From Amphiura filiformis (lineage: Eukaryota; Echinodermata; Ophiuroidea; Amphilepidida; Amphiuridae): a DNA stretch of 64,000 nt. The notes beneath the pieces were generated by a model. The model saw nothing but the letters and a program-made list of their open reading frames with translations. It was not told where the DNA came from and did not search any database. The stretch covers positions 40,140,526 through 40,204,525 of the forward strand of contig NC_092637.1 in the NCBI RefSeq assembly GCF_039555335.1, in the 5' to 3' direction. A program made the translations under genes and the position numbers. How positions within the stretch are numbered: the first letter of the stretch is position 1; every line of letters starts with the position of its first letter. Positions 1 through 64,000 of the stretch are shown here, one piece after another.

Positions 1-645
1 TCCCCTTATTTCAAGGCCTGCTAGGCATGTTCACAAAATTTTCAAGTAGGATATTTCACATTGAAATTATTTTGCTTAAAAAGGTGATTATTTAACTTAA
101 AAAATGAGGGGTCAACCATGTCTGTAGGTCAAAAATTAGCGAAGTTATGGGCAAATGTCTGTTTTTAAAAAACTGCACTTTTCTGTGCCCATCATTGACA
201 ATGCCTTACACTGACTCACTGTACAAAAAAAGCATGTAATGCATCATTTTTTACCACGATGATCCATTTTATACAAAGGCGATTTTATTTTATGAAATCT
301 AACTTTCACTGCATGCTGACTTCTGTATCAAGGATAAAGTACCAGCACTTTTTAGACTACGTCGTCAAGTTTCTGGTGTCCAAATTTCAAATTTTTGTAT
401 TTCCCTATGGGGATCACATCATCACACAGTTAAGCCATTGACTGTGAGCTACTGTGGACACAACTTTTTGGATTGAATGTCGCCCTCTATAATAAGCAAT
501 GTGGACATGTCTATCCATGCCAGTGTTGGCGAGTACTGACCGTTTGGGAAGTCACAGGTACTGTTGGCAAAATTTGTAATTTGCAAAAATCAGTGAATAT
601 GGCGAATACCCGAATAAACGAATATTAGCATGTACATACTACCTG

Positions 646-677
646 TTGGAACTCAGACGCGGGAGTCTGAGTTCCAA
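646..677. repeat. Short perfect hairpin
   Basis: Thirteen-base arms TTGGAACTCAGAC and GTCTGAGTTCCAA are separated by six bases. It lies just before a ~105 bp segment (694-797) that recurs at 46708-46812, so it may be the edge of a dispersed repeat. No function can be read from it. Confidence 0.6.
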
Positions 678-693
678 TTATTGGAACTGATAC

Positions 694-797
694 AGGACTC
701 CTTTTCTTGCATTCGGTGAAATACCAATCGCCCATCGCTCACCAACGGAGTATTAAGTTGCAGGGAAAAATATTTATAATACAGGGTGTCGACACTG
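694..797 (+). repeat. Dispersed repeat, also at 46708-46812
   Basis: About 105 bp beginning GGACTCCTTTTCTTGC and ending GGGTGTCGACACTG recurs in the same orientation at 46708-46812 with few substitutions and one short indel. No terminal repeats were identified, so the class is unknown. Confidence 0.75.
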
Positions 798-1389
798 CGC
801 AGTAGCTCATTATGTTTGTTAAGTCATGAAAGTCGAAAACATGTTACTTGCTTGTTGCGAAACTAGTTTAATAATTTTTTGTATGAACTACATGTAGTAT
901 GACTATGAAACAAAAGTTCTTGAATTGAAAATATGAATGATAAATTTGCAATTTTAGCTATAATTCTGAAGCGATATAATTACTAGCTCGGGTGGTCTAA
1001 AAAGTCAAGATCGCCAACACGACAGTGCAATGAATACATTATAGTGGAGTGGATAACAGGTCTTTGGACTTTGATCATTTGAACCGGTCATGCATAGCCC
1101 GTCAATGCGTTGCTGGAATTCTAGCGTCCCTTGCAACGAGCAAAAATTCACATCATTCATACAATTATCATTATCATTCATGATACTTACCGAAAACAGT
1201 TCCGAATTCAAAGATACGAACGGTGTCACTCGTCAAACAAACGCTTAATATGTCCTGTATATTCCTAAGAATATGACATCCAATTCAGAACCCAAGAATT
1301 CTTCTATCATTTGCTAAAATCCGTAAAATTCTGTGTGATGTTTACACCACCCGGCGTTTTCGTACCTGTACCTTTCACAGCTATTTCAT

Positions 1390-1628
1390 GATTGATTGAT
1401 TCAGAGAAAATAAAGGTAGAGAAGCGACACTCCGTACAATTAACGTGCAGACGGCCTATACCGATGTGAGGACAGAAAATGTGACTCTCCTGCTAGTCTC
1501 GGGCGCGGGCCAGACTGTATGCGGTATGAACAAAAACATAATTAACTGGTTGTGTAGGAGACTAGCAGGAGAGTCACATTTTTCTGTCCTCTGCTGTCCT
1601 CCGGAGTGTCGCGGTCCTGATTGATTGC
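1390..1628. repeat. Foldback (inverted repeat) element
   Basis: GACAGAAAATGTGACTCTCC with GCTAGTCTC near 1470-1500 is mirrored at about 1558-1592, and outer blocks (TGATTGATTGATT, GCGACACTCCG) are mirrored near 1605-1628. The arms close round a GC-rich loop. This looks like a small non-autonomous DNA element; no target duplication was defined. Confidence 0.6.
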
Positions 1629-1795
1629 TTGCTTTGTGAATCGATCGATTGGATATTTAGGTACATGAATGAGGGGGTAATTCTTCATAATATCGCGGCT
1701 CAGAGAGCAGCGGACAGGTCATTGTTAAATTAACTATCGAAAACTAAGTGGTGAAAAGAGTGGTGAACTGGCTCTTTTTATCATATCGTAGATCC

Positions 1796-2047
1796 AGGCC
1801 CGTACGCAGGATTTTTTTTTGGGGGGGTGCTGATTTTGAAAAAGTGGACTTTTTTCCCAAAGGGGGTGCGATTTTGTGAAATGTGGACTTTTCCCCCCAA
1901 ATTTGGATCTTTTTTGACCAAAAAAACGTGAAAAACCTGATTTTTTTGCTCGCTACGCTCGCAAATTCTTCAATTTTGGGACTTTTTGTATACTTTTTGC
2001 AAATTTGGGGAGGTGCGGTCGCACCCCCCCCCCCTGCGTACGGGCCT
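1796..2047. mobile_element. MITE with AGGCCCGTACGCAGG termini
   Basis: AGGCCCGTACGCAGG at the left is mirrored by CCTGCGTACGGGCCT at the right, enclosing 252 bp with poly-T/poly-G runs and no coding potential. The ends are near-perfect inverted repeats, as in non-autonomous DNA transposons. Superfamily not assigned. Confidence 0.75.
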
Positions 2048-2271
2048 GCGTATATCCTAAAGAAAATGGTACTTTATTCTTTATGATTACGATTAAAAAA
2101 AAAAAAACGAAATAATAATAATAATTAAAGGATGATAATATTATATACTATAATATATAGGATTTTGTTTTATATTAAAGAAATTATAAACATTTTTTTA
2201 TCATAGGCCTAATTTAACCGTTAAACATAGGCCTAGGCCATATCATTTCGCAACATCTTATATAGAAATAG

Positions 2272-2860
2272 ATTAGCAAACCCTAATAAAACAAAGTCAA
2301 ACATAAGGATAACTTAAAAAGAATAAAAATCTATTTCTTTTGTTTTTTCCTGGTATTATGAGGAAAATGATGAGAATTGAAAACAAACATCTACAAAAAA
2401 GTTATTCTTATGTTTGACTTTGTTTTATTAGGGTTTGTAAATCTATTTCATTTGTTGTTTTTTCATTGTATTATGAGAAAAATTAAGAAAATTTAAAATA
2501 ATGTTATTATGATTGACTTTGTTTGATTAGGGTTTGTAAATCTATTTCTTTTGATTTTCATTGTATTATGAGGAAAATAATTATGAGATATGAAAATAAG
2601 CATCTTATAAGTTATTCTTATGTTTGACTTTGTTTTATTGGGGTTTTAAAATCTGTTTCTTTTGTTTTCATTGTATTATGAGGAAAATTATGAGAATTAA
2701 AAATAAGCATCTAAAAAGTTATTCTAATGTTTGACTTTGTTTTATTAAGGTGTGTGAATCTATTTCTTTTGTTTTTTCATTGTATTATGTGGAAAATTAT
2801 GAGAATTAAAAACAAGCATCTAGACAAAGTTATTCTTATGTTTGACTTAACAAAATTGGT
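2272..2860. repeat. ~107-bp minisatellite with an inverted unit
   Basis: The phrase GTTATTCTTATGTTTGACTT, followed by a TTTTATTAGGG-like tract and CATTGTATTATGAGGAAAAT, recurs near 2401, 2500, 2609, 2717 and 2828, a period of about 107-110 bp. The start of the array (2272-2325) carries the same unit inverted (CCCTAATAAAACAAAGTCAAAC). Confidence 0.8.
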
Positions 2861-3049
2861 CTTCTTCTCAGCACGGTTTCAATTTTCGTGACGGTAAATG
2901 ACGCAGATTTCTGGACAGGAAATTTTAGACATAAAGGTTGAAATTGTTTTTACTCCTTGCTGTGAAAGATGTGTTACAATAACTTTTTCTACAATAGACA
3001 ACACATAATTTGTAATTCCTGGTGTTTTTTACGTTGCTGAAATTATCCA

Positions 3050-3422
3050 CTATTCTTAGTCAGTGGGAGTGATCTATTACGTAGACACATAATCTGATTG
3101 GACAATCGCATGTTTTTGGGTGTCGTCTATCTGAATGTTGTTAACGCGTAACACGCTCATAGAGGTGCGCGTATGTATCGCGTTTTATGCGTAGACGCAG
3201 TGCGGAATACTCGCACGCGCTAGCAGTACGCGCAGCAAAAGATGTGAAGTTGTAAACAAGTTTCGTTCATTTTAGAAAACGGGGAGTTTTTATGATGGTA
3301 ACTTAATTTTTGCTTTAAAAAATAGTTTACAGTTATTAAAGTAATATTTAACTAACTAAGAATGAGAATAAACGATATGAATTTTTATTTTGCCTATCCT
3401 CTACCTATGATAGACGACAGTT
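3050..3422 (+). repeat. Dispersed repeat shared with 42772-43162
   Basis: Starting at TTCTTAGTCAGTGGGAGTG and running to CTATGATAGACGACAG, about 370 bp matches 42772-43162 in the same orientation, with small indels. The second copy continues into a long hairpin. Probably part of a transposable element whose ends differ between copies. Confidence 0.75.
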
Positions 3423-3429
3423 CTTCTCA

Positions 3430-4890
3430 AATTTCGATGTTTTAAGAATTAATGTCGTACGTACTGCGCGTTCGACTAATATTTCCATCGTAATAATAAA
3501 ACGACGGTTCCTGCGTTTTATTCAAAATCTCGAATTTTGACAAAACTACAGCACCTAAAGTCTTGATTTTTGCAGGGTATGTTAGTTTACTAAAGTACGT
3601 AAAAAACAGCAAATGTTATAATGTGGCTTAAGATTGATTTTCTTGGTGTACATGTGTCAAAAGTCAACTTGCTTTAATTCTCGTAAAAAATTTAGCCAAA
3701 TTGTCTTGGCAGAAAAAGAATATACTAGCTGCGATGTATATAGCTATGGTAAAAGAGCTGTAACTCTTTGCTGTCGAGTGTTACAAATCTTTTAAAAAGA
3801 TGTGTAGGATTCAATAAAATTTGATAGCCTCTGTATTTATTTTCTGAACTTTATATCGCAGATAATAAAAACTATATATAAACGTGCCTTGAAACTATTT
3901 TAACTGGTTTGCTATCATTTACTCATCAAGGCGCTCCACCGTTATTATAAGGACTATGCTAATAATTTAAAGATTGACATGTAGAAAATAAACCATACTT
4001 GATTGACAGAAAGTACTAAATGTGTACCTATTACGGTTTGGTGGCATTCCTCTTCCAAACGCGACCAAGTCAGGGCGGCCCGGTGAAGCAAAATGTGCAT
4101 TGGATTAACACGGGAGTTTGGATAAGATGGTAGATTTCCTTTCGCATACAAATTCATGCTCCCCCGTTATTAAAGCTTGTACCGGATTAAAAATTCAGAT
4201 ATTTTGAAAGGAATAAGTAATTGAAACATAGAGCAAGTACTAAAATCAGAGCTTTTATACTTTTGATATATGACGCTAACTAGTTCATCTCCTATACCCA
4301 CAGCACAGCGCTACTAGTACGGGTCAATTACCTATGTGAGTGCCCCTGTGTTGCAGTGTGCATACATGTAGTTAACAATAACTGCATGATGCCTCGCGCC
4401 AATCGATCCGTGTTCAACGTATAAGTGACGTATATTTTATTGCTTAAGCATTGGAGACATAGGTATTAACCCTGAAAATAGGGACCAACATTTTACGATT
4501 TTTCTTATAACTGTAAAACTATTAGATGTACGACTCCCAGAAAGCAATGCGCGCGAGCTACTGGAAACAAACTTGTTTCGTTTTTTGTTTGTTTGTTTGT
4601 TTGTTTACCCAGGTTGGTCCGTGAGGAACACATGCTAATCCATGGAAAACCATGGACCGTTCCAAGCTCATACAAATGCACAAGCCTGGATAGCCAGTGT
4701 AGGCTAATATATGCATGTTGGCCTAGATAGCTTTGATAAACAAAGCAAGAAATGGAAGAAAATAGCTAGGAAAAAGAAAAAAGAGAGAAGGCCACTCCCA
4801 AACACAATTGTACAATTTTACTCTTAGCCCTTACTTCGTGAGAAAGGAAACTGGAATTCCAATCTCAGGCCCCGATGCAAAGGCTGGGTT
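3430..4890. other. Intergenic, nothing recognised
   Basis: No exon, repeat with defined ends or RNA gene was recognised. A short (TTTG)n tract sits at about 4580-4604. Confidence 0.45.
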
Positions 4891-6330
4891 GGCATCTACC
4901 CTCGGAATGGTCCAACTTGAAAGTGGCCTGTCAAAAATGCTTGCCTGATAAGTGCAGAACAAAGCTTTTTATTCAAACTTTTTCAATAGTATACGCAAAT
5001 CCTGCACATCCTGAAATGACATCACAGTTGTTTTAAAAACTCTTTTAATCCTCTTTTAAACCACTATTACGAACAAATATAGTTCATCATTTTGGCATAT
5101 TTCAAACTTGTGCAATATAATTTTTGACTGCCAAGGTTGAGTTTTATACATGTTATATCTTTACATGCATATGTTTGAATATTAGTGGAGATACCACTTT
5201 CTTGCTACATAGGGTCCCGTGCATCGTTTTTTGGCAAAGATGCCAGCCGGATTAGAATTACTTGTTAGAGTCTCTTCTATGTGTTTAACCCGACTGGCAT
5301 TTCTACAATGTGACGTGAGCTGAGATATTTTGGTTAAAATGTGTTTTTTGCGACTTTTTTTTTCAATTTCTACCCAAACATTTCAAATCTAAACGTAGCT
5401 ATAAATGGGTTTTTTTTGGTCATGTTTTTTTTATTTTTTTTCTGGCGTCGATGGGACACCGTACCATGATAATTCAATGTTATCTGGACGTGCAAAGGTG
5501 GTTTACTTTAGCAGCAGAAACTGCACACGTACATGTAGTTACAGATTGTATGGGCCAATAACATTATTACAATATTCGATTCGACAGCAATAATCAAAAA
5601 CCTATAATAATATTTGCTGTGCTATAGGAGCTTGAGCCAACTGCAGAATGAAAACATCCATCGGTAGGCCTAATACCCGCTCAGCTATGCAAACCATCGT
5701 TGTGTGTTACCTTCTGAGTCACGTGCAAGGTAAATGTTGTTTGCATGACTATATTTTTAGGGACTGTGCAATAATTATATAATGTCCCTCCTCGGAATGG
5801 GCAAATTTTAAAATAGCCTGCCAAAAATGCTTGCCCAATAAGCGCAGAAAAACCTTTTGAGTCAAACGTTTTTCAATAGTATACGCAAATACTGGAATGG
5901 CCCTGAAAATGTTCTTTTTCAGATGCACCCCTTGCACTATCCTTGCTGTAGGTTCTCACAACAACTCCTAACTTCTGATAAAGAGGGTGGTGGGATTGGA
6001 ATTGTAAATATTGGTCTGTATGGGTTGGTTTCCTGTATATGCAGAGTTTGGTCGTGCCATCTGGTATCTTGATGATGAGAGTGTCTAAGAATAGTATGCT
6101 GCCTTCAGATTCCTCCTCGTACGTGAACTTAATTCTACCTGTCGGATCAGCTTGGTTAAGGTGTTCAGTTTAGTTGTCCACTTCTCCGCGCTTGATGATC
6201 TCTAGCACGTCATCAACAAGTTCATTCAGAGACCATGTTATCTGGATGTGCAAAGGTGGTTTACTTTAGCAGCAGAAAATGTTCGCGTACATGTAGTTAC
6301 AGATTATATGGGCCAATAACATTGTAATGC
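4890..6330 (+). repeat. Partial direct duplication around the mini-LRP first exon
   Basis: Two blocks upstream of the first exon reappear in order inside intron 1: 4897-5010 (CTCGGAATGG, AATAGTATACGCAAAT) matches 5790-5905, and 5480-5570 (GTGCAAAGGTGGTTTACTTT) matches 6238-6330. The first pair also resembles the internal part of the GTGCAATAATTAT transposon family at 58171, so one component is a mobile element. Confidence 0.7.
5648..5729 (+). CDS. Mini-LRP exon 1: signal peptide
   Basis: ATG at 5648 (or 5687) opens a frame with hydrophobic core TIVVCYLL, ending CAAG|GTAAAT in phase 1. The next exon supplies CT, completing an Ala codon just where signal peptidase would cut (VQA|ET). The fit in frame and phase is the reason for choosing this start. 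Confidence 0.7.
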
Positions 6331-8168
6331 CGTTAACTTGTACTTGCAGCAGACTGTGTACAAAGGTAATGGTCACTAATGTTTTAAACATTATTGTAAG
6401 AAACATGTTAACTCCAAGGTGATATGAGATGTCATTAAATTTGAGTGTACATCTTTTTGTGTCTTGTAGCTGAGACATTGACGACATCATTGGACATCAA
6501 CGAGTGTAAAGCGTTCCCTCCGCCTTGCAGCCAATCTTGCCACAACGCTGATGGAAACTACAGCTGCAAATGCAGTGAAGGATTCATCTTGAAACCTGAT
6601 CTGAGGTCATGCAGAGCCACTGGTCCGAACCCACTCGTCATTTTCACAAATCGTTACGATATCAGGCAGTTTAACATCATCACCAATGAGTATCGTCATA
6701 TTTTTGATAACCTATGGAGTGCCGTAGGCCTTGACTTCCACATAGAGAGCCGAAGCTTGTATTGGACTGACGTAGCAAAGGAGAAAATTCAAAGGTATTA
6801 TACCATCATCATTTTTACCGATGTTAAGTGAGTGATAATGCCCAGGTAATATATGTTTGCACTTTGTATCCTCGCAGAGGTCGTATTGAAAATTATGGCA
6901 CCGGCACCGCCGAAGTAATCTTATCAAACGTGGACACTGCTGACGGAATTGCTGTTGACTGGATCCATGGTAACCTCTACTGGACAGATACAGGGATGGA
7001 TACCATCAGCGTATCGAATCTGGATGGTTCAAAACACAGTGTGATCATAGACGATGGTTTGGATGAGCCTAGAGCAATTGCTGTTGACCCACGATCTGCG
7101 TAAGTGTTGAATTACATGAGAGAAGTTACGATCTGCGTATAAAGCGTTACATGAATCAGAGACGAAATTCAGTAATACTAAATAATAATAATGCTCTCGA
7201 AAATAATAATAAGACTTGACAAGTTGTGATTGGAGGAACATTGATCAAGATACTTTGTAAGTGAACAGTTATCATGATTATTATAACAGAACAATTATAT
7301 ATTTATTTTATCCTGCTTGGTTGCTTTTCTTAACTGTAGATTTATGTTCTGGACAGATTGGGGCATGGACCCAAAGATTGAGCAAGCTGGAATGAATGGA
7401 GTTAGCCGAAAGAGCATCGTCACCACTGACCTGATATGGCCAAACGGTCTTGCCATTGACTACTTTGCAGAGCTCCTCTTCTGGGTGGATGGCAAGATGC
7501 ACACCCTCAGCAGTTGCGACTTCAATGGCTTAAACAGACACACCATCATCAACTCCAACACAGTACTGCCTCATCCCTTCTCAATTGCCGTGTTTGAAGA
7601 TGAAGTTTACTGGACCGACTGGAAGAAGGCTTCCATTCAGAAGGCAAATAAATTTGATGGCACCTCCAGGATCAATTTGCTTACGAACCTTAACAACCCA
7701 ATGAACCTGCGTGTCATGCATCCACTGCTCCAATCTAACTGTGAGTATCAGAAGATCAGTACAATATACCAAACCACCAAGTTTATCATTTGTTGTCCCA
7801 TTTCTAAACTAATTTCATAAAGCTTCTTGTTGCTCATTCTATTTTGCTATTACGTTATTGCAGTTTCCGAAAACTACTGTGGAAAACACAACGGAGGCTG
7901 CTCATACTTGTGTGTCGCAGCCCCACAGATCCCCGACATCGACAGATCCGCCCGTTACGCTTGCCTGTGCCCCAACGGTCAAGAGATCATGGACGATAGT
8001 CACACTTGCAGTGGACAAACCCCGAACCCAGTCCTGCTGACCACCTCGGTTCCCACCAAAGCACCAACAAACGAACAACAACCTAGAGGTGGTGTCACTG
8101 GAAATCGTCGCAACTCAAAGAAGACCATTATTGCTGCCGTTTTCATTGGTATTATCGTCTTATTATAA
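5648..8168 (+). CDS. Miniature LDL-receptor-related protein (5 exons, 444 aa)
   Basis: Proposed exons 5648-5729, 6470-6794, 6878-7099, 7340-7740 and 7864-8168 all have GT/AG borders. Phases agree at every junction (1, 2, 2, 1) and the sum, 1335 nt, is 445 codons with the stop. Order: signal peptide (1-27, core [13 protein letters not shown]), calcium-binding-type EGF opening DINEC (about 36-76), six blades of a YWTD beta-propeller (LYWTD, LYWTD, FWTDW, FWVD, VYWTDW) to about 344, a second EGF ([13 protein letters not shown]), a Thr/Pro linker, and the tail [16 protein letters not shown] then stop. Family knowledge: EGF-propeller-EGF is the ligand-release module of LDLR/LRP receptors. There are no LDL-A ligand-binding repeats and no NPxY-bearing tail. 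The end could be a truncated TM segment or a GPI-anchor signal. A start at Met14 (5687) is also possible. Confidence 0.8.
6470..6794 (+). CDS. Mini-LRP exon 2: EGF-CA and propeller blade 1
   Basis: Acceptor TCTTGTAG, donor AAAG|GTATTA (phase 2). It encodes a six-Cys EGF with the DINEC calcium signature, then [14 protein letters not shown] and [16 protein letters not shown], the first YWTD strand. Confidence 0.88.
6878..7099 (+). CDS. Mini-LRP exon 3: YWTD repeats
   Basis: Acceptor TATCCTCGCAG, donor CTGC|GTAAGT (phase 2). It encodes [31 protein letters not shown] and [12 protein letters not shown], typical LDL-receptor class B repeat sequence. Confidence 0.9.
7340..7740 (+). CDS. Mini-LRP exon 4: YWTD repeats
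   Basis: Acceptor TTAACTGTAG, donor AACT|GTGAGT (phase 1). It encodes [40 protein letters not shown] and [20 protein letters not shown], completing a six-bladed propeller. Confidence 0.92.
7864..8168 (+). CDS. Mini-LRP exon 5: EGF, linker, hydrophobic C-terminus
   Basis: Acceptor TACGTTATTGCAG. Encodes [19 protein letters not shown] then [16 protein letters not shown], a Thr/Pro/Gln linker (about 395-420), GNRRNSKK and a 14-residue hydrophobic run ending at tandem stops. No convincing donor follows the hydrophobic run, so this is taken as the true 3' coding end. Confidence 0.8.
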
Positions 8169-8281
8169 TAATCATCTTCATCGATGCAATTGCCGTAACC
8201 ACTATATTACCGAATTCTCCCAGCAGTGACCACTAAAACTGATAGATGGTATCGGGCATTCACCAGTGTGACGGGGCCAAT

Positions 8282-8560
8282 GGGCCATTCCAGTTGAAAT
8301 CCACACTACCCCTGTGGAAGATTTTGGAAATATCTTCCACAGAGTGAGTATGTTTTTCAAATGTAATTGGCCTGGGTTAATCATTTTGAAACCCATACTC
8401 CCTCTGTATTATGGCTTTACCCATGTCTTCCACAACTGGAGTGAGTATTTCAAATGGAAGTTACCTAATTGTCTATTCTTTTTGAAATTCATACTCCCTC
8501 TGTGGAAGACTTTAGCCAAATCTTCCACAGGGGTAGTGCGGAATTTAAATGGAATAGCCC
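8282..8560. mobile_element. MITE with GGGCCATTCCA termini
   Basis: GGGCCATTCCAGTTGAAATC at the left is mirrored by TTTAAATGGAATAGCCC at the right. Subterminal CTACCCCTGTGGAAGAT and ATCTTCCACAGGGGTAG are exact mirrors, with a further internal mirror. It is 279 bp with no coding potential. Similar foldbacks are common in marine invertebrates (from memory). It lies 0.1 kb downstream of the mini-LRP stop. Confidence 0.8.
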
Positions 8561-8689
8561 AATTATAATAGATCGGAACCACATTTTGGGCGACTTAATG
8601 TCCCCACCCAACATACACCTACATCATACACCATTGCGATGCTTGATGTTAACTTTAAGATTAGGCATGATCTAGAATTTCCAAGTTGG

Positions 8690-8943
8690 GAGAAATGTGT
8701 TGTCTGGGCCATTTTGGTCAAAAGCAATTATTTTTGGGCAAAAAGATGATTTTTGAGATATTACTATTTTTGACATCTATATACCAAGCCTCATTTCTAA
8801 TTATCTCTTTTTTATGACATTAGGGTTCCCTGCTACACCTTGAAGTTGAAAAAAAAAATTTAATACTTTTGTAAGGGTGCCCTAGGGGTTAAAAATAGCC
8901 TGCCCAAAGTTTCCCCGCATTTGGGGCAACTTTGGTCAGAGTA
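8690..8943. mobile_element. Partial TA-type MITE of the GGGGTAACTTTGG family
   Basis: Sequence such as GGGTTCCCTGCTACACCTTG, AAGGGTGCCCTAGG and CATTTGGGGCAACTTTGGTC matches, inverted, the element at 56813-57400. Only part is present. Its right edge abuts the GPCR remnant exactly where TM6 should begin, so its arrival or a later deletion may have removed the receptor's end. Confidence 0.65.
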
Positions 8944-10508
8944 TTACATTACAAAGAGAGTATCACTCTCTTTCGTCTTTCTTTCCTTCTCATTTAACCG
9001 CTGTTGAATTCGTACAGCAATGGTGCCACTGCTAGATGGAATATCACTAGAAACCAACGTCACGATACCTTCGAGGTGGCGGGGTCTATGAGAGTCTGGT
9101 CCAGGGTGACTTTCAGTCGATCTCAATTGATGTTCACTCTTCTTGGACTTTGCAACCAACTCGCTTAGTGGTAGGTCTTCCGTGCTGCTCGTGGCTGAAT
9201 CTAAATCATAGACGCGGTGGGTAATCTTCTGGCTGGTGACTGATTTCGGATTCGTAGAGGAGGTGCCGTTACAGTCCGTTTTATCTTAAATCTTGCTCTA
9301 ATGACACAATATGTATTGATGTTGAGTATAAGAATCAGGATGAAGGGTATCCAATAAATGAATACAATTAAAATCCCAATCCAAGTGTTTTTTGGTACAA
9401 GACAGTTACCATGAGGTAGATGTCCTATCTGGAGGAGACGGTATATCGCAATTGGCAACCACAGCAACAGCGGTAAACCGTACGCGATACTCATGAACTT
9501 CACAGCCTCGCCATGGTAGGTTGAATCCACCGCCACGCATGGCCATTAATAGTTTTGAGTCGCATAAGGGCCGAAGGACATCTGACTAAGGCTACTGACA
9601 ATAGCCCCGATTAGGCCGGTGACTGACCTCGCTGTGTGTGAGTCGAGCATGGTAAGCCATAGGTCATATGCTTTTAGACTACCTCCACGATTGGCCTATA
9701 CACTGCGCTATATAATTCGGCACATATAAATCAGAATTATTGTCAGTTTTTGACTCAAGACGCAAGCTTCTTTCTCAAGACGCAAGCTAACGACTATCAT
9801 ATCTGTTCAAAATATATATTCAAGTGCAAGGAACCATATCTGCACATGGTTTCTTTATGCGAAATCATTTACGGGAGATATTCATCATTTTCTACCCCGG
9901 TATCCAAAGATTTTCGTCTCATATCAAACTCGTGCATAGGACATTCACGTGTATCGATCCCGGGTATTGATTTTAGTATCTCTGCAGAGAGAGTAATTAA
10001 TATTAGTCAGGTGATGTCGGTGTGCAGCGGTAAACCGTATGCGATACTCATGAACTTCACAGCCATGCCTGGTACGTCTCTCCAAATGCCATAACGGTTT
10101 GGCCAATGAAACATATCGATCAATCGATAACATTACGATTGATTGATTCGATGCCTGAGCCGATGTTATAGTATTAATGAAAGAAAAGAAGATACACATG
10201 CCTGGACTTAAGAGGCCAATATTAGTACCAATTAATAACTAGCTACAGAATGTAGGCATGCTGACAATACGTAAGTGCGAAGGTTTGGTCGACACAAGAA
10301 CCAAAACTAACCCGTTACTGAAGATAAATGTAGAAAAAAAGATGAAAATGCACCCGATAACTAAGCGAATTAAATCAGAATCGTTAATATTATCCTCATC
10401 ATCATTTTTACTGTCATTATGAGTTGTATTGTCAAACCATGATGCTTCAGTGTCAGTGATAGTGGCAATTACAGTGACAGTGAGAGTTTCGATAACAGTG
10501 AGTGACAT
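8944..10508 (-). pseudogene. Class A GPCR remnant (TM1, TM3, TM4-TM5, loop 3)
   Basis: Three coding blocks in order on the minus strand. 10508-10239: N-terminus with NTT/NDS glycosylation sites and TM1 ending SNGLVLVLV (N1.50 region). About 10163-10079, after acceptor TCGGCTCAG: SNQSIVMLSIDRYVSLAKPL, the end of TM3 with DRY. 9536-8944: AVKFMSIAYGLPLLLWLP (TM4), CLVPKNTW (loop 2 Cys), FIYWIPFILILILNINTYCV (TM5), a basic loop 3 and RLNEKERKTKES, the usual lead-in to TM6. TM2, TM6 and TM7 are absent. The start of the TM4 block is duplicated (9465-9525 and 10012-10070), and 9926-10025 repeats at 10537-10640, so the gene is internally rearranged. The DRY segment most resembles muscarinic/histamine-type amine receptors; ligand unknown. 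Confidence 0.75.
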
Positions 10509-10639
10509 TTACGTCGTCAACCCCTGTTTCTGTAGCACTGCTTATCAAAATCGTGCATAGCACATTCACGTGTATCAATCCCGGGTATTGATTTTAGTAT
10601 CTCTGGTGTACCAAGTAATTATTAGCCAGGCGATGTCGG

Positions 10640-11050
10640 TGTGTGATGTGTCAAACATCTTGTAATACCCTTATACACATCAAAATCTAATAATGTGAAA
10701 CATCAACTTGAACTTTCTACACGCGTATATACATTTTGATTTAGGTTTATTTAAGAAGAATTGTGGCCTCTGGTTTAAAAAAAAACATACCGAATACACG
10801 TTTTTTGATCAAACAAAACACAACGATTCAAGACTCTTTAAAAACAAATGAAGAATTATCTGGTGAAGTAATTGCAACTAAGTATATGAAATTCATAAAT
10901 CGAAGCTACCAGAGGCATCATTGTTTTCCTGACTAGGATATTTAGTTGTTGAAAAAAATAACTTTTTATTTAAAAGAATAACTTTTTATTTCCCGCCAAA
11001 AATGTCCACCGATAAGATCGCGTCGCCATAACATTACCATTATAATTATG
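10640..11050. other. No gene recognised
   Basis: AT-rich sequence without a recognisable exon or element end. Confidence 0.45.
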
Positions 11051-11051
11051 G

Positions 11052-11316
11052 CAGGTGCGTAGCCAGCATTGTAAGTCCGGGGGATATCAGTACCGTCTCT
11101 ATCTATTCTTCTCTCTCTCTCTCTATCCTCCTTTTCCTTTTATTCCCCCTCCCGTTCCTCCCCTTTCCCATCTCCTTCCCTTTTCTCTTCTTTTTCTCCC
11201 CTTCCTTCTTTCTCTCTTTTCTCCCCTTCTTCTCGTCCCCATTTTCCGGCTTCTCCGTCCCCATTTTAGGTGTCGGGATGGGGGTCTTCCCCATGCCCCC
11301 TGCTGGCTACGCTACT
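11052..11316. mobile_element. Foldback element with TGCGTAGCCAGC ends and pyrimidine core
   Basis: CAGGTGCGTAGCCAGCA at the left is mirrored by TGCTGGCTACGCTACTG at the right. The core is a long CT-rich tract that gives misleading Pro/Leu-rich and Lys/Glu-rich frames. Probably a non-autonomous DNA transposon. Confidence 0.6.
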
Positions 11317-11395
11317 GTCTTTCAACAGATTTGGTGATCGATTTTAAGTCCTGATTTTAGCCATTTCTCTAACATGGTGCATACCAGACTTGTAT

Positions 11396-11471
11396 AGTAC
11401 CCGTACTCGTACCCGTACTCGAGTCCCAATTTCCATACCCGTACCCGTATGGATCCGTACCCGTACCCGTA
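11396..11471. repeat. Degenerate CCCGTA hexamer repeat
   Basis: Repeated GTACCC/GTACTC hexamers give TRTRTR-type frames with no protein meaning. A G/C run follows at 11511-11532. Confidence 0.8.
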
Positions 11472-11938
11472 CACATCCCCTATTTTGGCTTCAGACCAAA
11501 ATTTTTCGATGTGCCCCCCCTCCCCCGGGGGGACTGAGACCCATACACATGTTAACTCCACTTATGATGCCACTGTGAGTCCTCTGATCATTATCAAAAC
11601 AATAGGTTTCGTTACATGGGTGGTTTTGGGTAGGGAGTACCACATGGATCCAGATAGCAAGTGTCCTTAATCTTATCTTAGCTTGTACAAGGCCATTAAA
11701 AAGGTAAATACGGCCCTGGCTACACAAAATGTACGTGTATGCTGCACACGTGCATGTAGATCTTCATTGCAACAGCCTGAAGCATGTGCACACTGCCACC
11801 TATATACATGTATGCTACATGTCTCATTCACACACTGACTGATACAGAAAAAAACAGGAAACTGGGAAAACATTTCAAGATATTTTCTTTTGTGTTGAAT
11901 TTCAAGTTATCATGTATATGTTTAATATCATTATTATA

Positions 11939-12816
11939 CAGCCTGTCTCAAAAAAAGTTGTGCAAGTGAAAAGCGCCCTCTTTGGCGATTAGAAAATACC
12001 GTTGTGACGTGATGCTTACATCATCGTCAAGGGCGTAGTCTTAGCTCTCAAATCCCGTTTATTCTGTTCAATTTGCTTGTTTTATTCTCGAGATATGTTT
12101 AGTTAAGAACGAAAGGGTAAAATCACAATTGTGCCACTTTTACTAGGGAATAGGGCTGTACGTGTAAATCAATGATAGCTGATGTTGATGCATCTAATGC
12201 ACTTCCCCCTTAATTCGGGGCTCTCGTGCATTAGACGCATCAACACCAGCGCGCGTGCATTATTTTGTCTAATTTCATTATTTTGTCAAATTTCATGAAC
12301 TTGTCAAAGTTCATTAACCTATAAGTGTGCAATATTTGTTTGTCTTTTAACATGTCTTCAATGACAAAGAGAACAGTATTAACCATGGTAAAATCATTGA
12401 CATGCACATGTATTTAATTTTACAGCAGAATGTGAAATATTCATTTATCGTTTAATATGTCGTAAGTGGAAAAAGAGAATCATTATACCTTTATCATGAT
12501 AAAACACTAAAAACAATTTTGTATTGTTGTGTAATTGATGCAATCTTTTGATTTCACGAAGGAACTCTTGATAAACTTGATGCTATAACTGATGTATAGC
12601 CCTATTCCCCTGTAAAAGCGGCACAATTGTGATTTTACCTTTTCGTTGTTAAGGAAGCATATCTCGAGATTATAAGAAGCAAATTGAACAGACTAAACGG
12701 CATTAGAGAGCTAAGACTATGCCCTTGACGTTGATGTAAGCATCATGTCACAACGGTATTTTCCAATTGCCAAAGAGGGCGCTTTTCACTTGCACAACTT
12801 TTTTGGAGACAGGCTG
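11939..12816. mobile_element. TA-flanked DNA transposon, long TIRs (878 bp)
   Basis: CAGCCTGTCTCAAAAAAAGT at the left and ACTTTTTTGGAGACAGGCTG-type sequence at the right form inverted repeats of well over 100 bp, including CACTTTTCGCGGGAG-free blocks such as GTGAAAAGCGCCCTCTTTGG. The element is flanked by TA (11937-11938 and 12817-12818). The centre holds a hairpin (about 12183-12245) with GATGCATCTAATGCAC arms. TA duplication fits Tc1/mariner-like non-autonomous elements; no transposase is visible. Confidence 0.85.
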
Positions 12817-13508
12817 TAGGTTTTATTCATCATTTAAATAATATTTCCTATCCAAACACACTACATGTATGCTGCACACATGAAGAACATCCCCTTATGT
12901 ATTAAATTGTAATTAAATTATAATGTGTGAATGCATGAACATAATTATAAAAGTACCTCCTGGTAATACCGTGCACACCTGTTATTAGGCAATGGATGGT
13001 TCCTAGACTCATCCTCATGCGCGTATTTTTTGGGCTTTCCCGGGGTAAAAGCGGCGGAAGAAGAAGGGGAGGCAAAAAGAAAAAAGGGCGGAAACAATTT
13101 GAAAAAGTATTAAAAAAAAAATGAGAAAAATGGTACTATACATCAAAATGTGTTGCTTTTAGGGCGCTAGCGCCTATAATCCCTTTTTCAAACCATCGAA
13201 AAAAAATTGGGTCAACCTTTTTGGGCTGTTGAGGAATGGGCGGCAAATGCAATTTTCTTCAGCCCCCGGGGTAGGAGCGGCCACGGTACGCCACTGATCC
13301 TAATTATCTCATTAACGCGTCGGCAGATGTCATTTTGTTTGCATGAAAAGAAACGTATCCCCCAAAATATATGTTGGGTTCCCTACTACTCCTCTACACA
13401 AGTAAATTCTAACGTATACTAGTTTATTTTTCTAAAAGTCACTTTTACTTTCTGAGTAAAATATATTTCAGTATAATGTCTAGTTTCTATCTGAATAAGT
13501 AATCATCA

Positions 13509-13902
13509 TTCATTCATTCATTCATTCATTCATATTTTATTTCCATAAAAATCAAAGACATTACAAAAATATATATAAAACACGGTACATATGGAGGAAA
13601 AGGCTGGAAGACCAAAAAGGTCTGAAAGTTAGCCTTTCCCTGAAATCAAATGAAATTAACAAAATAAATCAACATTACATAACATAACCAAAAGACAAGG
13701 GAAGGGGAGGGGGGGGTGTGCTCACGAAAAGATTAATTATATTTAGAGATCAGTTTTGTTTTGAATTGATTACGGAAATGTTTAACAGATTTTGAAGCTT
13801 TCAGATTTTTATCTAAAGAATTCCAAAGAATGGGACCTCTTGTACGTATAGCATGATCAGAAAAGACTTTCTTATTTTTGGTTAGATATAGGTCATTTAC
13901 AT
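13509..13902 (-). mobile_element. 5'-truncated LINE 3' end
   Basis: The minus strand reads YLTKNKKVFSDHAIRTRGP then ILWNSLDKNLKASKSVKHFR and NQFKTKLISKYN-stop, a typical carboxy end of a LINE reverse-transcriptase ORF (RGPxLWNxL ... SFKxxLK). The 3' end on the minus strand finishes in a (TGAA)n tail, seen here as (ATTC)n at 13509-13533. The paralogous segment at about 17455 lacks it, so it inserted after the duplication. Clade within the CR1/Jockey-like LINEs not determined. Confidence 0.85.
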
Positions 13903-13966
13903 ATCTCTCTTGGCATCAAAGTATTACTGTGTGTATCGCTCTCATTCATTATCACTCTCTATATTC

Positions 13967-14506
13967 CGTCGCTGTTTTGGCATACTGTCGTATGACGAAA
14001 AATGCCGTTTTGAGAAAATCGCATTTAATGTTTTTCCAATTTTTGAAGACCCACTGGAGAGCACCAAAGTAAAATATGTTTATTATTATCAAAGAATATA
14101 ATCAATAATATATTTGTCTTTGTTCTCAACTTAATACAAACTTTTTATTCATTCACTAATTAGAAGTAATTAATCTGCAAACTCATACGGCAGTATGCCA
14201 AAATATCCAATTTGATAACCTATGTAAAAATATATGATACGCCATGTGATACGCCAGTATGCCAAAACAATAGGAAACTGCAGTTACATGGTGGGCTATG
14301 GCGACGTATCATGATACGACTGTATGCCAAAAAACAAAATGAAGATTTAGGGGGGTGTTACATAAAAAACATGTCGTATCATACTAATTAGTGCCATATC
14401 TCATTAACTAATTACATTATATATTCACAAAGTTAGATCTAAGAGTTTCATTCATAACTCATTTTGCCCAAAAATTGTCATACGACACTAAACCAAAACA
14501 GCGACG
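13967..14506. mobile_element. TIR element CGTCGCTGTTTTGGC, TSD ATTC (540 bp)
   Basis: Left end CGTCGCTGTTTTGGCATAC and right end TAAACCAAAACAGCGACG are inverted repeats. ATTC flanks both sides (13963-13966, 14507-14510), and the duplicated copy near 17547-17552 shows the empty site TATATTCGTTCCG with a single ATTC. Subterminal GTATGCCAAAA motifs recur at least three times inside. A 4-bp non-TTAA duplication excludes Tc1/mariner and hAT; class left open. Confidence 0.9.
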
Positions 14507-14789
14507 ATTCGTTCCGTCTCTATCACACTTTCTCATCTCTCTCACACAAGTCCCTATCCCGTCGTTCTCACATTTTCAGACTTTCTCACCTCTCTCCCAC
14601 TCCCGTCTCTCACTATAGCTAACAAGAATCACCATTGTGTGATACTAGGTACGTTTTTCACCATTGTCTTTGTGGATTTAAAAAATTAATTGAATTGAAA
14701 TATTTACAGGAACAGCGAACCATTATAGCACCTACAAATGTTGTTCGTTTAAATGGAATAAATGTCTGCATTTGAGTGGGATTACCCAC

Positions 14790-15302
14790 GCACACATCCC
14801 ACACAAACATGCGCACCCCACTCCATCCAGCACACAATGAATCGCTTGATATTAGTAATGCTTTATCTTTCACACTACTTCATAATCTTCCGTGTCATTC
14901 TTTGCCTCTGATCGCATCACGAAAGCGACATTATCTGCTGCAGAAACCTGTTTAGCAATATCAGATGGAGCTATTATAAGATGGAGAGGAAATAGATTAC
15001 GTAACGCATTGAAACCTTGTGCTGATTTGAAATCTGACAAGCTATTCATCGAAAGGTACCTTTTGTTTGGGACAAAGGGCTTCCGCCATTAAATCGGTAA
15101 GCTGACCCGACAGTGTATTAACGCTTTGCCTAGCAGGCTACTGTCAATAAGTGATCAAATGAAAGTCGCGTAAAAGCGCTTAATGGAACGAAAAGTACCT
15201 ATTGTTATACATAAACCCAAGGGTGTGATTGAGTAGCCGTAAGCACAAAAGGCACACATTAGCCGCTAATGCATATTTCGTTGTCACTCATTAGGTGCTT
15301 CA
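14790..15302. other. No gene recognised
   Basis: Non-repetitive sequence between the duplicated segment and Helitron A. A 66-codon frame at 14892-15092 has no recognisable domain and no splice context. Confidence 0.45.
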
Positions 15303-16278
15303 TCTTACTATAAATAGGGGAATGTTGTATCTATGTATCTATGTATCTATGTATGTATCGCTATAAAGGCTCCGTCAGTTTCGATCCAAATGTCGTCAAA
15401 TTCATACGGGAGATCGAGGAATATACGGGGACGTGTTTAAACTTTATTTGGTTGAAAACGGTCAAGAATTGGCCTCAAAATCAGTGAAAATGTGGTCCGT
15501 TGCTATCCAAGGTAAACAAAAAGAGGAGTCAGTTACTAAGCTAGGCCTGCGCGTCGCACGGGCGTATCTAATGCCAAGCCGCTCGCGTAGCGCAGCGATA
15601 CCGCGCGGATAACGCAGCACTACGCCATGGCACGCGTAAACGACGCAGAGTCACGTAATGAATGATATTACGGGTGAACGACCGTAGCGTAATAAATACG
15701 GGAAACAGATGTGTGTTAAAAAGTACAAACAACATGAAGAGGTAGGCCTACTATAAATAAAAAAGAAAACAAAATGAGGACAAACAGGCTGTACGAGTAT
15801 GTGGGTTATACTAAGTCACAAAATGAAACCGGGAATAAAATAGGCTAAAGAAGGAAAGAAAGAAACTCTTCAGGAAATGTAAGGGGAAAAAAGCTATAAT
15901 AAAATCAGGAAGTTTAAATAAAAAGCTATTAAACTGAGGACAGAATTAAATAAATAACATGAAAACGGGAAATCACAAGCTATGCAGCAAATAAAATAGA
16001 AGCTAAAATGGAAATGTAAGAAAGGACAGATTTAGAAAATAACGGGAACGGGGTTGAATAAATAAAAAAACATGGTAACGGAAAATCGGAAGCTTAGCAG
16101 CAGAATTAAAGAAAGAAAGAAGTTAAAATGGAAACGTAGGCTTAAAGATGGTCAGGTTTAGATAAATAAAATTTACCTTTTCAATGATTCTACCTGTTCA
16201 GTAATTCCTCCTGTTTTAGTGAACGCTCCCATTTACTCATCTAGCGGGGACCCGCGCGTAGCGCGGGTATCCCGCTAG
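15303..16278 (+). mobile_element. Helitron copy A (non-autonomous, 976 bp)
   Basis: The 5' end TCTTACTATAAATAGGGGAA follows an A. The 3' end is a GC-rich hairpin (CCCGCGCGTAGCGCGGG) then TATCCCGCTAG, followed by T. 5' TC, 3' CTRR, a terminal hairpin and A|T insertion without target duplication are the Helitron signature. A (TATC)n-like tract and a conserved 5' block (GGCTCCGTCAGTTTCGATCC) follow the start. No Rep/helicase ORF is present. Confidence 0.88.
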
Positions 16279-17060
16279 TTTAAATAAATTGAATGCGCTT
16301 GCTGAATGATTACGCATCAAGGCTGCAATGTGTCTGCATGTCTATAGTGCAATAATGGTATTAAATAGCTACGTCCCGGGAGCTACGTATACATGTAACA
16401 TATAATAAGTATACCGGTATAGGCCTATATAAAAGTTGTTTTACAAATTGAGATTTTATTTTATTTTATTTTAAGAAGGAGAATATCATAATCAGTGGCG
16501 TACTGAAGGGGGCAGCTCTTCTGTGAGAGTTCTTGGGAGGGGATGAGGGTGGAGGAGGGGATATGAAGAATGAGAGGGGACTGGAGGAAGAGAGAAAGAG
16601 GAAGAAATAAAGAGAAATAAATAAATAGACGTAAATAAAATAGAAAGGTAAGGAAAATGATAGGAATGAGAGGGGACAAAACGTAAGAGGGGATAATAAA
16701 TATAATATAAATTTTGGATTTATAAATAAATAAATTTTGGATTGGAGAAGTAAAGGGAGATAAGAAGAGGGAGTGATACTTTAGCAAGTGCAGAGAAAGG
16801 AAAAGAAATGAATGACAAATAAATGTAGGCCTTTTATAATAATTATTATAGAAACGAAACACAGCCCCCCACACAGACACACATAGGCCTAACACTAACA
16901 GCACTATAGGCAGCCATTCGATGATGTCAATGCCTTTATGCGTTACGTATTTAAAACGCCCAGTCAGATGTATTTTACACATGCAAAGCACAAGTCACCC
17001 AATTTCGAAAATTGGACGTTGAATGTACACTCTCATGAATATTGATTGGCAACATTTTCC
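16279..17060. other. Non-coding, AT/purine-rich
   Basis: A long minus-strand open frame at 16461-16991 is low-complexity (Leu/Ser/Phe/Ile from purine-rich DNA) with no domain, and is not believed to be a gene. Confidence 0.5.
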
Positions 17061-17140
17061 AATATGTCAGCGCTCAAATCGGACACAATAGAACAATAGA
17101 CCATTCAGCGCGTTGACCATCACCATCTAAATCATCAGGT

Positions 17141-17261
17141 TTATCTTGTATGTACATAACCATCAGCAGAAAGCTGGACTTGACCACCATCGCCATTGTC
17201 TGCTGCTCGCTGTTGAGTATCTCTTGAATTGCTGATATCCTGATACGGGGCTTCTTCTTGT
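17141..17261 (-). CDS. Receptor tail, terminal piece with stop
   Basis: After CATCTGCAG the frame reads [19 protein letters not shown] then [15 protein letters not shown] and TAA at 17143-17141. The stretch [12 protein letters not shown] is repeated in the upstream tail exon (about 17865-17824). Two tyrosines (PYQDI, GYVHT) sit in short acidic/polar contexts suitable for SH2/PTB docking (inference). The acceptor is weak; this may be the second half of one ancestral exon. Confidence 0.5.
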
Positions 17262-20200
17262 CTGCAGATGTCATTTTGTTTGCATGAAAAGAAGTGTATC
17301 CCCCCCCCAAAAGAAATATGTTGGGTTCCCTACTACTCCTTACACAAGTATTAATAAGTAAATTCTAACTTGTACTAGTTCATTTTTCTAAAAGTCACTT
17401 TTACTTTCTGAGTAAAATATATTTCAGTATATGTCTAGTTTCTATCTGAATAAGTAATAATCTCTCTTGGCATCAAAGTATTACTCGCAATTTCACATCT
17501 AATATATCTAACTGTGTGTATCGCTCTCATTCATTATCATTCTCTATATTCGTTCCGTCTCTATCACACGCTCATCTCTCTCACAGTAGTCCCTATCCCG
17601 TCGTTCTCACATTTTCAGACTTTCTCACCTCTCTCTCACTCCCGTCTCTCACTACCAAACAAGAATCACCATTTTATGATACTAGGTACATTTTTCCCCA
17701 TTGTCTTTGTGGATTTAAAATTTTTTTAATTGAATTGAAATATTTACAGGAACAGCGAACCATAATAGCACCTACAAGGGTTGTTCATTTAAATGGAATA
17801 AATGTCCGCATTTGAGTGGGATTCTTGAATTGCTGATATCCTGATACGGGGCTTCTTCTTGTTGAGCTTTATACTCCACATAGCCGTCAGACAGAAGAAA
17901 GCTGAATCTGACCACTTGATCCTGCGATGTCTCCTCCATGTTTATCCTGAGAAGGTGACTTCGTAGTGGTTTCGGGGGTCTTCTTTTGCAATCTATAAAA
18001 GAAAATAATATTAAACTTTCGTCGAACAATATACATTATTACCAACCTGAACCATTCTATATGAATCACAAGCCCTAGAGACTTCTGATATCGTGTTGTT
18101 TTCATTATTGTATATCTATCTGTTCCTTTCAACACTCCCCATACAGTCGTTGGAAACGCGAGATGCATGTCCAAATTTTCTAGCAAATTTGTCTTTTTTT
18201 GTTGCTGCAACTTTGTAGTGTTATTGTAAGAGTTTCCGTCGATAACTATTTTTTCCGTCGGTAAAAACGGCCAAAATTTAGTTCTTGAAAACATTCGTAG
18301 CATTGTAGCACATCTACTGACCACTTGGTGGTTTTGGTATGGCGGCGCCCATGGGTCACGTGGGCATTAAATTTAGTGCATCTTACTATAAATAGGGGAA
18401 TGTTGTGGGGGTGCGTGCGTGCGGGTATGAAAGTTAAAGGCTCCGTCAGTTTCGATCCAAATGTCGGCAAATTCATATACGGGACATCGAGGCATATATT
18501 GAGACGGTAATGCGAAAATTTGGTTGAAAACGGTCAAGAATTGGCTGCAAAAACACTGAAAATAGGGGGAAAACGGGGTTTTTGTTATGAAAATCGGTAG
18601 CCAGCCTACACGTCACTGCAGCTGGCCGGCAACGAAATATAAAAAAAATATGCTAAAATAATGAGAACAGATGGGAACGGGGTTAAATAAATAGATAAAT
18701 AAATAAATAAATAACATGGAAATTGAAAATCACAAGCATGACAAGCTAAGCAGAAGAAACTAAAAAAGAAAATGTAAGAAGAGACAGATTTATATAAATA
18801 AAATGTACCTTTTCAATAATTCTACCTGTTCAGTAATTCTTCCTGTTATAGTGAACGCTCCCATTTACTCATCTAGCGGGGACCCGCGCGAAGCGCGGGT
18901 ATCCCGCTAGTTTTATTAAATAGCCTATGATGACTGCCATACATTTTTAGGTAAAACTACATTTTGTTTTATGATTACATTTTAAAATGCTTTGTGATTC
19001 ATACAAACCTCATTTTGATAACAAGTCCAACAATGACAATAGCGATTACTACAACCACACTCACTGAAATGATCACGATCACAGTATTCGTATTCGCACC
19101 TGAGAAATAAGAAGTAAAGTTTTGTTTGTTCTATGTTTTATTTCTTGTGTTTTGCATCATAATATCAATAGTACCACGTGATAATAAATATGAGGTGATG
19201 GGTGTGCTGTCCAGGAGTATATCGCCATATGTATACAAAGTAGTTTTATAATCCGCAAAGAATATGGGAGGTTATTCGTCCAAGTTCCTATTAATAGCAT
19301 CAAATACTCTACATACTAAACAATACAAAACATTATATAATTTTTTTCTAGACCTTAGAACTACTGAGCCATAATTTGTAACACTGACTACGAAGGGGGG
19401 TACTAATTTTCAATTATGAACGCCATATACCGTTATATTTGGTACTAATATATAGCTATGGGTCTCCTCTATCCAGTGATACCTAAATGAGTACAAACAT
19501 TTCCCACATAATGTCGCTATGACGTCATAATGTGAGGGTGCCCATGCAAATTTGGGAAATTCCGGCTATGTACAAAAGTATAGGCAACATTGATTATCGG
19601 CTAAAAATTCTACAAAAATGCGATTTTCACCCAATTTTATCCTAAATTTAAAACGGAAATGACTATTTTCACCTCAATAACAAGTAAGAAGTCAGTAGCT
19701 CTTGGAATAATTTCACAATACCGAAATCATTGGGGCCTCACCAATCGCCCCCCCTCTCTGTGGTCATCTTTGATGGCCGGTCCTACCCCCGGGTAAGTTG
19801 CTGGGGTAAAAATGTTGTCACTGCAATGAGCACAAAGTATGGATCTACGATTAGCTTAGGTCGTTTGGGCGGATAACCACCCCTTGTAGTTCTAGGCTTA
19901 AAATACCAACAGCTATTATACACATATATTTTAAAGCTATTTTTAACTTGGATTTTCTTTGCATTATCAATATTTCATTTCTGTCTTTTTATTATATATT
20001 TGGGTTCAACTTCTAATTGAGGGCGCTATTTATATATATTGTTAATTTAATTTAGCCCAATAATTTAAGCTATTCCTTTCATTTCGTGATATAAAGTAGT
20101 TTGAAAAAATTCCTTGCTATAATCTTAATCTGTTGTATGATGTTTTAATGCCGTTATACATCACTGGTTTTGAGTTCGTATCACACGAGGTCTACCACTT

Positions 20201-20332
20201 GTAAATATGCAAACAAGATTTAAGATAAATAGCGGCATCTGTGTTCAAGTGTTATACATGTCATCAAACAACCGTTATACATGTCATCAAACAACCGTGT
20301 TTTGTTTAGTGTGTTTTTATTATATAGTTTTA

Positions 20333-20394
<62 letters not shown>

Positions 20395-21661
20395 GTATTA
20401 GTGTTATTAGTGTTATTATTAGTAGTATTAAGATTATTGTAAACTTTATTTTTATTTATTTTTTATTGATATTCTTAATGATAGTTGTTGGTAATGATTG
20501 TGGTGTTGGTGTCACTGTTGTAATTTTATGCTTTTATGATAATAATTATCATTTGTTTCTTTTATTTATGCAAGCATTCATTAGAAATTGTATCGCATAC
20601 CTTTTGATAAACTTGATTCTGAAATAGGTAGTGTAACTGACGTTCCTTCAGACCATGACTTTAGGGCGTACTTTGTAAACAAGAAAGAAAACAGGCATAA
20701 ATATGACAGATCAAGTAAGGGTTAAATTGAATACATGAATACAAAACCCACCCCAAGTCCATGGGAAGTGATTTTGAGAGAAAAACACGTGTATCATTTT
20801 AATTCCTTCAGTTATATTTACCTGGTCAATATGGTAAGTTTTACGTGCAAATGAGTGGGTTTCTGTATTAAGTATGACGATTAGCATTTGAGGGACTTCG
20901 TGGGGTTCATTTTAAATTTTGGACTTGGGTGGTTTTTTGAATCATATACATAGACAACAATGTTTGAATGAGATTACCACTAGTAAGATAATACAAAATA
21001 AAGCACACAGGTATGTATAATGTTGATAAGCATTCTGCCATGTAATATAAACCACACACTTTCCTTTATTAAACCCATTTTTTTTCAAAAGTCACTCTGA
21101 AGCAATGAATGTGTTACAAGCGGACTTTTATACATACTGGATTTCAATCAATGTGTTACAAGACTCAAATCATGGACTTGGGTGGTTCTTTCATACATGC
21201 TATTTTTCACATGCTCAATAGACACAGTGGATGAATTTGAGTTGTTTTTTCATACATATGACAGGCCTATGCATAGCAACAAATTCCCATGCTTAACTCA
21301 ATTTGGCCACAGTATGGACTTGGGTGGCTTTTGTGTATATTCAATTGAAGAGAAAGAGGAGGAACAAAAATCAAATCTAATTTTGAGGTGAAATTAGCTC
21401 ACCGAGTCATTGATACGGCTTGCAAATGCTGTGTACAACTGGTATGTTTGGCCCTCTTGAAGTGGAGGGTTGTAGTAGGACCCGTAGGTTTGATTGTCTC
21501 CTATTACAAAACTCGAGTCATCGGTAAGCTCTGATTTGGCCAACTCTGCTGCCACATACATTGTTGGGGATTTGTCGTAATGATCAAATACACCAGCTTG
21601 TCTTTTACGTTTGCTTGAAATCAACTTCACACCCACTAGGTAGGCACTGTGAAATAAGGCA

Positions 21662-21704
<43 letters not shown>

Positions 21705-24700
21705 TAATAATAATAATAATAACAATAACAATAATAGTAATAGTAATAGTAATAATAATAATAATAATAATAACATTAAAATAATAACAATGATAATAAT
21801 AATAATAATGTTATGTGACCCTAAAATATTCTATCATATTCATTAAAAGTTTTGTCATTAGACATTAATCTTCACTTGTTTTGATATTTATCTCCATTGG
21901 TTTGTACATGAAATATTCTGGAAATTCTAGAAAATGCTGATCAGTAAAAGTGAACAAGAAATTCATTCATAATCAGTTATATGTACAAATTTGGTGGTGA
22001 CGTAATACAGTAACCATCTATACAGGTTGATGATTCTGATTGGTTTGTGTTGAGGTAATGAGGTATTTTTAGAAATGCTGTAATTTATCTGATAATATCA
22101 ACTTCATCGAGGTAATCCTTTCACTTACCTCACAAACTCTGATGTGCTTAGTGGTATATCTATCTCGACAGTTGTTGGTGTTTTCTGACTGTCTCCCACT
22201 TGTTGCAAGTAGGGTGGACTTGAGATATCTGTATTCAATTTTATAAGCAGATATACGAGGGTATCAAAAAGTTTTTGAAATCGCCCAGAAGTGAGAGAGC
22301 TATATCAATGAAATGTTGTCAGTGCAATTACTGGTCCTTATGTACACTATGGTGCAAAAATGGTCTCATAAGTATGTTTACTTTTTTTACAGGCGCTAGA
22401 TGTCAGTACATGCCTATGTATCCGCAAAATGGAGGCATGTAGCATGATTAAGTTCCATTTTAAGGGTTACAGTGCCCAGAAAATCTGTGATGAAATAAAA
22501 ATTCCTTTTCCAAAAAGCATCAGTGACATATCACAATCACCACCGAAGATAACTTTCATTTCCTCAATCGATTTTCTAGGCACTGCAACCCTTCAAAAGC
22601 AGGATCTTAATAATGCTGCTTGCCTCAATTTTCTCCATCTTGCAGTTTATGCACAGTAACTGGGGCAGCAGGTTATTTGCATCTAGCGCCACCTGTAAAA
22701 ACAGTAAACATACTTATGAAACCATTTTTGCACCATAGTGTACATAAGGACCAGTGATTGCACTGACAAAATTGCATTGATATAGCTCTTTCACTTCTGG
22801 GCGATTTCAAAAACTTTTTGATACCCCCTCGTTTACTACATAATATTTTAATACTGAAAATTACCCAAAATAAATATATACCAATAAAAATTTCTTTTAA
22901 AGTTTTGTACAACGATACCTTCTCTGGTAATTGAGTCTGTAGATTGTTGAATACTTGCAGTGTCCCCCTTTCCAACGACAGAAGTGGCAAACACCGTCAA
23001 TTCGTATTTTGTGGAAGGTTTAAGATCGGTGAATGTATAGGTTCTCTGCTGGGAATCAAGCTCTTCATTGACGGCCAGCACAGGATCTGAACTTGTGTGC
23101 GTGAAACTGGTATCGTAAAGTTTTTCTAAAACGACGGCTTGCACCTAGCAACATAATGTAATTAATAATATGTGACCCGTTACAGCAAAAGGTACCTTAA
23201 GTCGGGAGCTACATATGCCTTATTTTGCTAGTAACAAATGCATTCTAAACCAATCATTAATCCTATTGTTGTAGAGGATAATAAGCTTGTACCTGTCTAT
23301 AGAACTGTTTGTTATACAGCTCTAGTCTTTATTTGATATGGCTAATCCCTGTTCAAGTGGCGTGAGTGGTGGGTTACAAAAGCATTGTATTGTATTTGTA
23401 TAGGTATGTAGCCACCCACTAACAATGAGAGGACATTCCTGAATCTCGTTGACTTGTAGATGATTTGAAATGACCGCCACTTCAGATTGTCATTATTGTT
23501 TGATATTTTCTGCCAACATTGGGGAAAAAGAGACACTTGTAGCAGCTGACATAAGGTACCTTTCGCTGTAACGGGTCACATATGACGAGTATCCATTACG
23601 CAAACATCCGCTTCTTTATATGTTGTATGTTTTTATACTCGTTTATTAGTGAATGTTAGCAAATCTAGTAAATGCCTGATAAAAGAATGACACTGTATTA
23701 TTGTTTGTGATATGCTTTAATAAGTTGACGAAAATATAAAGACGAAATGCTTCTTACTGTGTACTTAGTGACTACTCCATTTGGGTTTTCCGGCTCGTCC
23801 CAGGATGTCTCCATCGATGTCTTTGTAACATCACCAACCTGGAATTTCATGGGTGCACTTGGTACTGAAACATGAACGACTCAAAATGGATATAAGGAAC
23901 AAACAATTCTTCCATTCCTTTTCTATGAATTGAAAGTAGGTTAGGTGAGAAACATACAGGTGATAGATTTATCGCCAAAAAAAGATTTAACGCCAACGGT
24001 TGTTGGATGGCATGTAAAACTGAGTAATTTTTAAGAAAATCTGAACAATGATGGCGCTATTTATCTTAAATCTTGTTTGTATCTTTACAAGGGATAGACA
24101 CTTGTATAATGGTATTAGATCATCAGCAAAAAGACCAACAAATGAAAAAGAAATTTTCAAAAAACATTTTATCATGTTTAATTCAGGTTCAACTCATATT
24201 ATTTGGCTAATTTTAATTTAAGATATATATAAATAGCGCCCTCAATTTGCCCACAATTATATAGTTTACAGAATAAAAGTTACCACAAAAACGCAGAAAA
24301 TGATGAAAAATTTGATTTAGAAACGAAAATCTATGTTAAAATATATATGTGTGTATACAGGTTATTAGGGTGATAGCTGTTGGTATTATTCAGGTCGAGA
24401 ATTGAACATTAATATGTTTTGTTAGGAAAAGTAAAAAATTGATCACATCAAACAACCGTGAGGGCCATTTGTTGAGAAGTTCGAAAAGTTGGGGTCATTC
24501 AGTACTACCTGTGCAATTTTGTAACGCTAATAGTGCCTAATACAATAATTGTCAACAACGGGGTCTAAATTATTTGGAAACATTAAAAAGAAACATCACT
24601 ACCCTACACTACACTACACTACACAATTCTTTACAGAATAAAAGAACTATTTAAAAAGAAATCACTGGGTGAGAGAAATACAAAAAACGGAGTTCATTGA

Positions 24701-27700
24701 GTGAGATGGGTCTAAAAAGGTGAGCCAATGTGACCGCACATCACCATCACCCATTTCCAGTGAGTACCGGTGATTGTATTTATTCTAATTTATTTAACAC
24801 TGCTTTGTGTACACTCATAGAAATGACTTGTTCGCCTTGTTAGCGCAATTCAAAAGGAGTAAGTTTGGTCAAAAAAAAAATAGTGTAAAAGTTGCCAAAA
24901 CAAAATTCATTTTAGTTATCCGAACTTTAAAAAATGCTGAAAAAGCTCAAAAAGTTCCGTCAACTATTCAACTTTGTTGGCATTACTTAAAAGTTGATGT
25001 AAGTCGTTGCGTCAACTTTTTAAGTAATGCCAACTTCTGAATTCAAGTTCAGGGAACTTAGAAAAATAAACAAGGTTCAAAGAACCAATTAGTTGAGTTA
25101 TTGTAACTCAACATGTAAGTTGATGTAACTCGTTCATATTAAGTTACTGGTACTTATTGTTTTGAGTTATTCCAATTTGGTACTTTGTTACTTAATTCAC
25201 GTAATTGGATCATTTTCTGCACAATTAGCAGTATTCAAATATTTATTTTTGTAATCAGTGCAAAATTTTGTGTACTATAGCACACCTCTAGAAAATTATG
25301 CTAACCTAGTTTCATTTTCTGAGTTGTAACAACTCAATAAAGTAAGTGCAAATGAGTGCGACCAACATAATGATATCGAGTCAGCGTTACTCAAAATTGT
25401 ACGCGTTGGCATTACTCGAAAAGTTGACGCAACGACTTACATCAACTTACTGAGTAATGCCACCGAACAATTTCTATGAGTGTACTATTCATAGAACGTA
25501 AGCAGTATTTTATATTACCGGCTTCAGCAGTCACTACCAGTAAACGAATTGAGGGACTTTCGCCTGCATCTGTCTCGGCGGATAGTCTAAACGTATAGTT
25601 TGTGATGGGATCAGTTTCTTGATGGTGATATATCTATATTCAGTTGAGTTAACTACTACCACGGTACCATCAGCATTGCTTAGACTATAGGAGTAAGCAA
25701 CTATTGGTCCATTTCTGGAACCACAAGTAGGTAGAGACCATCGAATGCTGATTTCATTTGATGTCACATCGTAAGGCGTCACGTCTGATGGAGGTAATGT
25801 TGGTTCTGTAAAATGCAATAAGAAAATTGTTAAAGGTTGGTGACCGATTGATAACCTTAAGGGATGGGGTATGAACGTTTGAACAGTATTAATTTTTTGT
25901 GGGACATTGAAAAGCCGATGATCAATTGAAAATTTTGATCTTTCGTATTGAAGATATTGATTTTTTCCCCAAAACACACACACAAAAAAAAAGGTATTTT
26001 GGGGAAAAAATCCATGTCTTCAATACGAAAGATCAAAATTTTCAATTGATCGTCGTCTTTTCCTCCCAGCTACATACACTTTAAGAATATATCATTAGAT
26101 TTATAAAATTTACTTCGAGGACTGTTATATATCAAAAATGTGAAAACTATCAAATTTTGTCATAAAATTTGTATTATATATATCGTGAATTTCAAAAAAT
26201 GAAAATTATTTGATATCAGAAAGACATTCTTCGTATTCAGAGAGCAATTCGATATGTCTGATGTGCTCTCATGTCCCACAAAAAATACTGTCGAAACGCT
26301 CATTCCAGATCCCTTAACGGGGATGGGATATTCGTATTACATTTTGGCAGGGGTGTGTAGCTGGAATTCTGCAATCCCTACCCATATTTAGGGATTTCTT
26401 GCAAACTAGCGACCCAATAGAGCGGCACATCTCCGTAAACCTTGTATAAGTGAGTACACCACCCCGGGGGCCCTAAACCCCATCATCATCATCAGTCGGC
26501 TGCGGAGCAGGCGACTACAAGCTTTCTCCAACTAATGCGATCTTGGGCAAGCGAAACAATTTTGTTTGGCTGCAGCATCCCTTCAGTATCTCCCAGGAGG
26601 TGCTGGACATACTGTAAGTACAGTGTGCGCGGCCGTCCCGGTTTCCTCTTCCCATGTGGTGGAATGTAAAGCCCACTTACGAAGATTGTTGCATCAATTG
26701 AAAACCTCACATTTTTTCGAAAAACAGTTGCAGTTGTTTCATGGTATGACCATCCCAACACCACATGCTGTTCTAGGCGCCATTACTATAAATTCTAGTA
26801 TCAAAATCCCTTGAACAGTTGTAAGGCAGTGTATTCAAAACATGTCACGGTTGTTTGAGGGGATCATTTATTAGTTTTTCAAACAAAACATCATAACCAA
26901 ATTTTAGGCTTAAACAGCTAAAAGTGATGCTTTTGAGTCGTTCTCACCTTTAATTTCCCCTCTTTTACCAAATTGTTCACTTTTATAGTATTTTTTAAAG
27001 CTTTTTCGGATATAAAATGTCTCTATTAATGACAAAATTGGTGGCGCTATTTAGTTACTGGAAATTACCCTTTCAAACTTTTAATACAAATAATTCCTTT
27101 TATTGTTTGATAAAATATGTTTATAAAACTTCCTTGTTGCTTGTTTCACCTATTCCAGCTGTTTTAATGGCTGTATTAATCACCTAACCCTTGCAAATAA
27201 AGAAATACGATTTAGGATAAATAGCGCCATCTATAGTTTGCATTTAGTTAATAATGAAGCCAATTCTATATACATCAAACAGGCGTGATGTAAATCGGAG
27301 GCTGTTTTGGTGACCAATAGCACCATGAAAAAATAGGACCGTTAATTTAAAAATGAGAACTCTCGAGATAGTTTAGGTAAGCGAGGATGCTGTTCATGGG
27401 TAAAGTGGTTGTCGTATTCAGCAACTGGGTTCTACGCATCAACTTATAGTAAGTTAAAGTAATCCTCGTCATATTTTGTTGTGACAAATTCAGCTTTGAG
27501 CCGAGTTGTATTCCAATATCGACTTGACAACTTTATAAATATTTTATTGCTTTTATTAATACAGGACGATCGATAACATGGATAAGATATTAAACTTATA
27601 CAAATTTGGGAGCCGTTAAAACTGTGCATGGCAAAACTCATATATTGGCTAATTTGGCTTACGTGAAGCGCCAGTAGTTATGACTTGTGTAACGCTTTCT

Positions 27701-30700
27701 CCCGGTCCTGCATCATTGACCGCAGCAACAGATATAGAGTAAGTTGAATACGGTAACAATCCTGACAAAGTCGATGATAAGGAAGTGCCAGAATCTGAGT
27801 AGCTCGCATCTTTTGGAGAGTCTTCCACCACTTGACATTGGTCTCTATTCAGCAATGTATACTGGACGTTGTACCCAGTATCTCTACAGTCATTGTTATA
27901 TGATGTTGGCTGCCATGTCATACGAATTTCAGAAGATAAAACAGAGGCAACGGCAAAATCGGTAAGCTGTCCGGGAGCTGAGATGAGAAGAGAAAAGGCC
28001 CGGAGAAAAGGATGAATGTGTCTAGACTACAGGGTGTATTGTATAACTGATACGTTGAAGATGCGCAGTGATTAGCACTCCGAATCATCGATTAAAAATG
28101 AGGGAGTTTCGTAAAATTCTTTTATTTCACGAACGGTGTGGTCAATTGTCAACATTCAAAAAGTATGTGATAGCTGATGTATTCCTCAAACACACCAGTT
28201 ATTTAGTTATGTTCAGTTGTGGCGTTAAAATACTCAAAGAATTAAGTTTCTGACGATACAGTTATTTCAGGGACACCCTGTATTAAATACAAAATGTGGT
28301 TAACGTTCAATGAAGTCTTTATGTCATTATGCCTTATATGTAAGAAAACTATTAATCAAGCACGAATCACGTGGTTTTATTTAAAACAAACTCATAGTGA
28401 ACATTAAAACGAATAAAAACCTCCGTCTCTCAACACGCTGTATTCAAAATTCCCGGGCGCCAAAATTGTCGAGTGCAATGACGTCCCAGTAATGCAATGA
28501 AGGTTGACGACAATTGAGCACAAATAACCATTACGTCATTGCACTTATTCGGCGCGGAAATTTTGAATATCGCGTGTTGAAAGCCGACTGTTTTTATTCG
28601 TTTTTATGGTCAATATGAGATTGTTTTAAATAAAACCACGTGATTCGTGCTTGATAATTGTTATGATTGCCGAAAACAGTTTTACCTACCACCTTACAGG
28701 ACGACACTATGGCATGGGTTGTTGAGGCCTAGCGATATTTACTTTTGCTTTTATAAAAATTAACATTCTAAGAAGTACTAAATTACGTTATAACCAAAAT
28801 ATCTTAATTTAGCAAGAGAGCACTTATAATGGCATATCAGTGACGTCATTATCATTGGATAGAAGAGACCCATAGCTGTTCTTTGGTACCAAACGGAACA
28901 GTACAGTGTAACCAAAACCAAAAACACATCAGTAATTAGACAATGGTTAAATACTATAATTTTATACAGCTCATAGCAAGATCAAGAGGGACATTTTCGT
29001 TTGGTTGCTTGGAACTTTCGTTAACAAATTTTTCTTGAACGAAGAATTTTTGAAATTTATTCTGATGTATTTAAATTATCTGTTTCAGAGTTTTTTACCT
29101 ATTGTTCTTATAGATGAGGTGACATGTGTTTACATTTGATACGCCCTCTGTTGGTCTGTGATCAAATCTGTCAGGCAAAAAACACTATAGTTTACATGGA
29201 AGAAGTTGATTTTTATTCATTAACTTTGGTTTCAAAGCAAATAATACAAAAATGGTATCAATCTTGTTTATAAATGCATCAAGCTATATACATAATATCA
29301 CACAAAACGTCTAAGGTTTTTGAAAGTTGAGTTTTAAAGAGATTTATCTGGTCTGTCATAGACACTTCTGTGTTATTTTGCCTGCTTTGAAACAACAGAG
29401 GGCGGTCTGAATGTAAACATGTGACATCATAGGTCACCTCATCTATAGAATCCGTCTTTTGCTGAGACCAAGAGCCATCACCAACATTATTTGAAGCCCG
29501 CACCATAAACCAGTATTCACTGCATGCAGTAAGGTTTTCAAACGCAATAGAATATGATGTTGTACTCATGCTATCTACAATGGGCGTATTGTCTTTTCCA
29601 AGCCGGTATTGATAATGGAGTCCGTCTCCTCTGATCTGACCACAGGGTACAGCATCCCAGGTAAACGTCAAACTATTAGTTTCCACCCCAGCAGATGAAG
29701 TTACCAAAGGAATATAGGTTGGTGCTGATAATTTTGTACAGACAAAAGGAATTAAGAGATGTTTAAGAACTTTGTACAACACTGAAGAAAGAATAATTCC
29801 GTATTTACCCATCTTACATGTTGTAGCCTCTTGATCTTACAATTTGAAAGATTCGTAATTTGTGACATGATCAAGAGGAACAAAAAAACACCCAAAAAAA
29901 TTAGGTCTTTTGGGGAAAAAAATCCATATCTTCAATATGAAGGTCAAAATTTTCAATTGATCATCGGCTTTTCCTCCCAGCTACATACACTTTAAAGAAT
30001 ATATCATTAGATTTATAAAATTTACTTCGAGGACTGTTATATATCAAAAATGTGAAAAATATGTCATAAAATTTGTATTATATATATCGTGAATTTCAAA
30101 AAATGAAAATTATTTGATATTAGAAAGACATTCTTCGTATTCAGAATGCAATTCGATATGTCTGATGTGCTCTCACGTCCCACAAAAAATACTGTCGAAA
30201 CGCTCAAAACGCTCATTCCAGATCCCTTAACGTGGATGGGATATTCGTATTACATTTTGGCAGGGGTGTGTAGCTGGAATTCTGCAATCCCTACCCATAT
30301 TTAAGGATTTCTTGCAAACTAGCGACCCAATAGAGCGGCACATCTCCGTAAACCTTGTATAAGTGAGTACACCACCCCGGGGGCCCTAAACCCCAATACG
30401 CAGATTGTTGCATCAATTGAAAACCTCACATTTTTTCGAAAAACAGTTGAAGACCTGAGCGCAAGAAGACCGTAAGTCCACTTGGCCCCTCAACATGTAT
30501 ACACTAAAGTTAGGTATAGTATCTTAGGGGTTTATAATGTTTTATTCATGTTACAGAGTGAAAACATCATGAAAGGTTGTGAAAAATTTGTTTTCTCCCC
30601 TGAACATGTATAAAACATTACCAAACTATACGAAACTATACGCAACTTTAGTGTATACATGTTGAGGGGCCAAGTGGATTTACGGTCTTCTTGCGCTCAG

Positions 30701-33700
30701 GTCTTCAGTTGCAGTTGTTTCATGGTATGACCATCCCAACACCACATGCTGTTCTAGGCGCCATTACTATAAATTCTAGTATCAAAATACCTTGAACAGT
30801 TGTAAGGCAGTGTATTCAAAACATGTAAATCAGAGGCTGTTTTGGTGACCAATAGCACCATGAAAAAATAGGACCGTTAATTTAAAAATGAGAACTCTCA
30901 AGATAGTTTAGGTAAGCGAGGATGCTGTTCATGGGTAAAGTGGTTGTCGTATTCAGCAACTGGGTTCTACGCATCCACTTATAGTAAGTTAAAGTAATCC
31001 GCGTCATATTTTGTTGTGACAAATTCAACTTGAGCCGAGTTGTATTCCAATATCGACTTGACAACTTTATAAATATTTTATTGCTTTTATTAATACAGGA
31101 CGATCGATAACATGGATAAGATATTAAACTTATACTAATTTGGGAGCCGATAAAACTGTCATATATTAATTGGCTTACGTGAAGGGCCAGTAGTTATGAC
31201 TTGTGTAACGCTTTCTCCCGGTCCTGCATCATTGACCGCAGTAACAGATATAGAGTAAGTTGAATACGGTAACAATCCTGACAGAGTCGATGATAAGGAA
31301 GTACCAGAATCTGAATAGCTCGCATCTTTTGGAGAGTCTTCCACCACTTGACATTGGTCTCTATTCACCAATGTATACTGGACGCTATACCCAGTATCTC
31401 TACAGTCATTGCTATATGATGTTGGCTGCCATGTCATACGAATTTCAGAAGATGAAACAGAGGCAACGGCAAAATCGGTAAGCTGTCCAGGAGCTGAGAT
31501 GAGAAAAGAATAAATACTTTTTCTAGACTATTAAATACAAAATGTGGTTAACGTAACGTTAAAGGGCAGAGTTTTAGCGAAAACAGTTTAAATAAATAGA
31601 TAAATATTTCAAATTAATCGAGTATTAAATTACACTATAGCCAGAATATCCTAATATAGCAAGGGCGCACTTTTAATGACATATTAGAAATGATATCGCT
31701 GGATAGAAGTGACTCAAATAGAACAGTATAGATGGGTATAGGCAGAATAACACCCCTCAGTACAGCGTGTAACCATAAGTATGTCAGTAAGACAATAGTT
31801 AATAGCCTTTCCCTACCCTAGATATATTAACGTTATAAGACGTTTTAACATTTCCAAAATCTCTAAATCTGTTTTTACCGATCGTCCTTATAGAATCCGT
31901 CTTTTGCTGAGACCAAGCGCCATCGCCAACATTATTTGAAGCCCGCACCATAAACCAGTATTCACTGCATGCAGTAAGGTTTTCAAACGTAATAGAATAT
32001 GATGTTGTACTCTTGCTATCTACAATGGGCGTATTGTCTTTTCCAAGGCGGTATTGATAATTGAGTCCATCTCCTCTAATCTGACCACAGGGTACAGCAT
32101 CCCAGGTAAACGTCAAACTATTAGTTTCCACCCCAGCAGATGAAGTTACCAAAGGAGTATAGGTTGGTGCTGATAATTTTGCACAGACAAAAGGAATTAA
32201 GAGATGTTTAAGAACTCTGTACAACACTGAAGAAAGAATAATTCCATATTTACCCATCTTACATGTTGTAGCCTCTTGATCTTACAATTTGAAAGATTCG
32301 TAATTTTATATGTGATTCATAACCTCATTAATATACGCAGCAAGTGAGATCCAATCACAGATAATAACTTTTAAATACACGGACGCAAATGCAGGTCATT
32401 GAAAAAGTATAATGACCGCGTCTCGTGACGTAGCTAAAAGTACGCTCTACAATGACCGCGTTACGTGACGTGTTACGCGTTCGAACAATTTACGCGGACG
32501 CTGGCCGCCGTATTTGGACATCGCATGATTGCGTGCTAGTGTGATTGGTCGCTAGCGGTATTTCCTTAATGGGCTATTCAATTTTTTACTGGGAAAACGA
32601 CAGATAAAGTTAAAATTGTGTTCTGTTTTCAAATTAAAAGAAGAAAATGTGACGTAAATTGAATTTTAAAAAGTGAAAAGTGACGGTTTATCCTCGGAAT
32701 ATCCCTCGGGGCTGCGCCCCTCGGGATATTCCTCGGTTCCAAAGCACAATGTTTAGATATTTCACAATACCCTCAAAACAACTGTTGCGCAGTCATTAAC
32801 CTCTAAATATGAAAGGTCCCTATTATTTTGGTAATGTTATCGTAAATATCATTGCTCTTACTCTCACCTGTCTGTTCGGTTATTATTGTTGCAGTTGACG
32901 CCGTGCCTTCTGTTATTAATCGAGAATGTCTTGCAGTAACGGATATGGTATATGTTGAATAATATTCTAAATCCGATATGGTTGCTTGTGATGCAGATGT
33001 ATACGATAACAGTTGAGTAGGTTCATTTGTCAACTCAAGACACTGGTCTCGATTCGTCAATTCGTATTCCACTTTATATTCAACAGCATGACACGGATCA
33101 GGGGCTGAATCCCATTGAATAGATACACTGTTTTCAGTTGCTGCTACTTGCAGATTGGAAACGACGAGTTGCAGTTCTTTAACAAGATTAATTGAATTGA
33201 AATGGAAGATTATTAGTAGGCTAACGCTTGGTAATAAGCCAAATCGGCATTGGAAGTTTGCAATGCATTGTAGGACAGTTTTCGCAGTTTTGGGACACTT
33301 TGTCCTTTGACCTTTCAGAAAATTCAGAAATATTGGGTTTGTGTACGTACAAAATATTATCTAAAATGTTTTACAATAATTAAAACAAATATAAAAATAT
33401 AAGTATTGTATAAATTAATTATTTGGTATTTTTAATGATCAACATTATGACGATAAAAGAAAATTAATAATAATTACGTAAATTTTCCCGATATGTCAGA
33501 GGTCAAAGTGTCCCAAAACTGCTCTCAAAAACCGGAAGTTAGAATGGCGATTGGGCTTATTTGCAAACAAATGTAACAATAAATGACGAGGACGACATGA
33601 TGATCAGACTTGAAGTTGAGTAACCAAACTAAAGTCACGAGTCGAGTCGATTCATGTACTGTAGTCTCGTGTTTAGTCGAGTCATTGAAGGATCGACTGT

Positions 33701-36700
33701 CGAGTCTTGAGTCGAGTCCAGACTTCGGGTCAACGATGAGTCAAGTCGAGTCGTTTCAAAATGTCGAGTCGAGAATTCTCACACAGTCGAGTTATTGCAT
33801 GTTGAGTCGATTCCATTCATGAATATAAACTGGGCTCAAAAAGAAACTTAAAATTTTTTACAAGGTCATATCTTAATATCCTGTCCATAAAAATGAACAA
33901 AAATTGCACACAGGATTACTTCAATACTCTACTCTAAACACTGGTCAGTAACCAAACAGTTGTCCAATTGACACAACAGCAAAATGCACTATTTATGTTG
34001 GGCTGTGAATTTGGTCCAGGAAGGTGTTCCATGTCAGTGCATTTTGCTGTTGTGTCAATTGGACAACTGTTTGGTTACTGACCAGTGTTTAGAGTAGAGT
34101 ATTGAAGTAATCCTGTGTGCAATTTTTGTTCATTTTTATGGAGAGGATTTTAAGATATGACCTTGTGAAAAATTATAAGTTTCTTTTTGAGGCCAGTTTA
34201 GAATATATGCTTTATTTATAGTTTATTACAATATATATTACAATATTTTTGTAATAAAAAGAAGATGAAAATAAGTACATAACGAACAGTATATGTTACA
34301 TACCCATTAGAAATGATGAATTACATATGTGATTGGACACTACGAATCAGCCGTAAACTCGGCCCCCGGTCAATTTTGTTTTATTTCGCGTTTAGAAAAT
34401 ATATATCATAAGCTTTAAAATAGTATATCATTTGACTTCAAACGATATCCAGAAGCGGGGCTATGGTTTGTTAAACTCTGCTCCTTCAACAAAATGGTCC
34501 CTTTTTCGGTTCTACACGTGTCTCTTTTTCCACATTGCTGTGAATAAAGTCATCAATTAATTGGCGGTCATTTCAAATCTTCCCCAGAAATGGTTCAGAA
34601 ATGTCCTCTCATTGTTAATTGTTGGTTATACATACCTAGACAAAATACAATGCAATTGTAACCCACCACTTGAACAGGATTTAGCCAAAGCAAACAAAGA
34701 CTAGAGATATGTATGATTCTATTTATGTAGGAGATTATTATCCTCTTCAGCAATAGGATTATTGGTTGAAAGCTATCAAATGAGAAACATGTCGCGCCTA
34801 ATTGAGACACCAATGAATATGACCTACAAGTGCATTTTGCACTGTATCTCAGAATACAATTTGCCGAGTTTACGGCTCATTCGTAGAGTCCGCTCACATA
34901 TTATTTCCATAAAACAAGCAGTGAAATACTCAATGCTCGTACTGGCAGAAAAGTGTATTCCAATGTTTGAATATCAATCATTAAAGCTGAATGAACTCCA
35001 TTTAAATCATGTTTTTGTGTATTTACCATTTAGCATACTGCACATAGAGGTCCAACCTAATCTCATGACAAAAAAAAACCATGATGTTTTGAACAACTTG
35101 CATGGATATAAATAGTTTATTATGAAACGTTTATCTAACTCCTTATCTGAATGTGATGCATTCAATATGAAGGTCGCGTCATGAGTAATGAATCGAACCC
35201 GAGTCATATGAGCATTGGGTCGAGCCATTGATGTGTCGAGTCTCTAGTCGGATTGTTGCCGAGTCGCGAGTCATTAACGTCGACTCTCGAGTCTTAATGA
35301 GTCATTTGAAATGATTCGTTGCAAGTCTGATGATGATGATAACGATAATGATAATGATAATAATAATGAGGTATTTCTTTACAATGATAATGATAATAAT
35401 AATGAGGTATTTTTTTTACATTGGTATAAACCCACCTGGACAAAATTCTTTGATGAAGCCAGTCGAAGACCAATCAAGTTGTGGTTAGGAGAAAACAAAC
35501 CAAATTATGTTAGTAAGGTTTATAAAGCGGAACATTACAAAATATTTATTGAATTTGCATAAACAATACTGTGAATACATATTTGACTGTCGTTACTGTA
35601 GAACGTAACACGTTTTCTTCAACTGATGCTTCGCCCAATTAAGCGATTTGAAAAGGCACATCATGTACATTACTTTATCCATCATTATCGTTTTTCGAGA
35701 GACTACACACACAATAGGATGGTAATGTGTAGGGGTTGAGTAAAGCATTTAATACACATTTTGGTTGTTGTTTGACCTTCATACCACCTTCCCTTCCTGA
35801 GATATCATATAGTTCCCGTTTGGGAAATCTTAGGGAATTTCCGAAAATCTGAACTTAAAATGAATATAAAATTTTAGGAAAATAAGTTTTTGATGTATAA
35901 TAGTAGCCTTGAATGTTCTTTAACTATTAAAATCAAAAAGAACTGTTTTGGGGTCACTATGTTTGAAAAAATCATTGTAATTAACATAAGTTGTAGCTTA
36001 GGAAATGCTCAAAAATGGCATTTTGCCGGATTTAATTAATAACTCATAATTAAAAAAGTAAATGAGATATTTCAATTTTTCTTTTCGATTTTGAAAGCAT
36101 TATAGTCAAGCTACTTTAAGTAGTGCAAACAAATGGACTCAAATGTGATTGCAAAGGTGGTTTCTAGAAAAGGGATAAATTTATTTTGTTGCAAAAGCCC
36201 TTACATCCACAAAAGACACGATATAAAATAAATAATGAAATAAATAGGAAGGCTTGAAAATTGTACAAAACATATTCTCTTAGTTTCTATTCATCAACAC
36301 TTTATCCAAAACTAAAATGAATCAAATTGAACAAGTAATACTTGCACAATTAAAAAAAACCGTTTTTCTCAAAAAGTTAAAAAGCTCTTCATATTATGCA
36401 TTTCATAGGATAGGTCAATAGGAATAAAGCTGTAGTTTTTACGTCCTTGATAATTGACAATATTCACAAGAAAAATTATTGATTTAATGACAACATTTTC
36501 AACTTTAATTCAAGTTCAAGTTCAAGTTTATTTCACCATCATATCATAAGTAACAAAAGGTCGATGGTAGGACAATCACAAGAGCAAAGCTCGAAAGAAG
36601 TGATTGCCCTCAGTGACAAAAACAAAAAGACGCCTACAGACAACAGACAAGGACGGGGGTGAAAAACGGCAGACTGACAGGACTAGTGCAGACAGACAAA

Positions 36701-39700
36701 GACGTTGGCAATGGCAATGACATATAAAAAGTCAATTGAGAAATGTATAAGTAAGTGTCTTAACTTACAGTACAATGATACAATTTTATGATTAATGGCA
36801 TTATTATAATGTGAATACAATAAATTTATGAGTATAAAGAAATCAAGTAATCTTTATAACTGAAGAATTAGGAGACAAGGCAATTTTGATATCATCGGGG
36901 ATGGCATTCCAGAGCAATGGACCTTGCCTTCTAATGGTATTTCTAGCCAAATCATATTTGAATATTGCAGGACGAAACAAACTCGATGAACGAGTGGAAT
37001 AATTGTGGATGGTCATATTTTTAACAAAATAATTGGCACAATTACAAGGCATGTTGTTAATACTGAAATTATACATAAAGCTTTGATAAGTTTATGAATA
37101 TCAAAAATATTCAAGGTATTTAGCTGGGAAAATAAATAATACATGATAGGGAATAACGATATACGGACAAATCTACTTAACTTTCAATTACCTTGACAAT
37201 TCACTCCATACCAATCTGGATGACATTGTCCACCTGCACATTCCCCCGTATCCTTAAGACAAGTCACACCATCAGCACAATGACATTCCGATCTGCAATT
37301 GGCTCCATAGAAATCATCTTCGCATTCTATACAAACAAACATCATTTTAACACTTAAAAAGTAAAAAGGACATTTAGAAAGAATTCGTACCATTTGGTTA
37401 CAATTATGTATATGGTAAAAATATCCAAAAGTCCATATTTTTAATGAAGTAAAGAAAATGACCTCCTGCACTCAAAACGAATAAAGGGTAAACAATGAAA
37501 AACGTAGTTGTACCTTCATTACAGTCGATTCCTTTAAAGCCTGCAGCACATGAGCATCCATATGGGTGTGGCAAGCACAAAAGTACTCCTTGGCATCCAT
37601 AAGTGTGATCGTCAGTCCCTGAGCAACGCAATTGTCCATCTTGTCCCAATTTGTTTCTTCCATGAACTATGCGATACAAAACACCATTTAATATTAACGC
37701 AGACACAAAGTGTGATTGGATGTCCCTGAGCAACGCTACGGTCCATCTTGTCCCCATTTATTTCTTCCAATAACTATGCGATACAAAACACCATTTAATA
37801 TTAACGCAGACACAAAGTGTGATTGGATGTCCCTGAGCAACGCTACGGTCCATCTTGTCCCCATTTATTTCTTCCAATAACTATGCGATACAAAACACCA
37901 TTTAATATTAACGCAGACACAAAGTGTGATTTGATGTCCCTGAGCAACGCAATTGTCCATCTTGTCCCCATTTATTTCTTCCAATAACTATGCGACACAA
38001 TACACAATTTAATAAAGCAATCTAAAACAATTAACCCCGGGGGGTCACTCCCATTGTGGCGTGTACACCATCCGCGATAATAAAAACGCGTAAAAAGGGT
38101 AGTTTTTCGTGGGTATGTTTAGGGTGTCAAAAACATGAAATATTGGAAAAAAGGGTAGCAAAATTGCAATTGCTAATACGCGGAAATGAAATTTAGGGTA
38201 TGAAATTTGATGCAAGGAATAAAATCCCTGTTTAGGGTGTGAAAACACCTGTTTATGGTATTGTTTTATCCAAGGGTTAAATCCTTGTTTAGGGTGCTTT
38301 TCAAAAGTTGATTATCGCGGATGGTGTACAGGCCACAATGGGAGTGACCCCCCGGGCAATTAACACACCCTAAAAACATTTCCAAAGTAGTGAAAGTCCA
38401 CAGCTATTAAATTTAAGAAACTTAAGGGGCTGTGCAATAATTATGAGCACTGGGGGAGGGTAAAATGGGGTGGGGGTGACAAGAGTTTTTTGGCAAGCCA
38501 AAAAGGAGGGGGAGCAACAATTTTTAGAAAGCCGAAAGGGATGGGGGAAGCGATGTTGGCACCTTTTAAATAAAGTGCTCTAAAAAGGCTTAGAAAAACG
38601 GAGGTAAGTAGGCCTATGCAAATTTTTCTGCTTGCTACGTTAGCATTATATTACTGCGCCACTAAAGTATCCTTACACTTAGAAAAAAAGTTATATTTTT
38701 AACAATCATATTTGGTTAAATTAATATTTTAATCATGCACATTTTGACATATTTTGTTATTTTTTCCCTAAATATTGCACATTTTAACTAGCAATTTCTT
38801 CAACACTGTAAGCTGGCTAACAACAGTAGTAATCTTTATTTAATGAGGGAGCCTCGGGAGGGGCATGTGGGGTACATCTGTTGACATCGTGAGCCGTAAG
38901 GGACCTGTGGGCTACATCTGGTTATCTGTTTGTAAGATAATTAGCATAATAATACATGTTAACTGGGCATTGATTCTAAGCCCGGGGGTCACTCCCATTC
39001 TGGCCTGTACACCATCCGCGATAATAAAAACGCGTTAAAAGGGTAGTTTTTCGTGGGTAGGCACGATACGCGCGTATCGTGTTTAGGGTATCAAAAACAT
39101 GAAAAATTGGAGAAAAAAAAGGGGGTAGCAAAATTGCAATTGCTAATACGCGGAAATTAAATTTAGGGTATGAAATTTGATGCAAGGAATAAAAGCCCTG
39201 TTTAGGGTGTGAAAACAGGCGGGTGTTACCTGTTTATAGGGTATCGTTTTAGCCAAGGGATAAATCCTTGTTTAGGGTGTTTTTCAAAGGTTGATCATCA
39301 GGGATGGTGTACAGGCCACAATGGGAGTGACCCCCTGGAATTCTAAGCCAGAGTGTATGCCGTTTGAATTTGTAATTTTACCTATTTGACAAAATACGCC
39401 ACTGAATCCCGGTGCGCAGATACATTCACCAGATCGTTCATCACATATTCCTCCATTGTAGCAGCGTGAACATGTAAATTGACAACTAACACCCCATCTA
39501 TCAGTTTCACATGCTAAAGAATAGTAATAAAGTGTATACATATTACTGCATAAAGGAATATGTGACCGTACAGCACGAATGAGCCGTAAATGTCCTCAAT
39601 TGTATTCTGAGTTACAGTGTAAAATGGGCATGAAGGTCATATTCATAGGTATTTCAATTTGGTGCTAGGTGTATCTCATTAAATGAGGTACACGTAGCAC

Positions 39701-42700
39701 CAAATTGAGGTACCTATGAATACGACCTTCATGCCCATTTTACACTGTAACTCAGAATACAATTGAGGACATTTACGGCTCATTCGTGCTGTACGGTCAC
39801 ATATTTAGAACATGTGCAAATCACAGTAAACGACAGGTAATTAATCTTAATATGTCAATTTGTAGAGAAAGGTTATGATTGATTTTTAACTGTGCATCAA
39901 TGGTTTTCTCAGATAGTATTTTAATATTATACAAATGCTGTTTAAAATTAGATAGAAGAAAGTGCTACATTTTGCATTTAGTGCTCAGAACATGTGCAAC
40001 ATCTTCTGAAAACTAGCTATATGAATTTATCATTCTGTTGCAGCAGATATAACAAAAAGCAACAACAAGCACAAAACGTTTTCTGTACATTATTCGCAAA
40101 AGGTTAGAAAAGGTTACCAGAACACGTTTAAATGTGGGTTATATAAAAGGTATATTAAGGGTATTCAAAATATTTTTTTTAATTTACTGCAAAAGGTATA
40201 TCAGTTCGGCAATCGCTCCGCAAAATATTCTACGTAATGTTATTTCAGTGTTGTTAAAATTTTTGCCAAAAATGTTGGCAAATGATCGGGGTGAATTTTG
40301 GTGGGAAACGGGCTCCTTACCCCTTTCTTATTCTTTGACTTCCCGATTTTCTCTGTCATTTTTTTAAATGTCAGGTGCACTCGTTTGAATGGCCATTCCC
40401 TAACTGTATATTTAAATGCCTTTTTATCCGACATTATCTTATTTTTAGTTTGTTAAAGTCACATTTTGTTTAAAGCGGTAATCAGATTTCATCCCAATAA
40501 GCACCCGCAAAGAGCACCCGGTTCTGACTCCAGCTTTGCGGTGCAAAAACCGCTCTAGTTTGACTAGAACTAATCGTCGAATTCGCTCCATTGGAGCCCA
40601 ATTTATAGGTCACCAATGGTTGTTTTTAAGTTTTCAAGTCATGGATAATCCATAATAAAATGTGCTTTCACTTCCTCTTTACGCGCCATTACGATTCAAA
40701 ATGTGACAAATTATTATAACTGGAATAGTTTTATTGTGAAATTTACCATATCCCTGAATTTACAAAGCATACCTCTAACGATCAGTTGGAAAATGGCATG
40801 TTGACCATTAGTTCGTTTTCCAGCTTCATGGCACTCATAGAAACCTGCATCGTCAACGGTAACACTGGGGATTGTAACGCTCGTGACGTCATCCCAATTT
40901 GGACGGTTTCCGATTCCATTATATTGCACATTATTGTGCCACCATCTGAGAGCAGACTTGGTTGTGTCCATTGTGAAGGTTACTGACTCACCAATGCTTA
41001 CTGTTTGAGAAATATGCTGTGGTGTGACATCACCTATGCGAGAGGGAAGAAATAGTCCACATTTCCAATATCACGTATTAATCAAACATAAACACATACA
41101 TCACATATCAAACTGCAAAACCGAGTTACCGGAATATTGTCCTTTTATTTTTTAGTATTAATTCATTTAGTTTGAAAATCATCAAACTGAACCAAAATCT
41201 GCCTTACATAAACCCGAATCACGTACATTAATAAAATTCGTGACTGAATGTCTTTTTAACATTAAAAGTAATTGTCAAATATGCCCATCCGCCCCGCCAT
41301 CCGCTAAGTTTGGCAACCTCAGGACCATTTTATATGCAGACATTACACTTAAAGACGACAGCAGTTCTCTAGAATTTTAAAATCATCATGTTTTAACTAT
41401 GTAACATTGGACGAATCAGGAAATATTTAACCGATGATACCACTGAAGTAGTTCACGCATTTGTCACATCACTCCTGGAAAATAATCGCCAACTCTATGT
41501 TATATGGACTTCCGGAGATTGAAATTAAGCAGCTCTAAAGCTTACAAAATTTTGCTGACTGTATATTGTTACTCTGACTAAGCCAAGTAAACAAATTACG
41601 CCGGGTTAAAGGAATAGCATTGGCTACATAATATAAGGCAGGATTGTGCCTCTCATACGACGACTAAACACTCCAAGTAAGCTCCAATATAGAAGGGTCC
41701 AGCCGGGCAAGAAAGCAAGGGTAACGGACTGTCTCTAACAGTAACGTTAAAGTAATTTGACACCACAGAATATATATTCTACTTTCATAATTAATGTTTT
41801 CAACTTTTACCCTTTAATCTCCCTCATACTAAGGGGAAAAAACCCTTTTCGGTACACGCATGTGTTCACTTTAAAACTTAACTGACCCCCATAGCCATGT
41901 TGTTGCTTGCTTGAGAAATGTAAAGATATATTTTCACATGTTAACTCCAAGAGAAAGGTGTGAAAAACGTTCTTTTCTTTAAGAGATTGATTGATTGGTT
42001 GGTTGATGTTTTCAAAACTGAGAGTTTACTTCATATTCTTCTTCCATTCTAAACTACAATGCAGCACATTATGTGTATTGCCCCATTGAGCGTGTTTATA
42101 GTGGTGTACGGTATTTATACGGTATCCTTATACGCATATGGGATTAGGATAGAATGTGACCAACTTTCCTGATGTGACTTATCCGGTATCTCGGCTGTTT
42201 ATAGTGGCAATCAATAGCGCTATTCTGAATCCGAGGTGATTGAACTCATCGTGTTCGAGGTCACCGCAATGCAATGTGGGAGACACAAATATGGAGCCAG
42301 TTTCAAATAGTTTGCCGTCGAAACGATACCGGCCATTTTTTAAAACATTATTGCTACAGTACCGTACTATATTTTTAGTTGATGTGTTATTGCAGTGACA
42401 AATTTGAACTCAGATAGTTATATTACCCTGCTCCACTTCCTTGAATAACGGTATCGTTAATCCCTGTCTGTTTATAGTGGCCGTATACGGAATGAATATA
42501 CTGCAATATCCATCGATATCGAAGGATATTAGTTCCGTATAATAAGTGCGGCAAATAACGCTATTGGTCTGTTTATAGTGGCGACCAATACCGTATAAGA
42601 TGTACTTATACCCTAAATACCGGATAATCTGGCTCACTATAAACAGGCTCATTGGTACAGCCCAAAAATGTGTCTGTTTATATATTATACCAATTATCTC

Positions 42701-45700
42701 AGTGACGCGTGAACAGATTTTGATGATTTGTGTACCATGAAGAAACGTCACGGTTCTTGAATCTACCAAACATTTTTGATTCTTAGTCAGTGGGAGTGGT
42801 CTAGTTCGAAGACACATAATCTGATTGGACAATCGCATGATTTCGGGTGCCGTCTATCAGGCCGTAGACGATCCCACGTCATCATGAGCGTTGATAACGC
42901 GTAACACGCTTGTAGATGTATGCGTATGTATGCGTAGGCTAGTGCGGACTACGCGATTGCTCTAGCAGTACGCGCAGAATACGTGAAGCTGTAAACAAGT
43001 TTCGTTCATTTTATAATAAGGGGAGTTTTTATGACGGTAACTTAGTTTTTTGCTTTAAAAAATAGTTTACAGTTATCAAAATAATATTTCACTGACTAAG
43101 AATGAGAATAAACGACAGGAATTTTTATTTTGCCTATCCTCTACCTATGATAGACGACAGGCAGGTCCAATATTTTTATCGTAGTGGATGCAATATTTAC
43201 AGACTCAAAATATTGGACCTGCCTGTCGTCTATCACACGGTAGAGGATAGTAAAAACAAAAATTCCTATCGTTTATTCTCTAATTTTACTGCCGACATTT
43301 TATGTTATGTCCCCCAATCCACTAGCAAACTGAAGTACTGATCAGTGTGCGTTTTCTTTCTGTAACTACTGAGTTTCACTGACCCGTCTGGTTTTCTTTC
43401 TGAAAGAAGCCATCTGGATACGCCGAAAAGGAAAACACACTCTAAACAAGGACGAGGGGGCCTACTCACTCAACAACATCTTTGACTAACTCACGGTCAC
43501 CACGCCCTCTATAGTGGCTCCTGCCGCCTATAAAAGGAAGCAGTCAGAGGTGATGAGTTGCCAGTCTGACGAAACCACTAGTTTAGTGGTGAAACGTCAC
43601 TGACTAAAAATGTGAGTTTTAACACCTTCATTTCTATTGGATTCGCATAAAAAGAATCATGTTAACAACAAAAAAGTCAATTGTCATATTTCTGTAGGAT
43701 GCGTAGTTCAGGAATTATGACGTCAAATAGATCAAAGGTCAAATTTTAAAAATGCTTCAATTCGCCCAAAACTCAAATCATTGCTCTCATGATCCAGACA
43801 AGTAATAATTTCATAATTTGCGTGATTTTTGAACTTCTTATTGTCAGGTACGCATTTGATTTTTTTTGCATCCATTAAATATAGGGTACCTGCAGGTAAT
43901 ATGGGACCATTAAGGACGTTTAGCTTATTTGCATAAAAACTAAAGAAGATATGCCCACAAGAGATTGTTATGATGAACAACCTGTCCTTTAAGATTAATA
44001 AAACAGGCAATGTTACCTTGTTTTTATGTTTGTTTGGACGCTATGACGTCAAAATGACGTCATCGTCAAACAGTGTCCCATATTACCTGCATGTGCAGGT
44101 AATATGGGACACTGTGTTATCTCTATGGTGAAAATCAAAAGTTCAGAAAATCACTCTTTTGTTCTAAAAACATTTTTGTTACATGATTTTGAATGTTAAA
44201 TGCAACTTTCAACAAGCAAATTCAATTTTCTAAATAGTTTTGCTTTTCGCATTGACAATGCACACAATTTCCTATGTGTCCCATATTACCTGCACCCATT
44301 CAGTTGAAAATCACAGAAAATAATCATTTATAAAAGGAAAGTGCCACTTGTCAGTGGAATTTTACCTGCTGATAAGCTTAACCCATCACCTAAAGATCAT
44401 AAAAAATGACAAATGCCCCCTCAGTACCAGAGTTTTTGGATACACAATCATAAAATGTGACGTCATTGATTTTATATCAGGCCAAAAAAACGACATAATT
44501 TTTTGGGCAATTTCACTCTTTTTGGCATTGATTTCCAAGAGTTTGATACACAGACTCCAAAACTGCATTTCTAGAAGCACAATTGATGTCTCTAAACACT
44601 TAACAAATCAACTTAAAGTGTTTACCTTCTCTAAGCTACTTTTTGTTAAAATGAAAACAGGTGTCCCATATTACCTGCTGTCCCATATTACCTGCACCTA
44701 CCCCTAGGGCATGCACAGGTTGACATTTGATCCATTTGTTCCATCAGAAAATGGGATGATCAATATGTGTAAGTGAGGTTTTCATGTTTCTTTTGTCTAA
44801 TGAATAATTTGAAACAATCTGAGACAAATTTTGGACGAATCGGAGCATTTTCAAAATTTGAATATAATGTAAAAGGTCGTTGACCTTTGATCTATTTGAC
44901 GTCTTAATCCCTGAACTATGCATCCTACAGAAATATAACGATTGACTTTTTTGTTCCTAATGATGATAGGAAGAGTTTGAGGTATCACACAGCAAGATTA
45001 AAGCACCCATAAGATTTCACATCATTATGACTTTTGATCTAAGCTGGTGACCATACAAAATATATGAGATTTTGAAAACAGGTACTTTTACATTCCTATA
45101 CACCTATACAAAGTATCTAAACCTATTTCCAGCTTTTTAACCACAATGTTTAGCAAATTTCTATAACAGCAAGCTATGGAGTACCGCTACCTGTCTACCT
45201 GTACAAAGGTATAGGAAGAGTTGTCGAAAGTATAGCTGAAATATTTAATCTCTCGATAATTTAATTAATACCGTAGAATACAAGTATATATAAAGCTTCT
45301 AAATGAGGTTTTTGTTTTTGGCACCTTCCACAAAAACATTCAAGTAGATTGGTCTGACAATAATACACGTTTGAAAATCCACCTGTACTAGTAGTTCCTC
45401 AAACTCCAAATAATGGTGTGTTTTTTGTGGGTGTGCAAAATACCCTTATTCATTATGCTTAAAGACGGAATTCTACGGTATTCTAAAATAACAGTTTAAT
45501 TTGTACACCTACTGTTTTCAGCCATGATAATCGTATTAATTCGTTCAGTTGCACCATTTTTGTCAGCTTGACAGTAAAAAGCACCAACTCTACCTACGCC
45601 ACCTGCGCTTGGCATATAGAGACGTGATGATATGCCTATATAGGATCCAGTAGGTAATCCATTCCCTGTCCCTGTGTCCAGTGTGCGTCCAAATGATATC

Positions 45701-45815
45701 GAAGCTTCTTGGTCACCACCACTCTTAAACCCTCTGATAAACGCACCGTCATCACCATTGATATTTATTCGTGGATTGGGGCTGAAGCAGGTGACGTCCA
45801 AAACACCACTTGTCT
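17141..45815 (-). CDS. Single-pass Ig/EGF/FN3 receptor (RPTP/Tie-like ectodomain), probably decaying
   Basis: Exons in transcript order: 45815-45513 and 41033-40773 (Ig-like); 39513-39382, 37666-37514, 37326-37192 (EGF-like); 33176-32868, 32169-31879, 31493-31179, 29724-29099 (with transposon), 27977-27663, 25805-25519, 23864-23758 plus 23144-22919 (FN3); 22228-22129 plus 21646-21403 (membrane-proximal domain); 20670-20601 (stalk); 19099-19009 (TM); 17992-17824 and 17261-17141 (tail). Nearly all junctions are phase 1, so exons are shuffle-able and skippable. Ig then three EGFs then FN3s recalls Tie kinases; the membrane-proximal [14 protein letters not shown] motif recalls RPTPs. No signal-peptide exon and no kinase or phosphatase exon was found. 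A 1-nt loss in exon 25805-25519, a transposon at the end of exon 29724, and a 4-nt excess plus a split in the tail suggest a pseudogene or a rapidly changing family member. Confidence 0.75.
17264..17822. repeat. Duplicated segment copy 2, splitting the tail exon
   Basis: Colinear with 13321-14788 less that copy's two insertions. It is bounded on both sides by the same ~38 bp coding stretch (CTTGAATTGCTGATATCCTG onward, at 17223 and 17824), so a ~600 bp tandem duplication or insertion appears to have split a once-continuous tail exon. It carries the empty sites for the LINE and for the CGTCGCTG element. Confidence 0.8.
17824..17992 (-). CDS. Receptor juxtamembrane/tail exon
   Basis: Acceptor TTTTCTTTTATAG; the first base completes an AGA codon after the TM exon, giving [20 protein letters not shown] then SGQIQLSS. 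The frame then shifts: [20 protein letters not shown] continues in another frame. Compared with [12 protein letters not shown] in the terminal piece, four bases (TCTG, tandem TCTGTCTG) appear duplicated. Either the gene is broken here or the assembly has an error; a weak donor GTCTGA at the same spot is a third option. Confidence 0.65.
18381..18910 (+). mobile_element. Helitron copy B (530 bp)
   Basis: Starts TCTTACTATAAATAGGGGAA after A and ends with hairpin CCCGCGCGAAGCGCGGG then TATCCCGCTAG before T. Shares the 5' GGCTCCGTCAGTTTCGATCC block and the 3' GAACGCTCCCATTTACTCAT block with copies A and C; the middle differs in length. It sits in the intron between the TM and tail exons. Confidence 0.9.
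19009..19099 (-). CDS. Receptor transmembrane exon
   Basis: Acceptor TATTTCTCAG, donor ATGAG|GTTTGT. Encodes [18 protein letters not shown] then [13 protein letters not shown]: about 25 hydrophobic residues closed by Lys/Arg, a classic stop-transfer helix. Its 91 bp has phases 1 and 2, matching the stalk exon before and the tail exon after. Confidence 0.88.
19860..20299. mobile_element. Partial CACGGTTGTTTGA-family element
   Basis: The right end ACATGTCATCAAACAACCGT is duplicated in tandem (20252-20299), and the interior (AAGATAAATAGCGGCATCT, GAGGGCGCTATTTATA) resembles the better-defined copies at 23995-24460 and 26846-27287. The left end was not resolved. Confidence 0.5.
20334..20420. repeat. 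(TTA)n microsatellite
   Basis: A long uninterrupted TTA tract followed by interrupted units; it produces a meaningless poly-Tyr frame. Confidence 0.95.
20601..20670 (-). CDS. Receptor extracellular stalk exon
   Basis: Found by phase: the membrane-proximal exon ends in phase 0 while the TM exon needs phase 1. Polypyrimidine acceptor TTTCTTTCTTGTTTACAAAG and donor AAAG|GTATGC enclose [20 protein letters not shown] and LSKG: 23 codons plus one base, exactly the phase required. Confidence 0.7.
21403..21646 (-). CDS. Receptor membrane-proximal domain, second exon
   Basis: Acceptor CCTTATTTCACAG, donor GACTCG|GTGAGC. Encodes [32 protein letters not shown] and [20 protein letters not shown] then YQLYTAFAS. 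The AAEL ... F.IGDN.TY..Y.NPPL...Y...A pattern is that of the juxtamembrane ectodomain of receptor tyrosine phosphatases, including a basic KRKRQ run where such receptors are often cleaved. Confidence 0.88.
21660..21815. repeat. (ATA)n microsatellite
   Basis: Imperfect ATA/ACA/AGT triplet tract about 150 bp long, starting 14 bp upstream (transcript sense) of the membrane-proximal exon's acceptor. Confidence 0.95.
22129..22228 (-). CDS. Receptor membrane-proximal domain, first exon
   Basis: Acceptor AATTGAATACAG, donor GTGAG|GTAAGTG (consensus). Encodes [20 protein letters not shown] and [12 protein letters not shown]; 100 bp, phases 1 and 2, fitting its neighbours. Confidence 0.8.
22256..22831 (+). 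mobile_element. Mariner-like element remnant with long TIRs
   Basis: CGAGGGTATCAAAAAGTTTT at the left mirrors AACTTTTTGATACCCCCTCG at the right; the arms extend about 130-150 bp. Between them, after ATGGAGGCATGT, the plus strand reads [18 protein letters not shown], resembling the first helix-turn-helix of mariner transposases, then degenerates. So it is a deletion derivative. Its left edge lies 28 bp from the exon at 22228, inside that exon's acceptor region. Confidence 0.75.
22919..23144 (-). CDS. Receptor FN3 module 7, second half
   Basis: Acceptor TATGTTGCTAG, donor GAAG|GTATCG. Encodes [35 protein letters not shown] and [13 protein letters not shown]3 strands E to G with the L.P.T.Y tyrosine corner. 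Phases 0 and 1. Confidence 0.88.
23168..23583. mobile_element. ATATGTGACC-family MITE (copy 1)
   Basis: ATATGTGACCCGTTACAGCA at the left mirrors GCTGTAACGGGTCACATAT at the right, with subterminal AAAGGTACCTTA mirrored too. The interior (GTTCAAGTGGCGTGAG, ACAATGAGAGGACATTCCTG, ATTTGAAATGACCGCCA) is shared with copies at 34324-34901 and 59932-60488. Confidence 0.85.
23758..23864 (-). CDS. Receptor FN3 module 7, first half
   Basis: Acceptor TTCAG, donor ACA|GTAAGA. Encodes [20 protein letters not shown] and [16 protein letters not shown], with the FN3 W..P..PNG pattern. It joins 23144-22919 in phase 0. Confidence 0.88.
23995..24460. mobile_element. CACGGTTGTTTGA-family element (copy 2)
   Basis: Left end ACGGTTGTTGGATGGCATG and right end CACATCAAACAACCGTG are inverted. 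The interior shares ATAAATAGCGCC-type blocks with 26846-27287. It sits in the intron before FN3 module 7. Confidence 0.7.
24808..25484. mobile_element. ACACTCATAGAAAT foldback element
   Basis: TACACTCATAGAAATGACTT at the left mirrors CAATTTCTATGAGTGTA at the right. Several internal blocks built on AAGTTGATGTAAGTCGTTGC and GTTGGCATTACT are repeated in both orientations. About 677 bp, no coding potential; it ends 35 bp from the next receptor exon. Confidence 0.8.
25519..25805 (-). CDS. Receptor FN3 module 6, with 1-nt loss
   Basis: Acceptor GCATTTTACAG, donor GCCG|GTAATA. Encodes [38 protein letters not shown] and [12 protein letters not shown]; the natural continuation [20 protein letters not shown] lies in another frame. 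The exon is 287 bp where its phases demand 288, so one base is missing near 25603-25613. Sequencing error or genuine loss cannot be told apart here. Confidence 0.8.
25861..26313. mobile_element. TTAA-flanked long-TIR foldback (453 bp)
   Basis: GGGATGGGGTATGAACG... mirrors ...CGCTCATTCCAGATCCC, and an inner ~65 bp pair (GATCAATTGAAAATTTTGAT with CTTTCGTATTGAAGA) forms a strong hairpin. TTAA flanks both ends (25857-25860, 26314-26317), the duplication used by piggyBac- and Kolobok-type elements. A right-hand partial copy is at about 29905-30235. Confidence 0.82.
26481..26680 (-). mobile_element. RTE-like LINE 3' fragment
   Basis: The minus strand reads [20 protein letters not shown], then [19 protein letters not shown]-stop, followed by a (TGA)n tail. 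GRPR ... LAQDR..WR is the typical end of RTE/craniate-type LINE ORFs. The duplicated partner near 30395 lacks it, so it arrived after the FN3 duplication. Confidence 0.8.
26846..27287. mobile_element. CACGGTTGTTTGA element, TSD ATGT (442 bp)
   Basis: Left CACGGTTGTTTGAGGG and right ACATCAAACAGGCGTG are inverted. ATGT flanks both sides (26842-26845, 27288-27291), and the duplicated partner has one ATGT at 30823-30826 with nothing inserted. CAC termini with a 4-bp duplication would fit a Chapaev-type element (inference). Confidence 0.88.
27663..27977 (-). CDS. Receptor FN3 module 5 (duplicate of module 3)
   Basis: Acceptor TTCTCATCTCAG, donor TTCAC|GTAAGCC. Encodes [40 protein letters not shown] and [20 protein letters not shown], a complete FN3 with W, Y and the tyrosine corner. 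315 bp, phases 1-1. Over 90% identical by eye to 31493-31179. Confidence 0.92.
28030..28280. mobile_element. TA-flanked CAGGGTGTATTG element (251 bp)
   Basis: CAGGGTGT at the left and ACACCCTG at the right are inverted; TA on both sides (28028-28029, 28281-28282). The partner intron reads CTAGACTATTAAATAC at about 31524, an exact empty site. Tc1/mariner-type MITE. Confidence 0.88.
28355..28655. mobile_element. Foldback ATCAAGCACGAATCACGTGG (301 bp)
   Basis: ATCAAGCACGAATCACGTGG at the left mirrors CCACGTGATTCGTGCTTGAT at the right, and the mirror extends through TTTTATTTAAAAC and inner CGCG-rich blocks. Absent from the duplicated partner intron, so it post-dates the duplication. Confidence 0.85.
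29099..29724 (-). CDS. Receptor FN3 module 4, exon interrupted by a MITE
   Basis: Acceptor ATAATTTTGTACAGAC-region ending CAG at 29725. Encodes [40 protein letters not shown] and [20 protein letters not shown], then QKTDSI. Where its twin (32169-31879) runs on to donor ATCG|GTAAAA, this copy has a 331 bp transposon; the old donor (ATAG|GTAAAA at 29099) is still there on the far side. Read through, the frame leaves FN3 sequence and stops inside the insertion. As a phase 1-1 exon it could be skipped without loss of frame (inference). Confidence 0.88.
29113..29443. mobile_element. MITE GATGAGGTGACATG within FN3 exon (331 bp)
   Basis: GATGAGGTGACATGTGTTTA mirrors the right end TGTAAACATGTGACATCATA-GGTCACCTCATC. 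It is flanked by TATA (29109-29112, 29444-29447), equally readable as a TA duplication with TIRs starting TAGATGAGG. The twin exon shows the uninterrupted site CTTATAGAATCC at about 31887. Confidence 0.9.
30450..30705. mobile_element. Foldback AAGACCTGAGCGC, TSD CAGTTG (256 bp)
   Basis: AAGACCTGAGCGCAAGAAGA mirrors TCTTCTTGCGCTCAGGTCTT; arms about 60 bp, nearly perfect, including CTTGGCCCCTCAACATGTAT. The 6-bp duplication CAGTTG (30444-30449, 30706-30711) is proved by the empty partner site at 26725-26730. A 6-bp duplication is uncommon among small TIR elements. Confidence 0.92.
31179..31493 (-). CDS. Receptor FN3 module 3
   Basis: Acceptor TTCTCATCTCAG, donor TTCAC|GTAAGCC, 315 bp, phases 1-1. 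Encodes [54 protein letters not shown] and [20 protein letters not shown]. Intact FN3 and parent or sister of module 5. Confidence 0.93.
31879..32169 (-). CDS. Receptor FN3 module 2
   Basis: Acceptor CAAAATTATCAG, donor ATCG|GTAAAA, 291 bp, phases 1-1. Encodes [60 protein letters not shown] and [14 protein letters not shown]. Intact twin of the interrupted module 4. Confidence 0.93.
32868..33176 (-). CDS. Receptor FN3 module 1
   Basis: Acceptor CTTGTTAAAG, donor ACAG|GTGAGAG (consensus), 309 bp, phases 1-1. Encodes [52 protein letters not shown] and [19 protein letters not shown]. The NRDQC.E segment recurs in modules 3 and 5, so these share recent ancestry. Confidence 0.92.
33605..33815. 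repeat. Degenerate GAGTC-rich repeat, left half
   Basis: Dense degenerate GAGTCGAGTC pentamers. The same composition resumes at about 35160-35330, so one low-complexity array seems to have been split by ~1.3 kb containing two foldbacks. Confidence 0.7.
33832..34198. mobile_element. Foldback AACTGGGCTCAAAAAGAAAC
   Basis: Arms of about 160 bp: ACTGGGCTCAAAAAGAAACT through AAACAGTTGTCCAATTGACA mirrors TGTCAATTGGACAACTGTTT through AGTTTCTTTTTGAGGCCAGT. Only a ~40 bp loop separates them. Non-autonomous DNA element; flanking duplication unclear. Confidence 0.85.
34324..34901. mobile_element. ATATGTGA-family MITE (copy 2)
   Basis: CATATGTGATTGGACACTAC and the right-hand GTAGAGTCCGCTCACATATT are inverted, with AATCAGCCGTAAACTCGGC mirrored by GCCGAGTTTACGGCTCATT. 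Shares interior blocks (ACCCACCACTTGAACAGG, TTCAGAAATGTCCTCTCATT) with 23168-23583 and 59932-60488. Confidence 0.8.
35160..35400. repeat. GAGTC repeat, right half, then (GAT)n/(AAT)n
   Basis: GAGTC-rich degenerate array to about 35330, followed by GATGATGAT/AATGATAAT tracts. A short frame after it (to 35562) has no recognisable domain. Confidence 0.65.
35560..36500. other. Intron or intergenic, nothing recognised
   Basis: AT-rich; no exon-like frames with splice borders and no repeat ends were found. Confidence 0.45.
36509..37130 (-). mobile_element. 5'-truncated LINE 3' end
   Basis: The minus strand reads [13 protein letters not shown], then (other frame) [20 protein letters not shown] and [20 protein letters not shown], the usual finish of a LINE reverse-transcriptase ORF. 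The 3' end closes with (GAACTT)n, seen here as AAGTTCAAGTTCAAGTT at 36513-36532. It lies in the intron after the third EGF exon. Confidence 0.82.
37192..37326 (-). CDS. Receptor EGF-like module 3
   Basis: Acceptor GTTTGTATAG, donor CAAG|GTAATT, 135 bp, phases 1-1. Encodes [33 protein letters not shown] and [12 protein letters not shown]: eight cysteines in the MEGF/Tie-type laminin-like EGF spacing. Confidence 0.9.
37514..37666 (-). CDS. Receptor EGF-like module 2 (atypical)
   Basis: Acceptor GTATCGCATAG, donor GAAG|GTACAA, 153 bp, phases 1-1. Encodes [40 protein letters not shown] and [12 protein letters not shown]. The same position in Tie receptors holds a similarly degenerate EGF. The first ~50 bp of this exon and its acceptor are repeated three more times upstream (37722-38010). 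Confidence 0.82.
37615..38010. repeat. 107-bp tandem repeat of an exon-intron border
   Basis: GTCCCTGAGCAACGC starts at 37615, 37722, 37829 and 37936, a 107-bp period. Each unit holds the 5' part of EGF exon 2, its acceptor and 50 bp of intron. The extra units retain CTATGCGA (acceptor strand TCGCATAG) but their coding frames end quickly, so they are decoys rather than exons. Confidence 0.92.
38036..38356. mobile_element. hAT-like foldback CCCGGGGGGTCACTCCC (copy 1)
   Basis: CCCGGGGGGTCACTCCCATT is exactly mirrored by AATGGGAGTGACCCCCCGGG, and ACACCATCCGCGATAA by TTATCGCGGATGGTGT. An 8-bp duplication CAATTAAC flanks it (38028-38035, 38357-38364), as for hAT-type elements. The interior has repeated GTTTAGGGTG motifs. 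Confidence 0.92.
38425..38560. repeat. Partial GTGCAATAATTAT-family end
   Basis: GGGGCTGTGCAATAATTATG and GCCAAAAAGGAGGGGGAGCA resemble the left part of the element at 58171-58892; no right end was found. Confidence 0.5.
38981..39339. mobile_element. hAT-like foldback CCCGGGGGTCACTCCC (copy 2)
   Basis: Same family as 38036-38356. 8-bp duplication ATTCTAAG on both sides (38973-38980, 39340-39347). The two copies lie in the same intron, between EGF exons 1 and 2, in the same orientation. Confidence 0.9.
39382..39513 (-). CDS. Receptor EGF-like module 1
   Basis: Acceptor TATTCTTTAG, donor AATAG|GTAAAA, 132 bp, phases 1-1. Encodes [40 protein letters not shown] and FCQIG, a well-formed laminin-type EGF as in Tie and MEGF receptors. 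Confidence 0.92.
   Translation of the reverse strand, partial: HVKLIDGVLVVNLHVHAATMEEYVMNDLVNVSAHRDSVAYFVK
39558..39804. mobile_element. ATATGTGACCG near-perfect palindrome (247 bp)
   Basis: Arms of about 110 bp: ATATGTGACCGTACAGCACG through AGTTACAGTGTAAAATGGGC are mirrored almost without mismatch, separated by a short loop (AGGTGTATCTCATT). Related by its ends and its GAGCCGTAAATG block to the ATATGTGA family. Confidence 0.9.
39810..40770. other. Receptor intron, nothing recognised
   Basis: No exon, element ends or repeats identified. Confidence 0.45.
40773..41033 (-). CDS. Receptor Ig-like module 2
   Basis: Acceptor CTCTCGCATAG, donor TAGAG|GTATGC, 261 bp, phases 1-1. Encodes [34 protein letters not shown] and [20 protein letters not shown]. 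The W and the DAGFYEC motif mark an Ig fold; the first Cys is replaced (VTFTM), as in some Tie-family Ig domains. Confidence 0.85.
41040..42085. other. Receptor intron, nothing recognised
   Basis: No coding or repeat structure identified. Confidence 0.45.
42088..42650. mobile_element. GAGCGTGTTTATAGTG-family element (563 bp)
   Basis: GAGCGTGTTTATAGTGG at the left and CCACTATAAAC-type CACTATAAACAGGCTC at the right are inverted; ATT flanks both sides (possible 3-bp duplication). CTGTTTATAGTGGC recurs internally at 42190, 42470 and 42570, so subterminal motifs are scattered through it. Confidence 0.8.
42772..43300. repeat. Dispersed repeat (see 3050) ending in a hairpin
   Basis: 42772-43162 matches 3050-3422. 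Its last part and the following 140 bp form a hairpin: GAGAATAAACGACAGGAATT ... GGCAGGTCCAATATTTT is mirrored by AAAATATTGGACCTGCCTGT ... TCCTATCGTTTATTCTC (43102-43295). Confidence 0.8.
43665..44962. mobile_element. Long-TIR element with repeated GGTAATATGGGAC motif
   Basis: Ends mirror over about 75 bp: GTAGGATGCGTAGTTCAGGA and GACGTCAAATAGATCAAAGG versus CCTTTGATCTATTTGACGTC and CCTGAACTATGCATCCTAC. Inside, GTCCCATATTACCTGCA occurs six times in both orientations (near 43893, 44083, 44098, 44276, 44664, 44681). No coding potential found. Confidence 0.78.
45000..45500. other. Receptor intron, nothing recognised
   Basis: No features identified between the long-TIR element and the Ig-like exon. 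Confidence 0.45.
45513..45815 (-). CDS. Receptor N-terminal Ig-like module 1
   Basis: Acceptor ATTCATGTTTTAG, donor AAACA|GTAGGT, 303 bp, phases 1-1. Encodes [40 protein letters not shown] and [20 protein letters not shown]. Two Cys (VTCFS, AFYCQ) at Ig spacing, resembling the N-terminal Ig of Tie-like receptors. A signal-peptide exon should lie further upstream; none was recognised. Confidence 0.8.
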
Positions 45816-46039
45816 CTAAAACATGAATGAATAAGGTGAATTTGTATTTAATTATGAAATAAAACAAGAAAACTGGAATGTTAAACTAGCCTCCGATTTG
45901 GGTATTCGATTCCTTATGGCTGATATGGCTACAGAGTACTTGAAGGACAACACCCATACTCAGATGCACTTATTTATACAAAGCTATACAACACTTGGTT
46001 TAATACATTGAATTGAACCTCATAGGCCTATGCCAACGT

Positions 46040-46330
46040 TCTTTCAAGTACTCTGACATAACATCTAGGAATAATCTACCAGATTATTTTAACACATTGA
46101 ATAGTATTAATACCTTCAAAACATTTCTTATATTAAAGAAGCATATCGTCCCGAGTTCAAATCTTGTCAGAAGATTGACTTCAATCGGATTTAATTGCAA
46201 CATCTACATTATTCAGACGTCTGCGATCCCCAAGATTCACTTTACAATATTGACTAAACATGCTAAATGGACCATGAGTGTACTTCGTCCTTCGGAGGTT
46301 ATGTCAAGCCTTCGGTCAAATGTATAAAGA
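46040..46330 (+). mobile_element. Possible LINE 3' fragment
   Basis: The frame reading SRNNLPDYFNTLNSINTFKT resembles the WNxLP ... SxxxFK end of LINE ORFs, but the Trp is lost and neither tail nor boundary is clear. Confidence 0.35.
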
Positions 46331-46707
46331 GTCATACCTATTATAATACATGTATATCGCAGTCAGTTTCAAAAAGAGTAAGATTAAAAAAAGAACAAGA
46401 AATGCAATACACTAATTAGTGTGGAATGCTGTTTGCTGTGGATATATTTTACTGCATTTTATAAGTAACGATTTTGAAATCAAAAGTCAAAATTGTGATA
46501 TATTCAACTGCTTGAGAAATGAATTATATAAAGGAACCCGTGTAAGATCTAGGTGCTGTATCTATAATACAATGTACATTATCGACACACTATACCACCT
46601 TCTTTATCTGCGTCAATAATAGAATATGGATTTCAATCGAATTGAATACATCTCTCCATTTTGAGTTTGCACTCCACCACTGAGCGATCTAGCGATCGAT
46701 TTCTAGC

Positions 46708-46812
46708 CAATCAGATAGGACTCCTTTTCTTGCGTTCGGTGAAATACCAATCGGCCGTCGCTCACCAACGGAGTATTAAGTTTATATTTATAATACTGGG
46801 TGTCGACACTGT
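46708..46812 (+). repeat. Dispersed repeat, also at 694-797
   Basis: Second copy of the ~105 bp GGACTCCTTTTCTTGC repeat. Confidence 0.75.
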
Positions 46813-46976
46813 GTGTGGATATATTCAACTAGTTTGCCCCGCAGGGCTACAAAGAAGCACTGACCGCGAAATATGGATATCCATTAAGCTGAAACTATAA
46901 ATTAGCCCCCGATAGAGGGCAGGGCTTGAATAATGAGGGAAATTATGGGGTAAAAAGTATAAAAAAGGAGAGTTTG

Positions 46977-47048
46977 GTTTAGGGTTAGGGTTAGGATTAG
47001 GATTAGGGTTAGGGTTAGGGTTAGGGTTTAGTGTTAGGGTTAGGGTAT
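46977..47048 (+). repeat. Interstitial telomere-like (TTAGGG)n
   Basis: About eleven TTAGGG-type units, some degenerate (TTAGGA, TTTAGTG), followed directly by (TTA)n. The unit is the usual metazoan telomere repeat. Confidence 0.93.
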
Positions 47049-47626
47049 TATTATTATTATTATTATTATTTCTAGTCCTCCTATGTAGGACTATAACAGT
47101 GATAAGTCTGTCACATGTTATGCGCAGTTGAACTCTTGTTTTGGTCACTACTGAGTTTAGACTATGCCATAGTCGATTTTTGATAAATAAAAATATGTTA
47201 TTAATCATGATGAACGCATTCAGTTGAATTCGAAATTATACTGATATTTATTACATCAAAATACTATACTAGTATAAAATGGTTATGAAAAAGTTTATAT
47301 AATTATATGTGTGACAGTAAAAGTAGGCTTATATTATTGAATGCAACATATCATAATGGCATAGCTATAATGGCACTTCAATACTGAACAATTCTAATTT
47401 TAGAATCTGCCAGTTCGTTTATTATTCGCGAATGCCCGAATTAAAAATCTTGGGAAGCTAACAAACAGAGCTAGGGAGTACGGTGACTGAAAAGATCAGA
47501 TGTGAAAATCTATCAATTGTGCACAAATAATTGAATCAGAGTTTTAAGCTTAAATGTAATAGCCAGAGTATGCACAATTGGCAAGTGGACTACGGAGAAA
47601 TCTATACTGAGTTGAGCTTTAAAATG

Positions 47627-47673
47627 CAAATATAACGCAAAATATTCCACGTTGCATTTTGCGTTATATTTGT
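47627..47673. repeat. Hairpin CAAATATAACGCAAAATATT
   Basis: GCAAATATAACGCAAAAT mirrors ATTTTGCGTTATATTTG with a short loop. It sits just before an (ATT)n tract at 47690-47762. Confidence 0.8.
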
Positions 47674-47685
47674 AGAGAATGGAGT

Positions 47686-47747
<62 letters not shown>

Positions 47748-48229
47748 ATTATTATTATTATTACTAGCGGGACGCCCGCGCTTCGCGCGGGTCCCCGCTA
47801 GATGAGTAAATGGGAGCGTTCACTAAAACAGGAGCAATTACTGAACAGATGGAATCATTGAAAAGGTAAATTTTATTTATCTAAACCTGGCCTCCTTGGG
47901 CCTTCATTTCCTTTTTAGCTTCTTTCTTTCTTTTGAGTTTCTTCTACATGAGCCAATTTTGTTCCATTTTTTAAAATTTTTGCTGCATAGCTTGTGATTT
48001 CCCGTTTCCATGTTAGGCCTATATTATTTGTTTAATTCTGTTCTCAGTTAGCTTTTTAATTTATATTTCCTGATTAGTTTCTTTTTTTTTAGTTAGCTTT
48101 TTTTTTGTTACATTTCCTGATTAGTTTCTTTCTTTCCTTCTTTAGCCTATTTTATTCCCGTTTTCATTTTCTTTTGATAACCCACATACCCGTACCTTTT
48201 TTGTCCTCATTTTCTTTTATTATAGATTT

Positions 48230-49860
48230 ATAGTAGTCAGGTCAGGGAGAAAGTGGACAGCGAACTTGGCAGTTGAGGAGGCAGAGTCAAGGCTGAAGCA
48301 CAAGGAGATGGTTGGCGCTACCCAGCTAGGCCGTCAGGGGCTTGGTTGGACTACGCACAAATGGTGGTCGTCTTCTTCTGACAAGGAACGTCGCAAGCTG
48401 GTTTCGCAGGAGATCAGAGAGGCAGAAGAGGAGAAGAGACTGGCTACAGCAGTAGGTCAAGCTAAGCAAGGCGCTTGGACACGGTGGGAGAATGTTGAAC
48501 AACGCAACATGTCTTGGAGCGTGCTTTGGCAGATGGAACCTCTTCGCATCTCATTTCTGTGCAGGTCAACATATGATCTATTACCAACACCAGCCAACCT
48601 GAGCGTCTGGTATGAGGACAAGACGGATTGTTGCAATGCGTGTGGAAAGAAGGGAACTTTGCAGCATATTCTGAGTGCATGTACACCTGCTCTTGCGAGT
48701 GGTATGTACACCTGGAGGCACAATAACGTCCTCGGAGTGTTAGTGGAGGCAGTCAAGCTGCAAGTTGATCAAAATAATGTTTCACAAGCTCCAACCAATA
48801 CCAAGCGTTACATATCATTTGTGAAGGAGGGCTCTCAGTCCAGGTCATACAGTTCCAGTTTAAGATCGAGCATCCTTTCTTCAGCAGACGACTGGTGCAT
48901 TAGAGCTGATCTGGATGGCAAAGGAGGATTTCCAAGAGAGATATTGATCACCACACTGCGTCCAGATATTGTCATATGGTCAGAGGCTGGAAAAGAAGTG
49001 ATCATTGGAGAGCTGACTGTTCCATGGGAGGACAACATTGATGAAGCTCATGAGAGAAAATTGACCAAGTATTCAGAATTGAGAGCAGAATGCAAGGATA
49101 GAGGTTGGAAGGCTTCTTGCTACCCCTTCGAAGTCGGCTGCCGTGGTTTTGTTGCACACTCTTTGCAGAAGTGGCTGCGAGATTTAGGCTTCAACAGGAG
49201 AGAGCTAACGTCAGTTAGCAGGGCAGCGTCAGAGGCTGCAGAATCAGGATCGTCGTGGGTGTGGTCCAAGTACATTCAGAGGAGTAGATAATCTGGAAGT
49301 GAAGTACATCATCAGTATCCTCAGCCAGAGCAGGCAGGCCAGCTAACCATATCTTTTTCTTGTTCTCATTCCTTCATATCAACTCCAGTTAGCTAGGGTT
49401 AAGTGATTCCAGCTGCATGGTAGGGTTAGAGGCGCCTTATCCCGTCTGCTTACTACAGACTAGTTTGGTCATCTGGGGGTACATATACACAGATCCCCCT
49501 TTTGACGGTGATGGCGTATCCCCATATGGGCAAAGCGTCTTGCTTTGTCATGCTGACATAGTATGGGTGCTAACTGGTGCTTGATCTTCTATTTTGGTTA
49601 GCTGGCCTGTGCCGGTATCATTTTCTGAGAAGCAGATTGTTTATTTAGCAAAAGATGCTAGAAGCAGAGTTTTAGTTTTATTTAGTAGCTCACCAGCGGG
49701 AGGTGGTGTTTCTTTCACTGCCGGCCCCCCACCTCGAGGGAGTCTTGATTATAAGAGGGCCGAAACTACCCAAGACAAGTGGCAATCAACTGATGATCTC
49801 GCTGGTGAAAGCACAAGACATTTTCCATCTGGTCTTTGTGTATATTTAACCTAACTAGTA
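48230..49860 (+). mobile_element. RLE-type LINE C-terminal fragment inside Helitron C
   Basis: An open frame from about 48242 to 49291 (341+ codons) encodes KWTANLAVEEAESRLKHKEM, a CCHC finger C-x2-C-x7-H-x4-C (CNACGKKGTLQHILSAC), TWRHNNVLGVL, and an endonuclease-like block RPDIVIWSEAGKEVIIGELT then KLTKYSEL, EVGCRGFV. CCHC followed by a PD-(D/E)xK-type restriction-like endonuclease marks the carboxy end of R2/NeSL-type LINEs. The reverse transcriptase is absent (5' truncated); the remaining frame is open. It lies antisense to the Helitron. Confidence 0.75.
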
Positions 49861-50217
49861 CCGCTTCATGCTGTTTAGGCCTATACTTTTTAACAAACAC
49901 AACTTCTGTATTATCATGTCCACTGGTCTCTGGCTCGCAAGTCGTGTGGCTCTGCGCCGTTTACGCGCGCATTGATATTGGCGTAATGCGAATTACGCAC
50001 GCGGCGCCGACGTGCTGCCGGCCAGCTGCAGTGACGCGCGGCTGGTAACCGATTTTCATAACCAAAAACCCGTTTTTACCCATATTTTCGCAGCCAATAC
50101 TTGACCGTTTCCAACCAAATTTTCGCATAACCGTCTCGGTAAGTTCCTCGATCTCCCGTATGAATTTGGCGACATTTGGATCGAAACTGACGGAGCCTTT
50201 ATACACATACGTAGATA

Positions 50218-50879
50218 CAGGGTGTCCCAGAATGATTTGTACCGTGTTTGCAAAAATAACTAAAAATAGAAGACGGGCAGTGTATCTATTTTTGATACCT
50301 GTATTATAATGTTGGATATGTCTCCTACTTATTCTGGTAATTTCAGCACGCTACCTTTATTTGTTTTGGTGTGGCATGGAATAATGTAAAATCGATGAAA
50401 ACCCTGCTTTTCATTTTCAGCGCAAACGACTCGCATACCCTTGAAAATGGCACAACACACTTGATCAACTCATGGATCTTTTTATGTAGGCCTACATTTA
50501 ATGTCAATCAAACAACTTTCATTCTTTAACTGATTCGTAACGTCATAAATAATATATAGATGGATATCGGCTATTTGGTGGAAATATGAACGGGGCACAA
50601 CTAAAATACCTGCATAACTTTTTCCAAATCACTTTGTGCTGAACGGTTAGTAATTTTACAGAATTTCAAAATAGGTTGCATTGTCAAAACTTAGAAATCA
50701 CCATTTTTACGCAATCTTCTATAACTTCTACTAAAAACGTCCAATCTTTAAAATCTACAAAATCTGAGAAAGCTAAATATATGTAGAACTTAAAATGCAA
50801 AACAATATGACCAATAAACATGCCCTTCATACCTAAAAAATTCCATCTTTTCCGGTATAGATCATTCTGGGACACCCTG
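50218..50879. mobile_element. TA-flanked CAGGGTGTCCCAGAATGAT element (662 bp)
   Basis: CAGGGTGTCCCAGAATGAT is mirrored exactly by ATCATTCTGGGACACCCTG; TA on both sides. It is nested in Helitron C just inside its 5' end. Tc1/mariner-like, no transposase seen. Related in tip sequence to the element at 28030. Confidence 0.88.
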
Positions 50880-51300
50880 TAGATAGATACATAGATAGAT
50901 ACATACAACATTCCCTTATTTATAATACTATACACTCACTTGAGACGATTTGAAGTATTGCTATTAGCTTCAAGAACACAGTCGACGCCATTATTTCCGT
51001 ATTACCATGTTCTTAATAACTGTATGAACTAAGCATAAGCATACCACATGAACTTACCATGTATATAAATATATAAATATAACAATATACTATTGTACAC
51101 CACATGAACTTAGCAGTACAATATAACAATATGCTATTGTACTTTTGATTGTATTTGAATAGGTCGTGTTTTGATCAATTTCGGTCCGTCAGAAAAGTGT
51201 GTGACTTCCTCATTTTGGATCTGTATTGAGAATCTCAACTCAGGTGGAAAGATAGAAAGGAACGGTTCCGTGTTGTTTGCTTTCAGGCTACTACATAGGG

Positions 51301-51662
51301 TAAAGCCAAGAATTCTCCGCGTTGCGGAAATTCCGCGAAAATCGCGGAATTCGGAGGTAAAGCGGAAAACGCATTTCTGAGAAAAAAAAAAAAAAGCAAA
51401 AAAAATTGACCTAGAAAACAAACAAACAAATAAATATAAAATACTAAATGAAATGGGTCTTCAAAATTCATCAAAATAAAGTAAAATCCGTCATAGATTT
51501 ACCGTACAACGCCTGTCCTACCTCCCATTGCAGCCATGATACCCGATCAGTTTATTATTGGTAAGATTCTTGTGAAATTTTATTATGTCAGAAATGTGCT
51601 AACATTACAAAGCGGAGAAAAGCGGAATTTAGCATTTGTAAAGCAGAAAATTCTTGGCTTTA
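51301..51662. mobile_element. TAAAGCCAAGAATT element, TSD ACATAGGG (362 bp)
   Basis: TAAAGCCAAGAATT at the left mirrors AATTCTTGGCTTTA at the right; the 8-bp duplication ACATAGGG is on both sides (51293-51300, 51663-51670). Subterminal AGCGGAAAA-type motifs are repeated. Fits a hAT-type non-autonomous element. Confidence 0.88.
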
Positions 51663-51670
51663 ACATAGGG

Positions 51671-52470
51671 TAATGCCAAGGAATATCTAGCCTGGAAGCG
51701 TCACTAAAGATTAATATAACCTTTTGTTATTGAAATGATCCATTTGACTGTGCTGAGCATGTTGGGGTGCACAAATTTATTACATGATGCAGTCATGTCT
51801 ACAGTAGAATTCACCACGACCTTTGCAGGACTTAAACCCCATTAAAAGCTATTAAACCAAGATAACACTCATTGAAAACAGCTCAACTATGTTAAATCAG
51901 ATCTTCTCTGTTTAAATCCACACTACACATGTTTCTGTTTTACCTGTGCGATATTGCAATGAGCTGGTATTATAGTTTCAGTTGGGTAAACGATTATAAA
52001 GCAAACGCAAGGTAACAATACTGTGTGGGCCTTTCTAGGGGCGGCCATTTTGGATTTTGGCCTCTAGTGAAAAATGCCGGGATTTTCGCGAGGGACATGG
52101 GGGCTAATTTTTGTCTAAATGGTCCATAGAAGTCAAGTCAATCGTCAAACCTTACTAGCCAGAGAATGGTCACGGAATTGAGGTTTTTGACTATACTAGT
52201 TGGTCTAATACTTTTGCGCTGAGCACGTTCGGTGGCGTTATGCAGACCATTACTCCGAGTCGATACTCGATAGACCGCCCAATAAAGCGGACTTAGTCAC
52301 CGGTCAGTTCTACAGAATAGGTCCATGGCTAACTATGGAAACATGTTAAAGGACATCCAGAATATTTTCTAAAGGACATCCAGAATATTTTCTAAGTTAT
52401 TTATTGATTTATCGAGTATCGACGAGTAATGGATATATTCTGTAGATTTAGGTCATTGATTAAGGTCAGT
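51671..52470. other. No gene recognised
   Basis: Interior of the ~7 kb element; a tandem duplicate of AAAGGACATCCAGAATATTT at 52346-52392 is the only structure noticed. Confidence 0.45.
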
Positions 52471-53249
52471 GAGCGTGTTTATAGTGGGAGCAGATGTGCG
52501 GTACATTGCGGTATAATTTCTATCCGGTCAGAAATTATCCGGATACTTGCCCACTATAAACACTAGCAGTAGGCCTATATGTATGTACGGTACATCGATA
52601 TCCTTCTCAACCGAAGGATATTGTAGCGAGATATTTGCACTATAAACACACCAGTATAAATTGTGTGCGGTGTTACCGGAAGTAGGAGCTTCTTCATGAT
52701 GCGTAGCAGGGGCGGATTTAGGGGGGGCGCAGCCGGCGCGCGCCCCCTCTATTTTTTGACTAGCAAAGGGCGCCGGTAACTTAAAAATACAAAAATTTTA
52801 AGAAATTTAAAAAAAAGGAAAAAATTCGGCCATGAACAGCAAACAATGGGCCAAAACCGTTGAGTTTTCGAGGGGTAACCCCTTTAACACATTTTTTTCG
52901 TCGTCGACCAAAAGGCGCCCCCTTTATCAAAAATTCCTGGATCCGACCCTGCGTAGGATGCGCGCAGGACATCATGCATTCGGAACGATTCTCACCCCCA
53001 AGAGTTATCAAAACAGAAGCTACATGTTCACCGCCATGATCATATTGTTGAATGGGCTGTTTATAGCTCGCGCCACAGTACACATTCCCCGTGTGACCTC
53101 GGGGTCATTGCAAATGTACGATAATGTTTGTTGGTATATAATTTGTGCGGTAACTGTGTCTCACTATAAACAACAAGGGTATCGGTATATATACAAGGAT
53201 TATCGTATACGGTATACTCAAAATGCGGTATATTCACTATAAACACGCT
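52471..53249. mobile_element. GAGCGTG-family element with nested MITE
   Basis: GAGCGTGTTTATAGTGGG at the left and CACTATAAACACGCT at the right are inverted. Internal CCACTATAAACAC motifs recur. It contains the 52707-52951 insertion. The paralogous cluster at 54962-55915 shows it without the insertion. Confidence 0.85.
52707..52951. mobile_element. MITE CAGGGGCGGATTTAGG, TSD CGTAG (245 bp)
   Basis: CAGGGGCGGATTTAGG at the left and CTGGATCCGACCCTG at the right are inverted; CGTAG flanks both sides (52702-52706, 52952-52956). Two related elements (near 55196 and 55622) have the uninterrupted GATGCGTAGGAT site. Confidence 0.9.
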
Positions 53250-54149
53250 GTATGATCCATTGTTGAGGAGTTAAGAAGATCAGAGAAAATGAGAAAAGAG
53301 AAGATCGCTCGAACATTAGACTACCCCGTAGTCCACTTGCCCATTGTGCATACTCTGGATATTGTATTTAAGCTTAAAACTCTGATTTAATTAATGTGTG
53401 CACAATTGATAGATTTTCACATCTGATCTTTTCAGTCACCCTACTCCCTCTGTTTGTTAGCTTCCCAAGTGGACTACTGACTTTGGATTGCGGTCAGAGA
53501 TGCTTAACACGGCTGTCTATGAGCTTCTATGGATGAGATTGTCGGAAATCTGGCCTACTAAAATTGGCCATGATGTAATGCCTCTTTAAATGGATCTGGC
53601 TTGTGATTGGTCGCCCAGATCTCGTTATGGTTTAAATCCTCCGGGTACCTGTCATTACCATTAATAACTACATGGTACACAAGTATGTGGGCCTACCCCT
53701 CCTTTGTGTTGTGTAATTGCATGAACGTGTCAATATGTGCATGAACGCGTCTTGTATTTGCTTGCGGTTAAATTTGATTGATAAACAAGTATGATTGACA
53801 GTGTGAGTGTTAGGGACTTTGCCCGTTCAAAATCCCGTTTAAAATTGAAAGTCCATAGTCTATTTTTAACCTGGAATTTCGCGATTAATAAACTGGCAGA
53901 TTCTAAAATCAGAATTGTTCTTATTGAAGTGCCAATACAATTATTTTACATTATGATAACTCGCATTCAATAATATAAGCCACTTTACTTTTACTGTCAC
54001 TAATATAATTATATTTACTTTTTCATAACAATTTTATACTAGTATTTTGATGTATTAAATATCAGTATAATTTCGAGTTCAACTGAATGCTTTCATCATG
54101 ATTAACATGCTTTTATTTATCAAAAATAGACTATGGCATAGTCTACTCG

Positions 54150-54960
54150 AACATATAATCTGATTACCCACAGTTAACCTCCATTCACTTTTCTTTATTT
54201 GGGGTACTTAAAACACCACTTGAAACTTCCTTTGTGGTAATCTGTTCATCCGCCACACGCTCGACTGATTCGGTAGTTCTCTTAGTGGAAAAAATATTCC
54301 ACACACGGAAGTACATCGTTAAATTCCCAATTTCGCAGTCAAATCATGCTTTTTTTCTTTAAAAATAATAATAATAACTGCAGGGTGACCATGATTTTTA
54401 AACGAGTGAAAAAGCATTATATATATTGCAACGCCCATTAAAAAAATCAAAAGTTTTGTTAAGTTATGGAAAGTCAAGCATAATTAATTTTCCAGTAAAA
54501 TTAATATAAGGTCAAAGGAAAAGAAATTTAAAAGCTTTTAAATGATAACCATTTGAATATTTGCGGCAGTTTACGGAAACTTAAAACTAGTGTAGGCCTA
54601 ATCAGTAATTCAAACTCGTGTCAGTTTCTCCATATACTCCCGTTTTGTGTCCAAACGTACGTGTCCAAAAATGCTATTTGGTTCCAAAATGAGGGTCTTT
54701 TTCACAGGGATGTCGGGTCTAACTTAGCAGCCGGTCATGCCAAACAATACAGAAATTATAATTCGCGGTCAACTGACGTAACAAATTGATATCCGGGCAT
54801 GCGCCGTTTAGAACTAGACAGTTGTGACTTGCAAAGCCACTTATCGTATTAGTTGATCAATCGGATTAGATCATTGTTTCCATCAATAGGCGGATGCACA
54901 CATTACTTATTTGATGTGAGTAGGCTAGTATTAAGCGACCTCCTCTTTTATCATCTTCTC
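54150..54960. other. No gene recognised
   Basis: Intergenic sequence outside the ~7 kb element; nothing identified. Confidence 0.45.
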
Positions 54961-54961
54961 T

Positions 54962-56160
54962 GAGCGTGTTTATAGTGGGAGCAGATGTGCGGTACATTGC
55001 GGTACAATTTCTACCCGGTTAGAGATTATCCGGATACTTGCCCACTATAAACACTAGCAGTATACATTGTATGTATGTACGGTATATCGATATCCTTCTC
55101 AACCGAAGGATATTGTGGCGAGATATTCCCACTATAAACACACCAGTATAAATTGTGTGCGGTATTACCGGAAGTAGGAGCTTTTTCATGATGCGTAGGA
55201 TACGCGCAGGACATTCGGAACGATTCTCACTCCAAGAGTTATCAAAACAGAAGCTACATGTTCACCGCCATGATCATATTGTTGAATGGGCTGTTTATAG
55301 CTCGCGCCACAATATTTACACATTCCCCGTGTGACCTCGGGGTCATTGCAAATGTACGATAATGTTAGTTGGTATATAATTTGTGCGGTAACATTGAGCG
55401 TGTTTATAGTGGGAGCAGATGTGCGGTACATTGCGGTACAATTTCTACCCGGTTAGAGATTATCCGGATACTTGCCCACTATAAACACTAGCAGTATATG
55501 TATGTACGGTACATTGATATCCTTCTCAACCGAAGGATATTGTGACGAGATATTCCCACTATAAACACACCAGTATAAATTGTGTGCGGTATTACCGGAA
55601 GTAGGAGCTTTTTCATGATGCGTAGGATGCGCGCAGGACATTCGGAACGATTCTCACCCCAAGAGTTATCAAAACAGAAGCTACATGTTTACCGCCATGA
55701 TCATATTGTTGAATGGGCTGTTTATAGCTCGCGCCACAATATTTAAACATTCCCCGTGTGACCTCGGGGTCATTGCAAATGTACGACAATGTTAGTTGGT
55801 ATATAATTTGTGCGGTAACTGTGTCCCACTATAAACAGCAAGAGTATCGGTACATATACAAGGATTATCGTGTACGGTATACTCAAAATGCGGTATATTC
55901 ACTATAAACACGCTCTGTGTCTCACTATAAACAGCAAGGGTATCGGTACATATAGGCCTACAAGGATTATCGTATACGGTATACTCAAAATACGGTATAT
56001 TCACTATAAACACGCTCATGCGTGAGCGTGTTTATAGTGAATATACCGCATTTTGAGTATACCGTATACGATAATCCTTGTATATGTACCGATACCCTTG
56101 CTGTTTATAGTGAGACACAGTTACCGCACAAATTATATACCAACTAACATTATCGTACAT
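54962..56160. mobile_element. Cluster of GAGCGTG-family copies, direct and head-to-head
   Basis: GAGCGTGTTTATAGTGGGAG starts copies at 54962 and 55396, about 434 bp apart and nearly identical. CACTATAAACACGCTC ends occur at 55915 and 56017. From 56024 the sequence runs back as an inverted copy (GAGCGTGTTTATAGTGAATA), so 55920-56140 is a near-perfect palindrome centred on CGCTCATGCGTGAGCG. Confidence 0.88.
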
Positions 56161-56164
56161 TTGC

Positions 56165-56700
56165 ATTTGCATACATACATCCGTCCTCACCTGGAGTACT
56201 CAGTCCAAGCCTGAGACGAATATACAGGTCCAAGCATGGTGTCCATACCTCAAGAAGGATATCACTATGATGGAGAAAGTCCAAAGGAGAGCCACAAAAC
56301 TCATCCCTACCATTAGACATCTGAGCTATCCAGAAAGACTACAAGAGATGAAGCTGTACTGTTTGGAGCAAAGGAGATTAAGAGGAGCCTATTGAAACAT
56401 TCAAGATCATGAAAGGACTGGAAGGGATTGCATGCAGCAACGAAGCTATTCACCCTGAATACCCAGAGGCATAGAGGTAGAGAACACAACTACAAGCTGT
56501 AGGCCTACAAATCAGCACTGAAGAAGGGCCCCGGAGAAGGGCCTCACCTGAATTTCTTCTCAGTCCAATCAATTTCAGCCTAGAGTGGAACAACCTCCCA
56601 GAAATAGTGGTAGAGGCTAAGACAACAACCCAGTTCAAGTCTCAGCTTGATAAGTTTTGGTATAAGAGCGAAAATGGATATAATGGGGTCAAAAAGGCTG
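56165..56700 (+). mobile_element. CR1/Jockey-like LINE 3' fragment
   Basis: The plus strand reads VQAWCPYLKKDITMMEKVQR, RATKLIPTIRHLSYPERLQE and MKLYCLEQRRLRGAY, then with frameshifts KIMKGLEGI, INFSLEWNNLPEIVVEAKTT and FKSQLDKFW. These are the signature thumb and carboxy-end motifs of CR1/Jockey-group LINE reverse transcriptases. 5' truncated, with internal stops. Confidence 0.9.
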
Positions 56701-56732
56701 ATGCTTAAATATTCCCATCATACCGGTACCTT

Positions 56733-57682
56733 AAGGGGGTACTACACCCCTGCCCAATTTTTTGCCTATTTTTGCATTTTTCTCAAAAATTATAGCACAT
56801 TGGGGAAAAGTACCGTAAAATGGGGTAACTTCGGTCAGCGGGGTAACTTTGGTCGGTCAAATATAATTTTTTAAATGGTCATATTTTCGTACAGCAATAT
56901 TGTTTTTAGTCATATTTGGTGTCAATTCGTTAAGAAATATGTTTGGAAGAAATAATAGTCGATCATGTCCAATTTCCTTAAAATTTACGAAAAAAGCGGG
57001 ATTTTTGACCAAAAATTAGCATTTTTACATTTTTTCCGGAAAAAATAAAAATCGATATTTGTGAGCAAGGATGTGTGCTTGATTAATTTTGCAAGGGGTC
57101 AAATGTCACAAAAAACAACAACTTGTCCATATACAGCGAAGATCAATTTTTTAATTTTTTTTTCCTTCATGGAATGTAATACTGTGACCAAAGTTACCCC
57201 AAATGCGGGGTAACTTTGGTCAGGCTATTTGTAACTCCTAGGGCACCCTTACAAAATTATTAAAAAATCTTTTTCAACTTCAAGGTGTAGAAGGGAACCC
57301 TAATGTCACAAAAAAGAGTTAATTAGAAATATAATTGTTTCTGTTTGGAAGCATTGGGGTAAAAACTCTGAAAAGTGCCCAAAGTTACCCCATTTTACGG
57401 TAAGATATGTATATTATAGGGGCAAGGACTACAACTACTGCACTGAAAATTTTATTTCAGCACAGACAACAGTTGTGGAGTTACAGTCAAAAATGAGGGA
57501 AAACCAATATTTGATCAATAAATCAATAACTACTTACTTTGAGTTGCTGAATTTTCAGTACAGTAGTTGTAGTCCTTGCCCCTATATAATATACATATCT
57601 TACTTGTCACCAATGTGCTATTATTTTTGAGAAAAATGCAAAAATAGGCACAGAATTGGCCAGGGGTGTAATAGGCCTACCC
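56733..57682. mobile_element. Foldback GGGGGTACTACACCCCTG, containing a second MITE
   Basis: TACTACACCCCTGCCCAATT, TTTGCATTTTTCTCAAAAAT and ATAGCACATTGG at the left are mirrored by CCAATGTGCTATTATTTTTG and CCAGGGGTGTAATAGG at the right. An inner mirror flanks GGGGCAAGGACTACAACTAC. The left arm is interrupted by the TA element at 56813-57400. A copy of the right arm alone starts the second unit at 61812. Confidence 0.85.
56813..57400. mobile_element. TA-flanked CCGTAAAATGGGGTAACTT element (588 bp)
   Basis: CCGTAAAATGGGGTAACTTC at the left and CCCAAAGTTACCCCATTTTACGG-type right end are inverted; TA on both sides (56811-56812, 57401-57402). Internal GGGGTAACTTTGGTC motifs recur. It splits one arm of the surrounding foldback. 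Confidence 0.88.
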
Positions 57683-57934
57683 ACCGTTAGTGCTTATAAT
57701 TAAAGTAGGCTTATTACCCACTCTTAATTTTGGTATGGTTTATTTTATATGTTGTTTTAATGTGTAGTAATAGGCTTAAATGAAAAGGTGTTCGGAATTA
57801 CCCCACTCTCCCCTAACCATTTCATATGACGCATGGATGTATTCGTCGAAATAGGCGAAACAATGACGTCACCTGATTAATTATTCATAGAGACGTTGAA
57901 CGGTTGGAATACATGATTACAAAAAATAACAACA

Positions 57935-57980
57935 ATGATGGCCGAATTTTACAAGTTGCTGTTGGCTATTTATTGCGGAA
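57935..57980 (+). CDS. Candidate signal-peptide first exon
   Basis: Two in-frame ATGs give MMAEFYKLLLAIYCG and end at the strong donor GGAA|GTAAGTG in phase 1, the phase typical of secreted-protein first exons. The duplicate at 62135-62179 has one T fewer and changes frame. No following exon was recognised within the window, so this is suggestive only. Confidence 0.35.
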
Positions 57981-58170
57981 GTAAGTGAACAGTTTCTCGT
58001 TTGTTTTATTCACATGTTTATTGAATGATTGCCACACATTCTACATTCATGATGATACTAGGCCTGTAAGCTGATAACAAAATAAGCATTCCAATTATTG
58101 TTTTGGTACGGTGACTTTACAAATGCTGCATGGCTTTCATTAAGCTTGCATTGTTAAGCTTAGTTTAATA

Positions 58171-58892
58171 GGGTGGTGCAATAATTATGTGTACCCCTGG
58201 GGGCGTGAATTCTCAAAATGGTCTGCCAAAAACCGCCTGCCCCCCCTTTGGCCGTGCCAAAAATCTTTGCCCCCCCTTTCGACGTGCCAAAAAAACTTTG
58301 CCCCCCGCCCTTTTGACGTGCCAAAAAAATCTTTGCCCCCCTAGTTACAGTGAGTTACACATGCCCGATTTTGGGGAACCCGAATTTAAAACATTAAATT
58401 GTCTTATCATATAATGCGAGCGCAGCGAGCAGGAAATTTTGCATTATTTGAATGTGTTCCTAATGTTTTCCTACGCCTTTTTAGGGTGTAATATAGAAAC
58501 AGTACCCAAAATATCTGTGCCAAAAATTGCTTGCCCCCCCCCCCCTTCGACCTGCCAAAAATCGCTTGACGCCCCTTTTGACATGCCAAAAAATCAGTGT
58601 TCGAAATAAGCATTTATCCTCTTGTCCAAAAATCACTGGGGACAACCATATTGAGATGTGCACTTATCCTCTGGACAACCACTATTTCTACTTCTTAAAT
58701 ATGACACATTTTGGGGACAACCAAAATGTTTTGAGGACAAGCAGAATTGATAATTTAGTTGTCCTCAGGACAACCTTCATATTTTCCTTATTTCGACACT
58801 GCAAAAATGCTTGCCCCCCCTTCTGGCCTGCCAAAAATCTTTGCCCCCCCCTATAATTCACCCCCGAGGTACACATAATTATTGCACCACCC
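58171..58892. mobile_element. GGGTGGTGCAATAATTATGTG element (copy 1)
   Basis: GGGTGGTGCAATAATTATGT at the left is mirrored by ACATAATTATTGCACCACCC at the right. The interior has repeated TTGCCCCCCCTTT-GACGTGCCAAAAA cassettes and mirrored GGACAACC motifs. Second copy at 62368-63092 within the duplicated unit. Confidence 0.85.
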
Positions 58893-59170
58893 TTACCAAA
58901 AAATATTGTCGACGCAATAATAGTTCCTGCCTGCTTTCTAGGACTGCGGAATTCGGAACTCAGTCTTCAATGATAGTCAGTCTTTTGTGATGCGATCAAG
59001 CTAAATGAGTCTGATGTTGATCAAAATCAAAATTCAGTTTTCAATTTTAGGCTGCATTCGTGTGTCCCGGACTCACCAAAATGCAGTTCAGAGTCCAGAC
59101 CCTTTTAAAATTTTCTGCAAGTTCAGGGGTCCCTGCAGACCCCCAGTTTTTCAATCCAACACTACCGCAG

Positions 59171-60932
59171 TAGGGTGAATCACAAAAAATGAAATTGGTA
59201 TTTTTCAACGGGACACCCCCTCATTTTGTTCATTTTGATAGTAAAATCATACCTACAAAATATGAAAAAAATTCAAAAAAGTTTAGGGTGTGCTTCCGGT
59301 CAATGAACTTTTGTACACAAAGTCAATGGGATTTATGAGCCATTTTCTTTACAAAAAAGCCATGTTAATTTTCCCTGATTGTGCTAAAAATATTTGATCA
59401 TAGTGTGAGTAATGTCCTTAAAATAAATGCTAAAGAAAATTGTAAAAATGTTAACCCGCTTTCCAGAAAATTACATTTTTGTGAAAACTGTTACATTTGG
59501 GGCAAGGCAGTTGCTGGAACAGCCAAAATATTATGGTACTTGGCTAATATAAAGTTGTGTTTATGGGGCTCTAGTTCTTTCTTTTTTTTTAAATGTATGT
59601 AGGTTTGTAACTGTAAATTATGTTATTCAAGTGTTGAATGTGTGTAGGTTTGTAATTTTATGTAAGTGTAGTGTAATGTTTAATGTGTAATCCAGTAGTA
59701 AATGTGTCTTAGCCACGCTAGCTCTTGTCACAAGTACCTTGCACAAGGTGTAGTTTTGAACTGGCCACTATCCAATGTTGTGACCCCAATTTATATACAT
59801 GTACATTTCTTTTCAACCATGGTGAATCTAATCCTTCCTGAATCTAATCCACCCCTGATACAGATGTATGGATTTTGATAGTTACTATTACATAAGATTT
59901 CAAAAGCTGGTATCACCATTGGGGTAAACTAATATGTGACCATCCATCTCAAACCGCTCGTAAAGTCGGCAAATTGTATTTCGAGTTACAGTCCAAAATG
60001 TGCATCAAGCTTGTATTCATAATGTACCCAATAATTGTCCTACAAGTTTCTCATTTCAGTCCAGTCCGCACATCAATCTTTAATCCTATTGTTGAAGAGG
60101 ATAATAAGCTTATACTTATAGTAAATAGCTTTAGTCTTTGTTTGCTATGGCTAAATCATGTTCAAGTGGTGGGTTAACCAACAATTAACAATGAGATGAC
60201 ATTCCTGAACCTCGTTGACTTGGGGATGATTTGAAGTGACCGCCAATTATCACAATTTAATATTTAATACCAGCAATGTAGAAAAAGAGAAATATTGTAG
60301 CACCAAAATAATGTACCCTTTTACTGAAGGAGCAAAGTTGAACAAGCCATAACTCCGCTTCTGGATATCATTTGAAGTCAAATGATATATCATTGTAAAG
60401 CTTATGATATACATTTTCTAAACAGGGAAGAAAACAAAATTGACCAGGGGCCGACTTTACGAGCGTTTCGATGTGGATAGTCACATATGTGAAGAATTTT
60501 AATCTTTTTTTTTATCAACAGTTCAGTTCAATAAGGTATAAATTTGGGGTGCCTGGTGGGATTCCAGGGGATATCCGAGGGTATTCTTTTCTTGAGCTAC
60601 ACTCCTCTGTCACTTTTGAAACATTTTTTATTATTACAGTCAACTATGAACTTTAATTTGGTAAAACCCATGTTTTCACAAAGTTAGGTATATCATTGAA
60701 CATTTACTTCAGTTTTGCAAGCCTGGTAGACTTTTTAGGCCCTGAAATAAGCGTTTGAAATTTTGACAAAAATCCCATTGACTTTGTGTACAAAAGTTCA
60801 TTGACCGGTAGCACCCCTAAACTTTTTTCAATTTTTTTCATATTTTGCAGGTATAATTTTATTACCAAAATGAACAAAATGAGGGGGTGTCCCGTTGAAA
60901 AATACCAATTTCATTTTTTGTGAATCACCCTA
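59171..60932. mobile_element. Mutator-like TIR element, TSD CTACCGCAG (1.76 kb)
   Basis: TAGGGTGAATCACAAAAAAT at the left mirrors ATTTTTTGTGAATCACCCTA at the right; arms run about 180 bp (through TCAATGAACTTTTGTACACA). A 9-bp duplication CTACCGCAG flanks it (59162-59170, 60933-60941), in the range of Mutator-type elements. No transposase recognised. It contains the ATATGTGA MITE at 59932-60488. The other duplicated unit carries its left part from 63372. Confidence 0.88.
59932..60488. mobile_element. ATATGTGA-family MITE (copy 3)
   Basis: ATATGTGACCATCCATCTCA at the left and GTGGATAGTCACATAT at the right are inverted; AAACCGCTCGTAAAGTCGGC mirrors GCCGACTTTACGAGCGTTTC. Interior shared with 23168-23583 and 34324-34901. 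Nested in the Mutator-like element. Confidence 0.85.
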
Positions 60933-60941
60933 CTACCGCAG

Positions 60942-61811
60942 ACATACTATGATGCATTTGTGTAACTAGGACTCACCTATATATAACTCTACTATGGACC
61001 CGGCCAGGCTTTTTTATTTTCTGCAAGTTCGGAGGTCCCTGCAGACTCTCTGGAGTGTTTTGTTCTAGCGCTATACCCCTGGACAGGGGCGGACCGGTGG
61101 TTTTAGGCGGCCATGGCAAATTGATTAAGACCGGCCCTATTACTCAATTCGAGTGCAGCGAGCGTAGCTACTAGCGCATGGGGTCCAGGGGCCCGCGTAA
61201 GGGCCCCTGGTAGGGTCTAGTGGTAAAGCCATACTTGGCAGTGGGGTTTGACCCCCACCCTTTATATTTTTCCCCCACCCTTGTTATTGAGGCACCCTTT
61301 ATATTGAAAATTCCTGACCCCATGCTTTTTGCTGAGGCACCCCTTATACTGAAAATTCCTGACCCCCACCGCTTTTTTCCCCTATTTGTATACATTGATG
61401 AAGTCACAGGCAGTTTGGTCGAAGTAAATCAAGTAGGCCTACGCCGAATTCTGCACCTATCATCACACGATAGCCTAGTGGATGTAAACATGCATCAAAT
61501 GGAATTTTATCTTGCGATATGGTTTGCTGGCAGTGGTTTGGCACTTATTCTTGTGGTTTGGCACTTATTCTAGGATGATTTTATCATTCAATGAAAATAT
61601 ATTGTAAGCTGGCACTCCCACCCTTTTTATTTTACTCCCACCCTTAAAAAGGGTGCCCTGCCAACAGTGAAAGCCCCTGGTGGGGGTCCAGGGGGCAAAG
61701 CCCCCGGACAACTAAGGGTTTTAGCTATTCTATGGGGTCAGGAAGCCCGTATTTGACAACGATTTCTCAAGCCAAATTCCATTTGTACAGACTTGAAGTA
61801 TTCAAGTATAG
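60942..61811. other. Diverged repeats, no gene recognised
   Basis: 60942-61060 is a diverged relative of 59055-59160 (TTTCTGCAAGTTC, GGTCCCTGCAGAC). 61085-61720 has GGGGCC-rich low-quality repeats (GGGCCCCTGG, CCCACCCTTTATATT) typical of small DNA elements with unclear ends. Confidence 0.5.
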
Positions 61812-64000
61812 CAATGTGCTATTATTTTTGAGAAAAATGCAAAAATAGGCACAGAATTGGCCAGGGGTGTAATAGGCCTACCCACCGTTAGTGCTTATAA
61901 TTAAAGTAGGCTTTTTATTTATTTTTTTTTTTGGTATGGTTTATTTTATATGTTGTTTTAATGTGTAGTAATAGGCTTAAATGAAAAGGTGTTCGAATTA
62001 CCCCACTCTCCCTAACCATTTCATATGACGCATGGATGTATTCGTCGAAATAGGCGTAAACAATGACGCCACCTGATTAATTATTCATAGAGACGTTGAA
62101 CGGTTGGAATACATGATTACAAAAAATAACAACAATGATGGCCGAATTTACAAGTTGCTGTTGGCTATTTATTGCGGAAGTAAGTGAACAGTTTCTCGTT
62201 TGTTTTATTCACATGTTTATTGAATGATTGCCACATTCTACATTCATGATGATACTAGGCCTGTAAGCTGATAACAAAATAAGCATTCCAATTATTGTTT
62301 TGGTACGGTGACTTTACAAATGCTGCATGGCTTTCATTAAGCTTGCATTGTTAAGCTTAGTTTAATAGGGGTGGTGCAATAATTATGTGTACCCCTGGGG
62401 GGGTGAATTCTCAAAATGGTCTGCCAAAAATCGCTTGCCCCCCCCTTTGGCCGTGGCCAAAAATCTTTGCCCCCTTTTTTCGACGTGCCAAAAAAAACTT
62501 TGCCCCCCCCCCTTTGACGTGCCAAAAAATCTTCCCCCCCCCCTAGTTACAGTGAGTTACACATGCCCGATTTTGGGGAACCCGAATTTAAAACATTAAA
62601 TTGTCTTATCATATAATGCGAGCGCAGCGGCAGGAAATTTTGCATTATTTGAATGTGTTCCTAATGTTTTCCTACGCCTTTTTAGGGTGTAATATAGAAA
62701 CGGTACCCAAAATATCTGTGCCAAAAATTGCTTGCCCCCCCCTTCGACCTGCCAAAAATCGCTTGACGCCCCCTTTTGACATGCCAAAAAATCAGTGTTC
62801 GAAATAAGCATTTATCCTCTTGTCCAAAAATCACTGGGGACAACCATATTGAGATGTGCACTTATCCTCTGGACAACCACTATTTCTACTTCTTAAATAT
62901 GACACATTTTGGGGACAACCAAAATGTTTTGAGGACAAGCAGAATTGATAATTTAGTTGTCCTCAGGACAACCTTCATATTTTCCTTATTTCGGACACTG
63001 CAAAAAATGCTTGCCCCCCCTTCTGGCCTGCCAAAAATCTTTGCCCCCCCTATAATTCACCCCGGGGGTACACATAATTATTGCACCACCCCTTACCAAA
63101 AAATATTGTCGACGCGATAATAGTTCCTGCCTGCTTTCTAGGACTGCGGAATTCGGAACTCAGTCTTCAATGATAGTCAGTCTTTTGTGATGCGATCAAG
63201 CTAAATGAGTCTGATGTTGATCAAAATCAAAATTCAGTTTTCAATTTTAGGCTGCATTCGTGTGTCCCGGACTCACCAAAATGCAGTTCAGAGTCCAGAC
63301 CCCTTTTAAAATTTTCTGCAAGTTCAGGGGTCCCTGCAGACCCCCAGTTTTTCAATCCAACACTACCGCAGTAGGGTGAATCACAAAAAATGAAATTGGT
63401 ATTTTTCAACGGGACACCCCCTCATTTTGTTCATTTTGATAGTAAAATCATACCTACAAAATATGAAAAAAAATAAAAAAAGTTTAGGGTGTGCTTCCGG
63501 TCAATGAACTTTTGTACACAAAGTCAATGGGATTTATGAGCCATTTTCTTTACAAAAAAGCCATGTTAATTTTCCCTGATTGTGCTAAAAATATTTGATC
63601 ATAGTGTGAGTAATGTCCTTAAAATAAATGCTAAAGAAAATTGTAAAAATGTTAACCCGCTTTCCAGAAAATTACATTTTTGTGAAAACTGTTACATTTG
63701 GGGGCAAGGCAGTTGCTGGACAGCCAAAATATTATGGTACTTGGCTAATATAAAGTTGTGTTTATGGGGCTCTAGTTCTTTCTTTTTTTTTTAAATGTAT
63801 GTAGGTTTGTAACTGTAAATTATGTTATTCAAGTGTTGAATGTGTGTAGGTTTGTAATTTTATGTAAGTGTAGTGTAATGTTTAATGTGTAATCCAGTAG
63901 TAAATGTGTCTTAGCCACGCTAGCTCTTGTCACAAGTACCTTGCACAAGGTGTAGTTTTGAACTGGCCACTATCCAATGTTGTGACCCCAATTTATATAC
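61812..64000 (+). repeat. Recent duplication, unit 2 (runs off window)
   Basis: Partner of 57611-59798. Holds the second candidate signal exon (62135-62179), the second GGGTGGTGC element (62368-63092) and the left part of the Mutator-like element (from 63372, after CTACCGCAG). Confidence 0.95.

Follow-up and report, generated by a model that had tools for sequence, protein, structure and literature searches.

A Tie-like head joined to an R2-type RPTP stalk in an Amphiura filiformis gene with an apparently disrupted tail and no catalytic domain found in the window

The window analysed here, a stretch of 64,000 nucleotides from Amphiura filiformis, carries on its minus strand a gene for which stop-to-stop reading, codon-level reading and splice-site scoring yielded 19 candidate coding exons: 18 up to the transmembrane (TM) exon, and a tail exon. 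The gene spans from a probable signal-peptide exon (50991-50940) to a stop codon ending at 17141. The encoded domain order is a signal peptide, two Ig domains, three EGF domains, seven FN3 domains, an RPTP-type membrane-proximal domain (MPD) and a TM segment, and the exons up to the TM segment are as follows.

50940..50991, minus strand: probably the first coding exon, encoding the signal peptide MASTVFLKLIAILQIVS, with the phase-1 donor gtgagt; the only candidate to pass the filter
45513..45815, minus strand: Ig1, phase 1-1; the C-terminal end aligns with TIE2 Ig1, with a weak Ig_Tie2_1 match
40773..41033, minus strand: Ig2, phase 1-1; from reading, splice scoring, TIE2 alignment and Pfam scan
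39382..39513, minus strand: EGF1, eight cysteines, phase 1-1; from TIE2 alignment and Pfam scan
37514..37666, minus strand: EGF2, six cysteines (two lost), phase 1-1; from TIE2 alignment, with no Pfam match when taken alone
37192..37326, minus strand: EGF3, eight cysteines, phase 1-1; from TIE2 alignment
32868..33176, minus strand: FN3-1, phase 1-1; from reading, splice scoring, Pfam and a local FN3 profile
31879..32169, minus strand: FN3-2, phase 1-1; from reading, splice scoring, Pfam and the local FN3 profile
31179..31493, minus strand: FN3-3, phase 1-1; from reading, splice scoring, Pfam and the local FN3 profile
29444..29724, minus strand: FN3-4, a copy of FN3-2 (96.8%), with uncertain 3' end and donor
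27663..27977, minus strand: FN3-5, a copy of FN3-3 (96.5%), phase 1-1
25519..25805, minus strand: FN3-6, whose frame appears to shift by 1 nt near 25600
23758..23864, minus strand: first half of FN3-7, phase 1-0
22919..23144, minus strand: second half of FN3-7, phase 0-1
22129..22228, minus strand: first MPD exon, phase 1-2, absent from the earlier exon list; within the RPTP-mu alignment
21403..21646, minus strand: MPD core exon with the basic site SKRKRQ, phase 2-0; Fn3_PTPRU match at E=7e-12
20601..20670, minus strand: last MPD exon, phase 0-1, absent from the earlier exon list; from splice scoring
19009..19099, minus strand: transmembrane exon, phase 1-2

The ectodomain exons up to FN3-6 are of phase 1-1. 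With the earlier exon list, no in-frame splicing was possible around the MPD, where the steps from phase 1 to 2 and from phase 0 to 1 were each short of one exon. Three added exons make the phases fit: the signal-peptide exon, and exons 22228-22129 and 20670-20601, which render the phases compatible around the MPD. The first of these two MPD exons was the best of 12 candidates in a lenient scan, with none in a stricter scan, and the second was the better of two candidates. Direct joins from 22919 to 21646 and from 21403 to 19099 were ruled out by phase, and a poor phase-1 acceptor at 21635 (score -0.7) offers a possible alternative for the join from 22919. Splice-site scores were uneven along the gene, with poor acceptors for FN3-2 (-3.6) and EGF2 (-1.5) despite clear homology.

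The next feature on the same strand is a Rhodopsin-like GPCR region (8950-10508) that is spread over several frames, as would fit a broken gene, introns or assembly indels; its two 7tm_1 matches score 25.1 and 19.0 bits against a cut-off of 30.5. This region holds direct repeats of 45 nt (93%; 9468-9512 and 10025-10069) and 58 nt (9922-9979 and 10543-10600). An LDLR-type gene lies at 6445-8165 on the plus strand, with EGF_CA, Ldl_recept_b repeats and an EGF-like exon, and is open over four ORFs. Also on the plus strand is an open frame of 381 codons (48146-49288) without a Pfam match, which we take to resemble the C-terminal end of a non-LTR retrotransposon polyprotein. Long intronic inverted repeats, 96-97% complementary and MITE-like, occur at 33826-34200, 39557-39805 and 22259-22826. 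No RNA genes were found in the window at Rfam gathering scores, and no tRNA was found there by a scan that used the bacterial setting.

The Ig/EGF part of the predicted protein matches human TIE2 at E=8e-44, with about 250 residues aligned over the end of Ig1, Ig2 and the three EGF domains. Three TIE2 chains match this part at E of about 1e-43, and the next match is a scavenger receptor at 2e-5. Taken alone, Ig1 has a Pfam match to Ig_Tie2_1 only, which is weak (E=0.069) and below the cut-off. No third Ig domain was seen by eye between EGF3 and FN3-1 in the translation of 33.2-37.2 kb. The Ig-Ig-EGFx3 head is therefore common to this gene and to TIE2/TEK, whereas the present gene has an EGF2 short of two cysteines, seven FN3 domains followed by an RPTP-type MPD, and no kinase found in the window; Tie receptors have three FN3 domains. 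The EGF2 exon starts within a 107-bp tandem repeat, whose three copies (37601-38014) cover both the acceptor and the start of that exon.

Beyond the head, the affinities change. FN3-1 to FN3-3 are nearest to RPTP-F and contactins, with no TIE chain among the 40 sequences listed, and the best match of FN3-7 plus MPD is RPTP-mu (E=7e-10). FN3-7 plus MPD also match the Pfam family Fn3_PTPRU (E=3e-11, 44.1 bits, cut-off 24.7), while the R3-type model PTP_tm reaches 19.3 bits, below its cut-off of 26.3. The basic SKRKRQ site of the MPD aligns with a basic stretch of RPTP-mu. The gene thus resembles R2-type RPTPs (RPTP-mu, PTPRU) in its FN3 row, in an MPD with the FxIGDxxxYxxYxNxPL motif and in a basic site at the matching place, but differs from them in its Tie-type head, in lacking a MAM domain (the N-terminal part gave a list of 14 Pfam families without it) and in that no phosphatase domain was found in the window. 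The mixed Tie/RPTP ectodomain that had been proposed for this locus was borne out by the TIE2 and RPTP-mu matches, and the union of a Tie-like head with an R2-type RPTP stalk is real.

Membership of the R3 RPTP or uroplakin 2/3 group was ruled out by signature and by internal intron phases. The juxtamembrane FN3-like domain of that group is marked by a C3...C4NGPL signature, according to the accessible part of PMC5242461; it was not found in the MPD, which has no cysteine in the corresponding stretch. The intron phases over MPD and TM are 1,2,0,1,2 here versus 1,1,2,1,2 in the R3/UPK genes covered in that part of the article, so that three of five agree: phase-1 introns flank the MPD and a phase-2 intron follows the TM in both, whereas the internal MPD introns are of phase 1 and 2 there and of phase 2 and 0 here.

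Two parts of the gene depart from this regular picture, the first being the later FN3 exons. The FN3-6 exon (25805-25519) has 287 nt, where two phase-1 introns would require a multiple of three. An FN3 profile built from the present gene aligns in turn with two of its frames, one at positions 4-69 with 21.0 bits and the other at positions 65-91 with 4.9 bits; the latter score is not significant by itself, and this second half alone also has no Pfam match. A frame change appears to lie near 25600. An intron of about 50 nt was judged an unlikely cause, since sequence alignable to FN3 would be lost with it. Run over the whole window, the same profile matched eight fragments of the present gene with E below 1e-4, all other matches having E of at least 0.95, and tblastn at E up to 1 found no paralogous exons in the window outside the gene. 

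FN3-4 and FN3-5 copy FN3-2 and FN3-3, and three intron stretches compared between the duplicates are 97.6-99.2% identical. The direct duplication that carries these two FN3 exons (26080-32190) has 96-99% identity and could represent two haplotypes joined by the assembler. The duplicated exons differ by 9 synonymous and 11 nonsynonymous changes, with a dN/dS of 0.38 (one-sided P=0.029), and their nonsynonymous divergence of 2.4% is no lower than that of the intron stretches (0.8-2.4%). This is a weak indication of coding constraint, acting either on duplicates or on two such haplotypes. For the duplicated exon that starts at 29724, the sole phase-1 donor is a poor one. The original prediction of an Ig-Ig-EGFx3-FN3x7-MPD-TM receptor in coherent phase consequently held for the domain order and, with the extra exons included, for the phase over most of the gene, and fell short of the whole gene at the FN3-6 exon and at this poor donor.

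The second irregular part is the tail, the features of which are as follows.

17823..17992, minus strand: tail exon remains, with GQIQLSS, a 4-bp duplication, then DGYVEY and PYQDI in another frame
17262..17822, no strand assigned: inserted repeat element of 561 bp with exact 40-bp direct repeats at both sides
17141..17261, minus strand: distal tail, with the second copy of the PYQDI stretch, then the stop

After the TM exon, the acceptor at 17992 scores best (7.6), and the tail read from it stops after 35 residues, none of them tyrosine, because the 4-bp duplication (DNA TCTGTCTG) parts GQIQLSS from DGYVEY. GYVEY, PYQDI and GYVHT are all present and share no single open frame: the first two can be reached via an acceptor at 17982 (score -1.8), and the last two via a skip to an acceptor at 17261 (score -4.8), both of which were kept as possible because FN3-2 was accepted with its score of -3.6. 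PYQDI occurs twice because its coding stretch stands, as exact 40-bp direct repeats (17823-17862 and 17222-17261), on both sides of the 561-bp insert. A 40-bp direct repeat is unusually long for a target-site duplication. The inserted element, which has an interrupted relative at 13319-14783 with no flanking repeat there by eye, is read as a recent insertion into the ancestral tail exon.

The tail remains contain the motif GQ[IV]QLS[SA]DGYV twice, one copy across the 4-bp shift and the other in one frame, and the predicted natural stop was confirmed as a TAA after GYVHTR. The repeated DGYV motif and this stop suggest, as far as the letters can tell, that the ancestral tail had about 80 residues and three tyrosine motifs. 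Given the 4-bp duplication and the 561-bp insertion, a short or altered tail is the probable product of the assembled allele; assembly error, decay and a damaged allele are all possible sources of the damage. What had been foreseen was a short tail with all three motifs that signals through docking tyrosines. The motifs are there, but the duplication, the insert and the poor acceptors leave no one open tail, and docking-tyrosine signalling was not upheld for the tail as assembled, with the best-scoring version devoid of tyrosine and the motifs split over frames and by the insertion.

The reading that we favour, at a little less than an even chance, is a Tie/RPTP-like receptor that has no enzyme and whose tail, in its ancestral form, acted as a docking platform through its tyrosines. 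It draws on the TIE2 and RPTP-mu matches, the phase-compatible MPD exons, the natural stop, the twofold DGYV motif, the dN/dS between the FN3 duplicates, the tunicate precedent described below and the lack of a strict catalytic signature in the window. Against it stand the tail that is not open in one frame, the apparent FN3-6 frameshift, the EGF2 domain minus two cysteines, several poor splice sites, and a nonsynonymous divergence between the FN3 duplicates equal to that of introns. Much of this evidence bears on the main rival, a decaying gene or pseudogene in which a once-working Tie/RPTP-like receptor, catalytic or not, is now damaged. The FN3-6 frame change, the tail duplication and insert with its 40-bp repeats, the altered EGF2, the poor donor of a duplicated FN3 exon and an adjoining GPCR-like region that is likewise spread over frames are all in keeping with decay. 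However, the remaining exons of the ectodomain have open frames and show good conservation relative to TIE2 and RPTP-mu, the FN3 duplicates carry a weak sign of constraint, the second half of FN3-6 scores so little alone, and assembly indels could yield the same picture; we regard decay as possible but rather doubtful.

A normal catalytic receptor, with kinase or phosphatase exons outside the window or misplaced by the assembler, is improbable. No strict tyrosine-kinase or PTP signature occurs in the six frames of the window (127,996 residues) in a scan that matched 10 of 11 control strings, the eleventh having been mistyped. Seven loose cores are present, comprising three HRDV (plus strand), two DFG (minus strand; 31861 and 19728) and two WTD, the latter within the LDLR-type gene, and none of these HRD-, DFG- or W[PT]D-like strings has kinase or PTP context around it. 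Pfam found no catalytic domain in 26 of the 35 minus-strand ORFs of at least 40 aa at 10.5-17.4 kb, among which two matches (DUF7176 and PH_met_RdRP) were weak and sub-cut-off. The original prediction that no kinase or phosphatase exon precedes the next genes agrees with these scans, the last of which took up the check below 17 kb that it called for. The absence of an enzyme applies to the window, rather than to the transcript or the genome. In favour of a catalytic receptor, Tie and RPTP receptors are both catalytic, the locus is imperfectly assembled and the scans covered the window and those 26 ORFs, but the tail ends in a stop and the GPCR-like region follows on the same strand. Least probable is a receptor whose short tail is inert and which acts through a shed or decoy ectodomain rather than by tail signalling; this would suit the 35-residue tail without tyrosine and the basic cleavage-like site in the MPD, but sits poorly with a tail that retains DGYV twice, as though selection had acted on its ancestral form.

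Enzyme-free relatives of RPTPs have a precedent. In the accessible part of PMC5242461, tunicate R3-related sequences without a PTP domain have cytoplasmic tails that resemble the UPK3a tail, a feature of which is a tyrosine phosphorylated at fertilisation in Xenopus, and UPK2/3 are derived from such a receptor via loss of the PTP and most FN3 domains. As described in that part, the tunicate receptors (CionaNocat) and uroplakin 2/3 share with the present gene an RPTP-type juxtamembrane FN3-like domain, a TM, no PTP and a short tail, but the present gene has a Tie-type head and an R2-like MPD without C3...C4NGPL. Apart from those two features, it is a receptor of the same general kind as the PTP-less tunicate ones. 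The sea urchin Paracentrotus has a Tie-1-like kinase according to PMC10855541, and TIE1 is among the top genes of a sea cucumber coelomocyte cluster (PMC11244903); the present architecture is not described in the accessible parts of either article. No gene of this Tie head/RPTP stalk make-up was recognised in the open-access literature that was searched.

Under the favoured reading of an enzyme-free receptor, exon shuffling would have joined a Tie-type recognition head (Ig-Ig-EGFx3), an FN3 row and an R2-type RPTP MPD into a single-pass cell-surface receptor. The head may bind a ligand or a neighbouring cell, and the MPD would be cut at the convertase-like SKRKRQ site, with the halves remaining associated as they do in other RPTPs. 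Cytoplasmic tyrosine kinases could then have phosphorylated the ancestral tail, some 80 residues long, at YVEY, YQDI and YVHT, and this tail could have recruited SH2 proteins; alternatively, it may have tuned a catalytic Tie or RPTP partner. Tie2 and VE-PTP, members of the Tie and RPTP families, act together in vertebrate Tie signalling. With considerable reserve, we suggest that the gene could represent a distinct class of invertebrate receptors that combine a Tie ectodomain with an R2-type RPTP stalk, lack an enzyme and end in a short DGYV/PYQDI docking tail; such receptors would act as ligand-controlled scaffolds or modulators. Should the gene be decaying, it would offer a snapshot of the loss of such a receptor. 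If orthologues keep the architecture, the Tie head would be used outside receptor kinases, joined to an RPTP stalk, and this would bear on the origin of Tie signalling and on how catalytic receptors turn enzyme-free.
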